From Antedon mediterranea (Eukaryota > Echinodermata > Crinoidea > Comatulida > Antedonidae): 64,000 nt of DNA. The notes under the pieces were generated by a model, which saw only the letters and a list, made by a program, of their open reading frames with translations, had not been told where the DNA came from and did not search any database. The DNA lies in the NCBI RefSeq assembly GCF_964355755.1, contig NC_092672.1, positions 5,270,001 through 5,334,000 of the forward strand. The letters are read 5' to 3'. Each line of letters begins with the position of its first letter. Positions within the stretch are counted from its first letter, which is position 1. The translations under genes were made by a program, and so were the position numbers. This document shows, in pieces, positions 1 to 64,000 of this stretch.

Positions 1-131
1 TTCACATTGGTAGGCAACCATTTAAACCAGCCGGCGTCTCCTTCTAATTCTACACACGAGGGGCCTACGTCGGTGATTGGTCTCCACATGACGTGTTTTG
101 ATATTCAACACACACTCGCGGACGTTTCTTT

Positions 132-551
132 TCAGTTATTTAAATTTATAATCAAGGTCCCGCAAAAAGGGCACTCTCTCTTCTCCTTTTTTGAGTTCAT
201 ATTTTCTTTCACATTGGTAGGCAACCATTTAAACCAGCCGCGTCTCCTTCTAATTCTACACACGAGGGGCCTACGTCGGTGATTGGTCTCCACGTGACGT
301 GTTTTTAGTTTCGCCAAACTCGCCCTTCTTTCATTGTTCGTTTTTTCTTGGTGTACTGTTTTAATGTGGCGGGACACATTTATAATCAAGGTCCCGCAAA
401 AAGGGCACTCTCTCTTCTCTTTTTTTGAGTTCATATTTTCTTTCACATTGGTAGGCAACCATTTAAACCAGCCGCGTCTCCTTTTAATTCTACACACGAG
501 GGGCCTACGTCGGTGATTGGTCTCCACGTGACGTGTTTTGATATTCAACAC
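132..551 (-). CDS. Satellite-borne ORF with a C2H2-like zinc finger (139 aa)
   Basis: The minus strand of the satellite stays open across a full 440-bp unit. The translation has two basic modules (NHRRRPLVCRI.RRRGWFKWLP type), each followed by a Cys pair in ECPFCGTLII. In one module this runs on into CPFCGTLIINVSRHIKTVH, a C-x2-C-x9-H-x4-H spacing compatible with a zinc finger; the other ends early at LIINLNN. The same reading recurs at 572-991. I do not recognise the family. It could be a degraded mobile-element protein, a gene fragment captured by the satellite, or a chance ORF kept open because the array is homogenised. Confidence 0.35.
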   Translation of the reverse strand: MLNIKTRHVETNHRRRPLVCRIKRRRGWFKWLPTNVKENMNSKKEKRECPFCGTLIINVSRHIKTVHQEKTNNERRASLAKLKTRHVETNHRRRPLVCRIRRRRGWFKWLPTNVKENMNSKKEKRECPFCGTLIINLNN

Positions 552-571
552 ACACTCGCGGACGTTTATTT

Positions 572-991
572 TCAGTTATTTAAATTTATAATCAAGGTCC
601 CGCAAAAAGGGCACTCTCTCTTCTCCTTTTTTGAGTTCATATTTTCTTTCTCATTGGTAGGCAACCATTTAAACCAGCTGCGTCTCCTTCTAATTCTACA
701 CACGAGGGGCCTATGTCGGTGATTGGTCTCCACGTGACGTGTTTTTAGTTTCGCCAGACTCGCCCTTCTTTCATTGTCCGTTTTTTCTTGGTGTACTGTT
801 TTAATGTGGCGGGACACATTTATAATCAAGGTCCCGCAAAAAGGGCACTCTCTCTTCTCCTTTTTTGAGTTCATATTTTCTTTCACATTGGTAGGCAACC
901 ATTTAAACCAGCCGCGTCTCCTTCTAATTCTACACACGAGGAGCCTACGTCGGTGATTGGTCTCCACGTGACGTGTTTTGATATTCAACAC
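572..991 (-). CDS. Second copy of the satellite-borne C2H2-like ORF (139 aa)
   Basis: This is the next 440-bp copy of the preceding ORF. It has the same length and stop and a few amino-acid changes (for example TDNERR for TNNERR, and RSWFKW for RGWFKW in one module). A third, shorter reading lies at 1012-1197. The Cys/His positions of the finger are kept in both full copies. Confidence 0.33.
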   Translation of the reverse strand: MLNIKTRHVETNHRRRLLVCRIRRRRGWFKWLPTNVKENMNSKKEKRECPFCGTLIINVSRHIKTVHQEKTDNERRASLAKLKTRHVETNHRHRPLVCRIRRRRSWFKWLPTNEKENMNSKKEKRECPFCGTLIINLNN

Positions 992-1240
992 ACACTCGCG
1001 GACGTTTCTTTTCAGTTATTTAAATTTATAATCAAGGTCCCGCAAAAAGGGCACTCTCTCTTCTCCTTTTTTGAGTTCATATTTTCTTTCACATTGGTAG
1101 GCAACCATTTAAACCAGCTGCGTCTCCTTCTAATTCTACACATGAGGAGCCTACGTCGGTGATTGGTCTCCACGTGACGTGTTTTGATATTCAACACACA
1201 CTCGCGGACGTTTCTTTTCAGTTATTTAAACTGTAGCCTA

Positions 1241-2130
1241 TTACCGTATAATTTTCATCAAAAAGTAAATAAACCAAACACTAATTCACCATAAATCGTA
1301 GTTACTTTATTTGAACGCCTTTTTCATAATACCGTGGACATAATTATACAACATACTGTCAACTTCTTCGCTTATCAACTGACCAAGGAGGACGGACAGA
1401 CACCTTCTGATAACTATTGATTTTGAAGTCTAAAGCTCTGTTTACACTCTCAAACTAGTTTGACAAAAAAGTGTGATATGCCTAAATATGGTAGTGATAT
1501 GCCCAAATATAGTAGTGATATGACATCATCATGTCTATATGGGTACCAAGCATCACATTTATAGTCATTAGTCATTTTATAGTGTAGACAGAGCTTTTAT
1601 ACAACTTCAGTTTGAGTTGCCTTATTCCACTATGGCTGAAAACCTAACCACATGGGTGTATGTTGCAAATGGGGATTATTTTAGACATGATATGAGCTCA
1701 AATACTTTAAAGAATTAAATGTGTTAAGAGTCACTTGACCAAACTCTGAAGCAATTTAATTAATTATTTAATCTGTTTAGCATTTGTTATCAAAGTATTG
1801 GTATCATAAACAGAATTCTACATAAAACCTCTCTCTTTGGGACACCCCTAATAATGGGGACACTTTCGTATTAAATGAATGATGCACAATATCTTTTTCA
1901 AACCCTATTCAGAAGACATGCTAATATAGAGATATTTTGTTGAGCCTAGTTGATATTCTTTGATATAGTACTAGAATGATAAAAAATGAACAAACAAAAT
2001 TAATTTTATCAATTTAATGTGATTGCAAAATATCACTCTACTTTTTTGTTTCATGACACAATGATTGAAATAATCGCGCTTTTTGTTTATCACAGTTTAA
2101 GTTTTTGAAATATTTTTTTTACAATTTTAG
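1241..2130. other. Non-coding stretch with one MITE copy
   Basis: AT-rich sequence with no supportable exon. It contains a copy of the main MITE family (1434-1595) and a fragment of a dispersed repeat near 1835-1870 ('gggacacccctaataatggg' type). It may be intron of the RNF34-like gene if the microexon at 2131 is real. Confidence 0.5.
1434..1595. mobile_element. Palindromic MITE, family 1, copy 1
   Basis: The termini are 'agctctgttTacactctcaaa' at the left and 'tatagtgtagacagagct' at the right, which are inverted copies. The interior has 'aatatggtagtgatatg' repeats and 'catcatgtc'. It matches the other copies listed below. Confidence 0.85.
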
Positions 2131-2148
2131 ATGCTCAAGGTGAAAATG
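2131..2148 (+). CDS. Possible 18-nt microexon of the RNF34/RFFL-like gene
   Basis: A pyrimidine-rich acceptor ending 'tttttacaattttag' is followed by 18 nt and then a strong donor, 'gtaagc'. The microexon enters and leaves in phase 1. Joined to the last RING exon at 7389 it reads [16 protein letters not shown], which keeps the acidic linker before the RING in frame. Its position upstream on the same strand fits, but an 18-nt match by chance is quite possible. Confidence 0.35.
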
Positions 2149-3034
2149 GTAAGCAAAGAAAATATTGTAGTTATAGAACAATAACATTAAACTTCCATCT
2201 TGCCATCCATCTTTGTTTTTTACATCTTGCATAGATGACATAGTCATGGTGGTTTTGGAGCATAATGTCATCACCTTTCCAATTTATACATTATATTTTG
2301 CTTGTGTTCATATGGTTTATAAATGCTAAATCTAAATTGCCTCACTGTCAATATCTCTTTTTGTCATTTTTTTTCATTTATAAAATTCAAGATAACTTAA
2401 CAAATAAATATCTGTTTGAATAAAGCACTCTGTTGAGCTCCGAGTCAAAATGTTTTCAAATACCTGAGCTTTTACACGGATAATTAATATTTTCCCCCTC
2501 AAATATATATTTTTTTTCAATTTTGTTGTTGAATATGCCATTTTAATGTTACATAATAGTTATTCACTGACAAAAAATTGAATTGAAAAAAAAAAAATAA
2601 TTTCTGAAATAAAAAAAAAAAAAATAGTCAAATTGGTTGCATTTAAATGTTTGTTATTTTATAAGTGAAAACATTTTTTTTTAGGAAAATGGCATGTTCA
2701 AAGTCTGATTTTATTAATCTTTATGTTTTTGGGAGATAATACTTAAACACTGTTGCAGTAGGCCATCTATTTTGCTTTGGAAATGTTAATTTGATAAGGG
2801 AATATCTAATTCAAGGGCATAAGATTTCTTTTTTTTTCTGTATTAATTGCGAGTTGATTTCATGCAAATTTGCTGTGTTCAATCATAAAAAGTGTACATT
2901 TTAAAATCATAATGATTGACAGTGCAGATAAATTGTAATTTTAAGTTTTTCCATGATCTGCATTTTGTCATAGATTTTCTGATAAAGTTTATAAATTAAT
3001 TCAGTATGGATTTAAATGATATATAGGGATAATC

Positions 3035-3220
3035 AGGCCTTGTCTTTTGAAAAGTATAGGTGTGCTACAAATTGCACTCCTCAATACATTCAGGGGTGCT
3101 GTAGGTGTGCTGTTTGTATTTTGGTGTGTAGAAGTTTACCAAATTTAAGCGTGTTGTAAATTGCACTCCTCAAGTGTGTAGGTGAGTGATCACAATCACT
3201 CGCCTTAAAAGACAAGGCCT
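3035..3220. mobile_element. Foldback/MITE with 'aggccttgtctttt' ends
   Basis: The left end reads 'aggccttgtcttttgaaaag' and the right end 'cttaaaagacaaggcct', which are inverted copies enclosing about 150 bp. The interior holds short direct repeats of 'gtgtgctac/gttgtaaattgcactcctcaa'. It is non-autonomous and has no coding potential. Confidence 0.75.
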
Positions 3221-3886
3221 AGATAATATTTGATAACTTTTTTAGGGTCTTGAGTGGTTTAGTTTTTAGAATAGAATATGCGGTCTCTGTTAAATAACTT
3301 ATTTATATTCTCTTTTTAATCTTATTCTATGGCGCTATGGAAGAGTACTTTTTGCTACCATAGAGGGATTCTTTTTTTTTTTTTTGTTCCTTTGAGAGTC
3401 TGATCTGAACTGTATCTCTTAGTTTTCGGCTATCACTAACAACAGTTATTTCCAAGTTTAGCTGGAAACAATTATTATTTTTATTATATAACACAGTAGA
3501 ACCATTCTTTGGTACACTCTATTAAGAGGACATCCCTAGAGGAAACTTTGTTGGCTTCTGAAGGTGTCCCCTTATAGGGGTCCTACTGTATTGTACTGTA
3601 ATGCATATCCTGGAAATCATATTCATGTAGACAACCAAATCTGTTTCTAGAAATTTCTATTTTATTGCTTGTTTCAATGAATGGCTACAGTTTTAAAGTA
3701 AATTTCAAAGGGCATACAGTATTGTGTAAAAACAAATATAAATAAGCAAGCAAATAGAATAAGTGCTTAAATACATACTGGGAAATTATACATTTATATT
3801 CACATTACAGTGTACTGGTAATGTTTATAGTGTAATAATATATGTTTCAGGTATACTTGGCTGATCATTCTAGATAACCATCCTAA

Positions 3887-4025
3887 AGCCCTGTTCAGTA
3901 TCAAACTTAATTGTGACAAAAAAAATGTGATATGCCCATATATGGACATGATGATGTCATATCACTACTATATTTGAGTATCACACTTTTTTTGGAAAAC
4001 TAGTTTGTATGTGTAGACAGGGTTT
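3887..4025. mobile_element. Palindromic MITE, family 1, copy 2
   Basis: The ends 'agccctgttcag' and 'gtgtagacagggttt' are inverted copies of each other, and the interior contains 'catatatggacatgatgatg'. This copy is slightly diverged from the family consensus. Confidence 0.8.
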
Positions 4026-4109
4026 AAGATATTATGACTTTATAACTGGTTCAAGGTGATAGAAGGCCAAATCTAATAGCATTGTACAAAATACCATGTG
4101 TTTTAATCA

Positions 4110-5408
4110 TCTATATATAAATTTACGTAAGGGCAAAATTCGGTAAATCGCGCCTTACTTCTAGAATTTTTACTCGATGGTATGTAAAGTTGGTTTGTAC
4201 TTTCGGTACTGATTTTAACCGCCTGATGTAACCCTGTTTACTAATTAAATTAAGTTAGATAATTAGTTATTGACGATTAAAACGAATTTAGGTTCAAAGA
4301 TTTGCCCCAAATAGGGGTGTTTTCCGATCGTGGTATACACTGTCTAATGGATGTCCATCTTGAAAAATACCCGCCACAAAAATGCGAGGAGGCTTCGCAT
4401 TTTCCTATCTCCTCCTACGATAATTGTTTTTAATAGCTGAAAACCGGTTGAACAGCTAGAGTACACCATCATAATGTTGAAGACAGGCCGATTTTCTTTA
4501 AAAAATACTATTTTGATAGATTTAATATACGATTATACAAATGTATTGATTTGCGATGAATGGAACATCCCAATCTCTCAGTCTGCCAGAGTTTGGTTTA
4601 ACACAAGTAGGTAAATTTATGAGCCCTTGGTTTAACACATACGGTAGGTAAATATATGGGCCCTTTGAGAATAAACTTGCAATACTTTGACAATACTGTA
4701 AATACCTATTATGTTCGTCCTGTTAGATTAGATTAGATGTAATATAAAAATATATACAAATAAACTTTATTACTGACATTGTGGACAGGCTCTACAGTTA
4801 GATATATAAACACATTATTATATACAAATAAACTTTATACTGACAGTTCCTTCTCAACGTTTGTATTAATTAATAATTACCAATAATATAAACGTCGTAG
4901 TAGTGTATCGTGACATGTACTTTAATATTTCAATCGATTATGACAGTGACAGTTTAACAAAGTATTAAATCGTAAATGTTTTACTGTATTTAGAGGTATA
5001 TTATTTATAGAATATAGGCCTATAAAACATGAAAAAAATATTTCGTTACTGAGTGGATAAAGAATATATTAAAAAAATGTTCCTCTTTGTACCTATCCGC
5101 TTTCCCATCCCTCAACCCTAATGTTACATACAAAACACAAATTGGGTTTCTTTAAATGAGTCCAAATCAAAAATTTGGACTCATTTTGTGATAAGTTTCT
5201 CCTTCGGAAGTAATTCCCAGGGTGCTAATTTTAGTTGACTACATAAATCATCGTGTCTATTTATTCGTTTCTGTAAACGACAATGTATTATAGTCCTGCG
5301 GTACGTACATTTGAAATCGCCAGTTTTGTTACGCTGAAATTACTGTATATTCGAGAACCATCTGTGGGCAAGACCTGATGGTACGCGAGCAAAGCGAGTG
5401 CTGCAAAG
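4110..5408 (+). mobile_element. Non-autonomous Helitron-like element, copy A (3' end truncated)
   Basis: It begins with 5'-TC (TCTATATATAAATTTACG) preceded by A, the usual Helitron A/T insertion context. Its 3' part has 'gatggtacgcgagcaaagcgag', a damaged version of the terminal hairpin seen in copy B, and it runs straight into copy B at about 5409. The body is shared with copies B and C: 'gtaagggcaaaattcgg', 'aaaatgcgaggaggcttcgc' and 'acaaaatgagtccaaat' type blocks. It encodes no Rep/helicase. Confidence 0.7.
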
Positions 5409-6836
5409 TAAATTTACGTAAGGGCAAAATTCGGTAAATCGCGCGTTATTTCTAGAATGTTTTCTCAATGGTATATAAAGTTGGTTCGTACTTTCGGTAC
5501 TGATTTTAACCACCTGATGTAACCCTGTTTACTAATTAAATTGAGTTCGATAATTAGTTCTTGACGATTAAAACGAATTTAGGTTCAACGATTTGCCTCA
5601 AATAGGGGTGTTTTTTTTAATGGATGTCCGTCTTGAAAAATACCCGCAGACAATAATGCGAGGATGCTTCGCATTTTCCTATCTCCTCCTACAATAATTG
5701 TTTTTAATTGCTGAAAACCGGTTGAACAGCTCCAGTACAGCATCATAATGTTGAAGACAGGCCGATTTTCTTTAAAAAATACTATTTTGATAGATTTAAT
5801 ATACGTTTATACAAATGTATTGATTTGCGATGAATGGAACATTCCAATCTCTGTTCCACAAGCGTCTATTCCCTCAGGCGTCGTAAAGGCAAGTACTGTA
5901 TACTCATAACAGAAATTCGATCCATTTTTTTTCTCAATCTGTGCTGCAGAGGTTGGATATAAATTTTTTTTTAACGGATATTATGAGCTAGCGTTTTCAC
6001 TCGCCGTATATTATGTAGGCCTACACATCTTTATTATTGCAGTTAAACCACCCACATCAACACCCTTCCCTCACTGGCATGAGTAGCGTTGTAAAACCAG
6101 TAGAAGATAGGCCTATGGTACATCACATGCCCTAAACGCAGAACAACTTTGGTGGGTAGGGTAGGAACCAACTTAAGTATGAATTGGCTCTAAGAAACAA
6201 TTGAAAACCATTAGGCCTACTAATTAAGTTGAGTTAGATAATTTAATATTTATTGACGATTAAATCGAATTTATGATTTTCCCCGAATAGAGGTGGTTTT
6301 CACAAATTGTTTTACATTATATAAACATATACACGTCGTAGTGATGTATCGTTACATGTACTGTACTATTTCAATCGACTATGACGGTGATAGTTTCAAC
6401 AAAGTATTAAATCGCAATGTTTTACTGTGTGTTGTGGTATATTATTTGTAAAACATGAAAACAATTAATATTTCGTTACTAAATGGATAAAGAATATATT
6501 TAAAAAGTGTTCCTCTTTGCACCCATCCTCTTCCCCATCCCTCAACCCTAATGTTACATACAAAACACAAATTAAGTTTGTTTAAATTTGACTTAAACAA
6601 TTGGTCTCATTTTGTGACAAGTTTCTCTTTCGGAAGTAATTCCCAGGGTGCTAATTTTAGTTGAGTACATAAATCACAGTGTCTATTTATTCGTTCCTGT
6701 AAACGACATGTATTATTGTCCTGCGGTACGTACATTTGAAACCGCCAGTTTTTTAACGCTGAAATTATTATGTATTCGAGAACCATCTGTGGGCATGACC
6801 TAGATGGTACGCGAGCGAAGCGAGCGTACCATCTAG
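5409..6836 (+). mobile_element. Non-autonomous Helitron-like element, copy B
   Basis: It starts at 'taaatttacgtaagggcaaa' directly after truncated copy A. It ends with a perfect hairpin (GGTACGC stem, GCGTACC return) just before CTAG and a following T at 6837, as expected of a Helitron 3' end (CTRR|T). An open frame on the minus strand near the 3' end (6607-6867) is shared in part with the other copies but has no recognised domain. Confidence 0.75.
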
Positions 6837-7388
6837 TTATAAATAATTCAAGGTATATTTCATTCATTCATTCATTTAAAATCATACAAAAGGCTGCCAA
6901 AGGCTGAAATATATACAATCCTAATTTTTATCATCAAATTAAATCAAAAAAATACACAGGTTCCTCTCACAAGGCTAAGATCAAAGTTTGAATTAAGTCA
7001 AACATGAGACTAAAATTTCTAAGCCCAAGAGAGTACGGTTTTGGGAAAGTTAACAGTTGTATACAAATAAGGAATGTTTTGTATGCATTGGAGAAACAAT
7101 TTTCATTCTTTAAAAGCCTGACTGTCCTAAATATATAACACATTTAATTTCACAGAATCAAATGTCAAAGGCTATGCTATGGGGGGGGGGGGGTCTATGA
7201 TTTGCCTGTGGAGTAGTAGAGCAGTTTATAGGTCACCAACACCTTGGCTCTCAATCATGAGCCTGTGCATTGCTCAAAATGTTTAGGAAAAACTGAGCAT
7301 GCAATAGTATCATTAATCATTGAAATGTGATAAAAGCATGTCAATTTTGTAATGCAGTACAATTATTTTACAATTTCATCTTTTTAAG
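6837..7388. other. Non-coding, probable intron before the RING exon
   Basis: AT-rich with a 12-base G run at about 7181-7192. It ends in the acceptor 'tttcatctttttaag' of the RING exon. Nothing else is recognised. Confidence 0.5.
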
Positions 7389-7564
7389 ATCCGCAAAATG
7401 AAGATGATGAAAACCTGTGTAAGATATGCATGGACGCAGGGATAGACTGTGTTCTTCTTGAATGTGGACACATGGTGACGTGTACAAAGTGCGGTAAGGT
7501 CCTTGCAGAGTGTCCAATATGTCGTGTTTTCATCACACGTGTTGTACACACATTCAAGTCGTAA
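7389..7564 (+). CDS. RNF34: Last exon of an RNF34/RFFL (CARP) family RING-finger E3 ubiquitin ligase
   Basis: The exon starts after 'ctttttaag' in phase 1 and stops with TAA at 7562-7564. It encodes 58 residues containing a complete C-terminal [24 protein letters not shown], then [10 protein letters not shown], then [13 protein letters not shown], ending TFKS. The zinc ligands C-x2-C, C-x-H, C-x2-C and C-x2-C are all present, and the '[16 protein letters not shown]' block and the short tail right after the RING are typical of RNF34 and RFFL. Known members are E3 ligases with an N-terminal FYVE-like domain that act on caspases, p53 and other targets. That domain is not in this window, so only the 3' part of the gene is seen. 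An invertebrate genome may hold a single co-orthologue of both vertebrate genes, so the symbol is approximate. Confidence 0.9.
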
Positions 7565-7985
7565 GGGATAGTATGCTTTATGTTAATGCTGAAGTTACTG
7601 TTTTTGTAGCCGTCTTCTTCTGAAGATACATGGCCGCCATTGACGGATACTTAGTATCAGTTGACTTCAATGCTGGTGTTATACTCAAGATCTAATTTGT
7701 GATGTGTTGTACACGCATTCAAGTTTTATGTGATAAACGCTTTAAGTTAATGGTGAGGTGGTCGCAGAATATTTAATTTGTGATGTTTGTTGTAGACACA
7801 TTCAAGTTTTATGTGATATACACTTTAAGTTGATGGTGTGGTGGTCTCAGAATATCTAATTTGTCATGTTTTATCACATTTGTGTTGTAAGAGATTTACA
7901 CATGTTTATGTTGAGGTTGTCGCGGAATATCTCATTTGATGTGTTGTTCGCACATTCAAGTTTACATGATAAGATTTGTTCTAAA
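7541..7985. repeat. Degenerate tandem repeat derived from the end of the RING exon
   Basis: The string 'gttgtacacacattcaagt' spans the end of the RING coding region. It recurs diverged near 7710, 7790 and 7945, each time with 'ttatgtgata' and 'gttgaggt(gg/tg)tcgcagaatat(t)taattt' blocks between. This looks like old tandem duplication of exon end plus 3' UTR. None of the later copies retains a RING. Confidence 0.6.
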
Positions 7986-9048
7986 GGGTAATTTACTGTG
8001 ATGATTATAGTATTTAAGCATAAAAAAAATATTTTTGTACTGTATACACTTTACTACACTTGCATACCAGAGATTTCTTACTCTATGTGTTTGAGGTCTT
8101 TAATTCAACAATATTATTACTGTTAAATTCATATGAAATGTATATTTTTGGATACCCATTACATTACAAATTATTTTAAATATTTGTACATTCAAATATG
8201 TTCATTCACAAACTCAGTTACAACAATTTTTTTTTCACATTGCATTTTCACAAACTTTTGATAAAAGTTTTTTTGCGGAATGAAATTAGATTTATAATTA
8301 TATATATATAACCATTTTTATGCTCATTATTACTATTCATTTTATTTTGTATATAAGTATATATAATATATGGTATCTGAAATACAACATAACTAGAGAA
8401 CGGCACTTATCTTCGATAGCTGCTGGTTAGCAAATTTCTCAGAAACTGCAAGAATTCCTCAATTCTATTGTATTCCTAAAATACGTACACACACACAACG
8501 GCGTTACGGAAAGAAGTGATGACAATTTGAGATGGGATGGTGCCCACTAGAGTGCGTACTTCGGGTCGATACCTTTATCTGATAGGGGAGGTTATCAGTA
8601 TTCCTCTCTTCGGAGAAATAGCCTATTGTCTGTTTATCCAGTAAGTTGCACTCATAGACTACCAACACCAGTTAGTGTGTGTAATATATATATATGGTAC
8701 CTGAAATACAATAGTGAGTTTTTATGAATATAGTACATTGTGACTGTTAGTCATTCATAATTGATATTGAAATAATACTAAATTTGCATACCCAGGTGGA
8801 GCTATAAGTTCCCCCTATCTACAATCGGTAATACAAATAATAGTTTGTATTAATTCATATTCTATATAAAAACAAAATTCGCTTAATCATAACATTTTTA
8901 TGATGTGGAGTCTGGAAAATTATGTTAATTAAAGCAACCTATTTAAGATTTTTAACCTACAAAATATACTATTTATAAATAATAATAAAAAAATAATAAT
9001 ATTGATAATAAGGGACACCAATGAACTGATCAAAACCTACCATGTTAA

Positions 9049-9152
9049 GAGTGGTTCCCACTGACAAGCGACAGTTCGATTAATCCATCGCTTGTAATTG
9101 GTCAAATACGTTGCGTTACGACGTTGTGTTGCATCTCAACTGGGAACCACGC
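9049..9152. mobile_element. Foldback MITE, family 2 ('gtggttcccac' ends), copy 1
   Basis: The ends 'agtggttcccactga' and 'aactgggaaccacgc' are inverted. The interior has 'aagcgacagttcgatt' and 'ccatcgcttgtaattggtca', themselves inverted in other copies, and 'cgttgcgttacg'. Related copies lie at 37411, 45031, 48982 and 56098. Confidence 0.75.
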
Positions 9153-10039
9153 ATTAGATGATAAACAAAAGCTATAGCGTTGTATTGTGAACTACAGTCA
9201 CAATTTGGTGCGTTCACTTGACGATGACCTATAAATATGACACCAAATATCCACTAATTTAAAGTACAGAGGGTAAAACAACAAATGCTAATTGAAGTCT
9301 GATTGTAGAAAGTCCTGGTATTAATGTGAATTGCATCACCAATAGGCTATGTTTTGGTTTTGTATCGTGAGAGTAATACACTGCACACAATAGGAGTGTC
9401 CCCTTAATAGGGGTTGGCTGTGGTAAAGCATATATTGCCCGTTATTCGTTTGTCAGTAAAGTGGCCTCTTAATTTGGATGTCCCCTGAATACAGGTGTCC
9501 GAAAGAAGAATAAATGTTCGTATTCAAATGATAAGCCATTGGCTGGGATTACTGTATATTCTGTTGGAGTGCAATTTTGATTCAAGTTTAAATATTTTCT
9601 TTCTGACATAATATAGTACAGTTGCTATTTCATTTGCTGCCCCCAGCAAATGATTGTAACCCTTTTACTTACTCTTTTTTTAGTTATTAATAGTGTGTAT
9701 ATTGGTAAAAAAAAGCTTCAGACATGCTATTGGCCCAATATAGGCACCTGTATGCTAATTATTTAAATTAGGTGTAAAAAAAATACATTCCATATTGTAT
9801 AGTATATTTGTTCATTATGTTAAAGTATAAAGCTAAATTATCAATTCTTAGGATAGGAAGCTTTCAATTTGCGACGATTGATGACCAACCTAGGTCAGGT
9901 CAATTGATGCGTTGTTGGTCGTCACCGTGACCTAGGAACCAAACCTGTGTTTCAAGGTGAAGAGCGCACAATTAACTGAATTATGACATGTACAGCTACC
10001 GAAGAAGATATGTGTTATAAACCACACTATTTATTTATT

Positions 10040-10200
10040 TTTTCAATTAATTATTGTTTCTCTATTTTGTAAATGGTGGTCTCTGCTTAAAGTCTACTTT
10101 TAGACTTATTTTGACCACCATCCACATTTATACTTAATTAATTATAAAGAAGTGTTAAATATATTATCATTTGTGGAAATCAATAAACAAACAAACAAAA
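10040..10200 (+). repeat. Probable 3' end of a retroelement with an (AAAC)n tail
   Basis: The segment ends 'atcaataaacaaacaaacaaaac', the kind of short A-rich tail seen at LINE or SINE 3' ends. It contains a small foldback ('ggtggtctctgcttaaagtc' against 'gacttattttgaccacc'). A similar tail occurs near 38670. No coding part of a LINE is present. Confidence 0.4.
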
Positions 10201-10906
10201 CTAACATGACATGTTTGGGTCATCAGTCGCCGCAAATCATAGCTTGCTATTGTTAATTACTCTGTTTTAAAATTCTATGTTTAAAAAAAAATATTTATTA
10301 GTTATTGTTTAAAAAGACAGCTGAAATCCAAACCTTTAAAAGAGACATTTTTTTTTTAATTAGCATATAAAATTTTTTTTTTCATGATGACAAAATGCTC
10401 ATAAAAGTTGTTTTACTAACTGAAATATATATATGAAATGAAATGATATTTCAAGGTCAAATAGTAGAAACATTATATTGGCAGTTTTCAAACAGCAATA
10501 AGTTATGATGAGCGCCCTCAAATAGGCCATTAATCAATTAGTCCATTTCCATGGCAATTTTAGCTATTTAATATCTCATCAGTGTTCTCAATATAGAAAT
10601 CAATTCTGGATATTTAAGTGACAGGTATTGCATACTGTGATATAGTATATGAGTTTTATACATTCTACAAACAAAAAAGGTCAAAAGGTCAAATATATTT
10701 TACTTTAATGATCTAATTAACAAAGTTTAAGCCTCCAATTGGTGTTGGTCAATGCAAATTTTTAGTACTGGTCGGAGCAAATTTATTTTGGTAAATTGTG
10801 TTGGCAAACCTGCTTTGGGAGAACACTTCATACCTCGATGGTTAAACAAATATTTTACTATTTCAATTTTACCCCTGTTTACAATTAATGTTTTGCTATA
10901 TATAGT

Positions 10907-11120
10907 GGCGTAACGGCTATGAGCGCTCACTGGCTAAACCCAGGGGCCCTGGATCAACCCAGGATCTTATGGGTCCCTGAGCATTGTCCAGAGGAAACTA
11001 AAAGAGGCATTCAAATATGTGGAAAAAGGCTAAAAACACCCGAGGCCTCCAGCGATGGAGGGCCACTTTAGGGTTCCTAAGCCAGGGGCCTCAGGCCTCT
11101 GCATTATGCCACTGTGGCTA
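10907..11120. mobile_element. Dispersed MITE-like repeat ('gtggcgtaacggctatgagc')
   Basis: It begins 'agtggcgtaacggctatgag' and ends 'tctgcattatgccactgtggc', so the tips are inverted (gtggcgtaa against ttatgccac). Two more copies, diverged or partial, lie at 35340-35465 and 37962-38062; all share 'gcctccagcg.tggagggcc'. No ORF. Confidence 0.65.
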
Positions 11121-11406
11121 GATAATATATATTTTTAATAGCTCTTATAGTATGTAGGCCTAGTAACCAAGAAAAGCCTGTTTTGCACTAATGTAGAACT
11201 ATCGCTGCATTTTAAAATGATGTTTAATAATGTTATTAAACGAGAAGAAGGATACAAATGTTGTTGTTTCCAGATTAATTATTGTAATTCATGTTTTAAC
11301 TTTAATAAATCAATACACTTTGTAGACGTTAGTCTCGTATATTTTTTTTTATCATTGCACAAAAATAACAGAAGTCAATAATAATTATGTAGATTGCTTT
11401 TTTAAA

Positions 11407-11519
11407 ACCTGTCTACACTATCAAACTGACAAAAAAATGTGTTGTGTCCATATATGGACATGATGATGTCATATCACTACCATATTTGGTGATACCACTA
11501 CCATATTTGGGCAGAGCTT
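11407..11519. mobile_element. Palindromic MITE, family 1, copy 3 (shortened)
   Basis: It starts 'cctgtctacactatcaaact', carries 'tatatggacatgatgatgtc' and 'accatatttg' blocks, and ends 'gggcagagctt'. The right arm is truncated compared with other copies. Confidence 0.75.
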
Positions 11520-12246
11520 ATAGTCTCAGATTTTTTTTATCACACAAATAACAGAAATCAATAATAATTAAGGAAATTTATTTTCAGATATATTACCTCT
11601 TGCGCAATATTGTTGAGTGTACATAAGAGACATTTTCTTCAGAAGAAAGAAATATCGCTTCATTAACTCTGCTTTGATAATCAGACAGTTCCAAAATAGG
11701 TTGAACAATAGTCACAGTTTACCTAAAATAATCGTATTTCAAAAACCTATAATGCTCAATTACTTATAACAACATTTCCATAAATGCCAAATCATTACCT
11801 ATTTACAGTAAGTTAATACCGATAATCAAACTGGCCCGTCTTTTAAAGTTATGGTATATCTGATACTTTGTTTTGACACGTAATATAAGTATTATATACA
11901 CGTTTTGTCATCTTTAATTAAAAACGAAATTGCGTATCGTGTAACTGTGATTTTAAGCAATTTACGACCTTTGACATAATTTATGATTAAATAACATTAA
12001 CCATGCGGACGAGTTGTCTAATCGTTCGTGAAAATAAACAAAGATATTCAAGTTTAGATGAATACACCCTTTACTGGACAGAGACCCTACATTTTCGTCA
12101 TAGGAACGTTCATTATTACCTTGGATAAACGTATGTATTAATTATAAACATATGGGATTGAAATTCTACATTTTACAATGCTGAAAATTGTAAGTCAACC
12201 TTGCTATGTTGTTGTACTTAAGTTTATAATTAGTGTTTCAACCATT

Positions 12247-12278
12247 ATGGAGGATACTACTCCACTACTACAAGAAAA
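12247..12278 (+). CDS. Candidate alternative first coding exon of the large channel gene
   Basis: An ATG in a reasonable context (accattATGG) opens a 32-nt reading, MEDTTPLLQE plus two bases, followed by the donor 'gtaaca'. It ends in phase 2, as the assigned first exon (12560-12654) does, so it could splice directly to the exon at 12826 and give MEDTTPLLQE-K-ESREK. The acidic TPLL sequence resembles a dileucine sorting signal. Phase agreement has a one-in-three chance of being accidental. Confidence 0.3.
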
Positions 12279-12559
12279 GTAACATATATTGTCTTATTAG
12301 CTTTTCTGTTTTCATAAAATGAGATGAATTAATTTTTTAGATTTTGTGTTTAAAATATGCATAGTTGTCATATTTTACTTACATTTTCTGTCATTGTTAA
12401 TTTGATAACTGTAATGTTAGTTTTTTCTGCTTTTAGCTTCTTTAAACAATTTAGTAAAATAATTCACATTTATTTTTTTCTGATATTACAAAATACTTCT
12501 TGAACAGCTTATAATTTTATTTTGTTTGTTTGGCAGGTTTTTTACAATAATTTCTAAAA

Positions 12560-15028
12560 ATGGAAAATTTCAATGACGTGGACAGTAAAGCACTTGTACC
12601 TTACAACTCCAATGTTCAGGAGAAAAAGTTTGAAGATGAGAACCATGCCGTTAGGTACAACTTTTTAAAATATACAAACACTTATAAGTACATTTGTGGT
12701 TCAACAGGCTAAAAAGCAAAATGATATTAAATAATCTTAATTAAAGAAAAAAGACAGATAAACATGAACAAAAAAATGTGAAATGGAAAATAGTATTCAT
12801 AAATTTTCGTTTTTTTTTATTTCAGAGAGAGTAGGGAGAAGAGGAACAGCCGTGGAATGTTGGTGTTTAGTCCACAAAGTAACCACGGAACTAGTTCAGG
12901 GACTTCCATTGTAAAGTAAGCAAACTGTGTTATGCTATTTTATTTGATCATGTACCAGCGAGATGGCTCACTTTGCCGCGCAAGTCTATGAACTGTTAAA
13001 GAAAGAAACCTAAATAAAAGAATCATTGATTGAATAAAAGTTTACTTTAGGATAATAAATGTTTTTAAGTTTTAATGAGGGAAAAAAGTATTTTAAAGGA
13101 ACCAATTCAACTTGTAAGGGAAATGATTTCATTTGAAAGAACCATTCAAGTTGTGAAAATATCCCTATTCAACAAATTCAAACATTATTTGTTTTGTTAA
13201 GCTCTGTCTACACTATCAAACTTTATGTGACAACATTTGATGTGCCCATATATGGACATGATGATGTCATATCACTACTATATTTGGGCATCACACTTTT
13301 TTTTCAAACTAATTTGATAGTGTAGACAGAGCTTTACACACATTAAGTAAACTTTTATTCGATTTCCATCTTGAGTACCAGTCATAGAATAGACTCATTC
13401 AACTTGCTGTTCCATTCAACAAGCTGGAAGTCAATATTGCAACTCATGAAAATATTTTCACCATTCAATGGTTACAAAACATTAATTATCATTAACATTT
13501 CTATACAATCATGTGTGTACTACTCTATTATTAAGACATTTGCAAAACATCGATATATATACAACAGTCTAAAATTGATTGTTTTTTTACTGCCTCAGAC
13601 AATACAAATCTCTGGAATATTAATGTATAGTAGGCCTACAGTTGATTTGTAATCATCTATGTTATTAAGTTTAGAGTTATTTGACAAATATATGTATTTT
13701 TATTTTTAATCAGAAACAGTGGAGACGAGGGTAGTGCTATCAGTAAAATGTCAAAGAGAAAGTACAAACAAAATGGTAAACAAAAGTAAGTAAAGATGAT
13801 CAAGAAAGATGGATGTATGACACACAAAACTGGTATTAAATTTATAGATGCACCTCAGGCAGATCCAAGGTGTGGTGGAGGATGGGGAATTAGACCCAAT
13901 CAATTACAACTCCCCAAATTGTGTTATAATGCAAAAGATATGACAGGTCAAGATTTTGATTAAAACACATGTCACCAACTTGCAAATTGCTTTTAAGTGT
14001 AACACTGTGTAAAGCTATACATATACATTGTTCATTGAAATATGACAATTATTTTTTAAAGGTAATTTTAACTTTTCTTTAAAATTTCAGAGATAGTGGA
14101 GATGAAAGTGGCAGTCAGGGAATTTTAGCGTTTAGTCCTAAAAGTAACTATGGAACTTCTCCAGGCACTTCCATTGTAAAGTAAGAGAATTTTTGTTCAA
14201 GCTTAAAGATGTATTGTCCCTTTGACTAATTCCAAAAAAATTGTAAAAAAAGATATTGAAAAAAAGTGGGTCATTTTGAAGTATCATAATAGTTATTAAC
14301 TTTCACCAAAAATTAGTCCAAAAAAAAATCATTTAACTGAAATACAGATGTTTTTTTGTTAAAAATATAACTTGGACTTCCAGTCAAAGTTTTTGATCAA
14401 AACATATCTTATAAATGCAAATTTGCTTGTTTGGCTACTCTGTATGCATAATCATAAAACTTCCTCGCGATCTGTGTGAAAACACCTTCTCAACCGTGAT
14501 GAGTTGTAAACAATTCTAATTAGCATCATGCATAATGCATACTCGTGGTTTGAAAACTTTGTTTACTTTCGCTCGCGACGATTTTCCAGACGAAATATAA
14601 TCAATTAATTTACCTGTTAATTACGTAAACTTGTTGTTTTTGGCTCAAATTTTCGACTTAAAGTTAATAACTTTAATATTACTTTGATATGGCCAATTTA
14701 AATTTAGAATATTTTGACGTTCATTTTTGTGTGTTTCAAGGGACAATACATCTAATTCAAACTTTTAAACAAAAAAGAACTACAAATAATCTTTGCTTCT
14801 TCTAGCTGACATGTATTTGTGTTTGTATTGTGTTGTGGCACCAACTGGTATCAGGGAGAGGGTGCGTGAGTAAGATCAGAAATGGAGCAACAATAGCTGA
14901 ATATGATGATGTTATATATATATTTCTTGATTTTCAAACAGGAATGGTGGAGACGAAGTAGATAATCGTGCTAATGTTGTGTTCAGTCCAAATAGTGCTC
15001 ATGGCAACAGCAGTTCAACCAATCAGAA
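12560..15028 (+). CDS. Channel gene 1: five N-terminal cytoplasmic exons with a duplicated FSP module
   Basis: Exons 12560-12654, 12826-12915, 13714-13785, 14091-14180 and 14942-15028 all begin and end in phase 2. Three encode the same module: [40 protein letters not shown] and [16 protein letters not shown]. The 72-nt exon keeps only the leading part (K-N-S-G-D-E). All five lie before TM1 and so are cytosolic. Symmetric phases mean each repeat exon could be skipped or added without changing frame. The repeated F-S-P serines could be proline-directed kinase sites (inference). Confidence 0.85.
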
Positions 15029-18000
15029 GTAAGTTGTGTAATACAGAGATGCAGAATTCCTAAAAAACAAATGAAAAAGACAAAGCAGTTAAATTAGCCT
15101 TTTCCAAAATAAAAAATGTTTTTTTATTCTTTTTAAAGAAATTTCTCATATTTAACAACTACTAGTTGAAATATATTTCGTTTGTGTTTTAGTGGTGTTA
15201 AGAAAGAGAACGATATTCATTGGAAAACTGACCACCCTTCTGCTCAAAGAGGTGTTGGTACGCAGATGGCATTTGTACTGGATCGACCTAGGATCGACGG
15301 CAGCCGCCTCAAGATAGAGTCAATTGGTACTGAATCATTCAAAGGCAATAAACAGGGAAAATCCTCAACAGGGAAAAAGTCTTCTGAAAAACAGAATACT
15401 ACAGATGACGATGCTAGTTCAGTAAACGCAGATGCGTCCTACCACGGCGACTGTGTTCATGACATTGTAGAATACTTTGCCACTGATGTGACCACTTTAC
15501 ATGCATTGCCAAACGTGTTCAAGTCGTGTACGCTACTTGCGAAAAGCTTGTGGGCTATCGTTTTTATGACGGGAGTGTTTTTGTTTTTGTTTCAAGCATC
15601 GTTCGTCATCAACAAATATCGTGATGGACCAATCCAAGTTAACGTAAGTACAGTACTAAAGCCTGTAGCCAAGATTTTTTTTTTCTTCATAAAGGGAATT
15701 CAAGCGTAAGCAAGCACTGTGGACTAAAAGGGTCCAAAACTACTGAAGAAAGTATTGTTGTAGGCCTAGCCAAGTAGATGGAATTTGCCTGCTGACTCAG
15801 CAGGATTGGCCAAATTTATTGTCATCTAATCACTCTGTTGTTGGTGAAGGCTACTTCAGAGGAAAATCACCACAGGCTTGGTATATATTTCATACTGTAA
15901 AACCACGAAAAGAATCCCATGGGCTTCTTTTTTTCTTTTTTTTGAGTGTGCTCTTTTTGTGATGGGTTTCTTTTCGAGGTTTTACAGTATTTTGTTTGAA
16001 GCTTCAAAACTTTCATCAATTCACAGCAATACAAAGATTATTCAGTTTACAATATGCATGTGTACTTTGGTTACTGTTTTATGTATATATTTTTTTCAAT
16101 ACTATCAATTTTATCTCCATTCCAGCTGGAAGTCGTAACCAAATCATCGCTTGAATTTCCAAAAGTTACAATTTGTAACACAAATAAACTACGGCGGTCT
16201 GCTGTCGCTAACTCAAAATATCGTCAAGTTTTGATTGTGGATGAACTTAAATCACTTCCTTATTATGGTAATAAAAAACTCTATACACATATCTATTTAA
16301 TACTATAGTATCTAACATCTATAAGGCCTCAATAGGAATCTTAAACACTGCATCAAAAAATACATTTTTTTGACCAGCATATTATTAATACAGTAAGCCT
16401 ACAACATATTATAAAAATGAAAAATAGTGGGCAGGAATAGCTAATCGCTGTAACTCAACCAGCTACCACTCACATTAAAGTATATTGTTGATTTAGAAAA
16501 TGTTTTCTTTTATATATGTACAGCACCGTGTATAGAGGATGACTTCCAATGTGTCAATGAATTGATTTGTGTCAAACCGTATCTAATCTGCGATGGCGTT
16601 AACCAGTGTCGCGACTTCAGTGATGAATATGACTGCACTTACCGTAAGTCTAAATTTAATTAAGTTAGATTAAGTAATAATTAAATAACTGTTGTATACA
16701 CTTAACTGGTTTAACATACGATTGCCGTGTTCCATATTTTATCTGGCATTGTTGCACTGTATGACTTATATATACTAGATGGTACGCTCGCTTCCCTCGT
16801 GTACCATCTAGGTCGTGCCCACAGATGGTTCTCGAATACACAGTAATTTCAGCGTAAAAAAATGCTTTTTTTAATGTACGTACTGCAGGACGATAATAGT
16901 TATTATTGTTTACAGAAACAAATAAATAGACACGATGATTTATGTATTAAACTGAAATTAGCACACTGGGAATTACTTCCGAAAGAGAAACTTGTCACAA
17001 AATGAGTCCAAATTTGTTATTTGGACTCATTTAAACAAACCCAATTTGTGTTTTGTGTGTAACATTATTTTTTAGGGATGGGGAAGAGGATATGGGTACA
17101 AAGAAGAACAATGTTTTAATATATTATTTATCTACTCAGTAACGAAATATGTTTTTCACTTTGATAGGCCTATAAATAATATACCACTTGATACAGTAAC
17201 ACATTTGCGATTTAATACTTTGTTAAAACTGTCACTGTTATAGTCCATTGAAATAGCATGTACATGTAACGATACACGTACCACTACAACGTTTATGTTC
17301 TTTGTAATTATTAATTACAAACGTTGAGAAGCAACTGTCAGTAGTACAGTTTATTTGTATATTGTACGTTTTATATAACAGTAGGGCCTACTCACAGGCC
17401 TATAAATAATATACCACTTGATACAGTAACACATTTGCGACTTAATACTTTGTTAAAACTGTCACTGTCATAGTCGATTGAAATAGCATAGTACATGTAA
17501 CGATACACGTACCACTACAACGTTTATATTCTTTGTAATTATTAATTAATACAAACGTTGAGAAGCAACTGTCAGTACTACAGTTTATTTGTATATTGTA
17601 CGTTCTATATAACAGTAGGGCCTACACTCACAGTAATACGTTTATTTGTACATGATTGTGTTATACATCTAACAGTACCCACACTCACAGTAAATTCAAT
17701 GGCGACCACAAATGTTAATACTTATTTACAGTAATGTCCAAGTATTGCAATACTTATCTATATATAGGTTTTAGGTTAATTCCCCAAGGGCCAATAAATT
17801 TACCTACAGCTGGTGGTACTTGTGTTAAAGCAAAGAGTTATTATTGGAATGTTCCATTCTTCAGAAATCAATACATTTGTATAAATGTATATTAAATCTA
17901 TCAAAATAGTATTTTTTTAAGAAAATAGGTCTGTCTTCAACATTATGATGCTGTACTCGAGCTGTTCAACCGGTTTTCATCCATTAAAAACAATTATCGT

Positions 18001-21000
18001 AGGAGGAGATAGGAAAATGCGAAGCATAGGAGGAGATAGGAAAATGCGAAGCATAGGAGGAGATAGGAAAATGCGAAGCATCCTCGTATTATTGTATGCG
18101 GGTATTTTTCAAGATAGACATGCATTGGACAGTGTATACCACGATCGCAAAACACCCCTATTTGGGGCAAATCGTTGAACCTAACTTCGTTTTAATCGTC
18201 AATAACTAATTATCGAACTCCATTTAATTAGTAAACAGGGTTACATCAGGTGGTTAAAATCAGTATCGAAAGTACGAACCAACTTTATATATCATCGAGT
18301 AAACATTCTAGAAGTAAGGCGCGATTTACCGAATTTTGCCCTTACGTAAATTTATATATAGATATATATAATGACTGGGAATAAACTTGAAAAAAAAAGG
18401 CACCAAAGAGAAAAAAGAATGATTGGATATAAACTTGTGATATTCGTTTTTCAGCATCATGTAAAGAAGGATTTTTCCGATGCAGTAACGGGAGTAATGA
18501 TGGCGTATGTATCGCATCAAGCAGGGAATGTGACAGAGTGGTAGACTGTTATGATGGGGCTGATGAAAATGAATGTGGTAAGTTGTCTTTTGTAGTGAAG
18601 CTGTAGTTTGGTGGTTAAACGTGCTTGCTTTCTAATCCAAGGGTTCAATCCAGTGGAACTGTTTTCAATCCACTCGATAAGCTTCAAATGAGTATATAGT
18701 TTATCAATCCTTTAATTTGCAAGTTAACTCACTGCTGTGCAAGGCTGTAACAAGAGCTTAACAAGAGACGAGGCAAAGATGCTTTTATTAAAATAAAATA
18801 TGATGATCTCTGCTGGGAATTAGGGCGAGTAGTGAAAATTACGGCCCTGATGTATATGAAGTAAAGTGTATATTTGCCAGAATAGCATCAGAAGAACCAC
18901 TCTGAATACTGTTATAAACTATTGTAAACCCAGGATAAAAACTATTTAAAGATTTGTATCAGCGGCCAGAAATTTTATTCATTTTCAAAATGAAATCATT
19001 TGTTCATGTTTGGTTAAATTTTCAAATAAACCCTTTTGTTTCTCTAAAATAAAGAAATTACGCAATAAGTGTATGGACTTAATTCATGAAATCTAAATCA
19101 AATACCGTAGATTACTGTAGTTAAAGTATCAATAGTCCATAGTCTCATCAAATTATTGATGTTTTATTGATTATAGTATGTAAAGGAACTGAATATAAAT
19201 GTGTATCAAGAGGAGGTTGTATTGATAAATCAAAGGTCTGTAACGGTATTGATGACTGTGCGGATAAAAGTGATGAAAAAGACTGTGGTAAGCATTCTAT
19301 GTATTGTACTACCATTATTATTATTTATACTGAGCGACCTCATCAGTCAAAGACTGGTCTCCGAGAGGGCCCAGTTATGACCAGTGGCTGTGTAATAATA
19401 ATAATAATAATAATAATAAGATTTATAGAGCGCACATATCCACAAAGTGCTCAAGGCGCTTGTGAAAACCATGAGAAATGCAAATGTATGTGCTTAGTAC
19501 ACCGGGGTAACCCCCTACTCGTCTCGAATAATGTACTAGTGCACATGAGCTAGATGTGTACACTGGACCTACAGTTTGTAGTCCTTATCTGAGAAGACTC
19601 ATCCTACCACCAGAACCATGCAGCGAGTGAGCCTCAAACCCTTGCTGATGTTATGGCTACATAATTACGGTTCCAATGTCTTAACCGCTCGGCCACTCAC
19701 TATTATAAACAAAATATGTATAAATTAATTAAGTTCTTTTACTTCTTTTTGCAAACCCAGAAACAGTTCTTAATTTAATGTAATTTTTGGTAACCTCTAA
19801 TTCTAAATTAGCCTGGGATAACCAATAAATTTAGTTATGTCTGTTCCCAACATGCTATGACAATCCATTGAAAAGATAGGTATTTGATATACTATTCATG
19901 GTTTAATTTACATAAGTATTTAATCGGTAATTATAGATGTAGGTGATGATAGCACTGAATGCGGTGATGATGCATTTCAATGCTGGGATGTTGACGAATG
20001 CATTAACCGTCAATTCCTTTGCGACGGTTATTACGACTGTAAAGATGGATCGGACGAGGATCCCACTGAGGTCTGTTTTGTTCCCTCAACGGTTGCACCT
20101 ACGCCAACGTGTAAGTAAAGCTTTGTCTACACTATCAAACTTTATGTGTCAAAAAAATGTGATGTGCCCATATATGGACATGATGATGTCATATCACTAC
20201 CATATTTAAGCATAGCACTACCATATATAGGCACATCAAACTTTTTTGACACATAAAGTTTGATAGTGTAGACAAGGCTTTAGGTTTGCTTTTCGTTCTT
20301 GGTCTCTCTTAGCTATCCCCATCAAGCCCATAGTCATTGAGTCATGTTACACATGAAAGACGTCTGATTGGTCAAAAGAATCAACATTGAATATGTGTTG
20401 ATTTTTTGGTTTCTATTCTCTCTACTACTTATTAAAGCAGTAGTGCTTGTATGATCAAGGTAATTTAACAGGACACTGAGCTCGCCTTGCCAAGATAGGA
20501 ACTCGTAACATTCCTTTGATCTTATGTCTGGTTGCGACAAATACCAACAGTACTGTACTATGTACATATTCTCCACGGTGTGCGGTGTCTGTTTAGTCTA
20601 TTTCGTGAGATCCCTACCTGTATAGACTCTACATATGCCATTATTCCCAATATGGACACCCCTCGAAAGGAAAATGGAATTGTCCAGGCGCCGTAGCCAC
20701 CACTGTTGGTTTGTGTATTTGTGTGGATACTGTTCTATATTGTTTAGTCTTAACTTTGTACCCTTTTAACATTCTCAAATGCCAGTGTACCCACTTGTCT
20801 GTTCGGCTGATGAGTTACAGTGTGATGGTCTCAATTGCATCCCGTCCTACTGGGTATGTGACGATGTAGCAGATTGTCTAGACGGAAAAGATGAACAGAA
20901 TTGCCATGATACACTAAATGAAGTAACTGAAGCTTCAGCAGTTATCGGTAAGATTTTAATACACGTCTTTATTAAGCAGTAAAATATGGGCACACTTATA

Positions 21001-24000
21001 TGATTGGATAGGAGTTACTAAAAATAATATGTAGAAGCACTAAGTCTTTCTTAACAGTAATACTTGTTATGTTATTTTCAGTAAAGTATAGGAATATTTC
21101 TTAACGGTAAGACTCTGGGAGGAAAGACTCTGGGAGGAAAAGGAGCTTATGTTATTTTCAGTATAGGAACATTTTCTTAACAATAAGATTCAGAAATGGA
21201 TAAGATTTTTTATTTTATGTCTTTAGACGCATGTGGCCATGGATTACCAATAGTAAATTAATCACTGTCCTATCAAATAGGTGGTAATCCCCCTGATACA
21301 GGGGCTATTTTGTGAACCAGTTCACCGGGATAACCCTCTACTTGTCTTGAATGATAAACTGGGTTTTTGTGCACAAGTGGGTTTATATAGTAATTGTGTA
21401 CACTGGACCTATGGCTTATTGTCCTTATCTGGAGTGGAGTTGTGGCTTGGTGGTTATGATGCTTCGCTACCACTCTAAGGGTCCTGGGTTCAAGTTCCGT
21501 CACATGTCAGGATTTTTTCTAAGGACAAAATTACAACGCCTCTCCAAAGACTTGTAATAAGACTTTGTTTTTATGTAGAGCATCTTGTGTATATGTTTGT
21601 CTTGGGAAACTCTCTCTGAGGGTCCCTAATGATCAGCAATTGCTGGATGGATCACCCTCATTGAATATGGTCAAAACAAACAAAACAAATCTGAGAAGAC
21701 TTGTTCCACTACCAGAACTAGGAGCAAGTCAGCCTCGAACCAATGCCGATTTTTTTACTCTTTAGGTACTGTAAATGTTTTAACCGCTCGGCCATTTGAC
21801 TCACTCATAATATGCAATATTTCCTTCAAAACATTTATAATGTATTGTATTATGGTATTTATTACAGATGATGGCTGTTCAACAACTGAATTTGAGTGCG
21901 ATTATGGTTACTGTATCCCAATCTCCTGGGTGTGTGATGGTCAAATAGACTGTCAAGATTACACAGATGAGACTGGCTGCAACCCAACAACCGTGTCACC
22001 AACAACAACTCCTGTAAATATTCTTCCAGTTAGTGGTTCAGGCTCAGGACCTATTGTTACCAATCAGCTGCCGGTGATAACACCGCGCATGACCACATTA
22101 CCCATCACTACAAATGCTCCTACAACTGCTCGACTATTAACGACACTAGGGTTAGAAAACTGTAAGTTTTCGATATAAATCTCTATACAATATAATTATA
22201 TTTTAGTTTTAGTATTCAATATATTAAGATATTAAGCTTTAGAACCTAACAAATTGTCCTCGTTCTGTATGGAACTATCGCCCGTATTCGAACTTCGAAC
22301 TACGACTAAAGTCCGGTTTAAGAATACGGGCGTATGTGTTGACATCATCTAAAGGCAATATGTTTACAATGCCATTCCATACCATACAAACATTGTTGGC
22401 ATATTTATGTGCAAATAAGCTACTAGCATGACGAATATTAAAACACTAGTTGTAAAGTTTGCGCTACACCCTGTATTTCCAAAAGAAAATAACGTATGGT
22501 TTAGAGTGTCTCGATGTTTCAGTTCTTGAACTACAACCATCTCCTTATGAATTATTTTTCAGTTCGCGTTTTCGATGGCACACTGGCTGTCAACAAAATA
22601 AACAATGAAGATATTTCATACTCAACAGCATTGTCTATCCCTGGAAATATTGCGTATGTACAGTACGAGTTACTTTTCAATAATTTGGTAAGATCATATT
22701 TCATTGTAATATGGACCTATAAATCTAATTTATAGATCCTTGGTAATACTTAGCATTGTAATTAACACCTTTACATAAACTCTTTAAGTTCCCAGTGATA
22801 TACTGAAAATTAATCAATTAATTATAAACAATGAAAATGGGAATAAGAAAAAAATAGATCCAAATCCGTAATTTTCTGCTTGATATGCAGAGAAATCCTA
22901 CCACTGGGACTTCTATTGAATGGTCCTATTGGATTGGATAGCAACTCGAATGTCCTTGTAATGGTACAGTTGAATAACACTAGTTCTCAATTGTACTCAC
23001 ATGCAACAAAGATCAAATTGATATACCCTCATCTTTGTAATATTGATTCACAAAGAAGAGTTACAGGTAGTAGAGATAATTTGGTAATACATTTTTGTTG
23101 TATGTGGGAATTGTGTATAAAGGCAGAATGTTCAGTTTCGCCCTAAGATAAGCAGTACTTGCACTGCAAAGAAAACAAGTTTGAGATACTGTAAAATGGA
23201 AGTTTCCAATCACAAATTTCTTTTTTTTCTAGTTGCAAGCTGAGTATTCACAATTATCACCTACAACTGTTATGGTCAATGGTTTCAGCCCTGGAAGCAT
23301 TATCGTTCATTACACTCTATTGTTTGATCAATCTTCACATCTGACCGTCTATGAATTGGCTGATGTATTTTCGTTTGCGCCCTCAGAAACGACAGCTACA
23401 ATCACCAACGACGGTAGGACATTTGAATATAGACAGTCATCAACAAATATTTATTGTAAGTATTTTTTTGTATTCTCATTTAAATTGCACAAAATAAACA
23501 ATGTTTGGTTTTGAGAACCACAATTCTGGCATTTTTTAAGTTGATGCAAGACTGGTACGAAGTATGCAGATAATATAAATTTACTTTACCTATATCCTGT
23601 AGTGGCACTGTGGCTTTGTAGTTAACATGCTTGCTTATCAATCCTTGGTTCTTTGGTTCACATCCTGAGCATCCTTTAAGTCTCATTTAAGAATTGGTCT
23701 ACAAATAATGGGTCTTCTATTGTGTAATTTGTGAGTCATGCGCTTGCTCTTGATTTGTTTAAACATTTTTTTAGTCATTTGTGTGTATATTTTCCCATAA
23801 TGTATTTTTAAATGGATGAACAAATGTAAGATGTGATACAATGATTTTTAAAAGTAATGTTCTCTAGTAAATTTTATTTTTCAGCTCGATGCCAAAATGG
23901 TGATTTCTCCTGTGATGGCGAGTACAATGGAGGTACCTGTTTGCCTTTTGATTTTAGGTGTGATGGTGTATGTGACTGTAGGGATAGGTCTGATGAGCTT

Positions 24001-27000
24001 GACTGTGATAATGCTGTTGATTGCCCCATTTGGGTTCCAACAACACTACCTCCAACAGAAGCAGTTTACACAGGACCAACAATAGTAGCACAAACAACTA
24101 ATTTACCAACAACTGTTGCACCAACAACAGTTATACCAACGACTGAGTCACTAACGACAGAGTTACCAACAACCATGGTACCAACAACAGTTATACCAAC
24201 GACCATGGTACCAACAACAGAGATACCAACAACCATAGTACCAACTACAGAAAAACCAACAACAGAAAAACCAACAAGCATTGTACCAACTACAGAAAAA
24301 CCAACAACAGAAAAACCAACAACCATTGTACCAACTACAGAATTTGAAACTACCGAGGTACAAACTATGAAAATACCAACAACTATGAAACTAATGACAG
24401 AAATAACAACTACCGAGTTACTAACTACAGAATTGACGACTACCGAGCTACCAACTACAGAGAAACCAACAACTACAGTACCAACTACAGAATTGCCAAC
24501 TACTGAGCGGCCAACTACAGAAACACCAACAACCCTCAATCCAACTACCATGGTCCTAACTACAGAATTGCCAACAACTGTCATGCCAACCACAGAATTG
24601 CCAACGATCATAGCACCAACAACTGTTCAACCAACAACTGAAAGAATACCTACAACCATGGTACAGACTACAGAGAAAATATCCACCATAGAACAAACAA
24701 CGAACCAACCTACCATAGAAACAACAAACATAGAACTGATCAGTACATGGCCCGCTGACAGAGAGTCATTTTTTACACCTCCAGTATCACAAACTACAGG
24801 TAGGCCTACTGTAGTCTATTATGTATAGATTGTATGGATTTCTGAAAGACCATTAAGCTTTGTGTACACTATCAAACTAGTTTGACAAAAAAATGTGATG
24901 TGACCAAATATCGTGGCGATATGCCCAAATATCGTGGTGATATGATGTCATCATGTCCATATAAGGGCACATCACATTTTTTGTCAAATAATTGTTTGAT
25001 AGTGTAGACAGGGCTTTAGGGTAGATGAAGTTGTTGTGCACAATTTAGTCCTGTAAGCTGCAAGTGACAAGTTATTCTCAATGTATTAGAATAGTATAGT
25101 AATGTTCCTACAGAGTAAAATTGTTCAATATTATCTAAATTTTAGGTTTTTCTGCAGAGAGCAGACAGGTTGATAGAACTTATTCAGGTTCCTTTACTGC
25201 TACCGAACTAGATGGTGAACCTCTTCAGTATGACCCTGCTTTGAACGACACAACATCTGAAACATTCCGACAAACCCGAGGACTCTTTACAACAATGGTA
25301 GGAGGAGACTTTATTTTGCATTATGCCTGCTACTATAAAACATAGTTTGATTATTGTGCGAAATAACATGTTTTTTTCTTAATAGTTACTACAATAAAAT
25401 TTGCTAAATACTTTACTTTACTAATTATTGGTTTCAGGATAACAAAACAAAAGTAAAACATACACTGCTGCATAATTTAGAATATAATGTTTTCTTGTGT
25501 GTTTATATAAAGGACATTTCAGAATAAAATGAAAGGTGTCCTCTAAAAAATTACATTTAGGTTTTGTGTGAGGTACTCACCAATGTATTAATGCAATGAC
25601 AATACAGTTATTACAAATTTACACATATGACAGCTGCATCAAAGAACATAGCATTTAAGTTTGAGTGTCCATTCTGATAGAGTGGTTCTAAATTATATTT
25701 GTTGTGAGAAGCAGTGGCCGTATTCACCAATCACAAGTGAGATTACCCTTAAATATTAAGTATTTCACTTAACTCAATAGATATTTAAGTATTTCACTTA
25801 ACTCAATAGATATTTAAGTATTTCACTTAACTCAATAGATATTTAAGTATTTCACTTAACTCAATAGATATTTAAGTATTTCACTTAACTCAATAGATAT
25901 TTAAGTATTTCACTTAACTCAATAGATATTTAAGTATTTCACTTAAATCAATAGATATTTAAGTATTTCACTTAACTCAATAGATATTTAAGTATTTCAC
26001 TTAACTCAATAGATATTTAAGTATTTCACTTAACTCAATAGATATTTAAGTATTTCACTTAAATCAATAGATATTTAAGTATTTCACTTAACTCAATAGA
26101 TATTTAAGTATTTCACTTAACTCAATAGATATTTAAGTATTTCACTTAACTCAATAGATATTTAAGTATTTCACTTAACTCAATAGATATTTAAGTATTT
26201 CACTTAACTCAATAGATATTTAAGTATTTCACTTAACTCAATAGATATTTAAGTATTTCACTTAACTCAATAGATATTTAAGTATTTCACTTAACTCAAT
26301 AGATATTTAAGTATTTCACTTAACTCAATAGATATTTAAGTATTTCACTTAACTCAATAGATATTTAAGTATTTAACTTAACTCAATAGATATTTAAGTA
26401 TTTCACTTAACTCAATAGATATTTAAGTATTTCACTTAACTCAATAGATATTTAAATATTTCACTTAACTCAATAGATATTTAAGTATTTCACTTAACTC
26501 AATAGATATTTAAGTATTTCACTTAACTCAATAGATATTTAAGTATTTCACTTAACTCAATAGATATTTAAGTATTTCACTTAACTCAATAGATATTTAA
26601 GTATTTCCCTTAAATTGTATTCACTTAGATAGGTGATTTTTTAATTTTAAGGGTTAGTTTTTTCCTAGCCTAATGGTGAATACGGTCACTGTTCTTTATA
26701 TCATGCCTTCATAGGATTTCCGGCCAGAAATTGAATATCTGGAATGTACATAGGAAATTCTACATACCCTGTCAGGTACATCACTACAAGTAAACTTTTA
26801 TTTTCAGTTGGAAGGTGTGTTTAACACTACACCAGGTTTTGTGAATGTAACAGTTGATGGCTTTAGCTCTGGAAGTTTGATTGTTAATTTTCATGTTTTG
26901 GTCAAAACTGATGATACAACAGTGGCAGGTGATCAGTTGACAAATGCCTTCACAGAAAACACTGAAGATGGCTTATTTCAAAACAACGATTTTGTTATAT

Positions 27001-30000
27001 TATTCAATCCGGAAAGCGTATCTGTAGAAGGTAATATATATTATCTCTTAGTGTACATGACTTCTGTAATCCGATAGGTCAATAATGAGATATAATTCCG
27101 TATTACGCCCATTTACTCAGTAAAGCGGATCAGAAGGGTAATATATCCTGTAATACCTGTTTGATGTTTCTATGCGCGCGTTGTTTATGTATTGTATTGT
27201 ATTTTTATCGTTGAGCGCATTCGTACTTGTGATTTCAACCATCGAATATGGCCTCATTGAATATGTAACCAAAACGCAGATATTTCCCGTGAACAAGCAG
27301 GGTGTAACTAATAATATTCAATTTATTTTGGGATTTCTGGTCCATTGAAAAAAAAAAGGAAAAAGTGTTATATGAACAAAACATTCATAATGTTTATGTA
27401 AAAACCTAAAAGATCTCTTCTTTTCCCATTTCACTATAGTAATTTCTGTACTGTTTTCAGCACTTCTTAAAAATATATTTGGCCTATTTAATTTTGTATT
27501 GATACAGGTATTATTTCTATAACCCTTTTTCTATATTTGTAGAGCAATGTCATGAATATGATTTAATGTGTGACGATGGTAGATGTTTATCAGCCAGCTG
27601 GGTTTGTGACTTGGTTCCAGATTGCTTAGATGGTACAGATGAAGCAATGTGTGAACAAGAGTTGACCAAAGTGTTTGCAGGTCAATGGCAGCTAATACAA
27701 ATAGATCAAACTAGAGTGTCATTCAGTGAAGACTTGTATGATCCAGATTCACAACTGTTTTATGAATATTCAACAAAAGTGATAGATGCAGTAAGTTGTT
27801 ATACCAATTAAAGTCCCATTCCCTACGTTTTTTAAATCTAATTTAAGGTCATAAACTAAATTTAATGTAAAAATAAATACTATATGGTCCTATTGATTTT
27901 TTCATCTTTAAATGGTTAAAAATGTGAAAAATAAGTAGATTTTAATAATTTGAGCGGCCCGCTATAAATCCCAACATTGCGCATGGATTGATACTGCTTG
28001 CTTGGTGTTATTGAATAACACTCTATAAAGTAATATATGCAGTAACTATTGGTGTTATACCATAAAGCTCATCTACACTTAGTTTTGTGACATCATGTCA
28101 AGTTACAAGTGTTATTGATTACTTTGGTATGCAGCAGCCATACTCTGTAGAATAGTTAAGTAACAAGCCTGATGAAAGAACAACCAAAAAAGCAAAGGGT
28201 GGTTCACATTGAAACAATACAAGGTGTTCACTTTGTGCATGCAAATTGCCCACTTCTGTATGAAAGAAACATGCATAATTCCATTTGTTGTAACATCTTT
28301 TTCTTTTCTAGCTACAAGAAACTCTTGCTCTACATTATCAAGTTGAAGATATGTACGTTACCAATTTCTACCAATACCTACAAGAAGATATTGTTTTTGA
28401 GTTTCAAATGGAACTGAATAATGCAAAAAATGTGACAGAGTTTGATATTACTGAAACGATATTACACTCAGTAGAAGTTGAGCCAGAAACAGGTTTCTCT
28501 ATTTTAACATCAGGTTCAGGAAGTGTTTCGTTTAACTCATCAATTAACATTATTGAAATAAATAGTGGCTCTTATGAAGGTACTGATATACCATGGGAAG
28601 GAAGCGAATCACAACCAGAAGGTACTGATGTAACATGGGAAGGAAGCGAATCACAACCAGAAGGTACTGATGTACCATGGAAAGGAAGTGAATCACAACC
28701 AGAAGGTACTGATGTACCATGGGAAGGAAGTGAATCACAACCAGAAGGTACTGATGTACCATGGGAAGGAAGCGAATCACAACCAGAAGCTACTGATGTA
28801 CCATGGGAAGGAAGTGAATCACAACCAGAAGGTACTAATGTACCATGGGAAGGAAGTGAATCACAGCCAGAAGGTACTGATGTACCATGGAAAGGAAGTG
28901 AATCACAACCAGAAGGTACTGATGTACCATGGGAAGGAAGCGAATCACAGCCAAAAGGTACTGATGTACCATGGGAAGGAAGTGAATCACAACCAGAAGG
29001 TACTGATGTACCATGGGAAGGAAGCGAATCAGAGCCAGAAGGTACTGATATACCATGGGAAGGAAGTGAATCAGAGCCAGAAGGTACTGATGTACCATGG
29101 GAAGGAAGTGAATCACAACCAGAAGGTACTGATGTACCATGGGAAGGAAGTGAATCACAACCAGAAGGAACTGATGTACCATGGGAAGGAAGTGAATCAC
29201 AGCCAGAAGGTACTGATGTACCATGGGAAGGAAGTGAAGCACAGCCAGAAGGTACTGATGTACCATGGCACGGAAGTGAATCACAGCCAGAAGGTACTGA
29301 TGTACCATGGGAAGGAAGTGAATCACAGCCAGAAGGTACTGATGTACCATGGGAAGGAAGTGAATTACAGCCAGAAGGTACTGATGTACCATGGGAAGGA
29401 AGCGAATCACAGCCAGAAGGTACTGATGTACCATGGCACGGAAGCGAATCACAGCCAGAAGGTACTGATGTACCATGGGAAGGAAGTGAATCACAGCCAG
29501 AAGGTACTGATGTACCATGGGAAGGAAGTGAATCACAGCCAGAAGGTACTGATGTACCATGGGAAGGAAGCAAATCACAGCCAAAAGGTACTGATGTACC
29601 ATGGGAAGGAAGTGAATCACAACCAGAAAATACTAATGTACCATGGGAAGGAAGTGAATCACAGCCAGAAGGTACCGATGTACCATGGGAAAGAAGCGAA
29701 TCAGAGCCAGAAGGTACTGATGTACCATGGGAAGGAAGTGAATCGCATCCAGAAGGTACTGATGTACCATGGGAAGGAAGTGAATCACAGGCAGAAGGTA
29801 CTGATGTACCATGGGAAGGAAGTAAATCTCAGCCAGGAGGTACTGATGTACCATGGGAAGGAAGCGAATCAAAACCAGAAGTTACTGATGTACCATGGGA
29901 AGGAAGTGAATCACAACCAGAAGGTACTGATGTACCATGGGAAGGAAGTGAATCACAGCCAGAAGGTACTGAAGTACCATGGGAAGGAAGTGAATCAGAG

Positions 30001-33000
30001 CTACCAAGTACTGATGTACCAGAGGAAGAAAGTGAATCAGAGCTACCAATTACTGATGGGCCAGAGGAAGAAAATGACTCAGAGCTACCAATTACTGATG
30101 TTCCAGAGGAAGGAAGTGATTCAGAGCTACGCATTACTGATGTGCCAGAGGAAGAAAGTGATTCAGAGCTACCAATTACTGATGTGCCAGAGGAAGGAAG
30201 TGATTCAGAGCTACCAATTACTGATAGGCAAGAGGAAGGAAGTGATTCAAAGCTACCCATTACTGATGTGCCAGAGGAAGGAAGTAATTCAGAGCTACCA
30301 ATTACTGATGTGCCAGAGGAAGGAAGTGATTCAGAGCTACCAATTACTGATAGGCAAGAGGAAGGAAGTGATTCAGAGCTACCCATTACTGATGTGCCAG
30401 AGGAAGTAAGTGATTCAGAGCTACCCATTACTGATGTGCCAGAGGAAGGAAGTGATTCAGAGCTACCAATTACTGATAGGCAAGAGGAAGGAAGTGATTC
30501 AGAGCTACCAATTACTGATGTACCAGAGGAAGAAGGTCAATCAGACATTGTACCAGAAGAAGAAGGTCAATCAGACATTATACCAATTACTGATGTACCA
30601 GAGGAAGAAGGTCAATCAGACATTATACCAAGTACTGATGTACTAGAGGAAGAAGGTCAATCAGACATTATACCAAGTACTCATGTACCAGAGGAAGAAG
30701 GTCAATCAGACATTATACCAAGTACTGATGTACTAGAGGAAGAAGGTCAATCAGACATTATACCAAGTACTCATGTACCAGAGGAAGAAGGTCAATCAGA
30801 CATTATACTAAGTACTCATGTACCAGAGGAAGAAGGTCAATCAGACATTATACCAAGTACTCATGTACCAGAGGAAGAAGGTCAATCAGACATTATACCA
30901 AGTACTCATGTACCAGAGGAAGAAGGTCAGTCAGACATTATACCAAGTACTCATGTACCAGAGGAAGAAGGTCAATCAGACATTATACCAAGTACTCATG
31001 TACCAGAGGAAGAAGGTCAATCAGACATTATACCAAGTACTCATGTACCAGAGGAAGAAGGTCAATCAGACGTTATACCAAGTACTCATGTACCAGAGGA
31101 AGAAGGTCAATCAGACATTATACCAAGTACTCATTTACCAGAGGAAGAAGGTCAATCAGACATTATACCAAGTACTCATGTACCAGAGGAAGAAGGTCAA
31201 TCAGACATTATACCAAGTACTCATGTACCAGAGGAAGAAGGTCAATCAGACATTATACCAAGTACTCATGTACCAGAGGAAGAAGGTCAATCAGACATTA
31301 TACCAAGTACTCATGTACCAGAGGAAGAAGGTCAATCAGACATTATACCAAGTACTCATGTACCAGAGGAAGAAGGTCAATCAGACATTATACCAAGTGC
31401 TCATGTACCAGAGGAAGAAGGTCAATCAGACATTATACCAAGTACTCATGTACCAGAGGAAGAAGGTCAATCAGACATTATACCAAGTACTCATGTACCA
31501 GAGGAAGAAGGTCAATCAGACATTATACCAAGTACTAATGTACCAGAGGAAGAAGGTCAATCAGACATTATACCAAGTACTCATGTACCAGAGGAAGAAG
31601 GTCAATCAGACATTATACCAAGTACTCATGTACCAGAGGAAGAAGGTCAATCAGACATTATACCAAGTACTCATGTACCAGAGGAGGAAGGTCAATCAGA
31701 CATTGTACCAAGTACTCATGCACCAGAGGAAGAAGGTCAATCAGACATTATACCAAGTACTCATGTACCAGAGGAAGAAGGTCAATCAGACATTATACCA
31801 AGTACTCATGTACCAGAGGAAGAAGGTCAATCAGACATTATACCAAGTACTCATGTACCAGAGGAGGAAGGTCAATCAGACATTGTACCAAGTACTCATA
31901 TACCAGAGGAAGAAGGTCAATCAGACATTATACCAAGTACTCATGTACCAGAGGAAGAAGGTCAATCAGACATTATACCAAGTACTCATGTGCCAGAGGA
32001 GGAAGGTCAATCAGACATTGTACCAAGTACTCATATACCAGAGGAAGAAGGTCAATCAGACATTATACCAAGTACTCATGTACCAGAGGAAGAAGGTCAA
32101 TCAGACATTATACCAAGTACTCATGTACCAGAGGAAGAAGGTCAATCAGACATTATACCAAGTACTCATGTACCAGAGGGGGAAAGTGAATTAGTTCTAC
32201 CAAGTGAAGCAGAAGAAGGTGGATCACAACGGCGTAAGAAACGCCAGACAAATGAAGGTCTGCAACCATTTAATCAATTTTTCCTTCAAGTTTTGTAGAA
32301 TTAATACTCAATTCATAGCTATTAACCTAACTTTTTTTGTCAATGTAAATTTATAGTATTTTTATCATTTTGATATGTGGATCTGCATTATGAACCATAA
32401 GTCTAAGATTTTTTTACGGTATTCCAATTTAATTTGTTATGGCAGCTGGTGACTGTGGTGAAGGACTGTTTTCTTGTTTTGTTGGATCACAGTGTATTCC
32501 ACAAGACTTTCAATGTGATGGCACACTCGATTGTCAAGATGGTAGTGATGAGGAGGACTGTGGTAAGTATAGGCATGAGAACTGAGATCTAGTTATTCAA
32601 TTAATAACCACCTCATGAGGAATTAGTTGAAATCAAATTAGACCGGCTCTCCAACTCAAAGCATTGATGTTCATTACAAATACAAGATAATTGTAATTAT
32701 ACATTCCATGTATATCATAACTATTAGCAGAACTTATTATGTTACCAACAAAATATCCATTTAAAGATCTATTGTCCCCTAAAAATAAAGGTCAATAAAA
32801 TCCGACTTTGAATAGGCCATTTTGCAGTTTTAATAAAGTAATATTCACGTCTGTAGAAAAAAATCAACAAAAATAATTATTTCACTTATAAAATGACAAA
32901 ACAAATGAATTAAACAAATAATTTAAACCAAAAATCATCATCTGACAGACAATTTAGGTATTAATGTTTTGCTTTAGATTACATTTTTTCAGAGAATTTT

Positions 33001-36000
33001 TTTTTTTTTATCCATTTTTTTGTCAAATTGGCTAACTAGTATGTAACATTAAAATGGCATATTAAAAAAAAAAATTTTAATTTAACTGCCATTTTATGAT
33101 TTCATTGCTTTCATTTTTTTTAGACTGTGATGGTTTTGTTTGCGAGTCAGATAACACCTGTATTTATTCTGGACAAGTTTGTAATTATGAAGAAGACTGT
33201 GCTGACGGAAGTGATGAGTCAGAAGAAGTCTGTGGTGGTAAATATAAATAGATACATTTTTTGTTTGTACTTTATTGATTTATTTGTAGTGGTGATGATG
33301 GAATTTTGATGATGACAACAACAATGATGATGATGATGATGATAACAGAGGAAATATCGGAACCACCATCTTGTGTTGTGTATAACCAACAGCCCCTACC
33401 CAATAAGACCATAAAAAAAGGAATACAAAAAGAAAATCTCCTGATATTCTATTTCATCTGCCTCTTCAGCTAAAATGTAATTTTCTTAATTTTTAGATAA
33501 ACAAAAAATGTGTACACATTTTTGCTACTACTAGGCTCAAGATAGAGCTTTTTTTAGACTTTGGCATGCCTGACATACCCATGTTTACTATAAATATTTA
33601 GATTTTGATTAGCTTCCTCTATGGTTTAATATATTTTTCAAAATGTTGTAGCGCTATTTTAGTTTCGACATGCTTTCATAAAACCTTCTAATATTTTTAA
33701 TTTTTCCAAATTATGATGTCTGCATATATGTAAGTAATTTTATTTTTAGTTATCGATGAGTGCACAGAGGGGAATGGATTGTTTGAGTGTATAACCGTGC
33801 CAGGTTGTATACAAGCCAATTGGGTCTGTGATGGTGAAGGGGACTGTGACGATAACTCAGATGAGGTTTTTTGCAGTAAGTGATCAATAAATTTAGTTTA
33901 ATTGAACACATGTATTTTGTGGAATGATACTAGGATTTTGGCTTCATTTTGATAGTGAGTTTAAAAAGGATTTTATTGATTTCCACTTCTTTACTGTAAG
34001 GAGTTGGGTAGCCGAGTGGTTAGATTTCGTCACTGTCATACAAAGAGACCCGGGTTCAAATCCCAGTCTACTCAGCTGTATATGAGTACCTGGTTGAAAA
34101 TACTAGGAAGGATAAGGCGGCGTGAAAAGGAACTGGCCACCATACCACATTATGTCGGGGCTTAGTACAATGAGCTTCTAACAGCTTATTATGTTCATAA
34201 ATGAATACCAAACTTACCTTATCTTTACTGTAATTAAGTATTAACAATACTTAACGCCAAGAATAACACTAGTGAACACTTTATGGGAGTTTTACTGTGT
34301 AAATACTAATAATGTAATTGAGTTGATTTAAATAAAACATATTTTAATATAAGGAAAACAATTTCTATTTTTCTTAAATAGGTTGTGAAGGATTCCAATG
34401 CATAGATTACAGTCTTTGCTTACATGATGTAAGTCTAGTTTGTGATGATGAACCTGACTGTGCTGATGGCTCTGATGAAGAATACTGCAATGGTAATTAT
34501 ACTTTTATATTACGGACGACCTATGACCTATATATTATATGTGTCACTGGTCTTCACCTGGAACTGAAATAAAAAATGACATAACTTGTTTAATATAGGT
34601 GATCCATCCAGCAATTGCTAATCCATCCAGCAATTGCTGATCCATCCAGCAATTGCTGATCATTAGGGACCTTCAGAGGTTCACAAGACAAACATAGACA
34701 CAAAATGCTGTACATAAACAAAGTCTTATTACAAGTCTTTGGGAGGGGAAGTTGTAATTCAAACAATAAAAAATCCTGACATGTGACAGGACTTGAACCC
34801 AGGACCCTTTGAGTGGCAGCCAACCATCATAACCACCAAGCCACAACCCCACTCTTTTATTGATGTTTCATCATAAATCAGGAGAAAAACAATACCTGCT
34901 TTTGACATGTATTATTATTATCAAACAGATACTGTATTTCAGTTTATTTAACTAATTTATCTAAAAACTTAGATCATGAAGGAAATATACATTTCCTCCA
35001 TGCTTAAATAGATATAAATCCAGATAAAACTTTATTACAATATAAAACTTATATGCCTATAGTATAGTATAATCTAAAAAAGAAAAGAGTAGCATCTTTT
35101 CTGTTTCAGGCATACATTTAACACCACAATGCATGTGTCTGTATTATATTTCAATTAATTTTCACCTCCAGCTGAATATTACGCTTGTTATAGCAACCCA
35201 TGTGATCCAATCAGGTCGGTGTGCCTATCTGACATTGGTCTCAATTTGAACTACACGTGCCAATGTGTTGATCCGTGGCTGGGAGAAGGCTGTTTAGGTA
35301 GGTGTATAAAACATTTTATATAGCTTTACAGCTGTCAATTCAGAGGAAAGAAAGGGATTAAAATATGGTGAAAAAGGCTAAAAACGTCTCAAGCCTCCAG
35401 CGTTGGAGGGCCACTTGGCACATCCTTCTATGGGCCTCAGGCCTCTGCATTACACCAATGTGTCAATTTTATGTATGTAAGATATCAAACCAGTGAAACT
35501 GTAATGTGTATATAAATTTCTTTCATTTACATTCAGATTGCAGCGGATTCGTATGTGAAAGCGGTGACGAATGTGTTTTGTACGATCACTGGGTTTGTGA
35601 CGGTATTCCAGATTGTACCGATGCATCTGATGAGGTTAATTGTTCAGGTTAGCTCTTCACAAGTTTTCACTTTTTGGGTTTCGCCGCTCTTATTTATAAC
35701 TTTGTAAAGAAAATATAAATAAATGTTCTGTTCTGTTCATACCATCCAAAACAACATTAAAATATTAGTTTGATGATGCATTGTTCGATTTAGTATAATG
35801 TTTTATTCAATAAAAGTTTCATGTTGCGTCTTTAGAAAGTTGTCATCACAAATGCGAAAGTACTAATGAATGCATTGCCGAGTTTTTAATTTGTAACAAC
35901 TTTCCTGACTGTGAGGATGGCACTGATGAGATTGGTTGCGGTGATCCTTCTACAAGTAAGTAATGGTGAAGACTGACTGAGTAACTGGCAGACATGGCTG

Positions 36001-39000
36001 ACTGAGGCTGCTTGACTGACTGACTAACTAACTAACTGGCTGACTAACTGGCTGTCTGAGGCTGCTTGACTGACTGACTGGCTGAAAGAGGTAGCTTGAC
36101 TGATTCAGTAACTGGATTACTGACTGAGTAACTGATTGACTGAGGTTTCTTGACTGAGTAACTGGCTTTAATGTGGCTGCTTGACCAATTGATTCACTGA
36201 CCAACTGCTTAACTAACCTGACTGACTAAAGTTTCTTTAAGTTTGCTTGACTGGTTGAGTAAAGACTTTTAACATAGTAATTGGCTACTGAGGTTGCTTC
36301 TAACCCAGTAACTTTCTGTGAAATTACAATTTACTGTATTTTATTTTTTTTTACTTTTCACAACTAGTTTGTCAATCTGGTGAAATACGTTGTAAACCAG
36401 AAGACAGCGTGTGTATTTCAATGTCATCTGTCTGCTCATGCTCAGTTGATTCTGAATCCTACAAGTTGTTTTGTCCTCTGGCTGGTGTCAACGGCTCACT
36501 CTGTAAATATAATAAACTAATTTAAAACATATAGTAATATTGTACAATTAAGATATTTTATAAGATATACTGCTGGACAAAAGACACAGCAGCAATGTGA
36601 TTGACAAGACATGGCATGTATTATTTGAAGACCTTAATTACAGTTTTTGTACCATGCAAAATTTCCTTTATGTCTACCATTTCTGTTCATCTTGTGTGTG
36701 TAAAAGCTCTTCAAGGCCTTACCTGTTTTGGGAGTTTTTAGACTACTTTGTAAAGACAATTTATAAATGTTTTCATGATTGATTTTTCTATTGAACTTTC
36801 TAGATTCTTGTCCAAATGACTATGTTGCGTGTCCATCTGGTGGATGTATCCACAAATACCATATGTGTGATACAGCCTATGATTGTTTTGATCAGAGTGA
36901 TGAAGATGATTGTTATGGAGTTGGTAAGTACAATGTATATGGGGGAGTAATAACCTGCGACTTGCTGCACCTGTGCTACTGTGGTGCATTTGCGCACAGG
37001 TGTGAACAACACAGCTTTCTCCTTTCCTTAGAGTCCCTTGGTGTAGTACAGCTGCCACTAAATGACACTCATTCATCTGTCTAAAACGACAGGAGTACAC
37101 TGGTAACGCCCTACTGTTTTGAAAAATGAACTGGGTTCTTTAAAGTGCACACGTGCAAGATGTGTACACTGAACCTCCAGTTTTAAGTACTTTCAGGAAG
37201 ACTTGTTCTACTAACAGAACAATGGCCAATCGGTGACTTAACCTTTGCTGATTGTGTATAGCTATGGTTTGCAGCGCCCCTGCCTTAACCACTAAACCAC
37301 TCGCCTGTTGTTGTTACCATTTGTACTCCTACATATATATACTATACTATATTGCCAATAATATATTCTATTTATTTCTTCCCTTAATCTAATATGTGAT
37401 GCCACTGGCGACGTGGTTCCCACAAGGACGTAACGCAACGCAAGTGAATTGACCAATCACAAGCGATGGCTTATTCGCTTGTGATTGCTAACTGTCTATA
37501 ACTCCGCTTGTCATTGATTAAAACGCTTGCGTTGCGTTTACGTCCTTGCGTTACGTTCTAGTGGGAACCAAGCTTTAAGCAATTATTTGTTAATCATAAT
37601 AATACAATACAAATTTTGTTTAAGGTGGAAGCATTGTCAACCCTTTTACACCTGGATGGATGGATCCGTATCAACACATTACTACAGAAAGTTCAATCTA
37701 TGAGAGTTTTGTCAATGATTTCTATACAGATCTAAAATTTGATAGAGTAAAAGGGTTTGATCCACCGGATTGGAACGGGTTCTTTGCTTATAGTTCAACT
37801 GCCGATTACAGTGATGCAGAGGATGTATTGAAGCTAACCAAGGAAGAGATATCTCTGCTTGGCCACCAAATCGATGACTTTATTTTACAGTGCACTTATG
37901 ATAAAGTTGATTGTAGCAGAGATGCGTAAGTAGATATAAATGGCATCTGTGATGTAATGACTATGAGCGCTCACTGGCTAAACCCATGTGGCCCAGAGCT
38001 TAAGGGGCCCCCAAAGCATGAGCAGTCCAATGAAACTACCCATCGTTGGAGGGCCCCCTTAGGAGTACACAACCTTACAACACTGAATGTCATTTTTTAT
38101 TGCATGCTATCATCTTTTAAACCATAATACTAATGGCATTTGTAGATGAAGATGCTGATTTTTTTGTGAATCATGTTTCTTTACTGTTTTTTATAAAGGG
38201 ACTTACAACTACAGCACCATTAGAAATTGTTATTATTTTGCTTTTAAGATTTTACGAAACACAGGATGACAAATATGGAAATTGCTTTACATTTAATGAT
38301 CCAAGACAGTACAATGAAACATTTTCTTCCACAAGAACTGGAGCTAGTAACGGTAAGAATTATAATGACAGTCGCTTAAATTGTACCATCATTGGTCTTT
38401 GATCACATGTGCATAAATGCACAATAAAAACCTTAGCACACTATATTAATAATAGGAAGGTACTAATGTTCAAATAGACGTGTTCTGTGACTACACAGCT
38501 GTCGAGTCAAAAAGTCACTCTTAGAAACATCTTCATTTTTGTTAGGATTAATTGGGTTGGGTCCTGAATCTATTCATCTTCATATGTTCCCTCCTTTGTT
38601 TTTTTCAGATGTTTTATCATGTTTTTATGTATCAACGACCTCTTTTCATATTATGTATGATATATAAATAAACACACACAAACAAACTGAACATTCACAG
38701 CAGAATGACTATTAGACAGCCATGACAGAATAATTGTACATATTATCTTAATTTGTTACTTTTATTAAAACAATAAATTATGTGTTGTAGGATTGAAGCT
38801 AACTTTGAATATTGAGCAGTCGGAGTACATAAGTTTATTTGGAAAAGATGCAGGAGTTCGAGTAGCAATCAACCCGACATCTAAACCTGAGTATCCGTAT
38901 GAAGATGGCATAACTGTACGACCTGGTGTCATTACGTCAATAGGTCTACGTTACGTAAGTAATTCAGTTAGAATATGGTACTTATAGCTGGTATTAAAAT

Positions 39001-42000
39001 ATATTTATTCTGTATAAGTAAATTCTATGTTTAAATTCAATTGTTAAAGTATTGGTTTTATTCTTGTGATTTTTTACCTAATCTTAAGCCTCTGTCTACA
39101 CTATCAAACTAGTTTGCAAAAAAAAGTGTGATGTACCCGAATATGGGAGGGATATGATGTCATCATGTCCATATATGGGCACATCACATTTTTATTGTCA
39201 TAAACTTTTAGCTTAATTTGTCCTTCTTACTTTATATTAGAATTATATTTCAAGACTCTGGACAAAAACTGGCAGTTGTACCACTGGACTTGATGAAATT
39301 GCCGAACTTAAAGAAAACAATGATCCCTTCTTTGAGGGCTATGATACGTACGATGAACGGGTAAAGAATTGTCATTGTTATTATTATTATTAATCAGAGA
39401 ACTCATTAAGAAAAAACAGTAATACGAAAAAAAGTTTTTATGAAGCTCTCAACAAAATAGAAGGTTCTATAAGGATGGACATTCAGATAAAACAAAAACA
39501 CTTAATCAAAAATCAAAAAGTCATATTATAATGCATGGTTTAAAAAGATGTTTGTGCTCTGAAGTCTATGTAATAAAGGATTGACTTATATAACAACATA
39601 CACACTCAATTCTGTGCATAAGAGTAGGCCTACACAGTTCCTGCTGCTGTACATCATGTGTACTACGCTATAACATTTCAAGTTCACTTATCTTTCCTTC
39701 TATAGACTTGCCAAAAGAGATGCATAAATCAGTACATTAATGACATATGCAACTGTACGGATACATTAGTGGTTGAAGGAACACCATGCAACCTACTTGA
39801 AAAGGACCAAGGTAAACACCATACTGAACTTGCCAACTCCTAGGTACAACCAAAACCTGGTGTGGTACACGTATATCATGGTACAAAACACACCATAAGT
39901 ACAAGCTTTACTGTCTGAGATCAGCAAGTTTACCTCACCCATACATGTACAATATATCAATTGCATTCTATTGTGAATTCAATATAAAAGCATACTTAAA
40001 TGTTTTTTTTTAATCTTTAGATGTTTGCAGACAACTCATGAATCATTTTTACCAAAAAAATGCTCTTGGTTGCGATTGTCCGCAGTCTTGCGAGTAAGTA
40101 GAGCTATAGCTTGGTGGTTAAAATGCTTGCCTTCCAATCCCAAGGTCCAGGGTTCAATCCTGACCTAGTGCTAGGGTTGTAACTCACGACTCTTTTAACT
40201 CCACACCCTATGCATCAAACGAGACTTAGTTTATAAGCACGAGAAATTATAAAATAGTTCATTCTGTAAATGGAGAGTTGCTCGCTGTTAGATGCATATA
40301 AAGGTATTTGTATTAATTACTTTGTGAAAGTTCATTTTAAAATATTCAATAATTACTTAGCAGATGTTGGCCTAAAGTGTTATTTTTCTCAGATATTCTA
40401 TTAGTTACCAGCTAAGTTGTTTTTTTCAGTGAGGTTTACTATTCAATAACTCAATCGCAATCATTGTGGCCTTCAAATATATACTTGGTAAGAACTATCT
40501 ATATTAAGATTTAGTTTTTTTTAGTTTGTTGGTTCACATTTGGAGAAAAAAATGCATTATGAATTTTCGTTTTGTTTATATTGATGAATTTTTCCTTGAT
40601 AGAGAAGGATAGAGGTCGCCTAATGCAATGCTCCCTTTGTAATTATTACACCACGCTCTGTCTACACTACCAAACTAGTTTGAAAAAGTGTGATGTGCAC
40701 AAATATGGTAGTGATATGCCCAAATATGGTAGTGATATTACATCATCATGTCCATATATGGGCACATCACATTTTGTTGTCATATAAAGTTTGATAGTGT
40801 AGACCAAGCTTAACAAATGTTAGAAGTGAATAAGAAACCATGTTTATGTCTGTGCAAAATGTAGCTCATTAGATACACATTTTTCTACCCTACTGACACA
40901 ATTCAAAGTCATCATCATCTTAAATGCTAATTTAAGAAGTACGTTTTTGAGCAAGCATATGTATAAGTAATCTTTCTTTATTGTAGGACTCATTAAAGAG
41001 GATCATCCATACAGAAAACAGCAAGACTAAAGCCTTACAGACTAAGGAAGATATTAGGTAAGTACGTGTATGAATAACATGTAGCAGCCATTCTGAACAG
41101 AGGTGTATCTAAGGCCTTTCTTTGACTCAAAATTACCCTACTAAATTCATATGTTGACTATACTGGGACCTTTGCATTTTGTGTCATTGGTTGTCATCGA
41201 GACCTGGAATCGGCCAAAAGGAATCTAGTAAGGAAGCACACTCCAATAGTGAGTGTCAGAATACACATCTTGCATCAACTAGGTAATTTCAAATCGTCCT
41301 CTAAATGAAAGGCTACAGCTCTGTTACCACTTTAAAATGCCTGTAATTTAGCATCTTAAATGTCCAACCTTTAGAGGAGGTGAGGACATTGTTATCTCAT
41401 CCTTTTAGTTGAGTAAATATTTTAAAAATATTTATGATTTTTATTTATTTTATCAGAGAAAACCTTGTTAGACTTGAAATTTACTATGAAGAACTGAACT
41501 ATGAGAGTACTGTGGAATCATCAGCTTATGGGGTAGGACACAATGTCTTATTTTTTACAGGCTTTATACAGTAGTGTTACTAAGCAACTACAAGTGTCAA
41601 AGTATACAAAAACTACAGTACAGTAGAACACCTATTATGGGACACCTTCTAAACAGTATCCATTAAATTTAATAATAGTGTCATCCCCTGAATATGGGTT
41701 GGCTATAGTGTTAATATATACATTGCCCCTTAGTATTATGGATGTGGTTGAGTAGTAGCCCCTTGTCAGTTTCATGAAATAGTGTGTCCTTTTAATGGAG
41801 ATGCCCTGAATAGGGGTGTACTAAAGGAGGGGTCCCACTGTAACTACTTGCTATCTTCTAATGTTATTAACATCTTGCGTTTTTAGGCTCCAGACCTTTT
41901 TAGCGATTTAGGAGGAACCGCCGGGTTATATCTCGGCCTCTCCGTCATCAGTATTCTCGAATTCTTTGAGCTAGCCTACGTTATCATTCAGTACATGTGT

Positions 42001-42141
42001 CGACAACTTAAAACCGGCGTGCAGAAGCGAATAGAAGCGGCGAATAAAATGGATCACGAGAAAATGGAAAGCCAGCGACCATATAAGCGACCTCAGGAAC
42101 CACCGCATTGTTATTATAATTATAAGTCTAAATTCAGATAA
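12560..42141 (+). CDS. Giant DEG/ENaC-type channel subunit with LDLa, SEA, EGF and mucin-like ectodomain (channel gene 1, 39 exons, about 3,408 aa)
   Basis: I joined 39 exons with consensus splice sites and unbroken phase into 10,227 nt. Domain order: cytoplasmic N-terminus (1-260) with duplicated FSP..SN.GTS modules; TM1 (about 264-284); post-TM1 strand with FPKVTICN (296-343); LDLa 1-6; SEA1 (671-786); LDLa 7; Thr/Pro mucin-like region (about 840-1090); SEA2 (1092-1216); LDLa 8; SEA3; acidic repeats (1389-2582); LDLa 9-12; EGF-like (2763-2804); LDLa 13-16; Cys-rich DEG/ENaC ectodomain (2967-3324) with [19 protein letters not shown] and [13 protein letters not shown]2 with [10 protein letters not shown] (3341-3343 is the G-L-S filter); short basic tail. 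Family members are trimeric, amiloride-sensitive, sodium-selective channels gated by acid, peptides, proteases or mechanical force. An insert this large between the first ectodomain strand and the channel core is exceptional, as these subunits usually have 500-800 residues. It lies tail-to-tail with its paralogue at 44508-59599. The start at 12560 was chosen as the first ATG in the exon, which ends in phase 2 to fit 12826; the upstream exon at 12247 is the alternative. Confidence 0.93.
13200..13333. mobile_element. Palindromic MITE, family 1, copy 4
   Basis: It begins 'agctctgtctacactatcaa', has 'tatatggacatgatgatgtc' in the middle and ends 'tgatagtgtagacagagctt'. It lies in an intron of channel gene 1. 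The termini are near-perfect inverted repeats. Confidence 0.9.
14207..14754. mobile_element. MITE-like element with 'agatgtattgtccctt' inverted ends
   Basis: The left end 'agatgtattgtccctttga' and right end 'ttcaagggacaatacatcta' are inverted copies about 550 bp apart, inside an intron of channel gene 1. No ORF. A diverged relative begins at 32763 ('agatctattgtccccta'), also within this gene. Confidence 0.7.
15193..15643 (+). CDS. Channel gene 1: exon with N-terminal domain and TM1
   Basis: The exon follows 'gtgttttag' and ends before 'gtaagt', in phase 2 and out phase 0. After a Ser/Lys-rich stretch comes the conserved pre-TM1 region [12 protein letters not shown] and the hydrophobic TM1 ([19 protein letters not shown]). 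The family's gating His-Gly pair is here His-Ala (about residues 248-249). The paralogue has the normal HG in its first exon. Confidence 0.92.
16126..16267 (+). CDS. Channel gene 1: post-TM1 exon
   Basis: It encodes [20 protein letters not shown] and then [28 protein letters not shown] is the DEG/ENaC FPAVTxCN block that opens the ectodomain. The exon is 142 nt (phase 0 to 1), exactly the length of the matching exon of the paralogue. Confidence 0.95.
16524..16643 (+). CDS. Channel gene 1: LDLa 1 exon
   Basis: A phase 1-1 exon with six cysteines and the calcium-binding signature [10 protein letters not shown]. It aligns with the first LDLa of the paralogue ([11 protein letters not shown] against [11 protein letters not shown]), which marks it as an ancestral module. 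Confidence 0.95.
17166..17640. repeat. Tandem duplication (about 230 bp x2) inside Helitron copy C
   Basis: The block 'gcctataaataatataccac...cactgt.atagtc.attgaaatagca...acgtaccactacaacg' occurs twice back to back, starting at about 17168 and 17398, with few differences. Copies A and B carry one version each. Confidence 0.8.
18001..18080. repeat. 27-bp unit repeated three times
   Basis: The unit 'aggagataggaaaatgcgaa' plus 'gcatagg' is present three times in a row within Helitron copy C. The other Helitron copies have it once. Confidence 0.85.
18455..18577 (+). CDS. Channel gene 1: LDLa 2 exon
   Basis: A phase 1-1 exon encoding C-K-E-G-F-F-R-C...[16 protein letters not shown]. It matches the second LDLa of the paralogue ([16 protein letters not shown]), including the NGSNDGVCI / NGSASGVCI loop. 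Confidence 0.94.
18595..18720 (+). repeat. tRNA-derived SINE fragment
   Basis: 'gtagtttggtggttaaacgt' resembles a polymerase III A box region, and 'agggttcaatcc' resembles a B box about 35 bp later. Related heads occur at 21431, 23604 and 40099 and, inverted, near 34850. Confidence 0.45.
19177..19287 (+). CDS. Channel gene 1: LDLa 3 exon
   Basis: A phase 1-1, 111-nt exon encoding [19 protein letters not shown] and [16 protein letters not shown]. It pairs with LDLa 3 of the paralogue ([13 protein letters not shown]), which is also 111 nt. Confidence 0.94.
19490..19705 (-). repeat. SINE with a tRNA-like head (family C)
   Basis: On the minus strand it begins 'gtgagtggccgagcggttaa', a tRNA Leu/Ser-like A box, followed by 'gggtttgaggc' as a B box. 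The body contains 'gtgtacactggacctacag' and 'acaccggggtaaccccctac' on the plus strand. Other copies lie at 21315-21800 (interrupted) and 37090-37308. Confidence 0.6.
19937..20110 (+). CDS. Channel gene 1: LDLa 4 exon
   Basis: A phase 1-1 exon with LDLa residues [16 protein letters not shown] and [13 protein letters not shown], then a short Thr/Pro linker (PSTVAPTPT). It is longer (174 nt) than the usual single-LDLa exon. Confidence 0.92.
20119..20281. mobile_element. Palindromic MITE, family 1, copy 5
   Basis: The ends 'aagctttgtctacactatca' and 'tgatagtgtagacaaggctt' are inverted. The arms continue inward as 'aactttatgtgtcaaaaaaa' against 'tttttttgacacataaagtt', so this is the most symmetric copy. 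It begins only 8 bp after a splice donor of channel gene 1. Confidence 0.93.
20786..20947 (+). CDS. Channel gene 1: LDLa 5 exon
   Basis: A phase 1-1 exon encoding [20 protein letters not shown] and [10 protein letters not shown], with a Thr/Glu/Ala-rich tail. The calcium-site Ser is Lys here (DGKDE). Confidence 0.92.
21315..21800 (-). repeat. SINE family C copy split by a nested SINE family B insertion
   Basis: The family C body ('gtgtacactggacctatgg', 'gtccttatct') stops at about 21430 and resumes at about 21687 with 'atctgagaagacttgttcca', ending in the tRNA-like head 'ttaaccgctcggccatttg'. The interval 21431-21686 is a plus-strand family B SINE with 'cttggtggttatgatgc', 'gggttcaag' and an A-rich tail 'caaaacaaacaaaacaaa'. 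Confidence 0.65.
21431..21686 (+). repeat. tRNA-derived SINE, family B
   Basis: The head 'agttgtggcttggtggttat' and B box 'gggttcaagttcc' are followed by a body with 'cttgtaataagactttgttt' and 'tgatcagcaattgctggatg', then an A-rich tail. The same element lies on the minus strand at 34600-34855. Confidence 0.65.
21868..22161 (+). CDS. Channel gene 1: LDLa 6 plus Thr/Pro linker exon
   Basis: A phase 1-1 exon encoding [20 protein letters not shown] and [10 protein letters not shown], then about 55 residues rich in Thr, Pro and Ser ([29 protein letters not shown]). The linker is probably O-glycosylated and leads into SEA1. Confidence 0.92.
22279..22331. repeat. Small foldback ('cgcccgtattc' ends)
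   Basis: 'cgcccgtattcgaacttcg' at the left and 'gaatacgggcg' at the right form an imperfect hairpin of about 53 bp inside an intron. Confidence 0.6.
22563..23455 (+). CDS. Channel gene 1: SEA domain 1 (two exons)
   Basis: Exons 22563-22687 and 23233-23455 join in phase 0 through FNNL|LQAEY. The first half reads [20 protein letters not shown]; the second has [24 protein letters not shown] is the form of the SEA self-cleavage loop (GSVVV in mucins), and cutting falls between G and S in known members. The phase 0 intron in the middle of the domain recurs in SEA2 and SEA3, so the three arose by duplication. Confidence 0.85.
23604..23720 (+). repeat. tRNA-derived SINE fragment
   Basis: 'cactgtggctttgtagttaa' and 'tttggttcacatcc' resemble a decayed A box and B box of the family B head. 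It lies in the intron before the LDLa 7 exon. Confidence 0.35.
23885..24799 (+). CDS. Channel gene 1: LDLa 7 plus mucin-like Thr/Pro exon
   Basis: A phase 1-1 exon of 915 nt. LDLa 7 ([31 protein letters not shown]) is followed by about 250 residues of imperfect PTTxxPTTE repeats ([27 protein letters not shown]). This composition is typical of densely O-glycosylated mucin stalks. It ends just before SEA2, the usual mucin-SEA order of membrane mucins. Confidence 0.93.
24855..25016. mobile_element. Palindromic MITE, family 1, copy 6
   Basis: The ends 'aagctttgtgtacactatca' and 'tgatagtgtagacagggctt' are inverted, with 'atatcgtggtgatatg' repeats inside. It lies in the intron between the mucin-like exon and SEA2. 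Confidence 0.88.
25146..27030 (+). CDS. Channel gene 1: SEA domain 2 (two exons)
   Basis: Exons 25146-25297 and 26808-27030 join in phase 0 (FTTM|LEGVF). The first has [20 protein letters not shown]; the second has [24 protein letters not shown] again fits the self-cleavage loop. The intron between them holds the 29-bp minisatellite, so polymorphic expansion occurs inside the transcribed unit. Confidence 0.87.
25712..26691. mobile_element. MITE with 'cagtggccgtattcaccaa' ends carrying an internal minisatellite
   Basis: The left tip CAGTGGCCGTATTCACCAA and the right tip, read in reverse as CAGTGACCGTATTCACCAT, match at 17 of 19 positions. The subterminal parts 'gattacccttaaat' and 'attttaagggtta' are also partly inverted. 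Almost all of the interior is the 29-bp tandem repeat. Confidence 0.8.
25752..26610. repeat. 29-bp minisatellite, about 29-30 copies
   Basis: The unit 'tatttaagtatttcacttaa' plus 'ctcaataga' repeats without spacers and is nearly identical throughout. Rare variants are 'aatcaatag' twice, 'tttaactta' once and 'ttaaatatt' once. The unit is itself partly palindromic (ttaagt...acttaa). Confidence 0.97.
27543..27790 (+). CDS. Channel gene 1: LDLa 8 fused to the first half of SEA domain 3
   Basis: The exon starts in phase 1 and ends in phase 0. LDLa 8 reads [20 protein letters not shown] and [10 protein letters not shown]. It continues directly as [20 protein letters not shown] and [11 protein letters not shown], which match the start of SEA1 and SEA2. 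Loss of the intron between LDLa and SEA makes this a compound exon. Confidence 0.88.
28312..32233 (+). CDS. Channel gene 1: giant exon, second half of SEA3 plus three blocks of coding tandem repeats
   Basis: A 3,922-nt exon from 'ttcttttctag' (phase 0) to the donor 'gtaaga' after GGATCACAACGGC (phase 1). SEA3 continues as [20 protein letters not shown], but the cleavage loop is [12 protein letters not shown] with no G-S. Repeats follow: 34 units of 42 bp encoding [14 protein letters not shown] (28579-30006), 12 units of 42 bp encoding [14 protein letters not shown] (30007-30510), and a 75-bp junction unit plus 35 units of 45 bp encoding [15 protein letters not shown] (to 32160). The region is extremely acidic with no cysteines and is probably an extended stalk. 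All periods are multiples of three, so copy-number change keeps the frame. A weaker in-frame donor at 32258 would add R-R-K-K-R; reading through both meets a stop at 32296-32298. Confidence 0.93.
28579..30006 (+). repeat. 42-bp coding minisatellite, 34 copies
   Basis: The unit encodes [14 protein letters not shown] with scattered changes (K or H for E after W; A for G; N for D). An invariant Trp occurs every 14 residues. Synonymous changes such as aagcgaa/aagtgaa recur in runs, consistent with slippage or gene conversion. Confidence 0.97.
30007..30510 (+). repeat. 42-bp coding minisatellite, second type, 12 copies
   Basis: The unit encodes [14 protein letters not shown], with [14 protein letters not shown] as a recurrent variant in every second to third unit. 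It is derived from the first block by loss of Trp and gain of Glu. Confidence 0.95.
30511..32160 (+). repeat. 45-bp coding minisatellite, 35 copies plus a junction unit
   Basis: The unit encodes [15 protein letters not shown] and is highly uniform. Variants include STDVLEEE near the start, and the set 'gaggaagg..cattgtacca' recurs every few units near the end, suggesting duplication of multi-unit blocks. Confidence 0.97.
32446..32562 (+). CDS. Channel gene 1: LDLa 9 exon
   Basis: A phase 1-1, 117-nt exon encoding [20 protein letters not shown] and [16 protein letters not shown], a canonical calcium-binding LDLa. Confidence 0.94.
33124..33237 (+). CDS. Channel gene 1: LDLa 10 exon
   Basis: A phase 1-1 exon encoding [20 protein letters not shown] and [12 protein letters not shown], with a slightly extended last loop. 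Confidence 0.93.
33312..33350. repeat. (GATGAT/ACA)n microsatellite in an intron
   Basis: Runs of 'gatgatgatgatgatgat' with 'acaacaa' lie shortly after the LDLa 10 donor. Confidence 0.85.
33750..33875 (+). CDS. Channel gene 1: LDLa 11 exon
   Basis: A phase 1-1, 126-nt exon encoding [20 protein letters not shown] and [16 protein letters not shown]. Confidence 0.93.
34001..34215 (+). repeat. tRNA-derived SINE, family A
   Basis: 'gggtagccgagtggttaga' (A box like) and 'cgggttcaaatccc' (B box like) lie about 40 bp apart, as in a tRNA gene. They are followed by a shared body ('acctggttgaaaata', 'ggaactggccacc', 'cttagtacaat'). A diverged copy lies at 58376-58560. The 5' part cannot fold into a full tRNA with matched acceptor ends. 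Confidence 0.65.
34382..34492 (+). CDS. Channel gene 1: LDLa 12 exon
   Basis: A phase 1-1, 111-nt exon encoding [20 protein letters not shown] and [10 protein letters not shown]. Confidence 0.93.
34600..34855 (-). repeat. tRNA-derived SINE, family B (minus strand)
   Basis: Reverse copy of the element at 21431: 'cagcaattgctgatcattag', 'cttattacaagtctttggg', 'cctgacatgtgacaggactt' and 'accaccaagccacaac'. At its left end the 'gcaattgctgatccatcca' tip is triplicated (34604-34660). Confidence 0.65.
35172..35297 (+). CDS. Channel gene 1: EGF-like exon
   Basis: A phase 1-1 exon encoding [18 protein letters not shown], then [14 protein letters not shown]. The six cysteines follow C-x4-C-x6-C...C-x-C-x8-C, the EGF pattern. 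It is the only non-LDLa module in the membrane-proximal array, and its phase allows insertion by exon shuffling. Confidence 0.87.
35340..35465. repeat. Copy of the 'gcctccagcg.tggagggcc' dispersed repeat
   Basis: 'gaaaaaggctaaaaacgtct' and 'tgggcctcaggcctctgcat' match the right half of the element at 10907-11120. The left end is missing. Confidence 0.6.
35537..35647 (+). CDS. Channel gene 1: LDLa 13 exon
   Basis: A phase 1-1, 111-nt exon encoding [20 protein letters not shown] and [10 protein letters not shown]. Donor is gttagc. Confidence 0.92.
35836..35955 (+). CDS. Channel gene 1: LDLa 14 exon
   Basis: A phase 1-1, 120-nt exon encoding [19 protein letters not shown] and [21 protein letters not shown] also occurs in LDLa 8 of the paralogue, which is likely its counterpart. 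Confidence 0.92.
35970..36310. repeat. Degenerate (GACT/GGCT)n repeat in an intron
   Basis: Strings such as 'gactgactgagtaactggc' and 'gctgcttgactgactgac' recur irregularly over about 340 bp. Simple-sequence origin, no coding potential. Confidence 0.75.
36368..36502 (+). CDS. Channel gene 1: degenerate LDLa 15 exon
   Basis: A phase 1-1 exon encoding [20 protein letters not shown], then [14 protein letters not shown]. The cysteine framework is partly kept, but the D-x-S-D-E calcium site is lost. By position and by C-x-x-GEI.C it matches LDLa 9 of the paralogue (CDPGEIKC). Confidence 0.85.
36804..36923 (+). CDS. Channel gene 1: LDLa 16 exon (membrane-proximal)
   Basis: A phase 1-1, 120-nt exon encoding [20 protein letters not shown] and [10 protein letters not shown]. 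It matches the last LDLa of the paralogue ([20 protein letters not shown]), also 120 nt. Confidence 0.94.
37090..37308 (-). repeat. SINE family C copy
   Basis: The tRNA-like head reads 'ccttaaccactaaaccactc' on the plus strand. The body has 'gatgtgtacactgaacctcc' and 'aagacttgttctac'. Same family as 19490-19705. Confidence 0.55.
37411..37573. mobile_element. Foldback MITE, family 2, copy 2
   Basis: The left arm is 'cgtggttcccacaaggacgt' then 'aacgcaacgcaagtg'. The right arm is 'cgcttgcgttgcgtttacgt' then 'ctagtgggaaccaagct'. 'aatcacaagcgatgg' sits in the centre. Confidence 0.88.
37625..41532 (+). CDS. Channel gene 1: Cys-rich DEG/ENaC ectodomain core (nine exons)
   Basis: Exons: 37625-37925, 38249-38352, 38791-38954, 39241-39360, 39706-39811, 40021-40093, 40430-40487, 40987-41057 and 41457-41532. 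Motifs in order are [90 protein letters not shown] and [12 protein letters not shown]. These are the palm, thumb and knuckle parts of the family with their paired cysteines. The last exon gives the E-I-Y-Y-E-E-L-x-Y-E-S strand before TM2. Each exon has a same-phase partner in the paralogue, six of them with identical length. Confidence 0.95.
37962..38062. repeat. Partial copy of the 'gagcgctcactggctaaacc' repeat
   Basis: 'ctatgagcgctcactggcta' and 'gttggagggcccccttagga' match 10915-11085. It lies in an intron of channel gene 1. Confidence 0.6.
39086..39215. mobile_element. Palindromic MITE, family 1, copy 7 (right arm truncated)
   Basis: It begins 'aagcctctgtctacactatc' and contains 'ggatatgatgtcatcatgtc', but the right arm stops at 'gtcataaacttttagctt'. 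It ends about 25 bp before an exon, so the element abuts or forms part of the acceptor region. Confidence 0.8.
40099..40290 (+). repeat. tRNA-derived SINE, family B-like
   Basis: 'tatagcttggtggttaaaat' and 'cagggttcaatcc' lie 40 bp apart, starting a few bases after a splice donor. The body is diverged. Confidence 0.5.
40654..40810. mobile_element. Palindromic MITE, family 1, copy 8
   Basis: The ends are 'cgctctgtctacactaccaa' and 'tgatagtgtagaccaagctt', with 'aatatggtagtgatatgccc' repeated inside and 'catcatgtccatatatgggc' to its right. Confidence 0.9.
41630..41845. repeat. Dispersed 'gtgtccccttaatagggg' repeat
   Basis: 'cagtagaacacctattatgg' at the left and 'aggggtcccactgta' at the right enclose alternating 'cattgccccttagta' and 'cctgaataggggtgt' blocks. 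Related pieces occur at 3488-3595, 9395-9500, 51261-51390 and 56415-56465. Confidence 0.5.
41887..42141 (+). CDS. Channel gene 1: last exon with TM2 and cytoplasmic tail
   Basis: It encodes [20 protein letters not shown], continuing [17 protein letters not shown] as TM2, then a basic tail of about 45 residues ending before TAA at 42139. [22 protein letters not shown] is the diagnostic DEG/ENaC TM2 block (split here for length). The filter triplet is G-L-S. The tail has PPHCYYNY but no strict PPxY ubiquitin-ligase motif. Confidence 0.96.
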   Translation, partial: APDLFSDLGGTAGLYLGLSVISILEFFELAYVIIQYMCRQLKTGVQKRIEAANKMDHEKMESQRPYKRPQEPPHCYYNYKSKFR

Positions 42142-42483
42142 AGTGATTGAAAAAGTATATTTTTTTATGATCAAGTATAACCAGTTGGGTAGGTTAAACT
42201 ATTTCGAAAGGCATTACATCAAAAAGTGGAGAAATTTGGAGGCTATAATATAAATGATCTAAAACTGCGGTTAGATAACGTTTACATTAAGTTCCGACGT
42301 TCGAAGATTTACAAGGAAAAATAGTAATGTTTATACAACCATAAATTTTTTCGGTTTACATTAGTTAGAATAAAAGATCACTATTAACATATATTTGCAT
42401 ATTCAAATTTTGCCGCAGTCATGTAAACATACCCTAGACAGCTCCCTATAATATACTTGAGTAGGCCTAATATTGACAGCCAC

Positions 42484-42489
42484 AATAAA
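42484..42489 (+). promoter_or_regulatory. Candidate poly(A) signal of channel gene 1
   Basis: AATAAA 343 bp after the stop, with a second AATAAA about 75 bp farther on. Plausible, but not tested by transcript data. Confidence 0.45.
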
Positions 42490-43076
42490 ATATTTTGGCA
42501 ACTTATTATTTATATACGTAAACTATTTATAGATTTATTCTATACAATATAGATACAATAATAAATTGAACTGAATATAGAAATATTAATAACTTCCATT
42601 TGCATATATATACATAGTGAAAAAAGTCAGCTATAATGTTTACCTACTGCGCAATTTTATAATTAATTTCTATAACTAGATGAAACTTACATATTTTGAC
42701 GTTGATTCATTAACTGCCGCTAAAACACGATGTCTAAAGAGTGTAACACAAACTTTAAGGGTTTATTAATTGTTAGACAGAATATATCCCGCATTTCTAT
42801 AGGCCCTAGGGCAATAATATTCGTAAAATTGTTTAAAAGAATACTAACAAATGGAATATATTTCAAAATAGAAATGAATTCTACATTGATTTTATAGCGC
42901 AAAAATAGTTTACAAATGTATTCAAAATAGGTAAAGCAATTATTGAATAAATTTTACTTTTATATAATCATGATTACGGTAAGAAAAGATTTCTATTTAT
43001 AACTTACTGGGGATTATATATATAGCGAACCATGCTTTTACAGAAACCCGCTTACAATACACTTTTACCATTATTA

Positions 43077-43232
43077 GGCTCTGTCAACACTATCAAACTT
43101 TATGTGACAAAATGTGTCCATATATGGACATGATGATGTTATACTACCATATTTGAGCAACCATTACCTATCACTATATTTGGGCACATCACACTTTTTT
43201 GTCAAACAAGTTTGATAGTGTGGACAGAGCTT
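43077..43232. mobile_element. Palindromic MITE, family 1, copy 9
   Basis: The ends 'aggctctgtcaacactatca' and 'tgatagtgtggacagagctt' are inverted, with 'tatatggacatgatgatgt' inside. Confidence 0.9.
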
Positions 43233-44435
43233 TAGTATTAGCGCGTTACGGTTTCTGACGTCAAAAGGTAGTCATTGATCGAACTTTAGAAATATTAGAA
43301 CGTGGATGACAAGCTATTTGACAACAGCCTAGGTCTAAATAAGTACAACTAAAGTAAAACTATTTATAAAAATCTAGCGATATGTAACATTATTATATAC
43401 ATATGTACATTATAGTAATAATAATCATAGACTATATTATATGATAATTAAAAAATAAAAATATATTTTAATCTATTTTGTTGAGTTTTTTTAAATTTAC
43501 ATAAAAGAAAAGCACAACATAAAAATATTTAAAATGAAATACAAATAAAGACAATTTAAATTAAATATACCTGTAAGTACAATTTCACCGCGTTTACTAT
43601 TTCACACCTCTGTTTAAAAAAAAAAATTCACAAGCTATTGGGTCGTGCGGGTTACGAGAAATAAAACAACGTTTAAGAGTTTTTAATTATATTAGAGGTG
43701 GGTTGTTCCCACGAAACACAAACAAAAAAATAAATATAACGTTTTAATAATTGATTGCCGAATGCGATGAACAGTTACAACTTCCTGGTTTTACCATGTG
43801 CGATGCTAACGATATGGAAATAGAAAGAATCTTTTAGTAGAGTTAGAACTATACTGTCTACAGTATAACGTGAATAAAAAATAAAAGTTAAATTGCTAAA
43901 TTTACGATACGTTGTTCTAAAATTTCAGGTACCCCCGTAACAGAGTGCACCCCCTATTGAATTACAAATGACGTCACAGTCTAATTTGCATTGCGATCCG
44001 CCCATATTTTTTGGATATAAATTGCATTTATGTTGTGCTATACAGGTAGTCATACACACATCGAATATATACATAGCTTTGGTAAATAGCAGTATAAATA
44101 GCCTAACTAACTAGTTTATATTGATTGGTACAGAACATGCGTACTACAAATCGATCATTTTGCCTTGCAGATGCAATATGATATTGTTTGAGGTTTGCTA
44201 ATGAGTTATGATAACTTATGACTTATTACGATTAAATAGCATACCATATGTTGATTCCCGTAGGTAGCTCAATTCTTACTTCACACCATGGATATGACTA
44301 ATGAACATTCATGTTAATTTTGTGACGTTTCATGAGGGGGTTCCCAACTTATGTACGAAAAGAAATATCGCTACCTGTCAAGATAAATAAAAGCGGAATT
44401 GAGTCGGGCAATAGAAAATACTTGTTTTGCAATAA

Positions 44436-44441
44436 TTTATT
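44436..44441 (-). promoter_or_regulatory. Candidate poly(A) signal of channel gene 2
   Basis: TTTATT on the plus strand reads AATAAA on the minus strand, 67 bp beyond the stop of channel gene 2. This would give a very short 3' UTR. Confidence 0.5.
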
Positions 44442-44507
44442 CGGACGGATCGGCGTCATCCAGACGTTTTGGATGTTAATTTCTATTTAGAGTACCGGTA
44501 GCCAGTT

Positions 44508-44675
44508 TCATACTGTAAGATCATCACAGCGACTGTTTTTAGCGCCTACACTGTGGTATCGCTTCATTTGCTTCACAAGTTGAAAAAGTAGTTCGAGAAA
44601 TTCACAAAAGCTGATGAATGAAATTCCAATGTACAAACCAGCCGTCCCACCGATGTCACTGAACAAACTTTCAAC
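44508..44675 (-). CDS. Channel gene 2: last exon with TM2
   Basis: It encodes [20 protein letters not shown] then [14 protein letters not shown] as TM2, and a tail of about 23 residues ending in LTV and TGA. The filter triplet is G-I-S (1520-1522). The shorter tail has no PPxY motif; the final D-L-T-V could be a PDZ ligand (inference). Confidence 0.95.
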   Translation of the reverse strand, partial: VESLFSDIGGTAGLYIGISFISFCEFLELLFQLVKQMKRYHSVGAKNSRCDDLTV

Positions 44676-47600
44676 CTTTAAACAATAATACAATGTGATG
44701 TCAAAAATAGTAGAAATACAGAATAAGCAAAACCATAATTAAATTAGCGCATTTAAAAATAATTGTAAAGCTCTGTCTACACTATCAAACTAGTTTGACA
44801 AAAAAGTGTGATGTGGCCAAATATGGTAGTGATATGCCCAAATATGATAGTGATATGACATATCATTTCCATATATGTGCACATCACATGAAGTTTTATA
44901 GTGTAGACAGAGCTTAATATTGTGAACATTGATTCACATTGTCAATGTCAGTTATTGTTATGTCAAATTACATCATCGTTAGATGTGTCGATTAGTATTT
45001 ACGTACACATACTCATCGTGATTATTATTAAAGCTTGGTTCCTACCAGGACGTAACGCAACGCAAAGTTATTTGACCAATCTCAAGCGATGGATTATTCG
45101 AAAAGTCGCGTGTGATTGGTCAACTCGCTTGCGTTGCGTCTACGTCCTTGTGTTGCGTCCTAGTGGGAACCAAGCTTTTAGTTCCAATTGTCATCGGTAG
45201 TAATTGCTATACCTGATATGCTGGTTCTTGTACGGTACTTTCGAAGTTTAATTCCTCAAAGTATATCGACAGTCTAGCAATATTCTCTCTGAAATTATAA
45301 GAACATGAAAAACAAGTTATTACAATATGATGTTTAATGATTCTGTATGGTGACACCTGTGTCTGACCTACTGTAGAATCCGTAATACCAATCAAATTAA
45401 GGGGAGGGGGGGGGGGGGTTTCATCGGATCTAACCAACCTGAAGTGACTACGGGAGCAGAGGACGCTGGCAAGTGACTGGTGTTGGTGCGGCCATCACCG
45501 AAAACGACGTACAAAAAAAAGCTCTTAGAAGGTAATTGTTTTCGTTTGTTTCTACAGTTTAACATGTATGCGTTACTTTAGGTTCGTTTGTATAAACACT
45601 ACGTACTTAACATTTACACCACCCACATTTGAATGTTTTGTATTTGTTCCTTAGGATCAGCAACGTGTAACCAAGATGCTCCCGTCATGGTATTTACCCA
45701 CAGAAGCTTAGTAGAATATTGTCAGTAGGAAGGTACGCTTACGCTTATTATGCCTTATTATGCCAATCTCTGTCTACACTTTTTTTTTATCAAACTAGAT
45801 TGATATTTAAAACTAGCTTGACCCAAAAAAGTGTGATGTCCCAAATATGGTAGTCGTGTCTATATATGGGCACATCACATTTTGTCACATTAAGTTTGAT
45901 ATTGTAGACAGAGACTACGATATCGTATTATACGGTACCATTGCCATCTAGGCAGATCCATGTTGAACGAACGATTTGAAAATGTTTATTGTATATATAG
46001 AACTATTATGTCATTACCTGACGGATGCCATATCATTGAGACCGTTCGTCTTTTTGTTAATGTTATGGATACTTTTCAATAAGTGTTTCTATGGAAAACA
46101 AATCATACCATTTTTAACAATTTAGAAGTATATACAAACATCAGTACAGTATTGCCAATACTACAAAGAATCGCAAAAAAAGAACCATATTAGTAAGTAC
46201 AGTCGACATACTAGATAAACCTCCGAAGGCCAAAGAGATTGTGATACTGTCTTTGAATAGTATTCTTCACTGAAATCGAAAAAAAATAAATAAGTTAGCC
46301 TAGTCGTTAACCATAATTTATCATAAAACTATCTGTATAATAGTTCGCGTATTATATCAACTTACTGTTAGGCTACATAGTCTATCGATCTGCTAAATAC
46401 TACGATTATTTCTGCTACTCTAGACCGTGGAATTTAATCTTAAAACCCCAAAATATCGTATGGATTTTGATTAGGAGATTTTTACTCAATACAATCATTG
46501 CCATTAATGCATTTACCTGCACTGTTGTTTACAATCGCATCCAAGGAGCTGTCGTTGGTAAAAGAAATACATAAGTTGTTTGCAAACATCTGAAATGGTT
46601 AAACACATCAGAAGCAAGTTTAGTAACAAATCCTAATAGTCCTACTATAGTAAAAATAAAGAAAACCTGTCTCGAAACTGTACCTTGTTCTTTGTTTAAA
46701 ACACGACATCTTTCACCTTTCAACGAAACGGCATCGGAACACCCACACTCTTCAGCAATTTTCACAAGTACGCAACTTTTTTCACATGTCTAAAATAAAA
46801 AATACAGATACTGTACACACTAATTGAAGGTTCTGTGTTCTTCAGATAATACCACCGTCTTTAGCGGTTGTCAAGTGGTTTGGAACGAAAAACGGATCTG
46901 TCTTTGACAGTAAAAGTATACTTGCCTTTCTGTCATAGCCATATACATACTTGTTAACACCATATGCTTGGTTGATCATATCATGGTACCTCTCATTACC
47001 CTCTGACGAGCAGTTTCCGTACGGTTTACCAAGTTTAGTAACGACATTCTAGAAGAAGAAGGAAAACAATTCTGAATTGAAAAACTCGTCTGTCCTCTAA
47101 CATTCTGGTTAGGCCTATATTTGAACCAAATTCTCGCCACTGCTCTTGTTCCGCTACATAGTTGATTGTTGTTAAATACTTACATATCTCAAACTTAGGG
47201 ATGTAATAACGCCTGGCCTGATGGTGATGCCTTCGTCTTCTGGAAACTTCAGCCTATCACTGTTATCGACAACAACGCGTACACCCGCTTCGCCGCCATA
47301 GATGCTGATGTACTCCTCTTGTTCCGTGAACAGAGTCAGCTTAAGACCTACGAGATTGCAATGAAGAGATTATCTAAAAAGGGCAAATACTGACATTACT
47401 TATCAACAGCTAATTTTATTCTTTAGAAACTGTTTATTTTAATCATCATTGTTTTTCTTTTACCAAATTTTGCTCCAGTCCGTGTTGAGTTTCTGACTGA
47501 TTCTCCATTCTGTCCATGATTGAAGACAAAACAATTTCCATATGCATCATTTTCAAAATGACTAAAATCTCTGGAAAATACAACAATTTTTGACTAGCTT

Positions 47601-50600
47601 GAGAATGATATGTTTAAATATAGACCGTGTCACGTGTGGATACTGTCTGACTTAATGCTGTTCAGACGAGAAGTCTACCGAAATCTCCGCTTCAGTTGTG
47701 TTAAATATTTCCATTTTGACGCAAATAAAGCAGTTGATTCTCGGTACTGTATCTATAGGAATATGGTGTAATACGGTATAGTAGTATCATATCATATGTG
47801 GTATAAATAGATAGTATGTGGAATTACAGCTCTGGGAATCGGGTGAATAAAGGATGATGTAGGCCTACGCTTCTCGTTCGTCCTTGCGAAAGACTTCCTA
47901 GTAGTAAGAACCAAGCAGCATTACCTTATCGAACACTGATTTTGATCAAAAGTACACTGTAAGATAAAATCATTCGCCTGGTGCCCATGTTCATCAATAT
48001 CCTCTTTTGTTAGTTTAAGAACATCTTCTAAGTCACTGTAATCCGGGGTCGAACTGAATGACATGAATCCGTACCAATCTGGTGGAAGTTCACCTTTGAC
48101 CCTCTCGAAGTCACGTTTCTTGTAGAAAGCGTCGATAAATTCCTCGTAAATCTTTTCGTCATCTGTTATATGTTCGTACTTTGTGTGCCAACCCTTCGGA
48201 AATGTGTCTGTGCTTACGTTTGCTGGTGAAATAATAGTAATTTGTTGATTAGTTGAAGAGGGAAACAACATTTACAAGTGTAGACATTGAATTGCTGTAT
48301 AAAACAAAAATTGACAAATTGGTGTTCGAAATACAATTATAACGTATTCGTTAATTACGTTGAATTCAGACACTTTTGTCGTCTGTAACGGCAACACCTG
48401 AGATGTAATTAGTCGATCTTTACCCGAGTTGATGCAACGTTTGATGCAGAATACTGTTGACAGTAGATTCAGCTGTCAGCAATGCATCATTTTAGTACAA
48501 ATTCGTTGCGCTTCCCTGAGTTTATGTAACGTATACTGCTCAGTTGCCGAGGTGGTATATCCTAAACACTAGAATTACCTTAAGTGAAATTAGTTATTAT
48601 TACCTGAGTTTATGCAATCTTCTTCGTCACTTTGATCAAAGCAGTCAAATATCGAGTTACATCTGCTGTATTCATGTATACATTTACCAGATCCGCACCT
48701 AAAATATCGCTCTGGACAAGAGTCTACAAAATAAGGATTATGTCACTTATTAGAACGGGACCGACTTTCACATAGATTAGGGTGTTAGTCTTAGACAGTA
48801 GTACTAATTTACCTGTAATGTTTGTTGTGCAGTAAGAAGGTGTTTCATCAGAGTTTAAACTACAATCGCTGTTGCCGTCACACTCAAGCAGAGCATCAAT
48901 GCATCGATCTTCTAAGTGACACTTTATCTCTCCGGGATCACACACTGAAATGAAGGAAAATGTAAATTCAATGAACATAAAGAGTGGTTCCCACTGACGC
49001 AAGGACGTTAATGCAACGCAAGTAAGTTGACCAATGAGAATCGACAGTTAAGTCTCAAGTGGAAACCAAGGATTAACGATACTAACACCCGTAAAACGAA
49101 GATAGAAATACGTTCTCGTTCAGACAAATTATTGCAAGGCCGGATTACGTTATAACACAGTAATAATAATATAGTTACATACTGGATTCGACTGTTCCGC
49201 ACAGGTACTCATCGCTACCGTCTGAACAATCTGGAAAGTTGTTGCATTTCATCCAGTGTTCAATGCATTCCCCAGACTCGCAGCTAAACCCAGACGTACA
49301 TACTATAAAGATATAGGTTACGTGATGATTATAATATGTTCACTACCGAAATTATTTATTTGAATAGTGCCTCTTCAAAAGTCAACGTGCATATTATACT
49401 GAAATTTGTAATCACATTTTAAACATCATAACGTTTTACTTTCTTGTGATTTATTCATAAATATGATGTATGAAATGATTATATGCTTAAGTATACTCAC
49501 TTGGTGATACCGTGCTAACTGATGCTGGTACTTCTGTTGTTGCATTGGATGACTCATTAGCACCTCCAAAGTCAGTAGAGGTATAATAGTCAATACTTCC
49601 ATTACCATAGCTGTCGTCGGCAAATCGCCTGCGTCTTACTGGAGCTGAATCAAAGTCGGTACTGGATTCAGATTCGTTGTCCGAGCCCGGTAAATCAGTT
49701 GCAGACTCTGATTCAGACATCGACTCGTCTGTAGAGATGTCAACTGACTCAGTTGTGATCTCAACATCAGGTGTATTACCTGACTCATTGTCAGAAGATT
49801 CAGCTGGCTCTGTTACGGAATCTTCTGGTTCAGATGTCCAATCAGTTGATGAATCTATTTCAGATGTATCACCCGGTTCAGTTACTGAATCGTTGTCAGA
49901 AGATTCGGCTGGTTCTGTTGCTGAACCTTCTTGCTCAAATACCGAGTCAGTTGCTGAATCTATTTCAGATGTATTACCCGGTTCAGTTACTGAATCGTTG
50001 TCAGAAGATTCGGCTGGCTCTGTTGCGGAACCTTCTTGCTCAGATGCCGAATCAGTTGCTGAATCTATTTCAGATGAATTGCCCGGTTCAGTTACTGAAT
50101 CGTTGTCAGAATATTCAGCTGGCTCTGTTACGGAATCTTCTTGTTCAGATGCCGAGTCAGTTGCTGAATCTATTTCAGATGTATTACCCGGTTCAGTTAC
50201 TGAATCGGTGTCAGAAGATTCGGCTGGCTCTGTTGCGGAACCTTCATGCTCAGATGCCGAATCAGTTGCTGAATCTATTTCAGATGTATTGCCCGGTTCA
50301 GTTACTGAATCGTTGTCAGAATATTCAGCTGGCTCTGTTACGGAATCTTCTTGTTCAGATGCCGAATCAGTTGCTGAATCTATTTCAGATGTATTGCCCG
50401 GTTCAGTTACTGAATCGTTTTCAGAAGATTCAGCTGGCTCTGTTACGGAATCTTCTTGCTCAGATGCCGAGTCAGTTGCTGAATTTATTTCAGATGGATT
50501 TTCTTGCTCCGATTGAGATTCACCATCAGATGGTTCGTCTTGCTCAGATGCGTTAGACTGGTCACCCGACTCAGTTGATGTATCAACAGATTCAGGTGCC

Positions 50601-53600
50601 GAATCTTTATTAGATGGTTCATCTGGCTCTGTTTGTGAATCATTGTTAGAGGTAATCTCTTGCTGCGATTGAGATTCGCCATCAGATTGTTCATCTGGCT
50701 CTGTTTGCGAATCATTGTTAGAGGGAATGTCTTGCTGCGATTGAGATTCGCCATCAGATTGTTCATCTGGCTCTGTTTGCGAATCATTGTTAGAGGGACT
50801 CTCTTGCTGCGATTGCGATTCGCCATCAGATTGTTCATCTGGCTCTGTTTGCGAATCATTGTTAGAGGGACTCTCTTGCTGCGATTGAGATTCGCCATCA
50901 GATTGTTCATCTGGCTCTGTTTGCGAATCATTGTTAGAGGGACTCTCTTGCTGCGATTGAGATTCGCCATCAGATGGTTCATCTGGCTCTGTTTGCGAAT
51001 TATTGTTAGAGGAACTCTCTTGCTCCGATTGAGATTCGCCATCAGATGGTTCATCTGACCCTGTTGGCGAATTATTGTTGGAGGAACTCTCTTGCTCCGA
51101 CGATGACGAAGATGAATGATGATAACCGTAGTAGTTGTAGTAGTTGTAGTTGTAGTAGTCATTATAATATGATGACGAGTAGATATCTGTTAAAAATGTT
51201 AACTGTTAATCTGGCTGTATTTAGTGTTTTTAACTGTCCACCTTATACAGTCGTTCTGATAACTATAGAAACCCAGGAGTGTCCCTTGAATAGGGGTGTC
51301 ACAATGGACGGGTTATTTATACACAGACTGTATTACCTCTTGTTCATTTCACGAGAAACTGTCCCCTTAGTATAGGTATCCCAGAAAGTTTCATACAGAA
51401 ATATAAACAAATACTCGTTTAGTCTAAACAATATCATGGTATATAATATATTAATTGATACAGTAGAAAATAGATAAACATAAATAGAAAAGAGTAAAGC
51501 CAGTATACATATTTATATTAATCAGAATCCATCCACTTTAAATCAAGACTTTGTATTTCAGCAATGAAAGAAAGATTGTATTGTTAAGAGCAATAATTGT
51601 GTTATTTTATTTTCGTCACGTGTCTGAACAACAAAAATATTGTATTTTTTTTCGCAGAATCATCATTGTATTTGCTACAGAAATAGAGATTATTATCAAC
51701 AATCATTTTAAGGTAGGTATAACTCATGTTTTTGTAAATAGTTTAGAAAGTTTTAAATTAGTAATTACTTCGCTACGTCGTTCGTAAAATATTTAAAACG
51801 AATAACCAGTAAAATAACTTACAGTAATCTCCGTTACAATCGGCTTCGTCTGACGCGTCGTCGCAATCGTCGTAGCGGTCGCATTTCCACCCTCGCGGAA
51901 GACACACTTGGTCACTCACGCAGATAAAACCCCTACACTCTGGAATTGAATTTTTTATGTTACAATTCGTAATTATATTAAAATCATTATCATCATCATC
52001 TATTATTTGAGTCAGCTTCCTCTCTTACAAGGGGTTACTGACTGTAACTCGTTCCAAGCTGCTACACCATCTCTCTACTTCTTCCTGTCTTGCCCATCAT
52101 GTTCCTCCAAACCAACTTTCCTGCTTTTCTTCTTTACCATATTTTTCAACGTGGTCTTTCTGTTCTACCTCCAAATTCAAAATGTCTCTTTACTGGTTCA
52201 TATTTTCTTGGAGTCTTAGATTATCAGTATTATTAAAGTAGTGTCAGGAGTGTACAGTAGCTGAGTAAGATTGGTTAAATTTGAGAAAGGTTGGGAGAAA
52301 GAAAACTTACCACAGTCAACCTCATCAGAATTGTCACCGCAATCCGAGTATGCATCACATTCCCAGTTTTGCGGGATACATTGCCAACCGTTCGCACAAG
52401 CAAATTCATAAGGTTGACACGCATCAAAGTATAGGCCTAACCCGTATGAATCTTTTCGAGAAAAAAAAATAACAATTGCATTTAATAAGTCACAAAAACG
52501 TCCCAAACAGCACTATCTACACTTTCATAATATCGATTTAAAACCAGATATTATGATATTTTTTTTGCATTGATTTTAACTATAAGTTTTCGTGTAGTAG
52601 ACGACCTAGAACTTGTCATTCTCCCTTAATTTGTTTATTCTACGTTCCTTGTACAAATACTAGTACTAGTATTTATATATAAACACTTCTAGACTAAATG
52701 TTAATTTGATTTTCCTAACGTACAAACTGAAGCCCAGTTTCACTTGGCAAACGTTATCAAATGTTGGAATCGAGTTTGCTAGTGTATTCCATCTAACTTG
52801 CTTTCTGGTAGTTTTTCAAGATTTGCCAACTGCTCTACACTAACTTTGAAAACTATTCTTGGAAATTTTTTTGGAAAACTCGGAGAATACTCGAGTTTCT
52901 AAAGAAACGCCAATGCCAGTGTAGATTTCTGCAAATTTGTTTTTGGTAGTTTCCGAAGTTTGTCAACTGGTCTACACAAACTTTGGAAAACGTTTCTTGA
53001 AAAACTTTCAAGTTTGCAAACAAACGTTTGTCAGTGTAGGATTCTACACACTTGTTTCCTGGTAGTTATCCGAAGTTTGTCAATACAACTGGTCAACTAG
53101 AAAAGTTTTGATAGTTTACTTGAGTTTCAAAACCAAAAGTATGCGAGTGTAGACGGGATTAAGAACGTTAAGAAAGTTTAATGAACACTTACAGGATCCC
53201 CAACAGTCCTGCTCATCGCTACCATCCGAACAGTCTGGTTCGAAGTCGCATACCCAAGACCCTATTATACACTGGTAATTCAAACACTGGAATTCTCCAG
53301 CGGAACACGCTGTTAAAGAAGTGAGAATTCATATTTTTATATATTGTATAACTTATGCTCTGTCTACTTGATCAAACTTGTGTAATGTGCCTAAATATTA
53401 CATCATCGTGTCCATATATGGGCATATCATATTTTTTTTGTCACACAAGGTTTGATAGTGTAGACAGAGCTAGATATTTCATTGTTAATCCATCCATCCA
53501 TCCATGTACTGTTATCTACTAACTTTATTCAATAGTTATGTGGGAAAGATCATATTATTCCTTAACTTAATTAAAAATATTTTAAATTGACCTTAATTAC

Positions 53601-56600
53601 GTTCTCCGTTTCCCTTCTCCTGTTTTCATTCTCTCACACACCACCATCATCATCAGTATTATCACAATCATTTAGAAAATGATGATTTCATTTTACAATG
53701 TTACTAATATTGTTAATCTGCAACATACTGTACGCCAGATGAAAGAAATAATAGACCTATATATTATGTACACTATTCAACCATGTAAGAATTATTTACA
53801 TGTTTATTCCCAGAATCCTATATGTAGTAACTTATTTAAAATAATTATTAAAATAATATTTAACCTGGTGCCAGCGTTGTTATAACAATACAGTTTTCTT
53901 CCAACTCGTCTTCGCCTTTTTTGCAGTCTTTAAATCCATCACATCGATAGCTATTTGGAATACAAGCCCCGTCTTCTGGACACTTCCAACCATCCGTACA
54001 ATCGCCATCTGCAAAGAAAAAATACTGTACAAAAAATACTGTAAAAAAAATACAGTAAAAAAAATATTGTAAAAAAAAAATATTGTAAAAAAAAATAATG
54101 TGAAAAAAAAATACTGTGAAAAAAAATACTGTAAAAAAAAATACTGTAAAAAAAAATGCTGCAAAAAAAAACTGTAAAAAAATACTGTAAAAGAAATACT
54201 GTAAAAAAAATACTTAAAAAAAAAATACTGTAAAAAACCGATTGACTTAACGCGCCACCGATCAGTTGAAGGTTGCCAGATCTTTAGAAAGATTTCAAGT
54301 AATCATTATTATGCTAAAAATGATACATCTATAATATTCAAATTATCCGTATTTTTTTACGCATGCGCATATATTCTTTACGCGCTCTATTATTTCTTTT
54401 GTTTGGTGCATCGTCGCGGAGTAAACAGTTTCTTACCGCATCCAACCTCATCACTACCGTCGGTGCAATCCGTCGTGTTGTCACATACAAGTTTCTTTTC
54501 AATACATCCGCCACGCTCCACACATTTAAATTCTTTTATTTTACATTCTACAAAGAAAAGGGTCATTATAAATTCAGAATGTTGTTATTTATTTTATTAT
54601 ATTTATTAATTATAATTAAACCTAGTTTTTCGGTAATTTATTTCATTAAATATTCTTTTGAGTTTTAAAAACTTTTCTAAAACAAATTAGTAGTTCATTG
54701 TAAATGTCTTTATTCTACATATTCGTATGAAGAATCATTTTACTTTCTAACTTGTCTACCTGACTAACTGAGGCAGGATATAAAAGAATAAATATTCAAA
54801 GGAGTAAAAAAACGAAAACAAGCAACCAAATGTGACATTAGATATTACATTATGTTGCTATTGGTTACAACAGATGTGTTCGTGATGAAAATGAATGACC
54901 TGATATTGAATATCTGCAACAAGAGTTGTCGATGATGATTTCATATAATGAAAAAATATTTTACTAGTTTTTCTACTGTCAATCAAAAGTAGGAAAAATT
55001 AAAAGTGATGCCGTTTTTAAAATATGATCTATACTGGCCATCATACAAAACAAAGATCGCTATACAATAGAATAGTTCAATATAATAACAATTTGACAGG
55101 AAAAGCGTGCTTTTATCTCACCACAATCGTCCTCGTCTTCGCCATCATAACAATCTTTCTGTCGATCACATTTGCGTAAAATATCAATACAAACTCCACT
55201 AGCACTTCCATTTGAACATTTGTATAAGACGTCGCTACGACAGTCTCCTGCCAATGGTTACAATAAAAGAAAATCAATGTTAAATTAGTTGCCACAGTGT
55301 CCATTTAATATGAGTTAAAGTCAACGTAACTTTATTTCTGGACGATTGGCCATTGACCAGGTTAATTCATTGGACACTATTGTATACTTTGTGTTGATAT
55401 AGCATTATATTTCGTCTGTCAGCTGCATATGGCACACGGTCACGTGTGTGCTATTTTAACTGTATACATTGCACTCAGACACTAATATTGACCAATAGAA
55501 ATAAACAGTCTTCGGGCAATTAAAGCCATTTTCAACTCCTCTAATTAAAGACCAAACGATTAAGTCCTTTTCTCTACCCGTTATTAAAACAAATTATGTA
55601 TTCTGTGATTGTTGATTTTAATTAAATACTCCTAATACATTATTAAATATATATTAATGGTTATAGATTATCTGTTGTATCAATTACGAATGACGCCGGC
55701 AAATTGGAATTATTATTGTTTCGTCATTACAAACTTTTTAAATGTTATAGAATGTGAATAACCCAGTCACGATAGGAAAACAAACGCATTACGTCGTCTG
55801 GTGTATGTACGACGCTGATATTATTAGATGTGAGATTCAATGAGGAACACAAATATTCTGGCATAAACTTACACGTATTAAAACTTACCGTAAATACAAC
55901 CCGCCTCATCACTGAAGTCCCGGCAGTGATTGATTCCATCGCAGCGTAAATAGGGCTTGATACAAATTTCCCCAGACCCACAGGAAAAATCGTTTTGTAG
56001 ACAAGGTGCTATGGAAAAAGACAAAAAACATATTAACAAATTAAAATGTGGAAGTATACGATATTTATTTATACAGTGTAATTCCTTTTATTCCTTAAAG
56101 CCCGGTTTCCACTGGAGACGGACGTAAGCGCAATACCTTATTTGACCAATCACAAGCGATGAATAATTCGAACTGTCGCTTTTGATTGGTCAACACGCTT
56201 GCGTTTCGTCTACGTCAAGCTTCAGAGGACACTCAACAAAGTAAGGTTAGCCGTTATAGTGTTAAAACAAAATATACAGTTCAATTCAATTCATTTTTTT
56301 CCTTCAATCCTATTTATTTATTTCCTCAAACACTCAAAAACATGTCTTGCTTTTCACGGATAAAAAAATACAAAAACCATAAAGAGAAGAATCAATCGCA
56401 TCATAAAAATATCACAGTATTTCCCCTCGTTCTTTTTACGGGAAGTGTCCCATAATAGAGGTTCCAATAACATTACGTATTCTTCCTTCTTTATATACAT
56501 TTTTTGGAGAATTTATCTTCAACATTCCACAATTTATTAATGATCGACATTTAAATATTGTTCCATAATATCAATATAGTTAATGGTCAATAGATATCGG

Positions 56601-59599
56601 TAGAATATCGATATGTCGCTTCCTTTTATTTTCTGGACATGCAGTTAATTAACTTAAAGAATATATACTTTAATATTGTGATCTCCATTATTAGCTACAT
56701 ATAATAAAGCAATGAAATTCGATGCATATCAATATTCATTTTACCGGTGTTTTTTGTTTTCCTTTTCAGTCAGGTGTCTTAACTTCAATTAGACAAGATC
56801 GATAGAATACAAAAACAAAAGGCTTGTCTCATTCTGTAACTTAATGTTTGAACAAGAACTTTCGATCTTATTATTATGCTTTTAAGAATATGAAAACAAT
56901 ATCAAATATTTATTTGGGCCACATTTCTTTATTTGTAGACTGCACCACGGTTGAGGATCAATTACATCTTTTGGGTGACAGTTTGCTCTTTATTTGCACG
57001 ATATGTATTGATCAGCAACGAACTATAGTTTAGGTTAAGTGGTTCTTTTTCTATATTAACATTTAATAATACGGTTATGTAACTGCCTTCTGTTCTATAG
57101 TACATAATTTAACTAATAATATAATTGATTATTGTATTTCCACCATGATTACAAAATCGCGACAAAGGCCAACTTCAGTAAAAATGGTTTAATTGATTAC
57201 AATGTTTATACTAGTATTGCAAGACGTGAGCCAATATGATTAAACATGTTACCATACTTTCTCACCAGCTACACAATATATATACTAGTTGATAAATAGT
57301 ATTGATAGCACACTTTATTAAAGAATATAAGGCTCATGATGTTAGCCAACGTGATGAAACTATTATAATGCAAAAGAGCTGTACAAATTACATACAATAA
57401 TTAAGTTATATCTATAGTCAGTACAATCTTGAAATTAAAAAAAAAAAGAAACTTTAGTAGAATTCCGAATGTTTTCTTGAACAAAAAAGTATATATATTG
57501 TTTGAGGATGCATAAACAGTAACCCATGTGGGAGGACGGTTGCCGTCAGCAAACACGAAACTGCGTGGATGTTTATCATCGCTAAACATGATACCACAGT
57601 TGAATCAGTTTGATAATTAGGCTTGGATTAATGAACTATCATATAATTACATATTATGAACAATTACTCAATTTTGTCCGAGCTTTTGTTTGAATTACCA
57701 CCCGCATTTTACGTCATTTTTCTGTTGTAATTTATTGTACATGTATTTTATTATTCTGTGATATAATTAAATATATCAATATATTGCCTTGAGGAGGATG
57801 AGGAAGGGTTAGTGTTATCTGAAAACTCTGTAATGTCGTTCTGGCTGTTTCTATCTATCGTTTTGATTTAATGTCTTGTCTATTTTATTTGTAACTCCAT
57901 TTAGATCCAGTCAGATCACCGATACCCACATAATTGTCATTGTTCTCAAGTAATTTTCCTTTGATAAATATAATGGATTGATTAAATATACGTACCATAG
58001 TAAGGCAAAGTTGTGTCTTTATCAACAATCAACAACTGCCTGTGTTCTGAATTTGCTATCGATGATTTGCGAACCTTGTTGTTATTGCATATTGTCACAC
58101 TTGGAAAGCGCTGCTCAGATCTTGATATTACTTCAATCTGTATGAATAAATAACAATAGCAACAATCAAGTCTAAGATAAGATAAGATAACTTTTATTGA
58201 TCCTTAAAAAAGAAATTCATTGCTCGTCATAAAACAGAAAACACAATAAATAAATTATAGGATAGAACAACCATTCATATAAATACATCTAAAAAGTAAA
58301 AAATAAATTAAGTTATCTTCTTGACTTCCTGTTGTACTGGATGATACCGGAGGGGATAAAGGATTTGGCATATCTATATGTTCTGAGTGGTTGCCTTATA
58401 CATAAAACCCATGTTCAATTCCCGATAAGAACAATTCCCAGTCAATAAGCTGTAAATGATTAGGCCTACCTGGTTGAAAAATACCACAGGAAGGTGGAAG
58501 GTGGCGGGGAAAGGAACTGACCACCCTTACCACATGATACTGAGACTCAGTACAATTCTATTTCCCCTACTTAAGAATGAACACTGGAGTAACGTCTTCT
58601 GGCATGTAGAAACAACTTTGCTCTGTTAACTGTTTCCAATCCTCCACCACTCCACTACTAACTTTCCACTATATAAGATTGAAGACCCATTTGTGTTGGT
58701 GTATATCAATTAAATAACCAAACTTTTGATCACAGCACATTAAAAAAAAGGAAATATTTACCTCCGAAATTTTCCTCTAACAGCTGATAACGTTTACAGA
58801 TACATTTTTTTTTTCACTATGTTGTGATTTCCACCAAATTGTCTTTCAGTATATGAAACGTTCTTTCATCAAAATGCCCATGTGTATACTTAATTTCCCT
58901 AATCTCCCTTCTCCTCCCATCCCCTCCTCCTCTCTCTTCTTCGCCCATCTATATACGTTGCTTTTTGTTTCATTTTATTGTTTACAGACGTGACTTGAGT
59001 ACCAACTTTTGTGTATTTGTTCGATTATATTTATTTATGTCCATAATCGTATAATACTAATGTTTAATTACTTTTTCTAATTCATCACACGTTCAACAGT
59101 AAATTTAGTTGTCAAGAAGTACATGATGCATCGTTTGGTTGTCTTTGTTTTTGACAATGAATCGACAAGGCACTTTCATAACAGTCATACTTATTTTATG
59201 AATATCTATATAAATTAACTTAATAATTTTAGTTATACATACCTTTACGTTGACTGGATAACCAAAGTAAAGAACGGCTAGTGTTGCAACCTGCCATATA
59301 AACATACTAACTCCAATCAAGAATAGAGTTGCCCAAATTGCACGACTGAACAAAGTTGTAGATTTGAAAACATGGGGTAAACCATGGGTACTGCTAACAT
59401 TTTTAGCGAACGATCCAAAAAGCGCGCCAACCGATTCACGGTCATACAACTCTTCTTCGGGTTCCGGCGGCGGTACAGGTAGCATCATCGGAATGTTAGT
59501 TGATTCGGACTTGATAAACTTTTCCTTTAGTTTCAAGTCGGTCATGCTGGCAGGAGTTGGTGTCCTAACCCAAAAAATACTGTCTGAGTTGGCATCCAT
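44508..59599 (-). CDS. LDLa-rich DEG/ENaC-type channel subunit (channel gene 2, 23 exons, about 1,558 aa)
   Basis: Exons from 5' to 3' on the minus strand: 59599-59243, 58137-57996, 56008-55889, 55247-55122, 54547-54437, 54008-53865, 53309-53193, 52451-52311, 51939-51823, 51186-49501, 49302-49183, 48944-48813, 48723-48604, 48222-47925, 47570-47464, 47347-47184, 47048-46926, 46789-46684, 46589-46517, 46269-46212, 46088-46018, 45288-45213 and 44675-44508. They sum to 4,677 nt with unbroken phase. Order: short N-terminus with HG motif (72-73); TM1 (about 87-110); RFPSVTICN strand; LDLa 1-7; acidic Ser/Glu repeats with RRRR (976-979); LDLa 8-10; Cys-rich ectodomain with [19 protein letters not shown] and [13 protein letters not shown]2 with GLYIGIS. 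It is the inverted paralogue of the gene at 12560-42141. One intron uses a GC donor. The start is the only ATG upstream of the HG region in its exon. Confidence 0.94.
44769..44914. mobile_element. Palindromic MITE, family 1, copy 10
   Basis: The ends 'aagctctgtctacactatca' and 'tatagtgtagacagagctt' are inverted; the interior has 'aatatggtagtgatatgccc'. It lies in the last intron of channel gene 2. Confidence 0.92.
45031..45177. mobile_element. Foldback MITE, family 2, copy 3
   Basis: 'aagcttggttcctaccagga' against 'cctagtgggaaccaagctt', with 'cgtaacgcaacgcaa' against 'gcgttgcgtctacgt' inside. The best conserved copy of this family. Confidence 0.9.
45213..46789 (-). CDS. Channel gene 2: distal ectodomain exons (five)
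   Basis: Exons 46789-46684, 46589-46517, 46269-46212, 46088-46018 and 45288-45213 have lengths 106, 73, 58, 71 and 76 nt, identical to the partners in channel gene 1. They encode [66 protein letters not shown] and [15 protein letters not shown]. Confidence 0.95.
45767..45914. mobile_element. Palindromic MITE, family 1, copy 11
   Basis: 'tctctgtctacac' at the left and 'gatattgtagacagagact' at the right are inverted. An internal duplication and a poly-T insertion disrupt the left arm. Confidence 0.78.
46926..48222 (-). CDS. Channel gene 2: proximal ectodomain exons (four), one with a GC donor
   Basis: Exons 48222-47925, 47570-47464, 47347-47184 and 47048-46926. Motifs are [46 protein letters not shown] and [11 protein letters not shown]. 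The first three keep the phases and near-identical lengths of channel gene 1 (298/301, 107/104, 164/164). The last ends GACAGAAAG followed by GCAAGT, a GC-AG intron with otherwise perfect donor consensus, because the next exon (46789) begins in the required phase 0. Confidence 0.93.
48604..48723 (-). CDS. Channel gene 2: LDLa 10 exon (membrane-proximal)
   Basis: A phase 1-1, 120-nt exon encoding [20 protein letters not shown] and [10 protein letters not shown]. It is the counterpart of LDLa 16 in channel gene 1. Confidence 0.95.
48813..48944 (-). CDS. Channel gene 2: LDLa 9 exon
   Basis: A phase 1-1 exon encoding [20 protein letters not shown] and [12 protein letters not shown]. The calcium site is retained here, unlike in its degenerate counterpart in channel gene 1. 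Confidence 0.93.
48982..49071. mobile_element. Foldback MITE, family 2, copy 4 (short)
   Basis: 'gagtggttcccactgacgca' and 'caagtggaaaccaagg' are inverted, with 'gttgaccaatgagaatcgac' inside. It starts about 40 bp upstream of the LDLa 9 acceptor of channel gene 2. Confidence 0.75.
49183..49302 (-). CDS. Channel gene 2: LDLa 8 exon
   Basis: A phase 1-1, 120-nt exon encoding [19 protein letters not shown] and [16 protein letters not shown]. Confidence 0.94.
49501..51186 (-). CDS. Channel gene 2: acidic Ser/Glu repeat exon with a furin-like site
   Basis: A 1,686-nt exon, phase 1 in and 1 out. It begins with a Tyr/Asn tract ([16 protein letters not shown]) encoded by a (TAC/AAC)n tract, then about six 24-residue repeats (72 bp; [17 protein letters not shown] type). 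Then come about seven 35-residue repeats (105 bp; [20 protein letters not shown] type), and a unique end holding [15 protein letters not shown] and a Ser/Thr-rich stretch. There are no cysteines. By analogy with channel gene 1 it is an extended acidic stalk, but the repeat sequence is unrelated. R-R-R-R (codons at 49636-49625) fits a proprotein convertase site. Confidence 0.92.
49842..50480 (-). repeat. 105-bp coding tandem repeat, about 6-7 copies
   Basis: 'tcagttgctgaatctatttc' recurs at 49947, 50052, 50157, 50262, 50367 and 50472, exactly 105 bp apart. The period is a multiple of three. Confidence 0.95.
50640..51075 (-). repeat. 72-bp coding tandem repeat, about 6 copies
   Basis: 'gattcgccatcaga' recurs at about 50672, 50744, 50816, 50888, 50960 and 51032, exactly 72 bp apart, encoding 24-residue units. 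Confidence 0.95.
51823..51939 (-). CDS. Channel gene 2: LDLa 7 exon
   Basis: A phase 1-1 exon encoding [19 protein letters not shown] and [16 protein letters not shown]. Relatively GC-rich for the window. Confidence 0.94.
52311..52451 (-). CDS. Channel gene 2: LDLa 6 exon
   Basis: A phase 1-1 exon encoding [20 protein letters not shown] and [17 protein letters not shown] chose the acceptor 'ttttctcgaaaag' (pyrimidine-rich); a second AG 18 bp downstream ('gggttag') is in the same phase and would shorten the linker by six residues. Confidence 0.9.
53193..53309 (-). CDS. Channel gene 2: LDLa 5 exon
   Basis: A phase 1-1 exon encoding [20 protein letters not shown] and [10 protein letters not shown]. 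Confidence 0.94.
53357..53471. mobile_element. Palindromic MITE, family 1, copy 12 (short)
   Basis: 'gctctgtctacttgatcaaa' and 'tgatagtgtagacagagct' are inverted; the interior is reduced to 'catcatcgtgtccatatatg'. Confidence 0.85.
53865..54008 (-). CDS. Channel gene 2: LDLa 4 exon
   Basis: A phase 1-1 exon encoding [20 protein letters not shown] and [12 protein letters not shown], then VITTLAP. The calcium site is weakened (K-K-G-E-D-E). Its donor is gttaaa, weaker than its neighbours. Confidence 0.9.
54015..54235. repeat. Degenerate A-rich minisatellite ('aaaatactgtaaa')
   Basis: About 14-16-bp units of 'aatactgtaaaaaaa' with length variation in the A run, immediately upstream of the LDLa 4 acceptor of channel gene 2. 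On the minus strand it is a long T-rich tract that could act as an extended polypyrimidine stretch. Confidence 0.88.
54437..54547 (-). CDS. Channel gene 2: LDLa 3 exon
   Basis: A phase 1-1, 111-nt exon encoding [20 protein letters not shown] and [10 protein letters not shown]. Counterpart of LDLa 3 in channel gene 1. Confidence 0.94.
55122..55247 (-). CDS. Channel gene 2: LDLa 2 exon
   Basis: A phase 1-1 exon encoding [20 protein letters not shown] and [16 protein letters not shown]. Donor is gtgaga. Confidence 0.93.
55889..56008 (-). CDS. Channel gene 2: LDLa 1 exon
   Basis: A phase 1-1, 120-nt exon encoding [20 protein letters not shown] and [16 protein letters not shown]. Same length and sequence type as LDLa 1 of channel gene 1. 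Confidence 0.95.
56098..56222. mobile_element. Foldback MITE, family 2, copy 5
   Basis: 'agcccggtttccactggaga' and 'cgtctacgtcaagctt' flank 'aatcacaagcgatgaataat' and 'gtcgcttttgattggtcaac', which are inverted. The right tip is truncated. Confidence 0.78.
56225..57995. other. Large intron of channel gene 2
   Basis: AT-rich, with no supportable exon. A fragment of the 'tgtcccataatagaggttcc' dispersed repeat lies near 56450. A minus-strand open stretch of better base composition (57500-57590) is discussed under rejected items. Confidence 0.5.
57996..58137 (-). CDS. Channel gene 2: post-TM1 exon
   Basis: It encodes [20 protein letters not shown] then [20 protein letters not shown]. It has 142 nt and phase 0 to 1, as in channel gene 1. 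Confidence 0.95.
58168..58340 (-). repeat. Probable retroelement 3' end
   Basis: 'taagataagataacttttat' followed by 'tgatccttaaaaaagaaatt' on the plus strand reads as a minus-strand tail ending 'tcaataaaagttatcttatc'. Such short-repeat tails are common at LINE 3' ends. No reverse transcriptase sequence is present. Confidence 0.45.
58376..58560 (+). repeat. SINE family A, diverged copy
   Basis: 'ctgagtggttgccttataca', 'catgttcaattccc', 'ctacctggttgaaaaatacc' and 'ggaaaggaactgaccaccct' match the element at 34001-34215 in order. Confidence 0.5.
59243..59599 (-). CDS. Channel gene 2: first coding exon with HG motif and TM1
   Basis: 119 residues: an N-terminus with [14 protein letters not shown], then [11 protein letters not shown] with the gating His-Gly (72-73), then TM1 ([20 protein letters not shown]). 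It ends FGYPVNVK before 'gtatgt'. The N-terminus is much shorter than in channel gene 1 and lacks the FSP modules. Confidence 0.94.
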
Positions 59600-59851
59600 G
59601 ACGAAGAGTCCTACACAACAACCATATTATATTGGTTAATTAACTAGATTACGCTTATATGAATGATATTTTTGCACAACTTTTAGCTGTTACGGTTTCG
59701 TATAAAAGTAATTTGAGATTTATTAAAAAAACTGCGACTTAACGGGTATTGCCGTAAAAACAAAATGTAATTACTGCAGGAGAATCATTTTGACATTGTC
59801 ACTAAGCAATAGTTTTGCTGTACATAAACAAATATGTAAATTAGGTCAATA

Positions 59852-60010
59852 TACTTATGTCTATCAAACTTTATGTGACAAAAAAATGTGATGTGCCCAA
59901 ATATGGACATGATGATTTCATATCACTATCATATGTGGGCATACAACTACCATATTTGGGTATATCGCACTTTTTTTTGTCAAACTAGTTTGATAGTGTA
60001 GACAGAGCTT
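59852..60010. mobile_element. Palindromic MITE, family 1, copy 13
   Basis: 'ctatcaaactttatgtgaca' at the left (outer tip eroded) and 'tgatagtgtagacagagctt' at the right, with 'atatggacatgatgatttc' and 'accatatttgggtatatcgc' inside. It lies about 250 bp upstream of the first coding exon of channel gene 2, so possibly in its promoter. Confidence 0.85.
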
Positions 60011-61599
60011 TATATAAACTATACTAACTATAAACTAAACCCAAACGCTGTAAATCCATATTATTTTATTGGGTACAGATTATGTTAGTTCATGTATGAA
60101 AAAACATCGCCTGTCCAACACGAAAGTCAAAAAGATCCTTTAATAGAGGTCATATCATCGCTTACGGTCTTTAGCTATATATCTTAGCAACTCTATGTCT
60201 GGTCTCATACTATTTTCTTTACGAACCTTTACAAGCAACAAGTAGAATAATCGCCGAAAACATTGATTTTGATATCTAGAATAAACGTGTGACGTTAAAG
60301 CTAAATTATCGCTCACGGCTTTCCTTCGATCAAAGATCAGAAAATCGTTAAAAGAATTGAGAATTTAGAAGACATAGGCCCATTTCAACAGTAACAAATA
60401 AGTAAGATAAAATTATTAGGTTCCTAAAAACGGTTTTATAAGCGCGTCTGCCGATACCCGGTCGTTAGATTTTTTCTGAGAGCTCTTTCTCTACCTTTCA
60501 GTTTGTTTCGTATGTGTTTCAAATACAAATGTGTATTCTGCAAAAACCTTCAACCTACTTCATTCGATATAAACCGGAGTGAAGAAGTGTTTTCCATAGG
60601 AGCTCATTAAAGTTGTTTGCATATTTGTTTTCTTTCTTTTAAACATTAGATGACGAACTGCTCTTTTTTTTATAAATATCTAGGTTGATAACAAAAGCCT
60701 CAGTTTTTTGTTTAACTCTCTTGACTAAGCAAATGATATATAAATACCAACCAAATGTCTAACCAATGTTTTAATTTATTGTTCTATCACTAAAAATGTT
60801 CAATTCAACATACCCAAGTTAATATGACTAATTTGTGATTTCATCTTCTTATCGAGAAATTTAACAATTATCATAATTCATTATCACGGTATAATTTACA
60901 AAAGTTACAATACCACTTACCTCTTTACTACAATAGGTAATCTGTCCCTTAAACTAGGCCTTATAGTACACCAATTGTTTCACAGACAACAATATTGCAA
61001 TAAACTCAAAGAAAATGAGTTGTTAAAATTCGTATTGTGTCTCCTGAGCAACTGCATGTAAGAATCGATTACATCTTATGTGTGTAGTTTTACATTACAC
61101 ATTGCTCCAATACCAGGCCTAACTTACTGCAGTTTCTTATAATACAACGCCACCAACCTGTCTCAAACAGTAATTGCTACAGGAATGTAAATGCGTCGTG
61201 TATATCAGGATGTTTGAGACATGCGCAGAGACGTTCTTATAATTTGGCGAGTTTTCAGCAAAACATTTTTTGTAGGCCTACTATTAGTAACATGGAACAT
61301 GCCTATGGTAAGCTTGCAATTTCTCATACTTAAGGTTTTTGGTAATAATGTGTTATAAAATAAATCAAATATAAAAAGTGTACCGGTTGTGGCTTAAGTA
61401 TAAATATGTTTAAAAAATATAATATTTATAACAAAGTATGATAATAAAAGTGGGACGAACCCACACAAGACAAAAAAAAAGTATATAGGCCTAAATATTG
61501 ACATAATTCCTTTTATTTTAAACAAGGTATCGATATTTTTCTCTTCACCACCAAAGACTGAACACGCTGTTTAGTCCATGTGTAGTTTCTGAACAATTT

Positions 61600-61990
61600 A
61601 AGCCCTAAATTGTATATCTCCGATTAGTGGTTGCTGAGATATGAGAATTCAAGGTCAAAGGTCAATAATGTTAGAAATAGCACTTCTATTCATTTTTAGA
61701 CAAACTTTTTCAATAAAGTGAATATAAAAACATATATTCTAAAGATTTTGACACCAAAATTAAGTAGGCCTATCTGTGACTAGCGGTTTCCAAGATACAG
61801 AGCACGTTATTAAAAATGGCGGCCATTTTAAATTATGCAAATTAGGCTACTTCCCATTGTCGAAAAATGTCCTAACGTTGATAAATGTGTTCAGTATGGT
61901 CTAAAGAACACATTTCATCAAAAAAAACCTTTTCTTGCAATTTGTGTGAGAAAAGGGTCATTTTTTAGCTAAATCCCATGGACTAGTTAC
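61600..61990. repeat. Probable dispersed repeat with a 'ggcggccat' block
   Basis: 'gtggttgctgagatatgaga', 'agcggtttccaagatacaga' and 'aaaatggcggccattttaaa' are of a type found in interspersed repeats of many invertebrates. Only one copy is in this window, so repeat status is inferred. Confidence 0.35.
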
Positions 61991-62231
61991 TAAAAGGATT
62001 TTGTGCCATAAAAAATACACGGGTAGTTTTCATCATCACAATTTGGAATCGCGTATATTCTCTCCATAGCAGCAGTAGAAACAAAGAATGTTAATAAATA
62101 CAACAACAAAGCAACATCATGTCAATGAGGACCAATTTGTTTAAAACTTGACAGGAAAAAAAACGCTTACGAAAATAAACAACAATATTTTGATTTAAAT
62201 AGTTACACATTTTGGGATATTTTTGTATAAT

Positions 62232-62936
62232 ATGGAACAACGGGCCGTAGTAGAAAGAAAACGAAAATGGCGAAAGTCAGAGACGGAGTCAAAGGTCACA
62301 TCTTGCCTGAAAAGTCCCATCCGACTCAAACGATCATGGCGGAAGAATGGTAATGTGATGATGAATACGGACATTGTGAAGAAAGAGAGTAAAACAAACA
62401 TTACGAATGATAATTGTGTGGTAGGCCTAGATTCAACCACGACGGTGCCTGTGGAATGTCATTTTGCTAGGACCGATCGATCGATAGAAAAAGATAAGGC
62501 TAAGAGCAACTTTATGCCGTCGACTCAGTCTGAAATGAAGAATGTTGATTCGTCAAAACACAGACAGAGCATTGCTAGGCATAAACTTCAACCTACACTC
62601 GACAGTGAAGTTAATATCAACATTAAACCAACAACTCCGATTGAACAACCTGAAATAGAAATAGCTGTCGATTGTACGCGACCTGGTCAAAGTATTTTTT
62701 CGAGGCTTGAACCTAAAAGAGACACCTTTAAAATAACCGCACCTGAAACTGTCGAATCTGCGCGGACCGGACAAAGTGTTTTTCATATAGACTTTGATAA
62801 GAGCAACTTTAAGCCAGTTACTATCATTGATAAATCTCAATTAAGTATAATTAAAAGACCTAACCAAGAACTAAATTGTTGCAAAGATTCAACTTCTAAA
62901 CCAAAGGTGGATGAATCGGAAAGAATCGTAATTTAG
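62232..62936 (+). CDS. Single-exon ORF, unrecognised 234-residue protein
   Basis: ATG at 62232 (M-E-Q-R-A-V-V) to TAG at 62934-62936, 235 codons with stop. This is long for so AT-rich a region, and the frame is more GC-balanced than its flanks. It is very basic at the N-terminus (ERKRKWRKSE, RLKRSWRKNG). It contains three loosely similar segments: C-x-F-A-R-T-D-R-S-I...SNFMP, CTRPGQSIFSRLEPKRDTFK and SARTGQSVFHIDFDKSNFKP. There is no signal peptide, membrane segment or known domain. It may be a lineage-specific gene, the last exon of a larger plus-strand gene, or a decayed retrocopy. Confidence 0.5.
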   Translation: MEQRAVVERKRKWRKSETESKVTSCLKSPIRLKRSWRKNGNVMMNTDIVKKESKTNITNDNCVVGLDSTTTVPVECHFARTDRSIEKDKAKSNFMPSTQSEMKNVDSSKHRQSIARHKLQPTLDSEVNINIKPTTPIEQPEIEIAVDCTRPGQSIFSRLEPKRDTFKITAPETVESARTGQSVFHIDFDKSNFKPVTIIDKSQLSIIKRPNQELNCCKDSTSKPKVDESERIVI

Positions 62937-63349
62937 ATTGCATTGACAATATTAGGCTAGTTGCAATGAGTTTAAACTTAATATATTCGATTTTTAATAT
63001 ATCAACAAAACAATTGTTGCAAAAATACCAATTATATTTATTAAAGTATACGTAAACCTGTTTTATATTTACTCTGTATTTTCAAATAATTGAAATGAAT
63101 TACTGATATAAAGTACCGCATAAAGATGCTTAACGCATCCGCATAATAAATCTCTTCTTCCTCGGTCACATTTGCCTAGACAGAAGAAGACTAACCTAAC
63201 CCTCTATCTCTCTCAACTATTAAAAAAAAACACGCTATTGATAGACCTCGAACCCAGGGTTACCTGTACCACTCGACAAAACATTTTGGTTGGGATAGTC
63301 ACGTAAATTGACATGGCATGGTTGTTCAGTCTAGTGTGAACACAGTATT

Positions 63350-63470
63350 CGATTGGGAACTTTCGTTGTCAACGTAAAGATTCGTTGGGTACTTTTTGTA
63401 TTCGAATTGTAAATTTGTGCTTAACAGAAAGTCATTCGAATAGAAAACGTTGACAACGAAAGCTTTTTCG
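63350..63470. repeat. Foldback element ('ctttcgttgtcaacgt')
   Basis: 'aactttcgttgtcaacgtaa' at about 63359 and 'aacgttgacaacgaaagctt' at about 63445 are inverted, with 'gtattcgaattg' and 'cattcgaatag' nested inside. Confidence 0.65.
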
Positions 63471-63881
63471 TTAAGAACAATCTCAACGCTCAAGATACTC
63501 CGCCGTTAAAGAAGTACTAAAGTCTAAATCGAATACGGATCGTTATAAAGAGTGACTCCATTAGAAATAGGTTGCTGCCTCAAAATAACAATACAGGATT
63601 TTAGACGTGTTCCAAAGAAGCATAGGCCTATGTATATATAGAATATAAATGCCTTGTTGTAAGTGGTAAATGGATACTTTATCAACCATATCGTGCAAAC
63701 AGTATCAAAATTACAGGTATATATACACATCCGGCAAGCATCTAGGCAGTAGGCCGCGTAGTGTAGTAGCACGTTGCTTAGTAGTTATCATGCTTGCCTG
63801 CAAATTGAGGGTCATTCAGGCTCTTCTAATTGGGCTTATTTATGAATGAAGATGAAGTGTATAAAGCATGGTTTATAGAGT

Positions 63882-63949
63882 GTTCATTCAGATAGATTGT
63901 TCATTTAGATAGAGTGTTCATTTAGATAGAGTGTTCATTTAGATAGATT
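63882..63949. repeat. 17-bp tandem repeat, 4 copies
   Basis: The unit 'gttcatttagatagagt' (one copy with 'attc', two ending 'gatt') is repeated four times without spacers. Confidence 0.88.
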
Positions 63950-64000
63950 GTATTGTAATTTGCGGCTTGTTAAAAAAAAACACGCGATGGTAACAGCCAA

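Follow-up and report, generated by a model that had tools for sequence, protein, structure and literature searches.

Do the LDLa exons that interrupt the DEG/ENaC channel genes of this locus belong to the channels, or to mRNAs of their own? The window, by which we mean the whole 64,000-nucleotide stretch of the Antedon mediterranea genome analysed here (positions 5,270,001 to 5,334,000 of NC_092672.1), holds two convergent genes, A and B. Read in six frames, both are DEG/ENaC genes with a giant insert within the ectodomain, and the exons that separate the channel motifs are cysteine-rich and low-complexity. An earlier note, made from the letters of the window alone, had described such a pair with inserts of about 2,600 and 980 residues, and in this our models agree with it.

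The models are conceptual ones, in which anchors are joined by our own splice-site scores and by frame consistency. Gene A (15266-42141, + strand, 34 exons) encodes 3,221 aa and gene B (59599-44508, - strand, 23 exons) 1,542 aa, both open throughout. The residues before, inside and after the insert number 173, 2,606 and 442 in gene A, 166, 973 and 403 in gene B, and 168, 973 and 406 in a third paralogue, gene C, introduced below. All junctions of the three genes are GT-AG, except for one GC-AG intron each in B and C. Taken alone, the length of the open frame in a repeat exon counts for little, because other frames of the same repeats are open too. The start of gene A had been placed at 12560; we move it to the ATG at 15266, which gives an N-terminus resembling those of B and C. 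The open reading frame at 12560 was tried as the gene start and rejected, its best splice scores being only -0.9.

Table 1. Parts of genes A and B and extent of gene C. Positions are those of the window unless a contig is named.
Feature	Position	Strand	Basis
Gene A exon 1: N-terminus (HA replaces HG), TM1	15266..15643	+	start codon modelled on B and C
Gene A exon 2: first palm strand FPKVTICN, likely finger helix alpha1, ends LPYY, phase 1	16126..16267	+	alpha1 read from the alignment of the gene B equivalent with ENaC alpha
Gene A exons 3-8: six LDLa exons, phase 1-1	16524..22161	+	Pfam, reciprocal-best comparison
Gene A exons 9-10: SEA-like pair with GSIIV	22563..23413	+	by eye; no Pfam match
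Gene A exon 11: LDLa, then Thr/Pro-rich mucin-like repeats	23885..24799	+	
Gene A exons 12-13: SEA domain with GSLIV	25158..27030	+	Pfam SEA, 9.2e-13
Gene A exon 14: LDLa and beginning of a third, weak SEA	27543..27790	+	
Gene A exon 15: remainder of weak SEA; acidic stalk (repeat units of 42 bp and 45 bp)	28312..32257	+	
Gene A furin-type site RKKR	32233..32244	+	
Gene A exons 16-24: LDLa modules (Pfam finds 7 stretches), plus an EGF-like exon	32446..36923	+	
Gene A exons 25-34: post-insert finger, beta-ball, thumb, palm, TM2 (G-L-S)	37625..42141	+	
Gene B exon 1: N-terminus (HG present), TM1	59243..59599	-	
Gene B exon 2: strand FPSVTICN, probable alpha1, ends LPYY, phase 1	57996..58137	-	
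Gene B exons 3-9: seven LDLa exons, phase 1-1	51823..56008	-	Pfam
Gene B exon 10: stalk, first Tyr-rich, later acidic and Ser-rich, with repeats of 72 bp and 105 bp	49501..51186	-	
Gene B furin-type site RRRR	49625..49636	-	
Gene B exons 11-13: three LDLa exons ahead of channel resumption	48604..49302	-	Pfam
Gene B exons 14-23: channel from the finger through TM2 (G-I-S); exon 17 is followed by a GC-AG intron	44508..48222	-	
Gene C: 28 exons, 1,547 aa	C3:5335116-5362376 (window-scale 92376-65116)	-	

The core of A with the insert removed matches the Pfam ASC family (PF00858) with an E-value of 1.1e-82, and B and C match it with 2.2e-72 and 5e-71. The landmarks named in the earlier note (FPxVTICN, GHQxxDFIL, YGNC, PGVITS and the G-x-S of TM2) can be read in both A and B. 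The FPxVTICN-type strand and TM2 are read directly in the models (in gene A: [27 protein letters not shown]), two transmembrane segments are present, and the TM2 motif is GLS in A and GIS in B and C. HG is a cytosolic motif ahead of TM1 in DEG/ENaC channels; it is present in B and C and is HA in gene A, where the second YGNC position also reads KTGSC. With these two departures, which set it apart from B and C, gene A may be a modulatory subunit.

Where in the channel does the insert sit? A phmmer search of the insert-free B core against the PDB matches 31 distinct sequences, the best of them human ENaC alpha (6wth_A, 1.5e-49). Core residues 40-173 form the first stretch aligned with ENaC alpha; it takes in TM1, the FPxVTICN strand and the insert junction (166/167), which it passes by 7 residues, and the alignment resumes at 249. 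Against two gamma chains the first aligned part already stops at residue 147, which is 19 residues short of the junction, and all three ENaC alignments resume only at core residue 246-249. Judged by these alignments, the insert most likely lies within the finger domain, at the end of helix alpha1, the limits of the helix being what we take them to be. The predicted structure of the post-insert finger exon alone (mean pLDDT 46.9) is unreliable.

As for what the inserts contain, Pfam reports 15 LDLa stretches in gene A, summed over four scanned pieces (5+2+1+7) that leave the mucin-like and most of the acidic region outside, 10 in gene B, and 10 in gene C, where they are accompanied by SRCR (4.4e-30) and kringle (2.6e-11) matches. 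One SEA domain is clear in gene A, one is below the cut-off (0.0024), and the third SEA-like pair goes undetected. For EGF, Pfam gives no match in the EGF-like exon of gene A and a match below the cut-off in that of gene C (0.039, 14.7 bits vs. the 21.5-bit EGF cut-off). The distal part of the gene C insert is an acidic Ser-rich stalk followed by three LDLa exons, after which the channel resumes.

The two genes of the window turn out to be more than a pair. Gene C, whose 3′ end is 5.5 kb past the first exon of gene B and 1.1 kb beyond the window edge, was traced from an ASC match at C3:5361987-5362169, one of 90 in the genome. A genome search with the post-insert part of B gives 43 matches, which include genes A, B and C on C3 as well as 11 positions on C8, where we observe an array of 11 tandem DEG/ENaC copies on one strand (C8:4321565-4450111, that is, 4.32-4.45 Mb). 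In every copy LDLa exons separate the alpha1 exon from the finger exon. Altogether, reading a subset of the 90 ASC matches, we find 14 LDLa-carrying DEG/ENaC loci: A, B and C on C3 and the 11 on C8.

Six LDLa exons (L1 to L6) are found per C8 copy, in constant order, with L1 broken in copy 4. All 10 of the exons tested, from copies 3 and 11, are above the Pfam cut-off for LDLa, and the fourth LDLa exon of copy 3 gives two Pfam stretches. In copy 3, the one copy that is fully linked, the insert consists of LDLa exons alone, and it enters and leaves in phase 1; its inner link from L5 to L6 has a weak splice score (-1.9). Copies 1, 2, 4 and 7 have a stop, a frame break or a missing exon and look damaged, and no stops were seen in the sampled exons of copies 3, 5, 6, 8, 9, 10 and 11. 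In copies 5 and 8, L1 loses its last residue match, and in copy 11 TM2 was not found. Selenocysteine was considered for the TGA in an LDLa exon of copy 1 and rejected, the ten other copies having TGC or TGT there; an Rfam scan of four loci reported no SECIS, all of its 7 matches being below gathering scores.

We can now return to whether the LDLa and channel exons belong together. A phase-1 GT donor directly follows the LxYY exon in A, B, C and in all 11 of the C8 copies, and an LDLa acceptor is at the matching place in 10 of the 11, the check in the damaged copy 4 having fallen on a broken fragment. The LDLa exons of A, B and C have collinear reciprocal best matches on the N-terminal side of the insert (A3/B3/C3, A4/B4/C4, A5/B5/C5 and A7/B7/C7) and further ones on the C-terminal side (A22/B11/C16 and A24/B13/C18). 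What differs is the middle of the insert: SEA, mucin-like and acidic repeats in A, the acidic stalk in B, and EGF-like, kringle, SRCR and stalk in C. In C8 copies 3, 6 and 11, the best match of L2 is exon 4 in 9 of 9 comparisons and that of L1 is exon 3 in 7 of 9, with B7 preferred in the other two; compared with B, L6 prefers B11 in 3 of 3, and compared with C, L5 prefers C7 in 3 of 3. L3 and L4 of these copies have no consistent partner among the LDLa exons of A, B and C.

The LDLa exons of the C8 copies are constrained like the channel exons: omega is 0.26-0.37 in LDLa exons vs. 0.24-0.39 in channel exons (Nei-Gojobori, 6 of 8 pairs computable, the other two, both with copy 11, being saturated), for pairs that share copies and hence are not independent. 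That A, B and C are single DEG/ENaC subunits with giant ectodomains is well supported. Because of the paralogy, the shared site and phase, the collinear orthologous LDLa exons and the constraint, it is unlikely that LDLa and channel exons are in separate mRNAs.

Whether the insert arose once is less clear from the tree. In a tree of 14 rows, in which copies 1, 4, 7 and 9 of the C8 array were left out, the LDLa genes do not form one clade; the best tree needs 2 changes for the LDLa insert, and 26% of 200 bootstrap trees give 1. Positional orthology favours one origin.

The three C3 proteins have another property in common. The motif RX[KR]R occurs exactly once in each whole protein, as RKKR in A, RRRR in B and RKRR in C, and in all three the low-complexity stalk carries it at its distal end. 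In 2,000 shuffles per insert, at least one RX[KR]R appears with frequency 0.0095, 0.0105 and 0.031 (A, B and C), for a motif that had been spotted by eye before the shuffle test. The sampled exons of the 11 C8 copies have no RX[KR]R, and therefore a cut there would not be general to the LDLa-carrying family. ENaC has its GRIP domain, in which the furin sites are found, between alpha1 and alpha2 (PMC6197857), and activation requires two cuts in one subunit (PMC8791634). The GRIP-type mechanism involves two polybasic sites around an inhibitory tract, and we do not assign the C3 genes to it, because they have one site where ENaC has two cuts. The position of the insert, together with the one furin-type site in A, B and C, would favour a proteolytic step. 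A cut within the insert might still be constitutive processing with no gating role.

Taking position, phase, orthology, constraint and the furin-type site from the sequence, we infer a cut, a free arm and a part in gating, and the account that we lean towards as a whole is that of a finger-inserted, once-cut subunit carrying a tether or ligand arm on its gating finger. Phase-1 exon shuffling would have placed LDLa modules in the DEG/ENaC finger, likely at the end of alpha1, in GRIP's place, and the C3 genes would additionally have gained a long mucin-like or acidic stalk and extra modules. The protein would be synthesised whole and cut once in the Golgi by a proprotein convertase, which would turn a closed loop into two chains: an N-chain made of TM1, alpha1, LDLa and a stalk whose distal end is free, and a C-chain made of LDLa, finger, palm, thumb and TM2. 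The free arm could then extend into mucus or matrix or to a neighbouring cell, and a force on the arm or a ligand bound to it would act on the alpha1-alpha2 lever of the finger, which gates ENaC-type channels. A more specific proposal, which we hold only tentatively and with considerable doubt, is that of a lineage-specific family of cis-tethered DEG/ENaC channels, with a Golgi-cut free arm of up to ~2,240 residues, and with the linked paralogues A, B and C, whose arms differ in length and in modules, perhaps forming a heterotrimer like alpha-beta-gamma ENaC.

These possibilities overlap in part with the rivals that follow and are not mutually exclusive with them. It is very improbable that an LDLa/SEA gene is nested inside an intron of a channel gene, so that our models join two mRNAs. 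At one C2 DEG/ENaC locus the first and later ASC exons are 27 kb apart with no LDLa-like frame in the filtered segments, which means that very long introns may occur; but the LDLa exons are in the same place and on the same strand at 14 loci, their modules are collinear orthologs, and in the models the frame runs from the last LDLa exon into the finger exon without a stop. A subtler version of the question is whether the whole insert is skipped by alternative splicing, leaving an ordinary channel of ~570-615 residues and the LDLa exons in a minor isoform. The insert begins and ends in phase 1, exon 2 joins the finger exon without frameshift, and the joined gene A core matches ASC over its full length. 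Since removal of the whole insert keeps the frame, a channel isoform without it may exist, but that the C8 LDLa exons are about as constrained as the channel exons is unexpected if they belong to a rare isoform, and we regard this reading of the locus as quite unlikely.

The other two rivals accept the insert as part of the protein and differ in what it would do. It could be a ligand-binding head, in which calcium-dependent LDLa arrays capture a peptide, a protein or a lipid carrier, the bound cargo gates the channel or has it endocytosed, and the stalk is a mere spacer. The LDLa-only insert of copy 3, together with the lack of a furin-type site in the sampled C8 exons, makes LDLa the shared element, and the constraint on the LDLa exons also speaks for such a head. 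It would leave unexplained, however, why the C3 genes have long acidic or mucin-like stalks that differ from one another and yet each end in a furin-type site, and overall we give it a real though minority chance of being right. Alternatively, the insert could be a large inhibitory domain similar to GRIP, with cutting relieving the inhibition as in ENaC. It is indeed in the finger, roughly in GRIP's place, all three C3 genes have a polybasic site, and the RKRR of gene C is identical to site 1 of human gamma-ENaC (PMC8791634). Against such activation are the single site, where there should be two, and the sampled exons of the C8 copies, none of which has one, so that we consider it unlikely. 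The once-cut arm on the gating finger remains the account that we prefer.

How do these genes compare with known channels? DEG/ENaC channels in general are trimers with a Na-selective conductance that is usually blocked by amiloride. ENaC alpha and gamma, which give the best PDB matches (6wth_A and 9blr_C), are alike in having polybasic sites and extra finger sequence, which in ENaC lies between alpha1 and alpha2 and here probably does. They differ in that GRIP is small and that alpha and gamma are cut twice, whereas the C3 inserts, built of LDLa, a stalk and other modules, have 973-2,606 residues and one furin-type site each. ASIC and FaNaC share the core fold and motifs (PDB 7cfs_A, 1.3e-43, and 7yvb_A, 6.6e-40). 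The DEG/ENaC matches in the PDB (31 sequences) have 421-679 residues, too short for such an insert.

The touch channel MEC-4/MEC-10 is thought to be linked to the matrix via separate extracellular partners such as MEC-9. There the link would be made by separate proteins, and here the candidate adhesion modules are inside the subunit. LDLa arrays are shared with the LDL receptor and LRP, which are single-pass proteins, whereas the genes here encode a two-TM channel; the whole-protein Pfam scans of B and C found no family of the EGF-precursor beta-propellers that go with LDLa in those receptors, A having been scanned in pieces.

That DEG/ENaC subunits come without modules of this sort, as the earlier note had it, is too strong a statement, because in C. 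elegans EGAS-1 to EGAS-4 are named as channels with EGF plus ASC domains (PMC10424705). In oocytes, the same paper reports, EGAS currents were not above controls. EGAS and the genes here are both DEG/ENaC subunits with an adhesion-type module, for which EGAS are named; compared by module name alone, the modules are EGF there and LDLa, SEA, SRCR and kringle here, where the EGF-like exons of A and C do not reach the EGF cut-off. Among the literature matches listed (open-access literature, titles and starts of abstracts), none describes LDLa within a DEG/ENaC protein. An adhesion module joined to ASC is already known from EGAS.

How DEG/ENaC channels take up force or ligand through the finger is a live question. 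The architecture of these genes suggests that the channels have a direct link to something extracellular. If a cis-tether is the right description, matrix force or LDLa ligands would act on the gate without separate tether proteins. A presumed tether or receptor built into the finger at an exon-bounded site would allow a gating element to be swapped or removed cleanly, and nature already offers a range of insert sizes, from the six LDLa exons of C8 copy 3 to the 2,606 residues of gene A. If cleavage is shown, the furin-type site would mean that finger cleavage arose here separately from that of vertebrate ENaC.

Other ASC loci give some context for the site. No LDLa-like frame appeared in the filtered stretches at C2 6.485 Mb (the 27 kb interval), C2 10.03 Mb or C9 16.59 Mb, and two C5 DEG/ENaC genes have no LDLa. 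LDLa-free relatives at C11 1.334 and 1.340 Mb have Gly/Ser-rich low-complexity inserts of the finger inside one exon, and because these fall in the same finger region, the site seems prone to insertions.

Several further observations concern the surrounding DNA. The introns of A and B share a recurrent interspersed repeat, spotted by eye (for example at 20119-20253 and 45793-45927), whose translation is like [22 protein letters not shown]. An intronic minisatellite at 25756-26613 of the window has a period of 29 bp and 29.6 copies with 98% matches. The gene C intron that follows the stalk exon contains an element resembling an LTR retrotransposon (window-scale 72331-75873), with near-identical flanks ~3.1 kb apart and a long gag-like ORF, as judged by eye. 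At the other end of the window, positions 135-1015 of the minus strand have two tandem, near-identical open frames of 147 codons, one of which gave only sub-threshold Pfam matches; in all, three ORFs of the window outside A and B gave no Pfam match above the cut-off. A search for COX1 gave no match in the assembly, and the ASC and homeodomain matches are confined to C1-C11, which perhaps suggests a crinoid. Finally, homeodomain matches at C2:7.83-8.21 Mb mark a Hox cluster that probably points to an ambulacrarian, since we take its posterior genes, by their look, to be Hox9/10 and 11/13.
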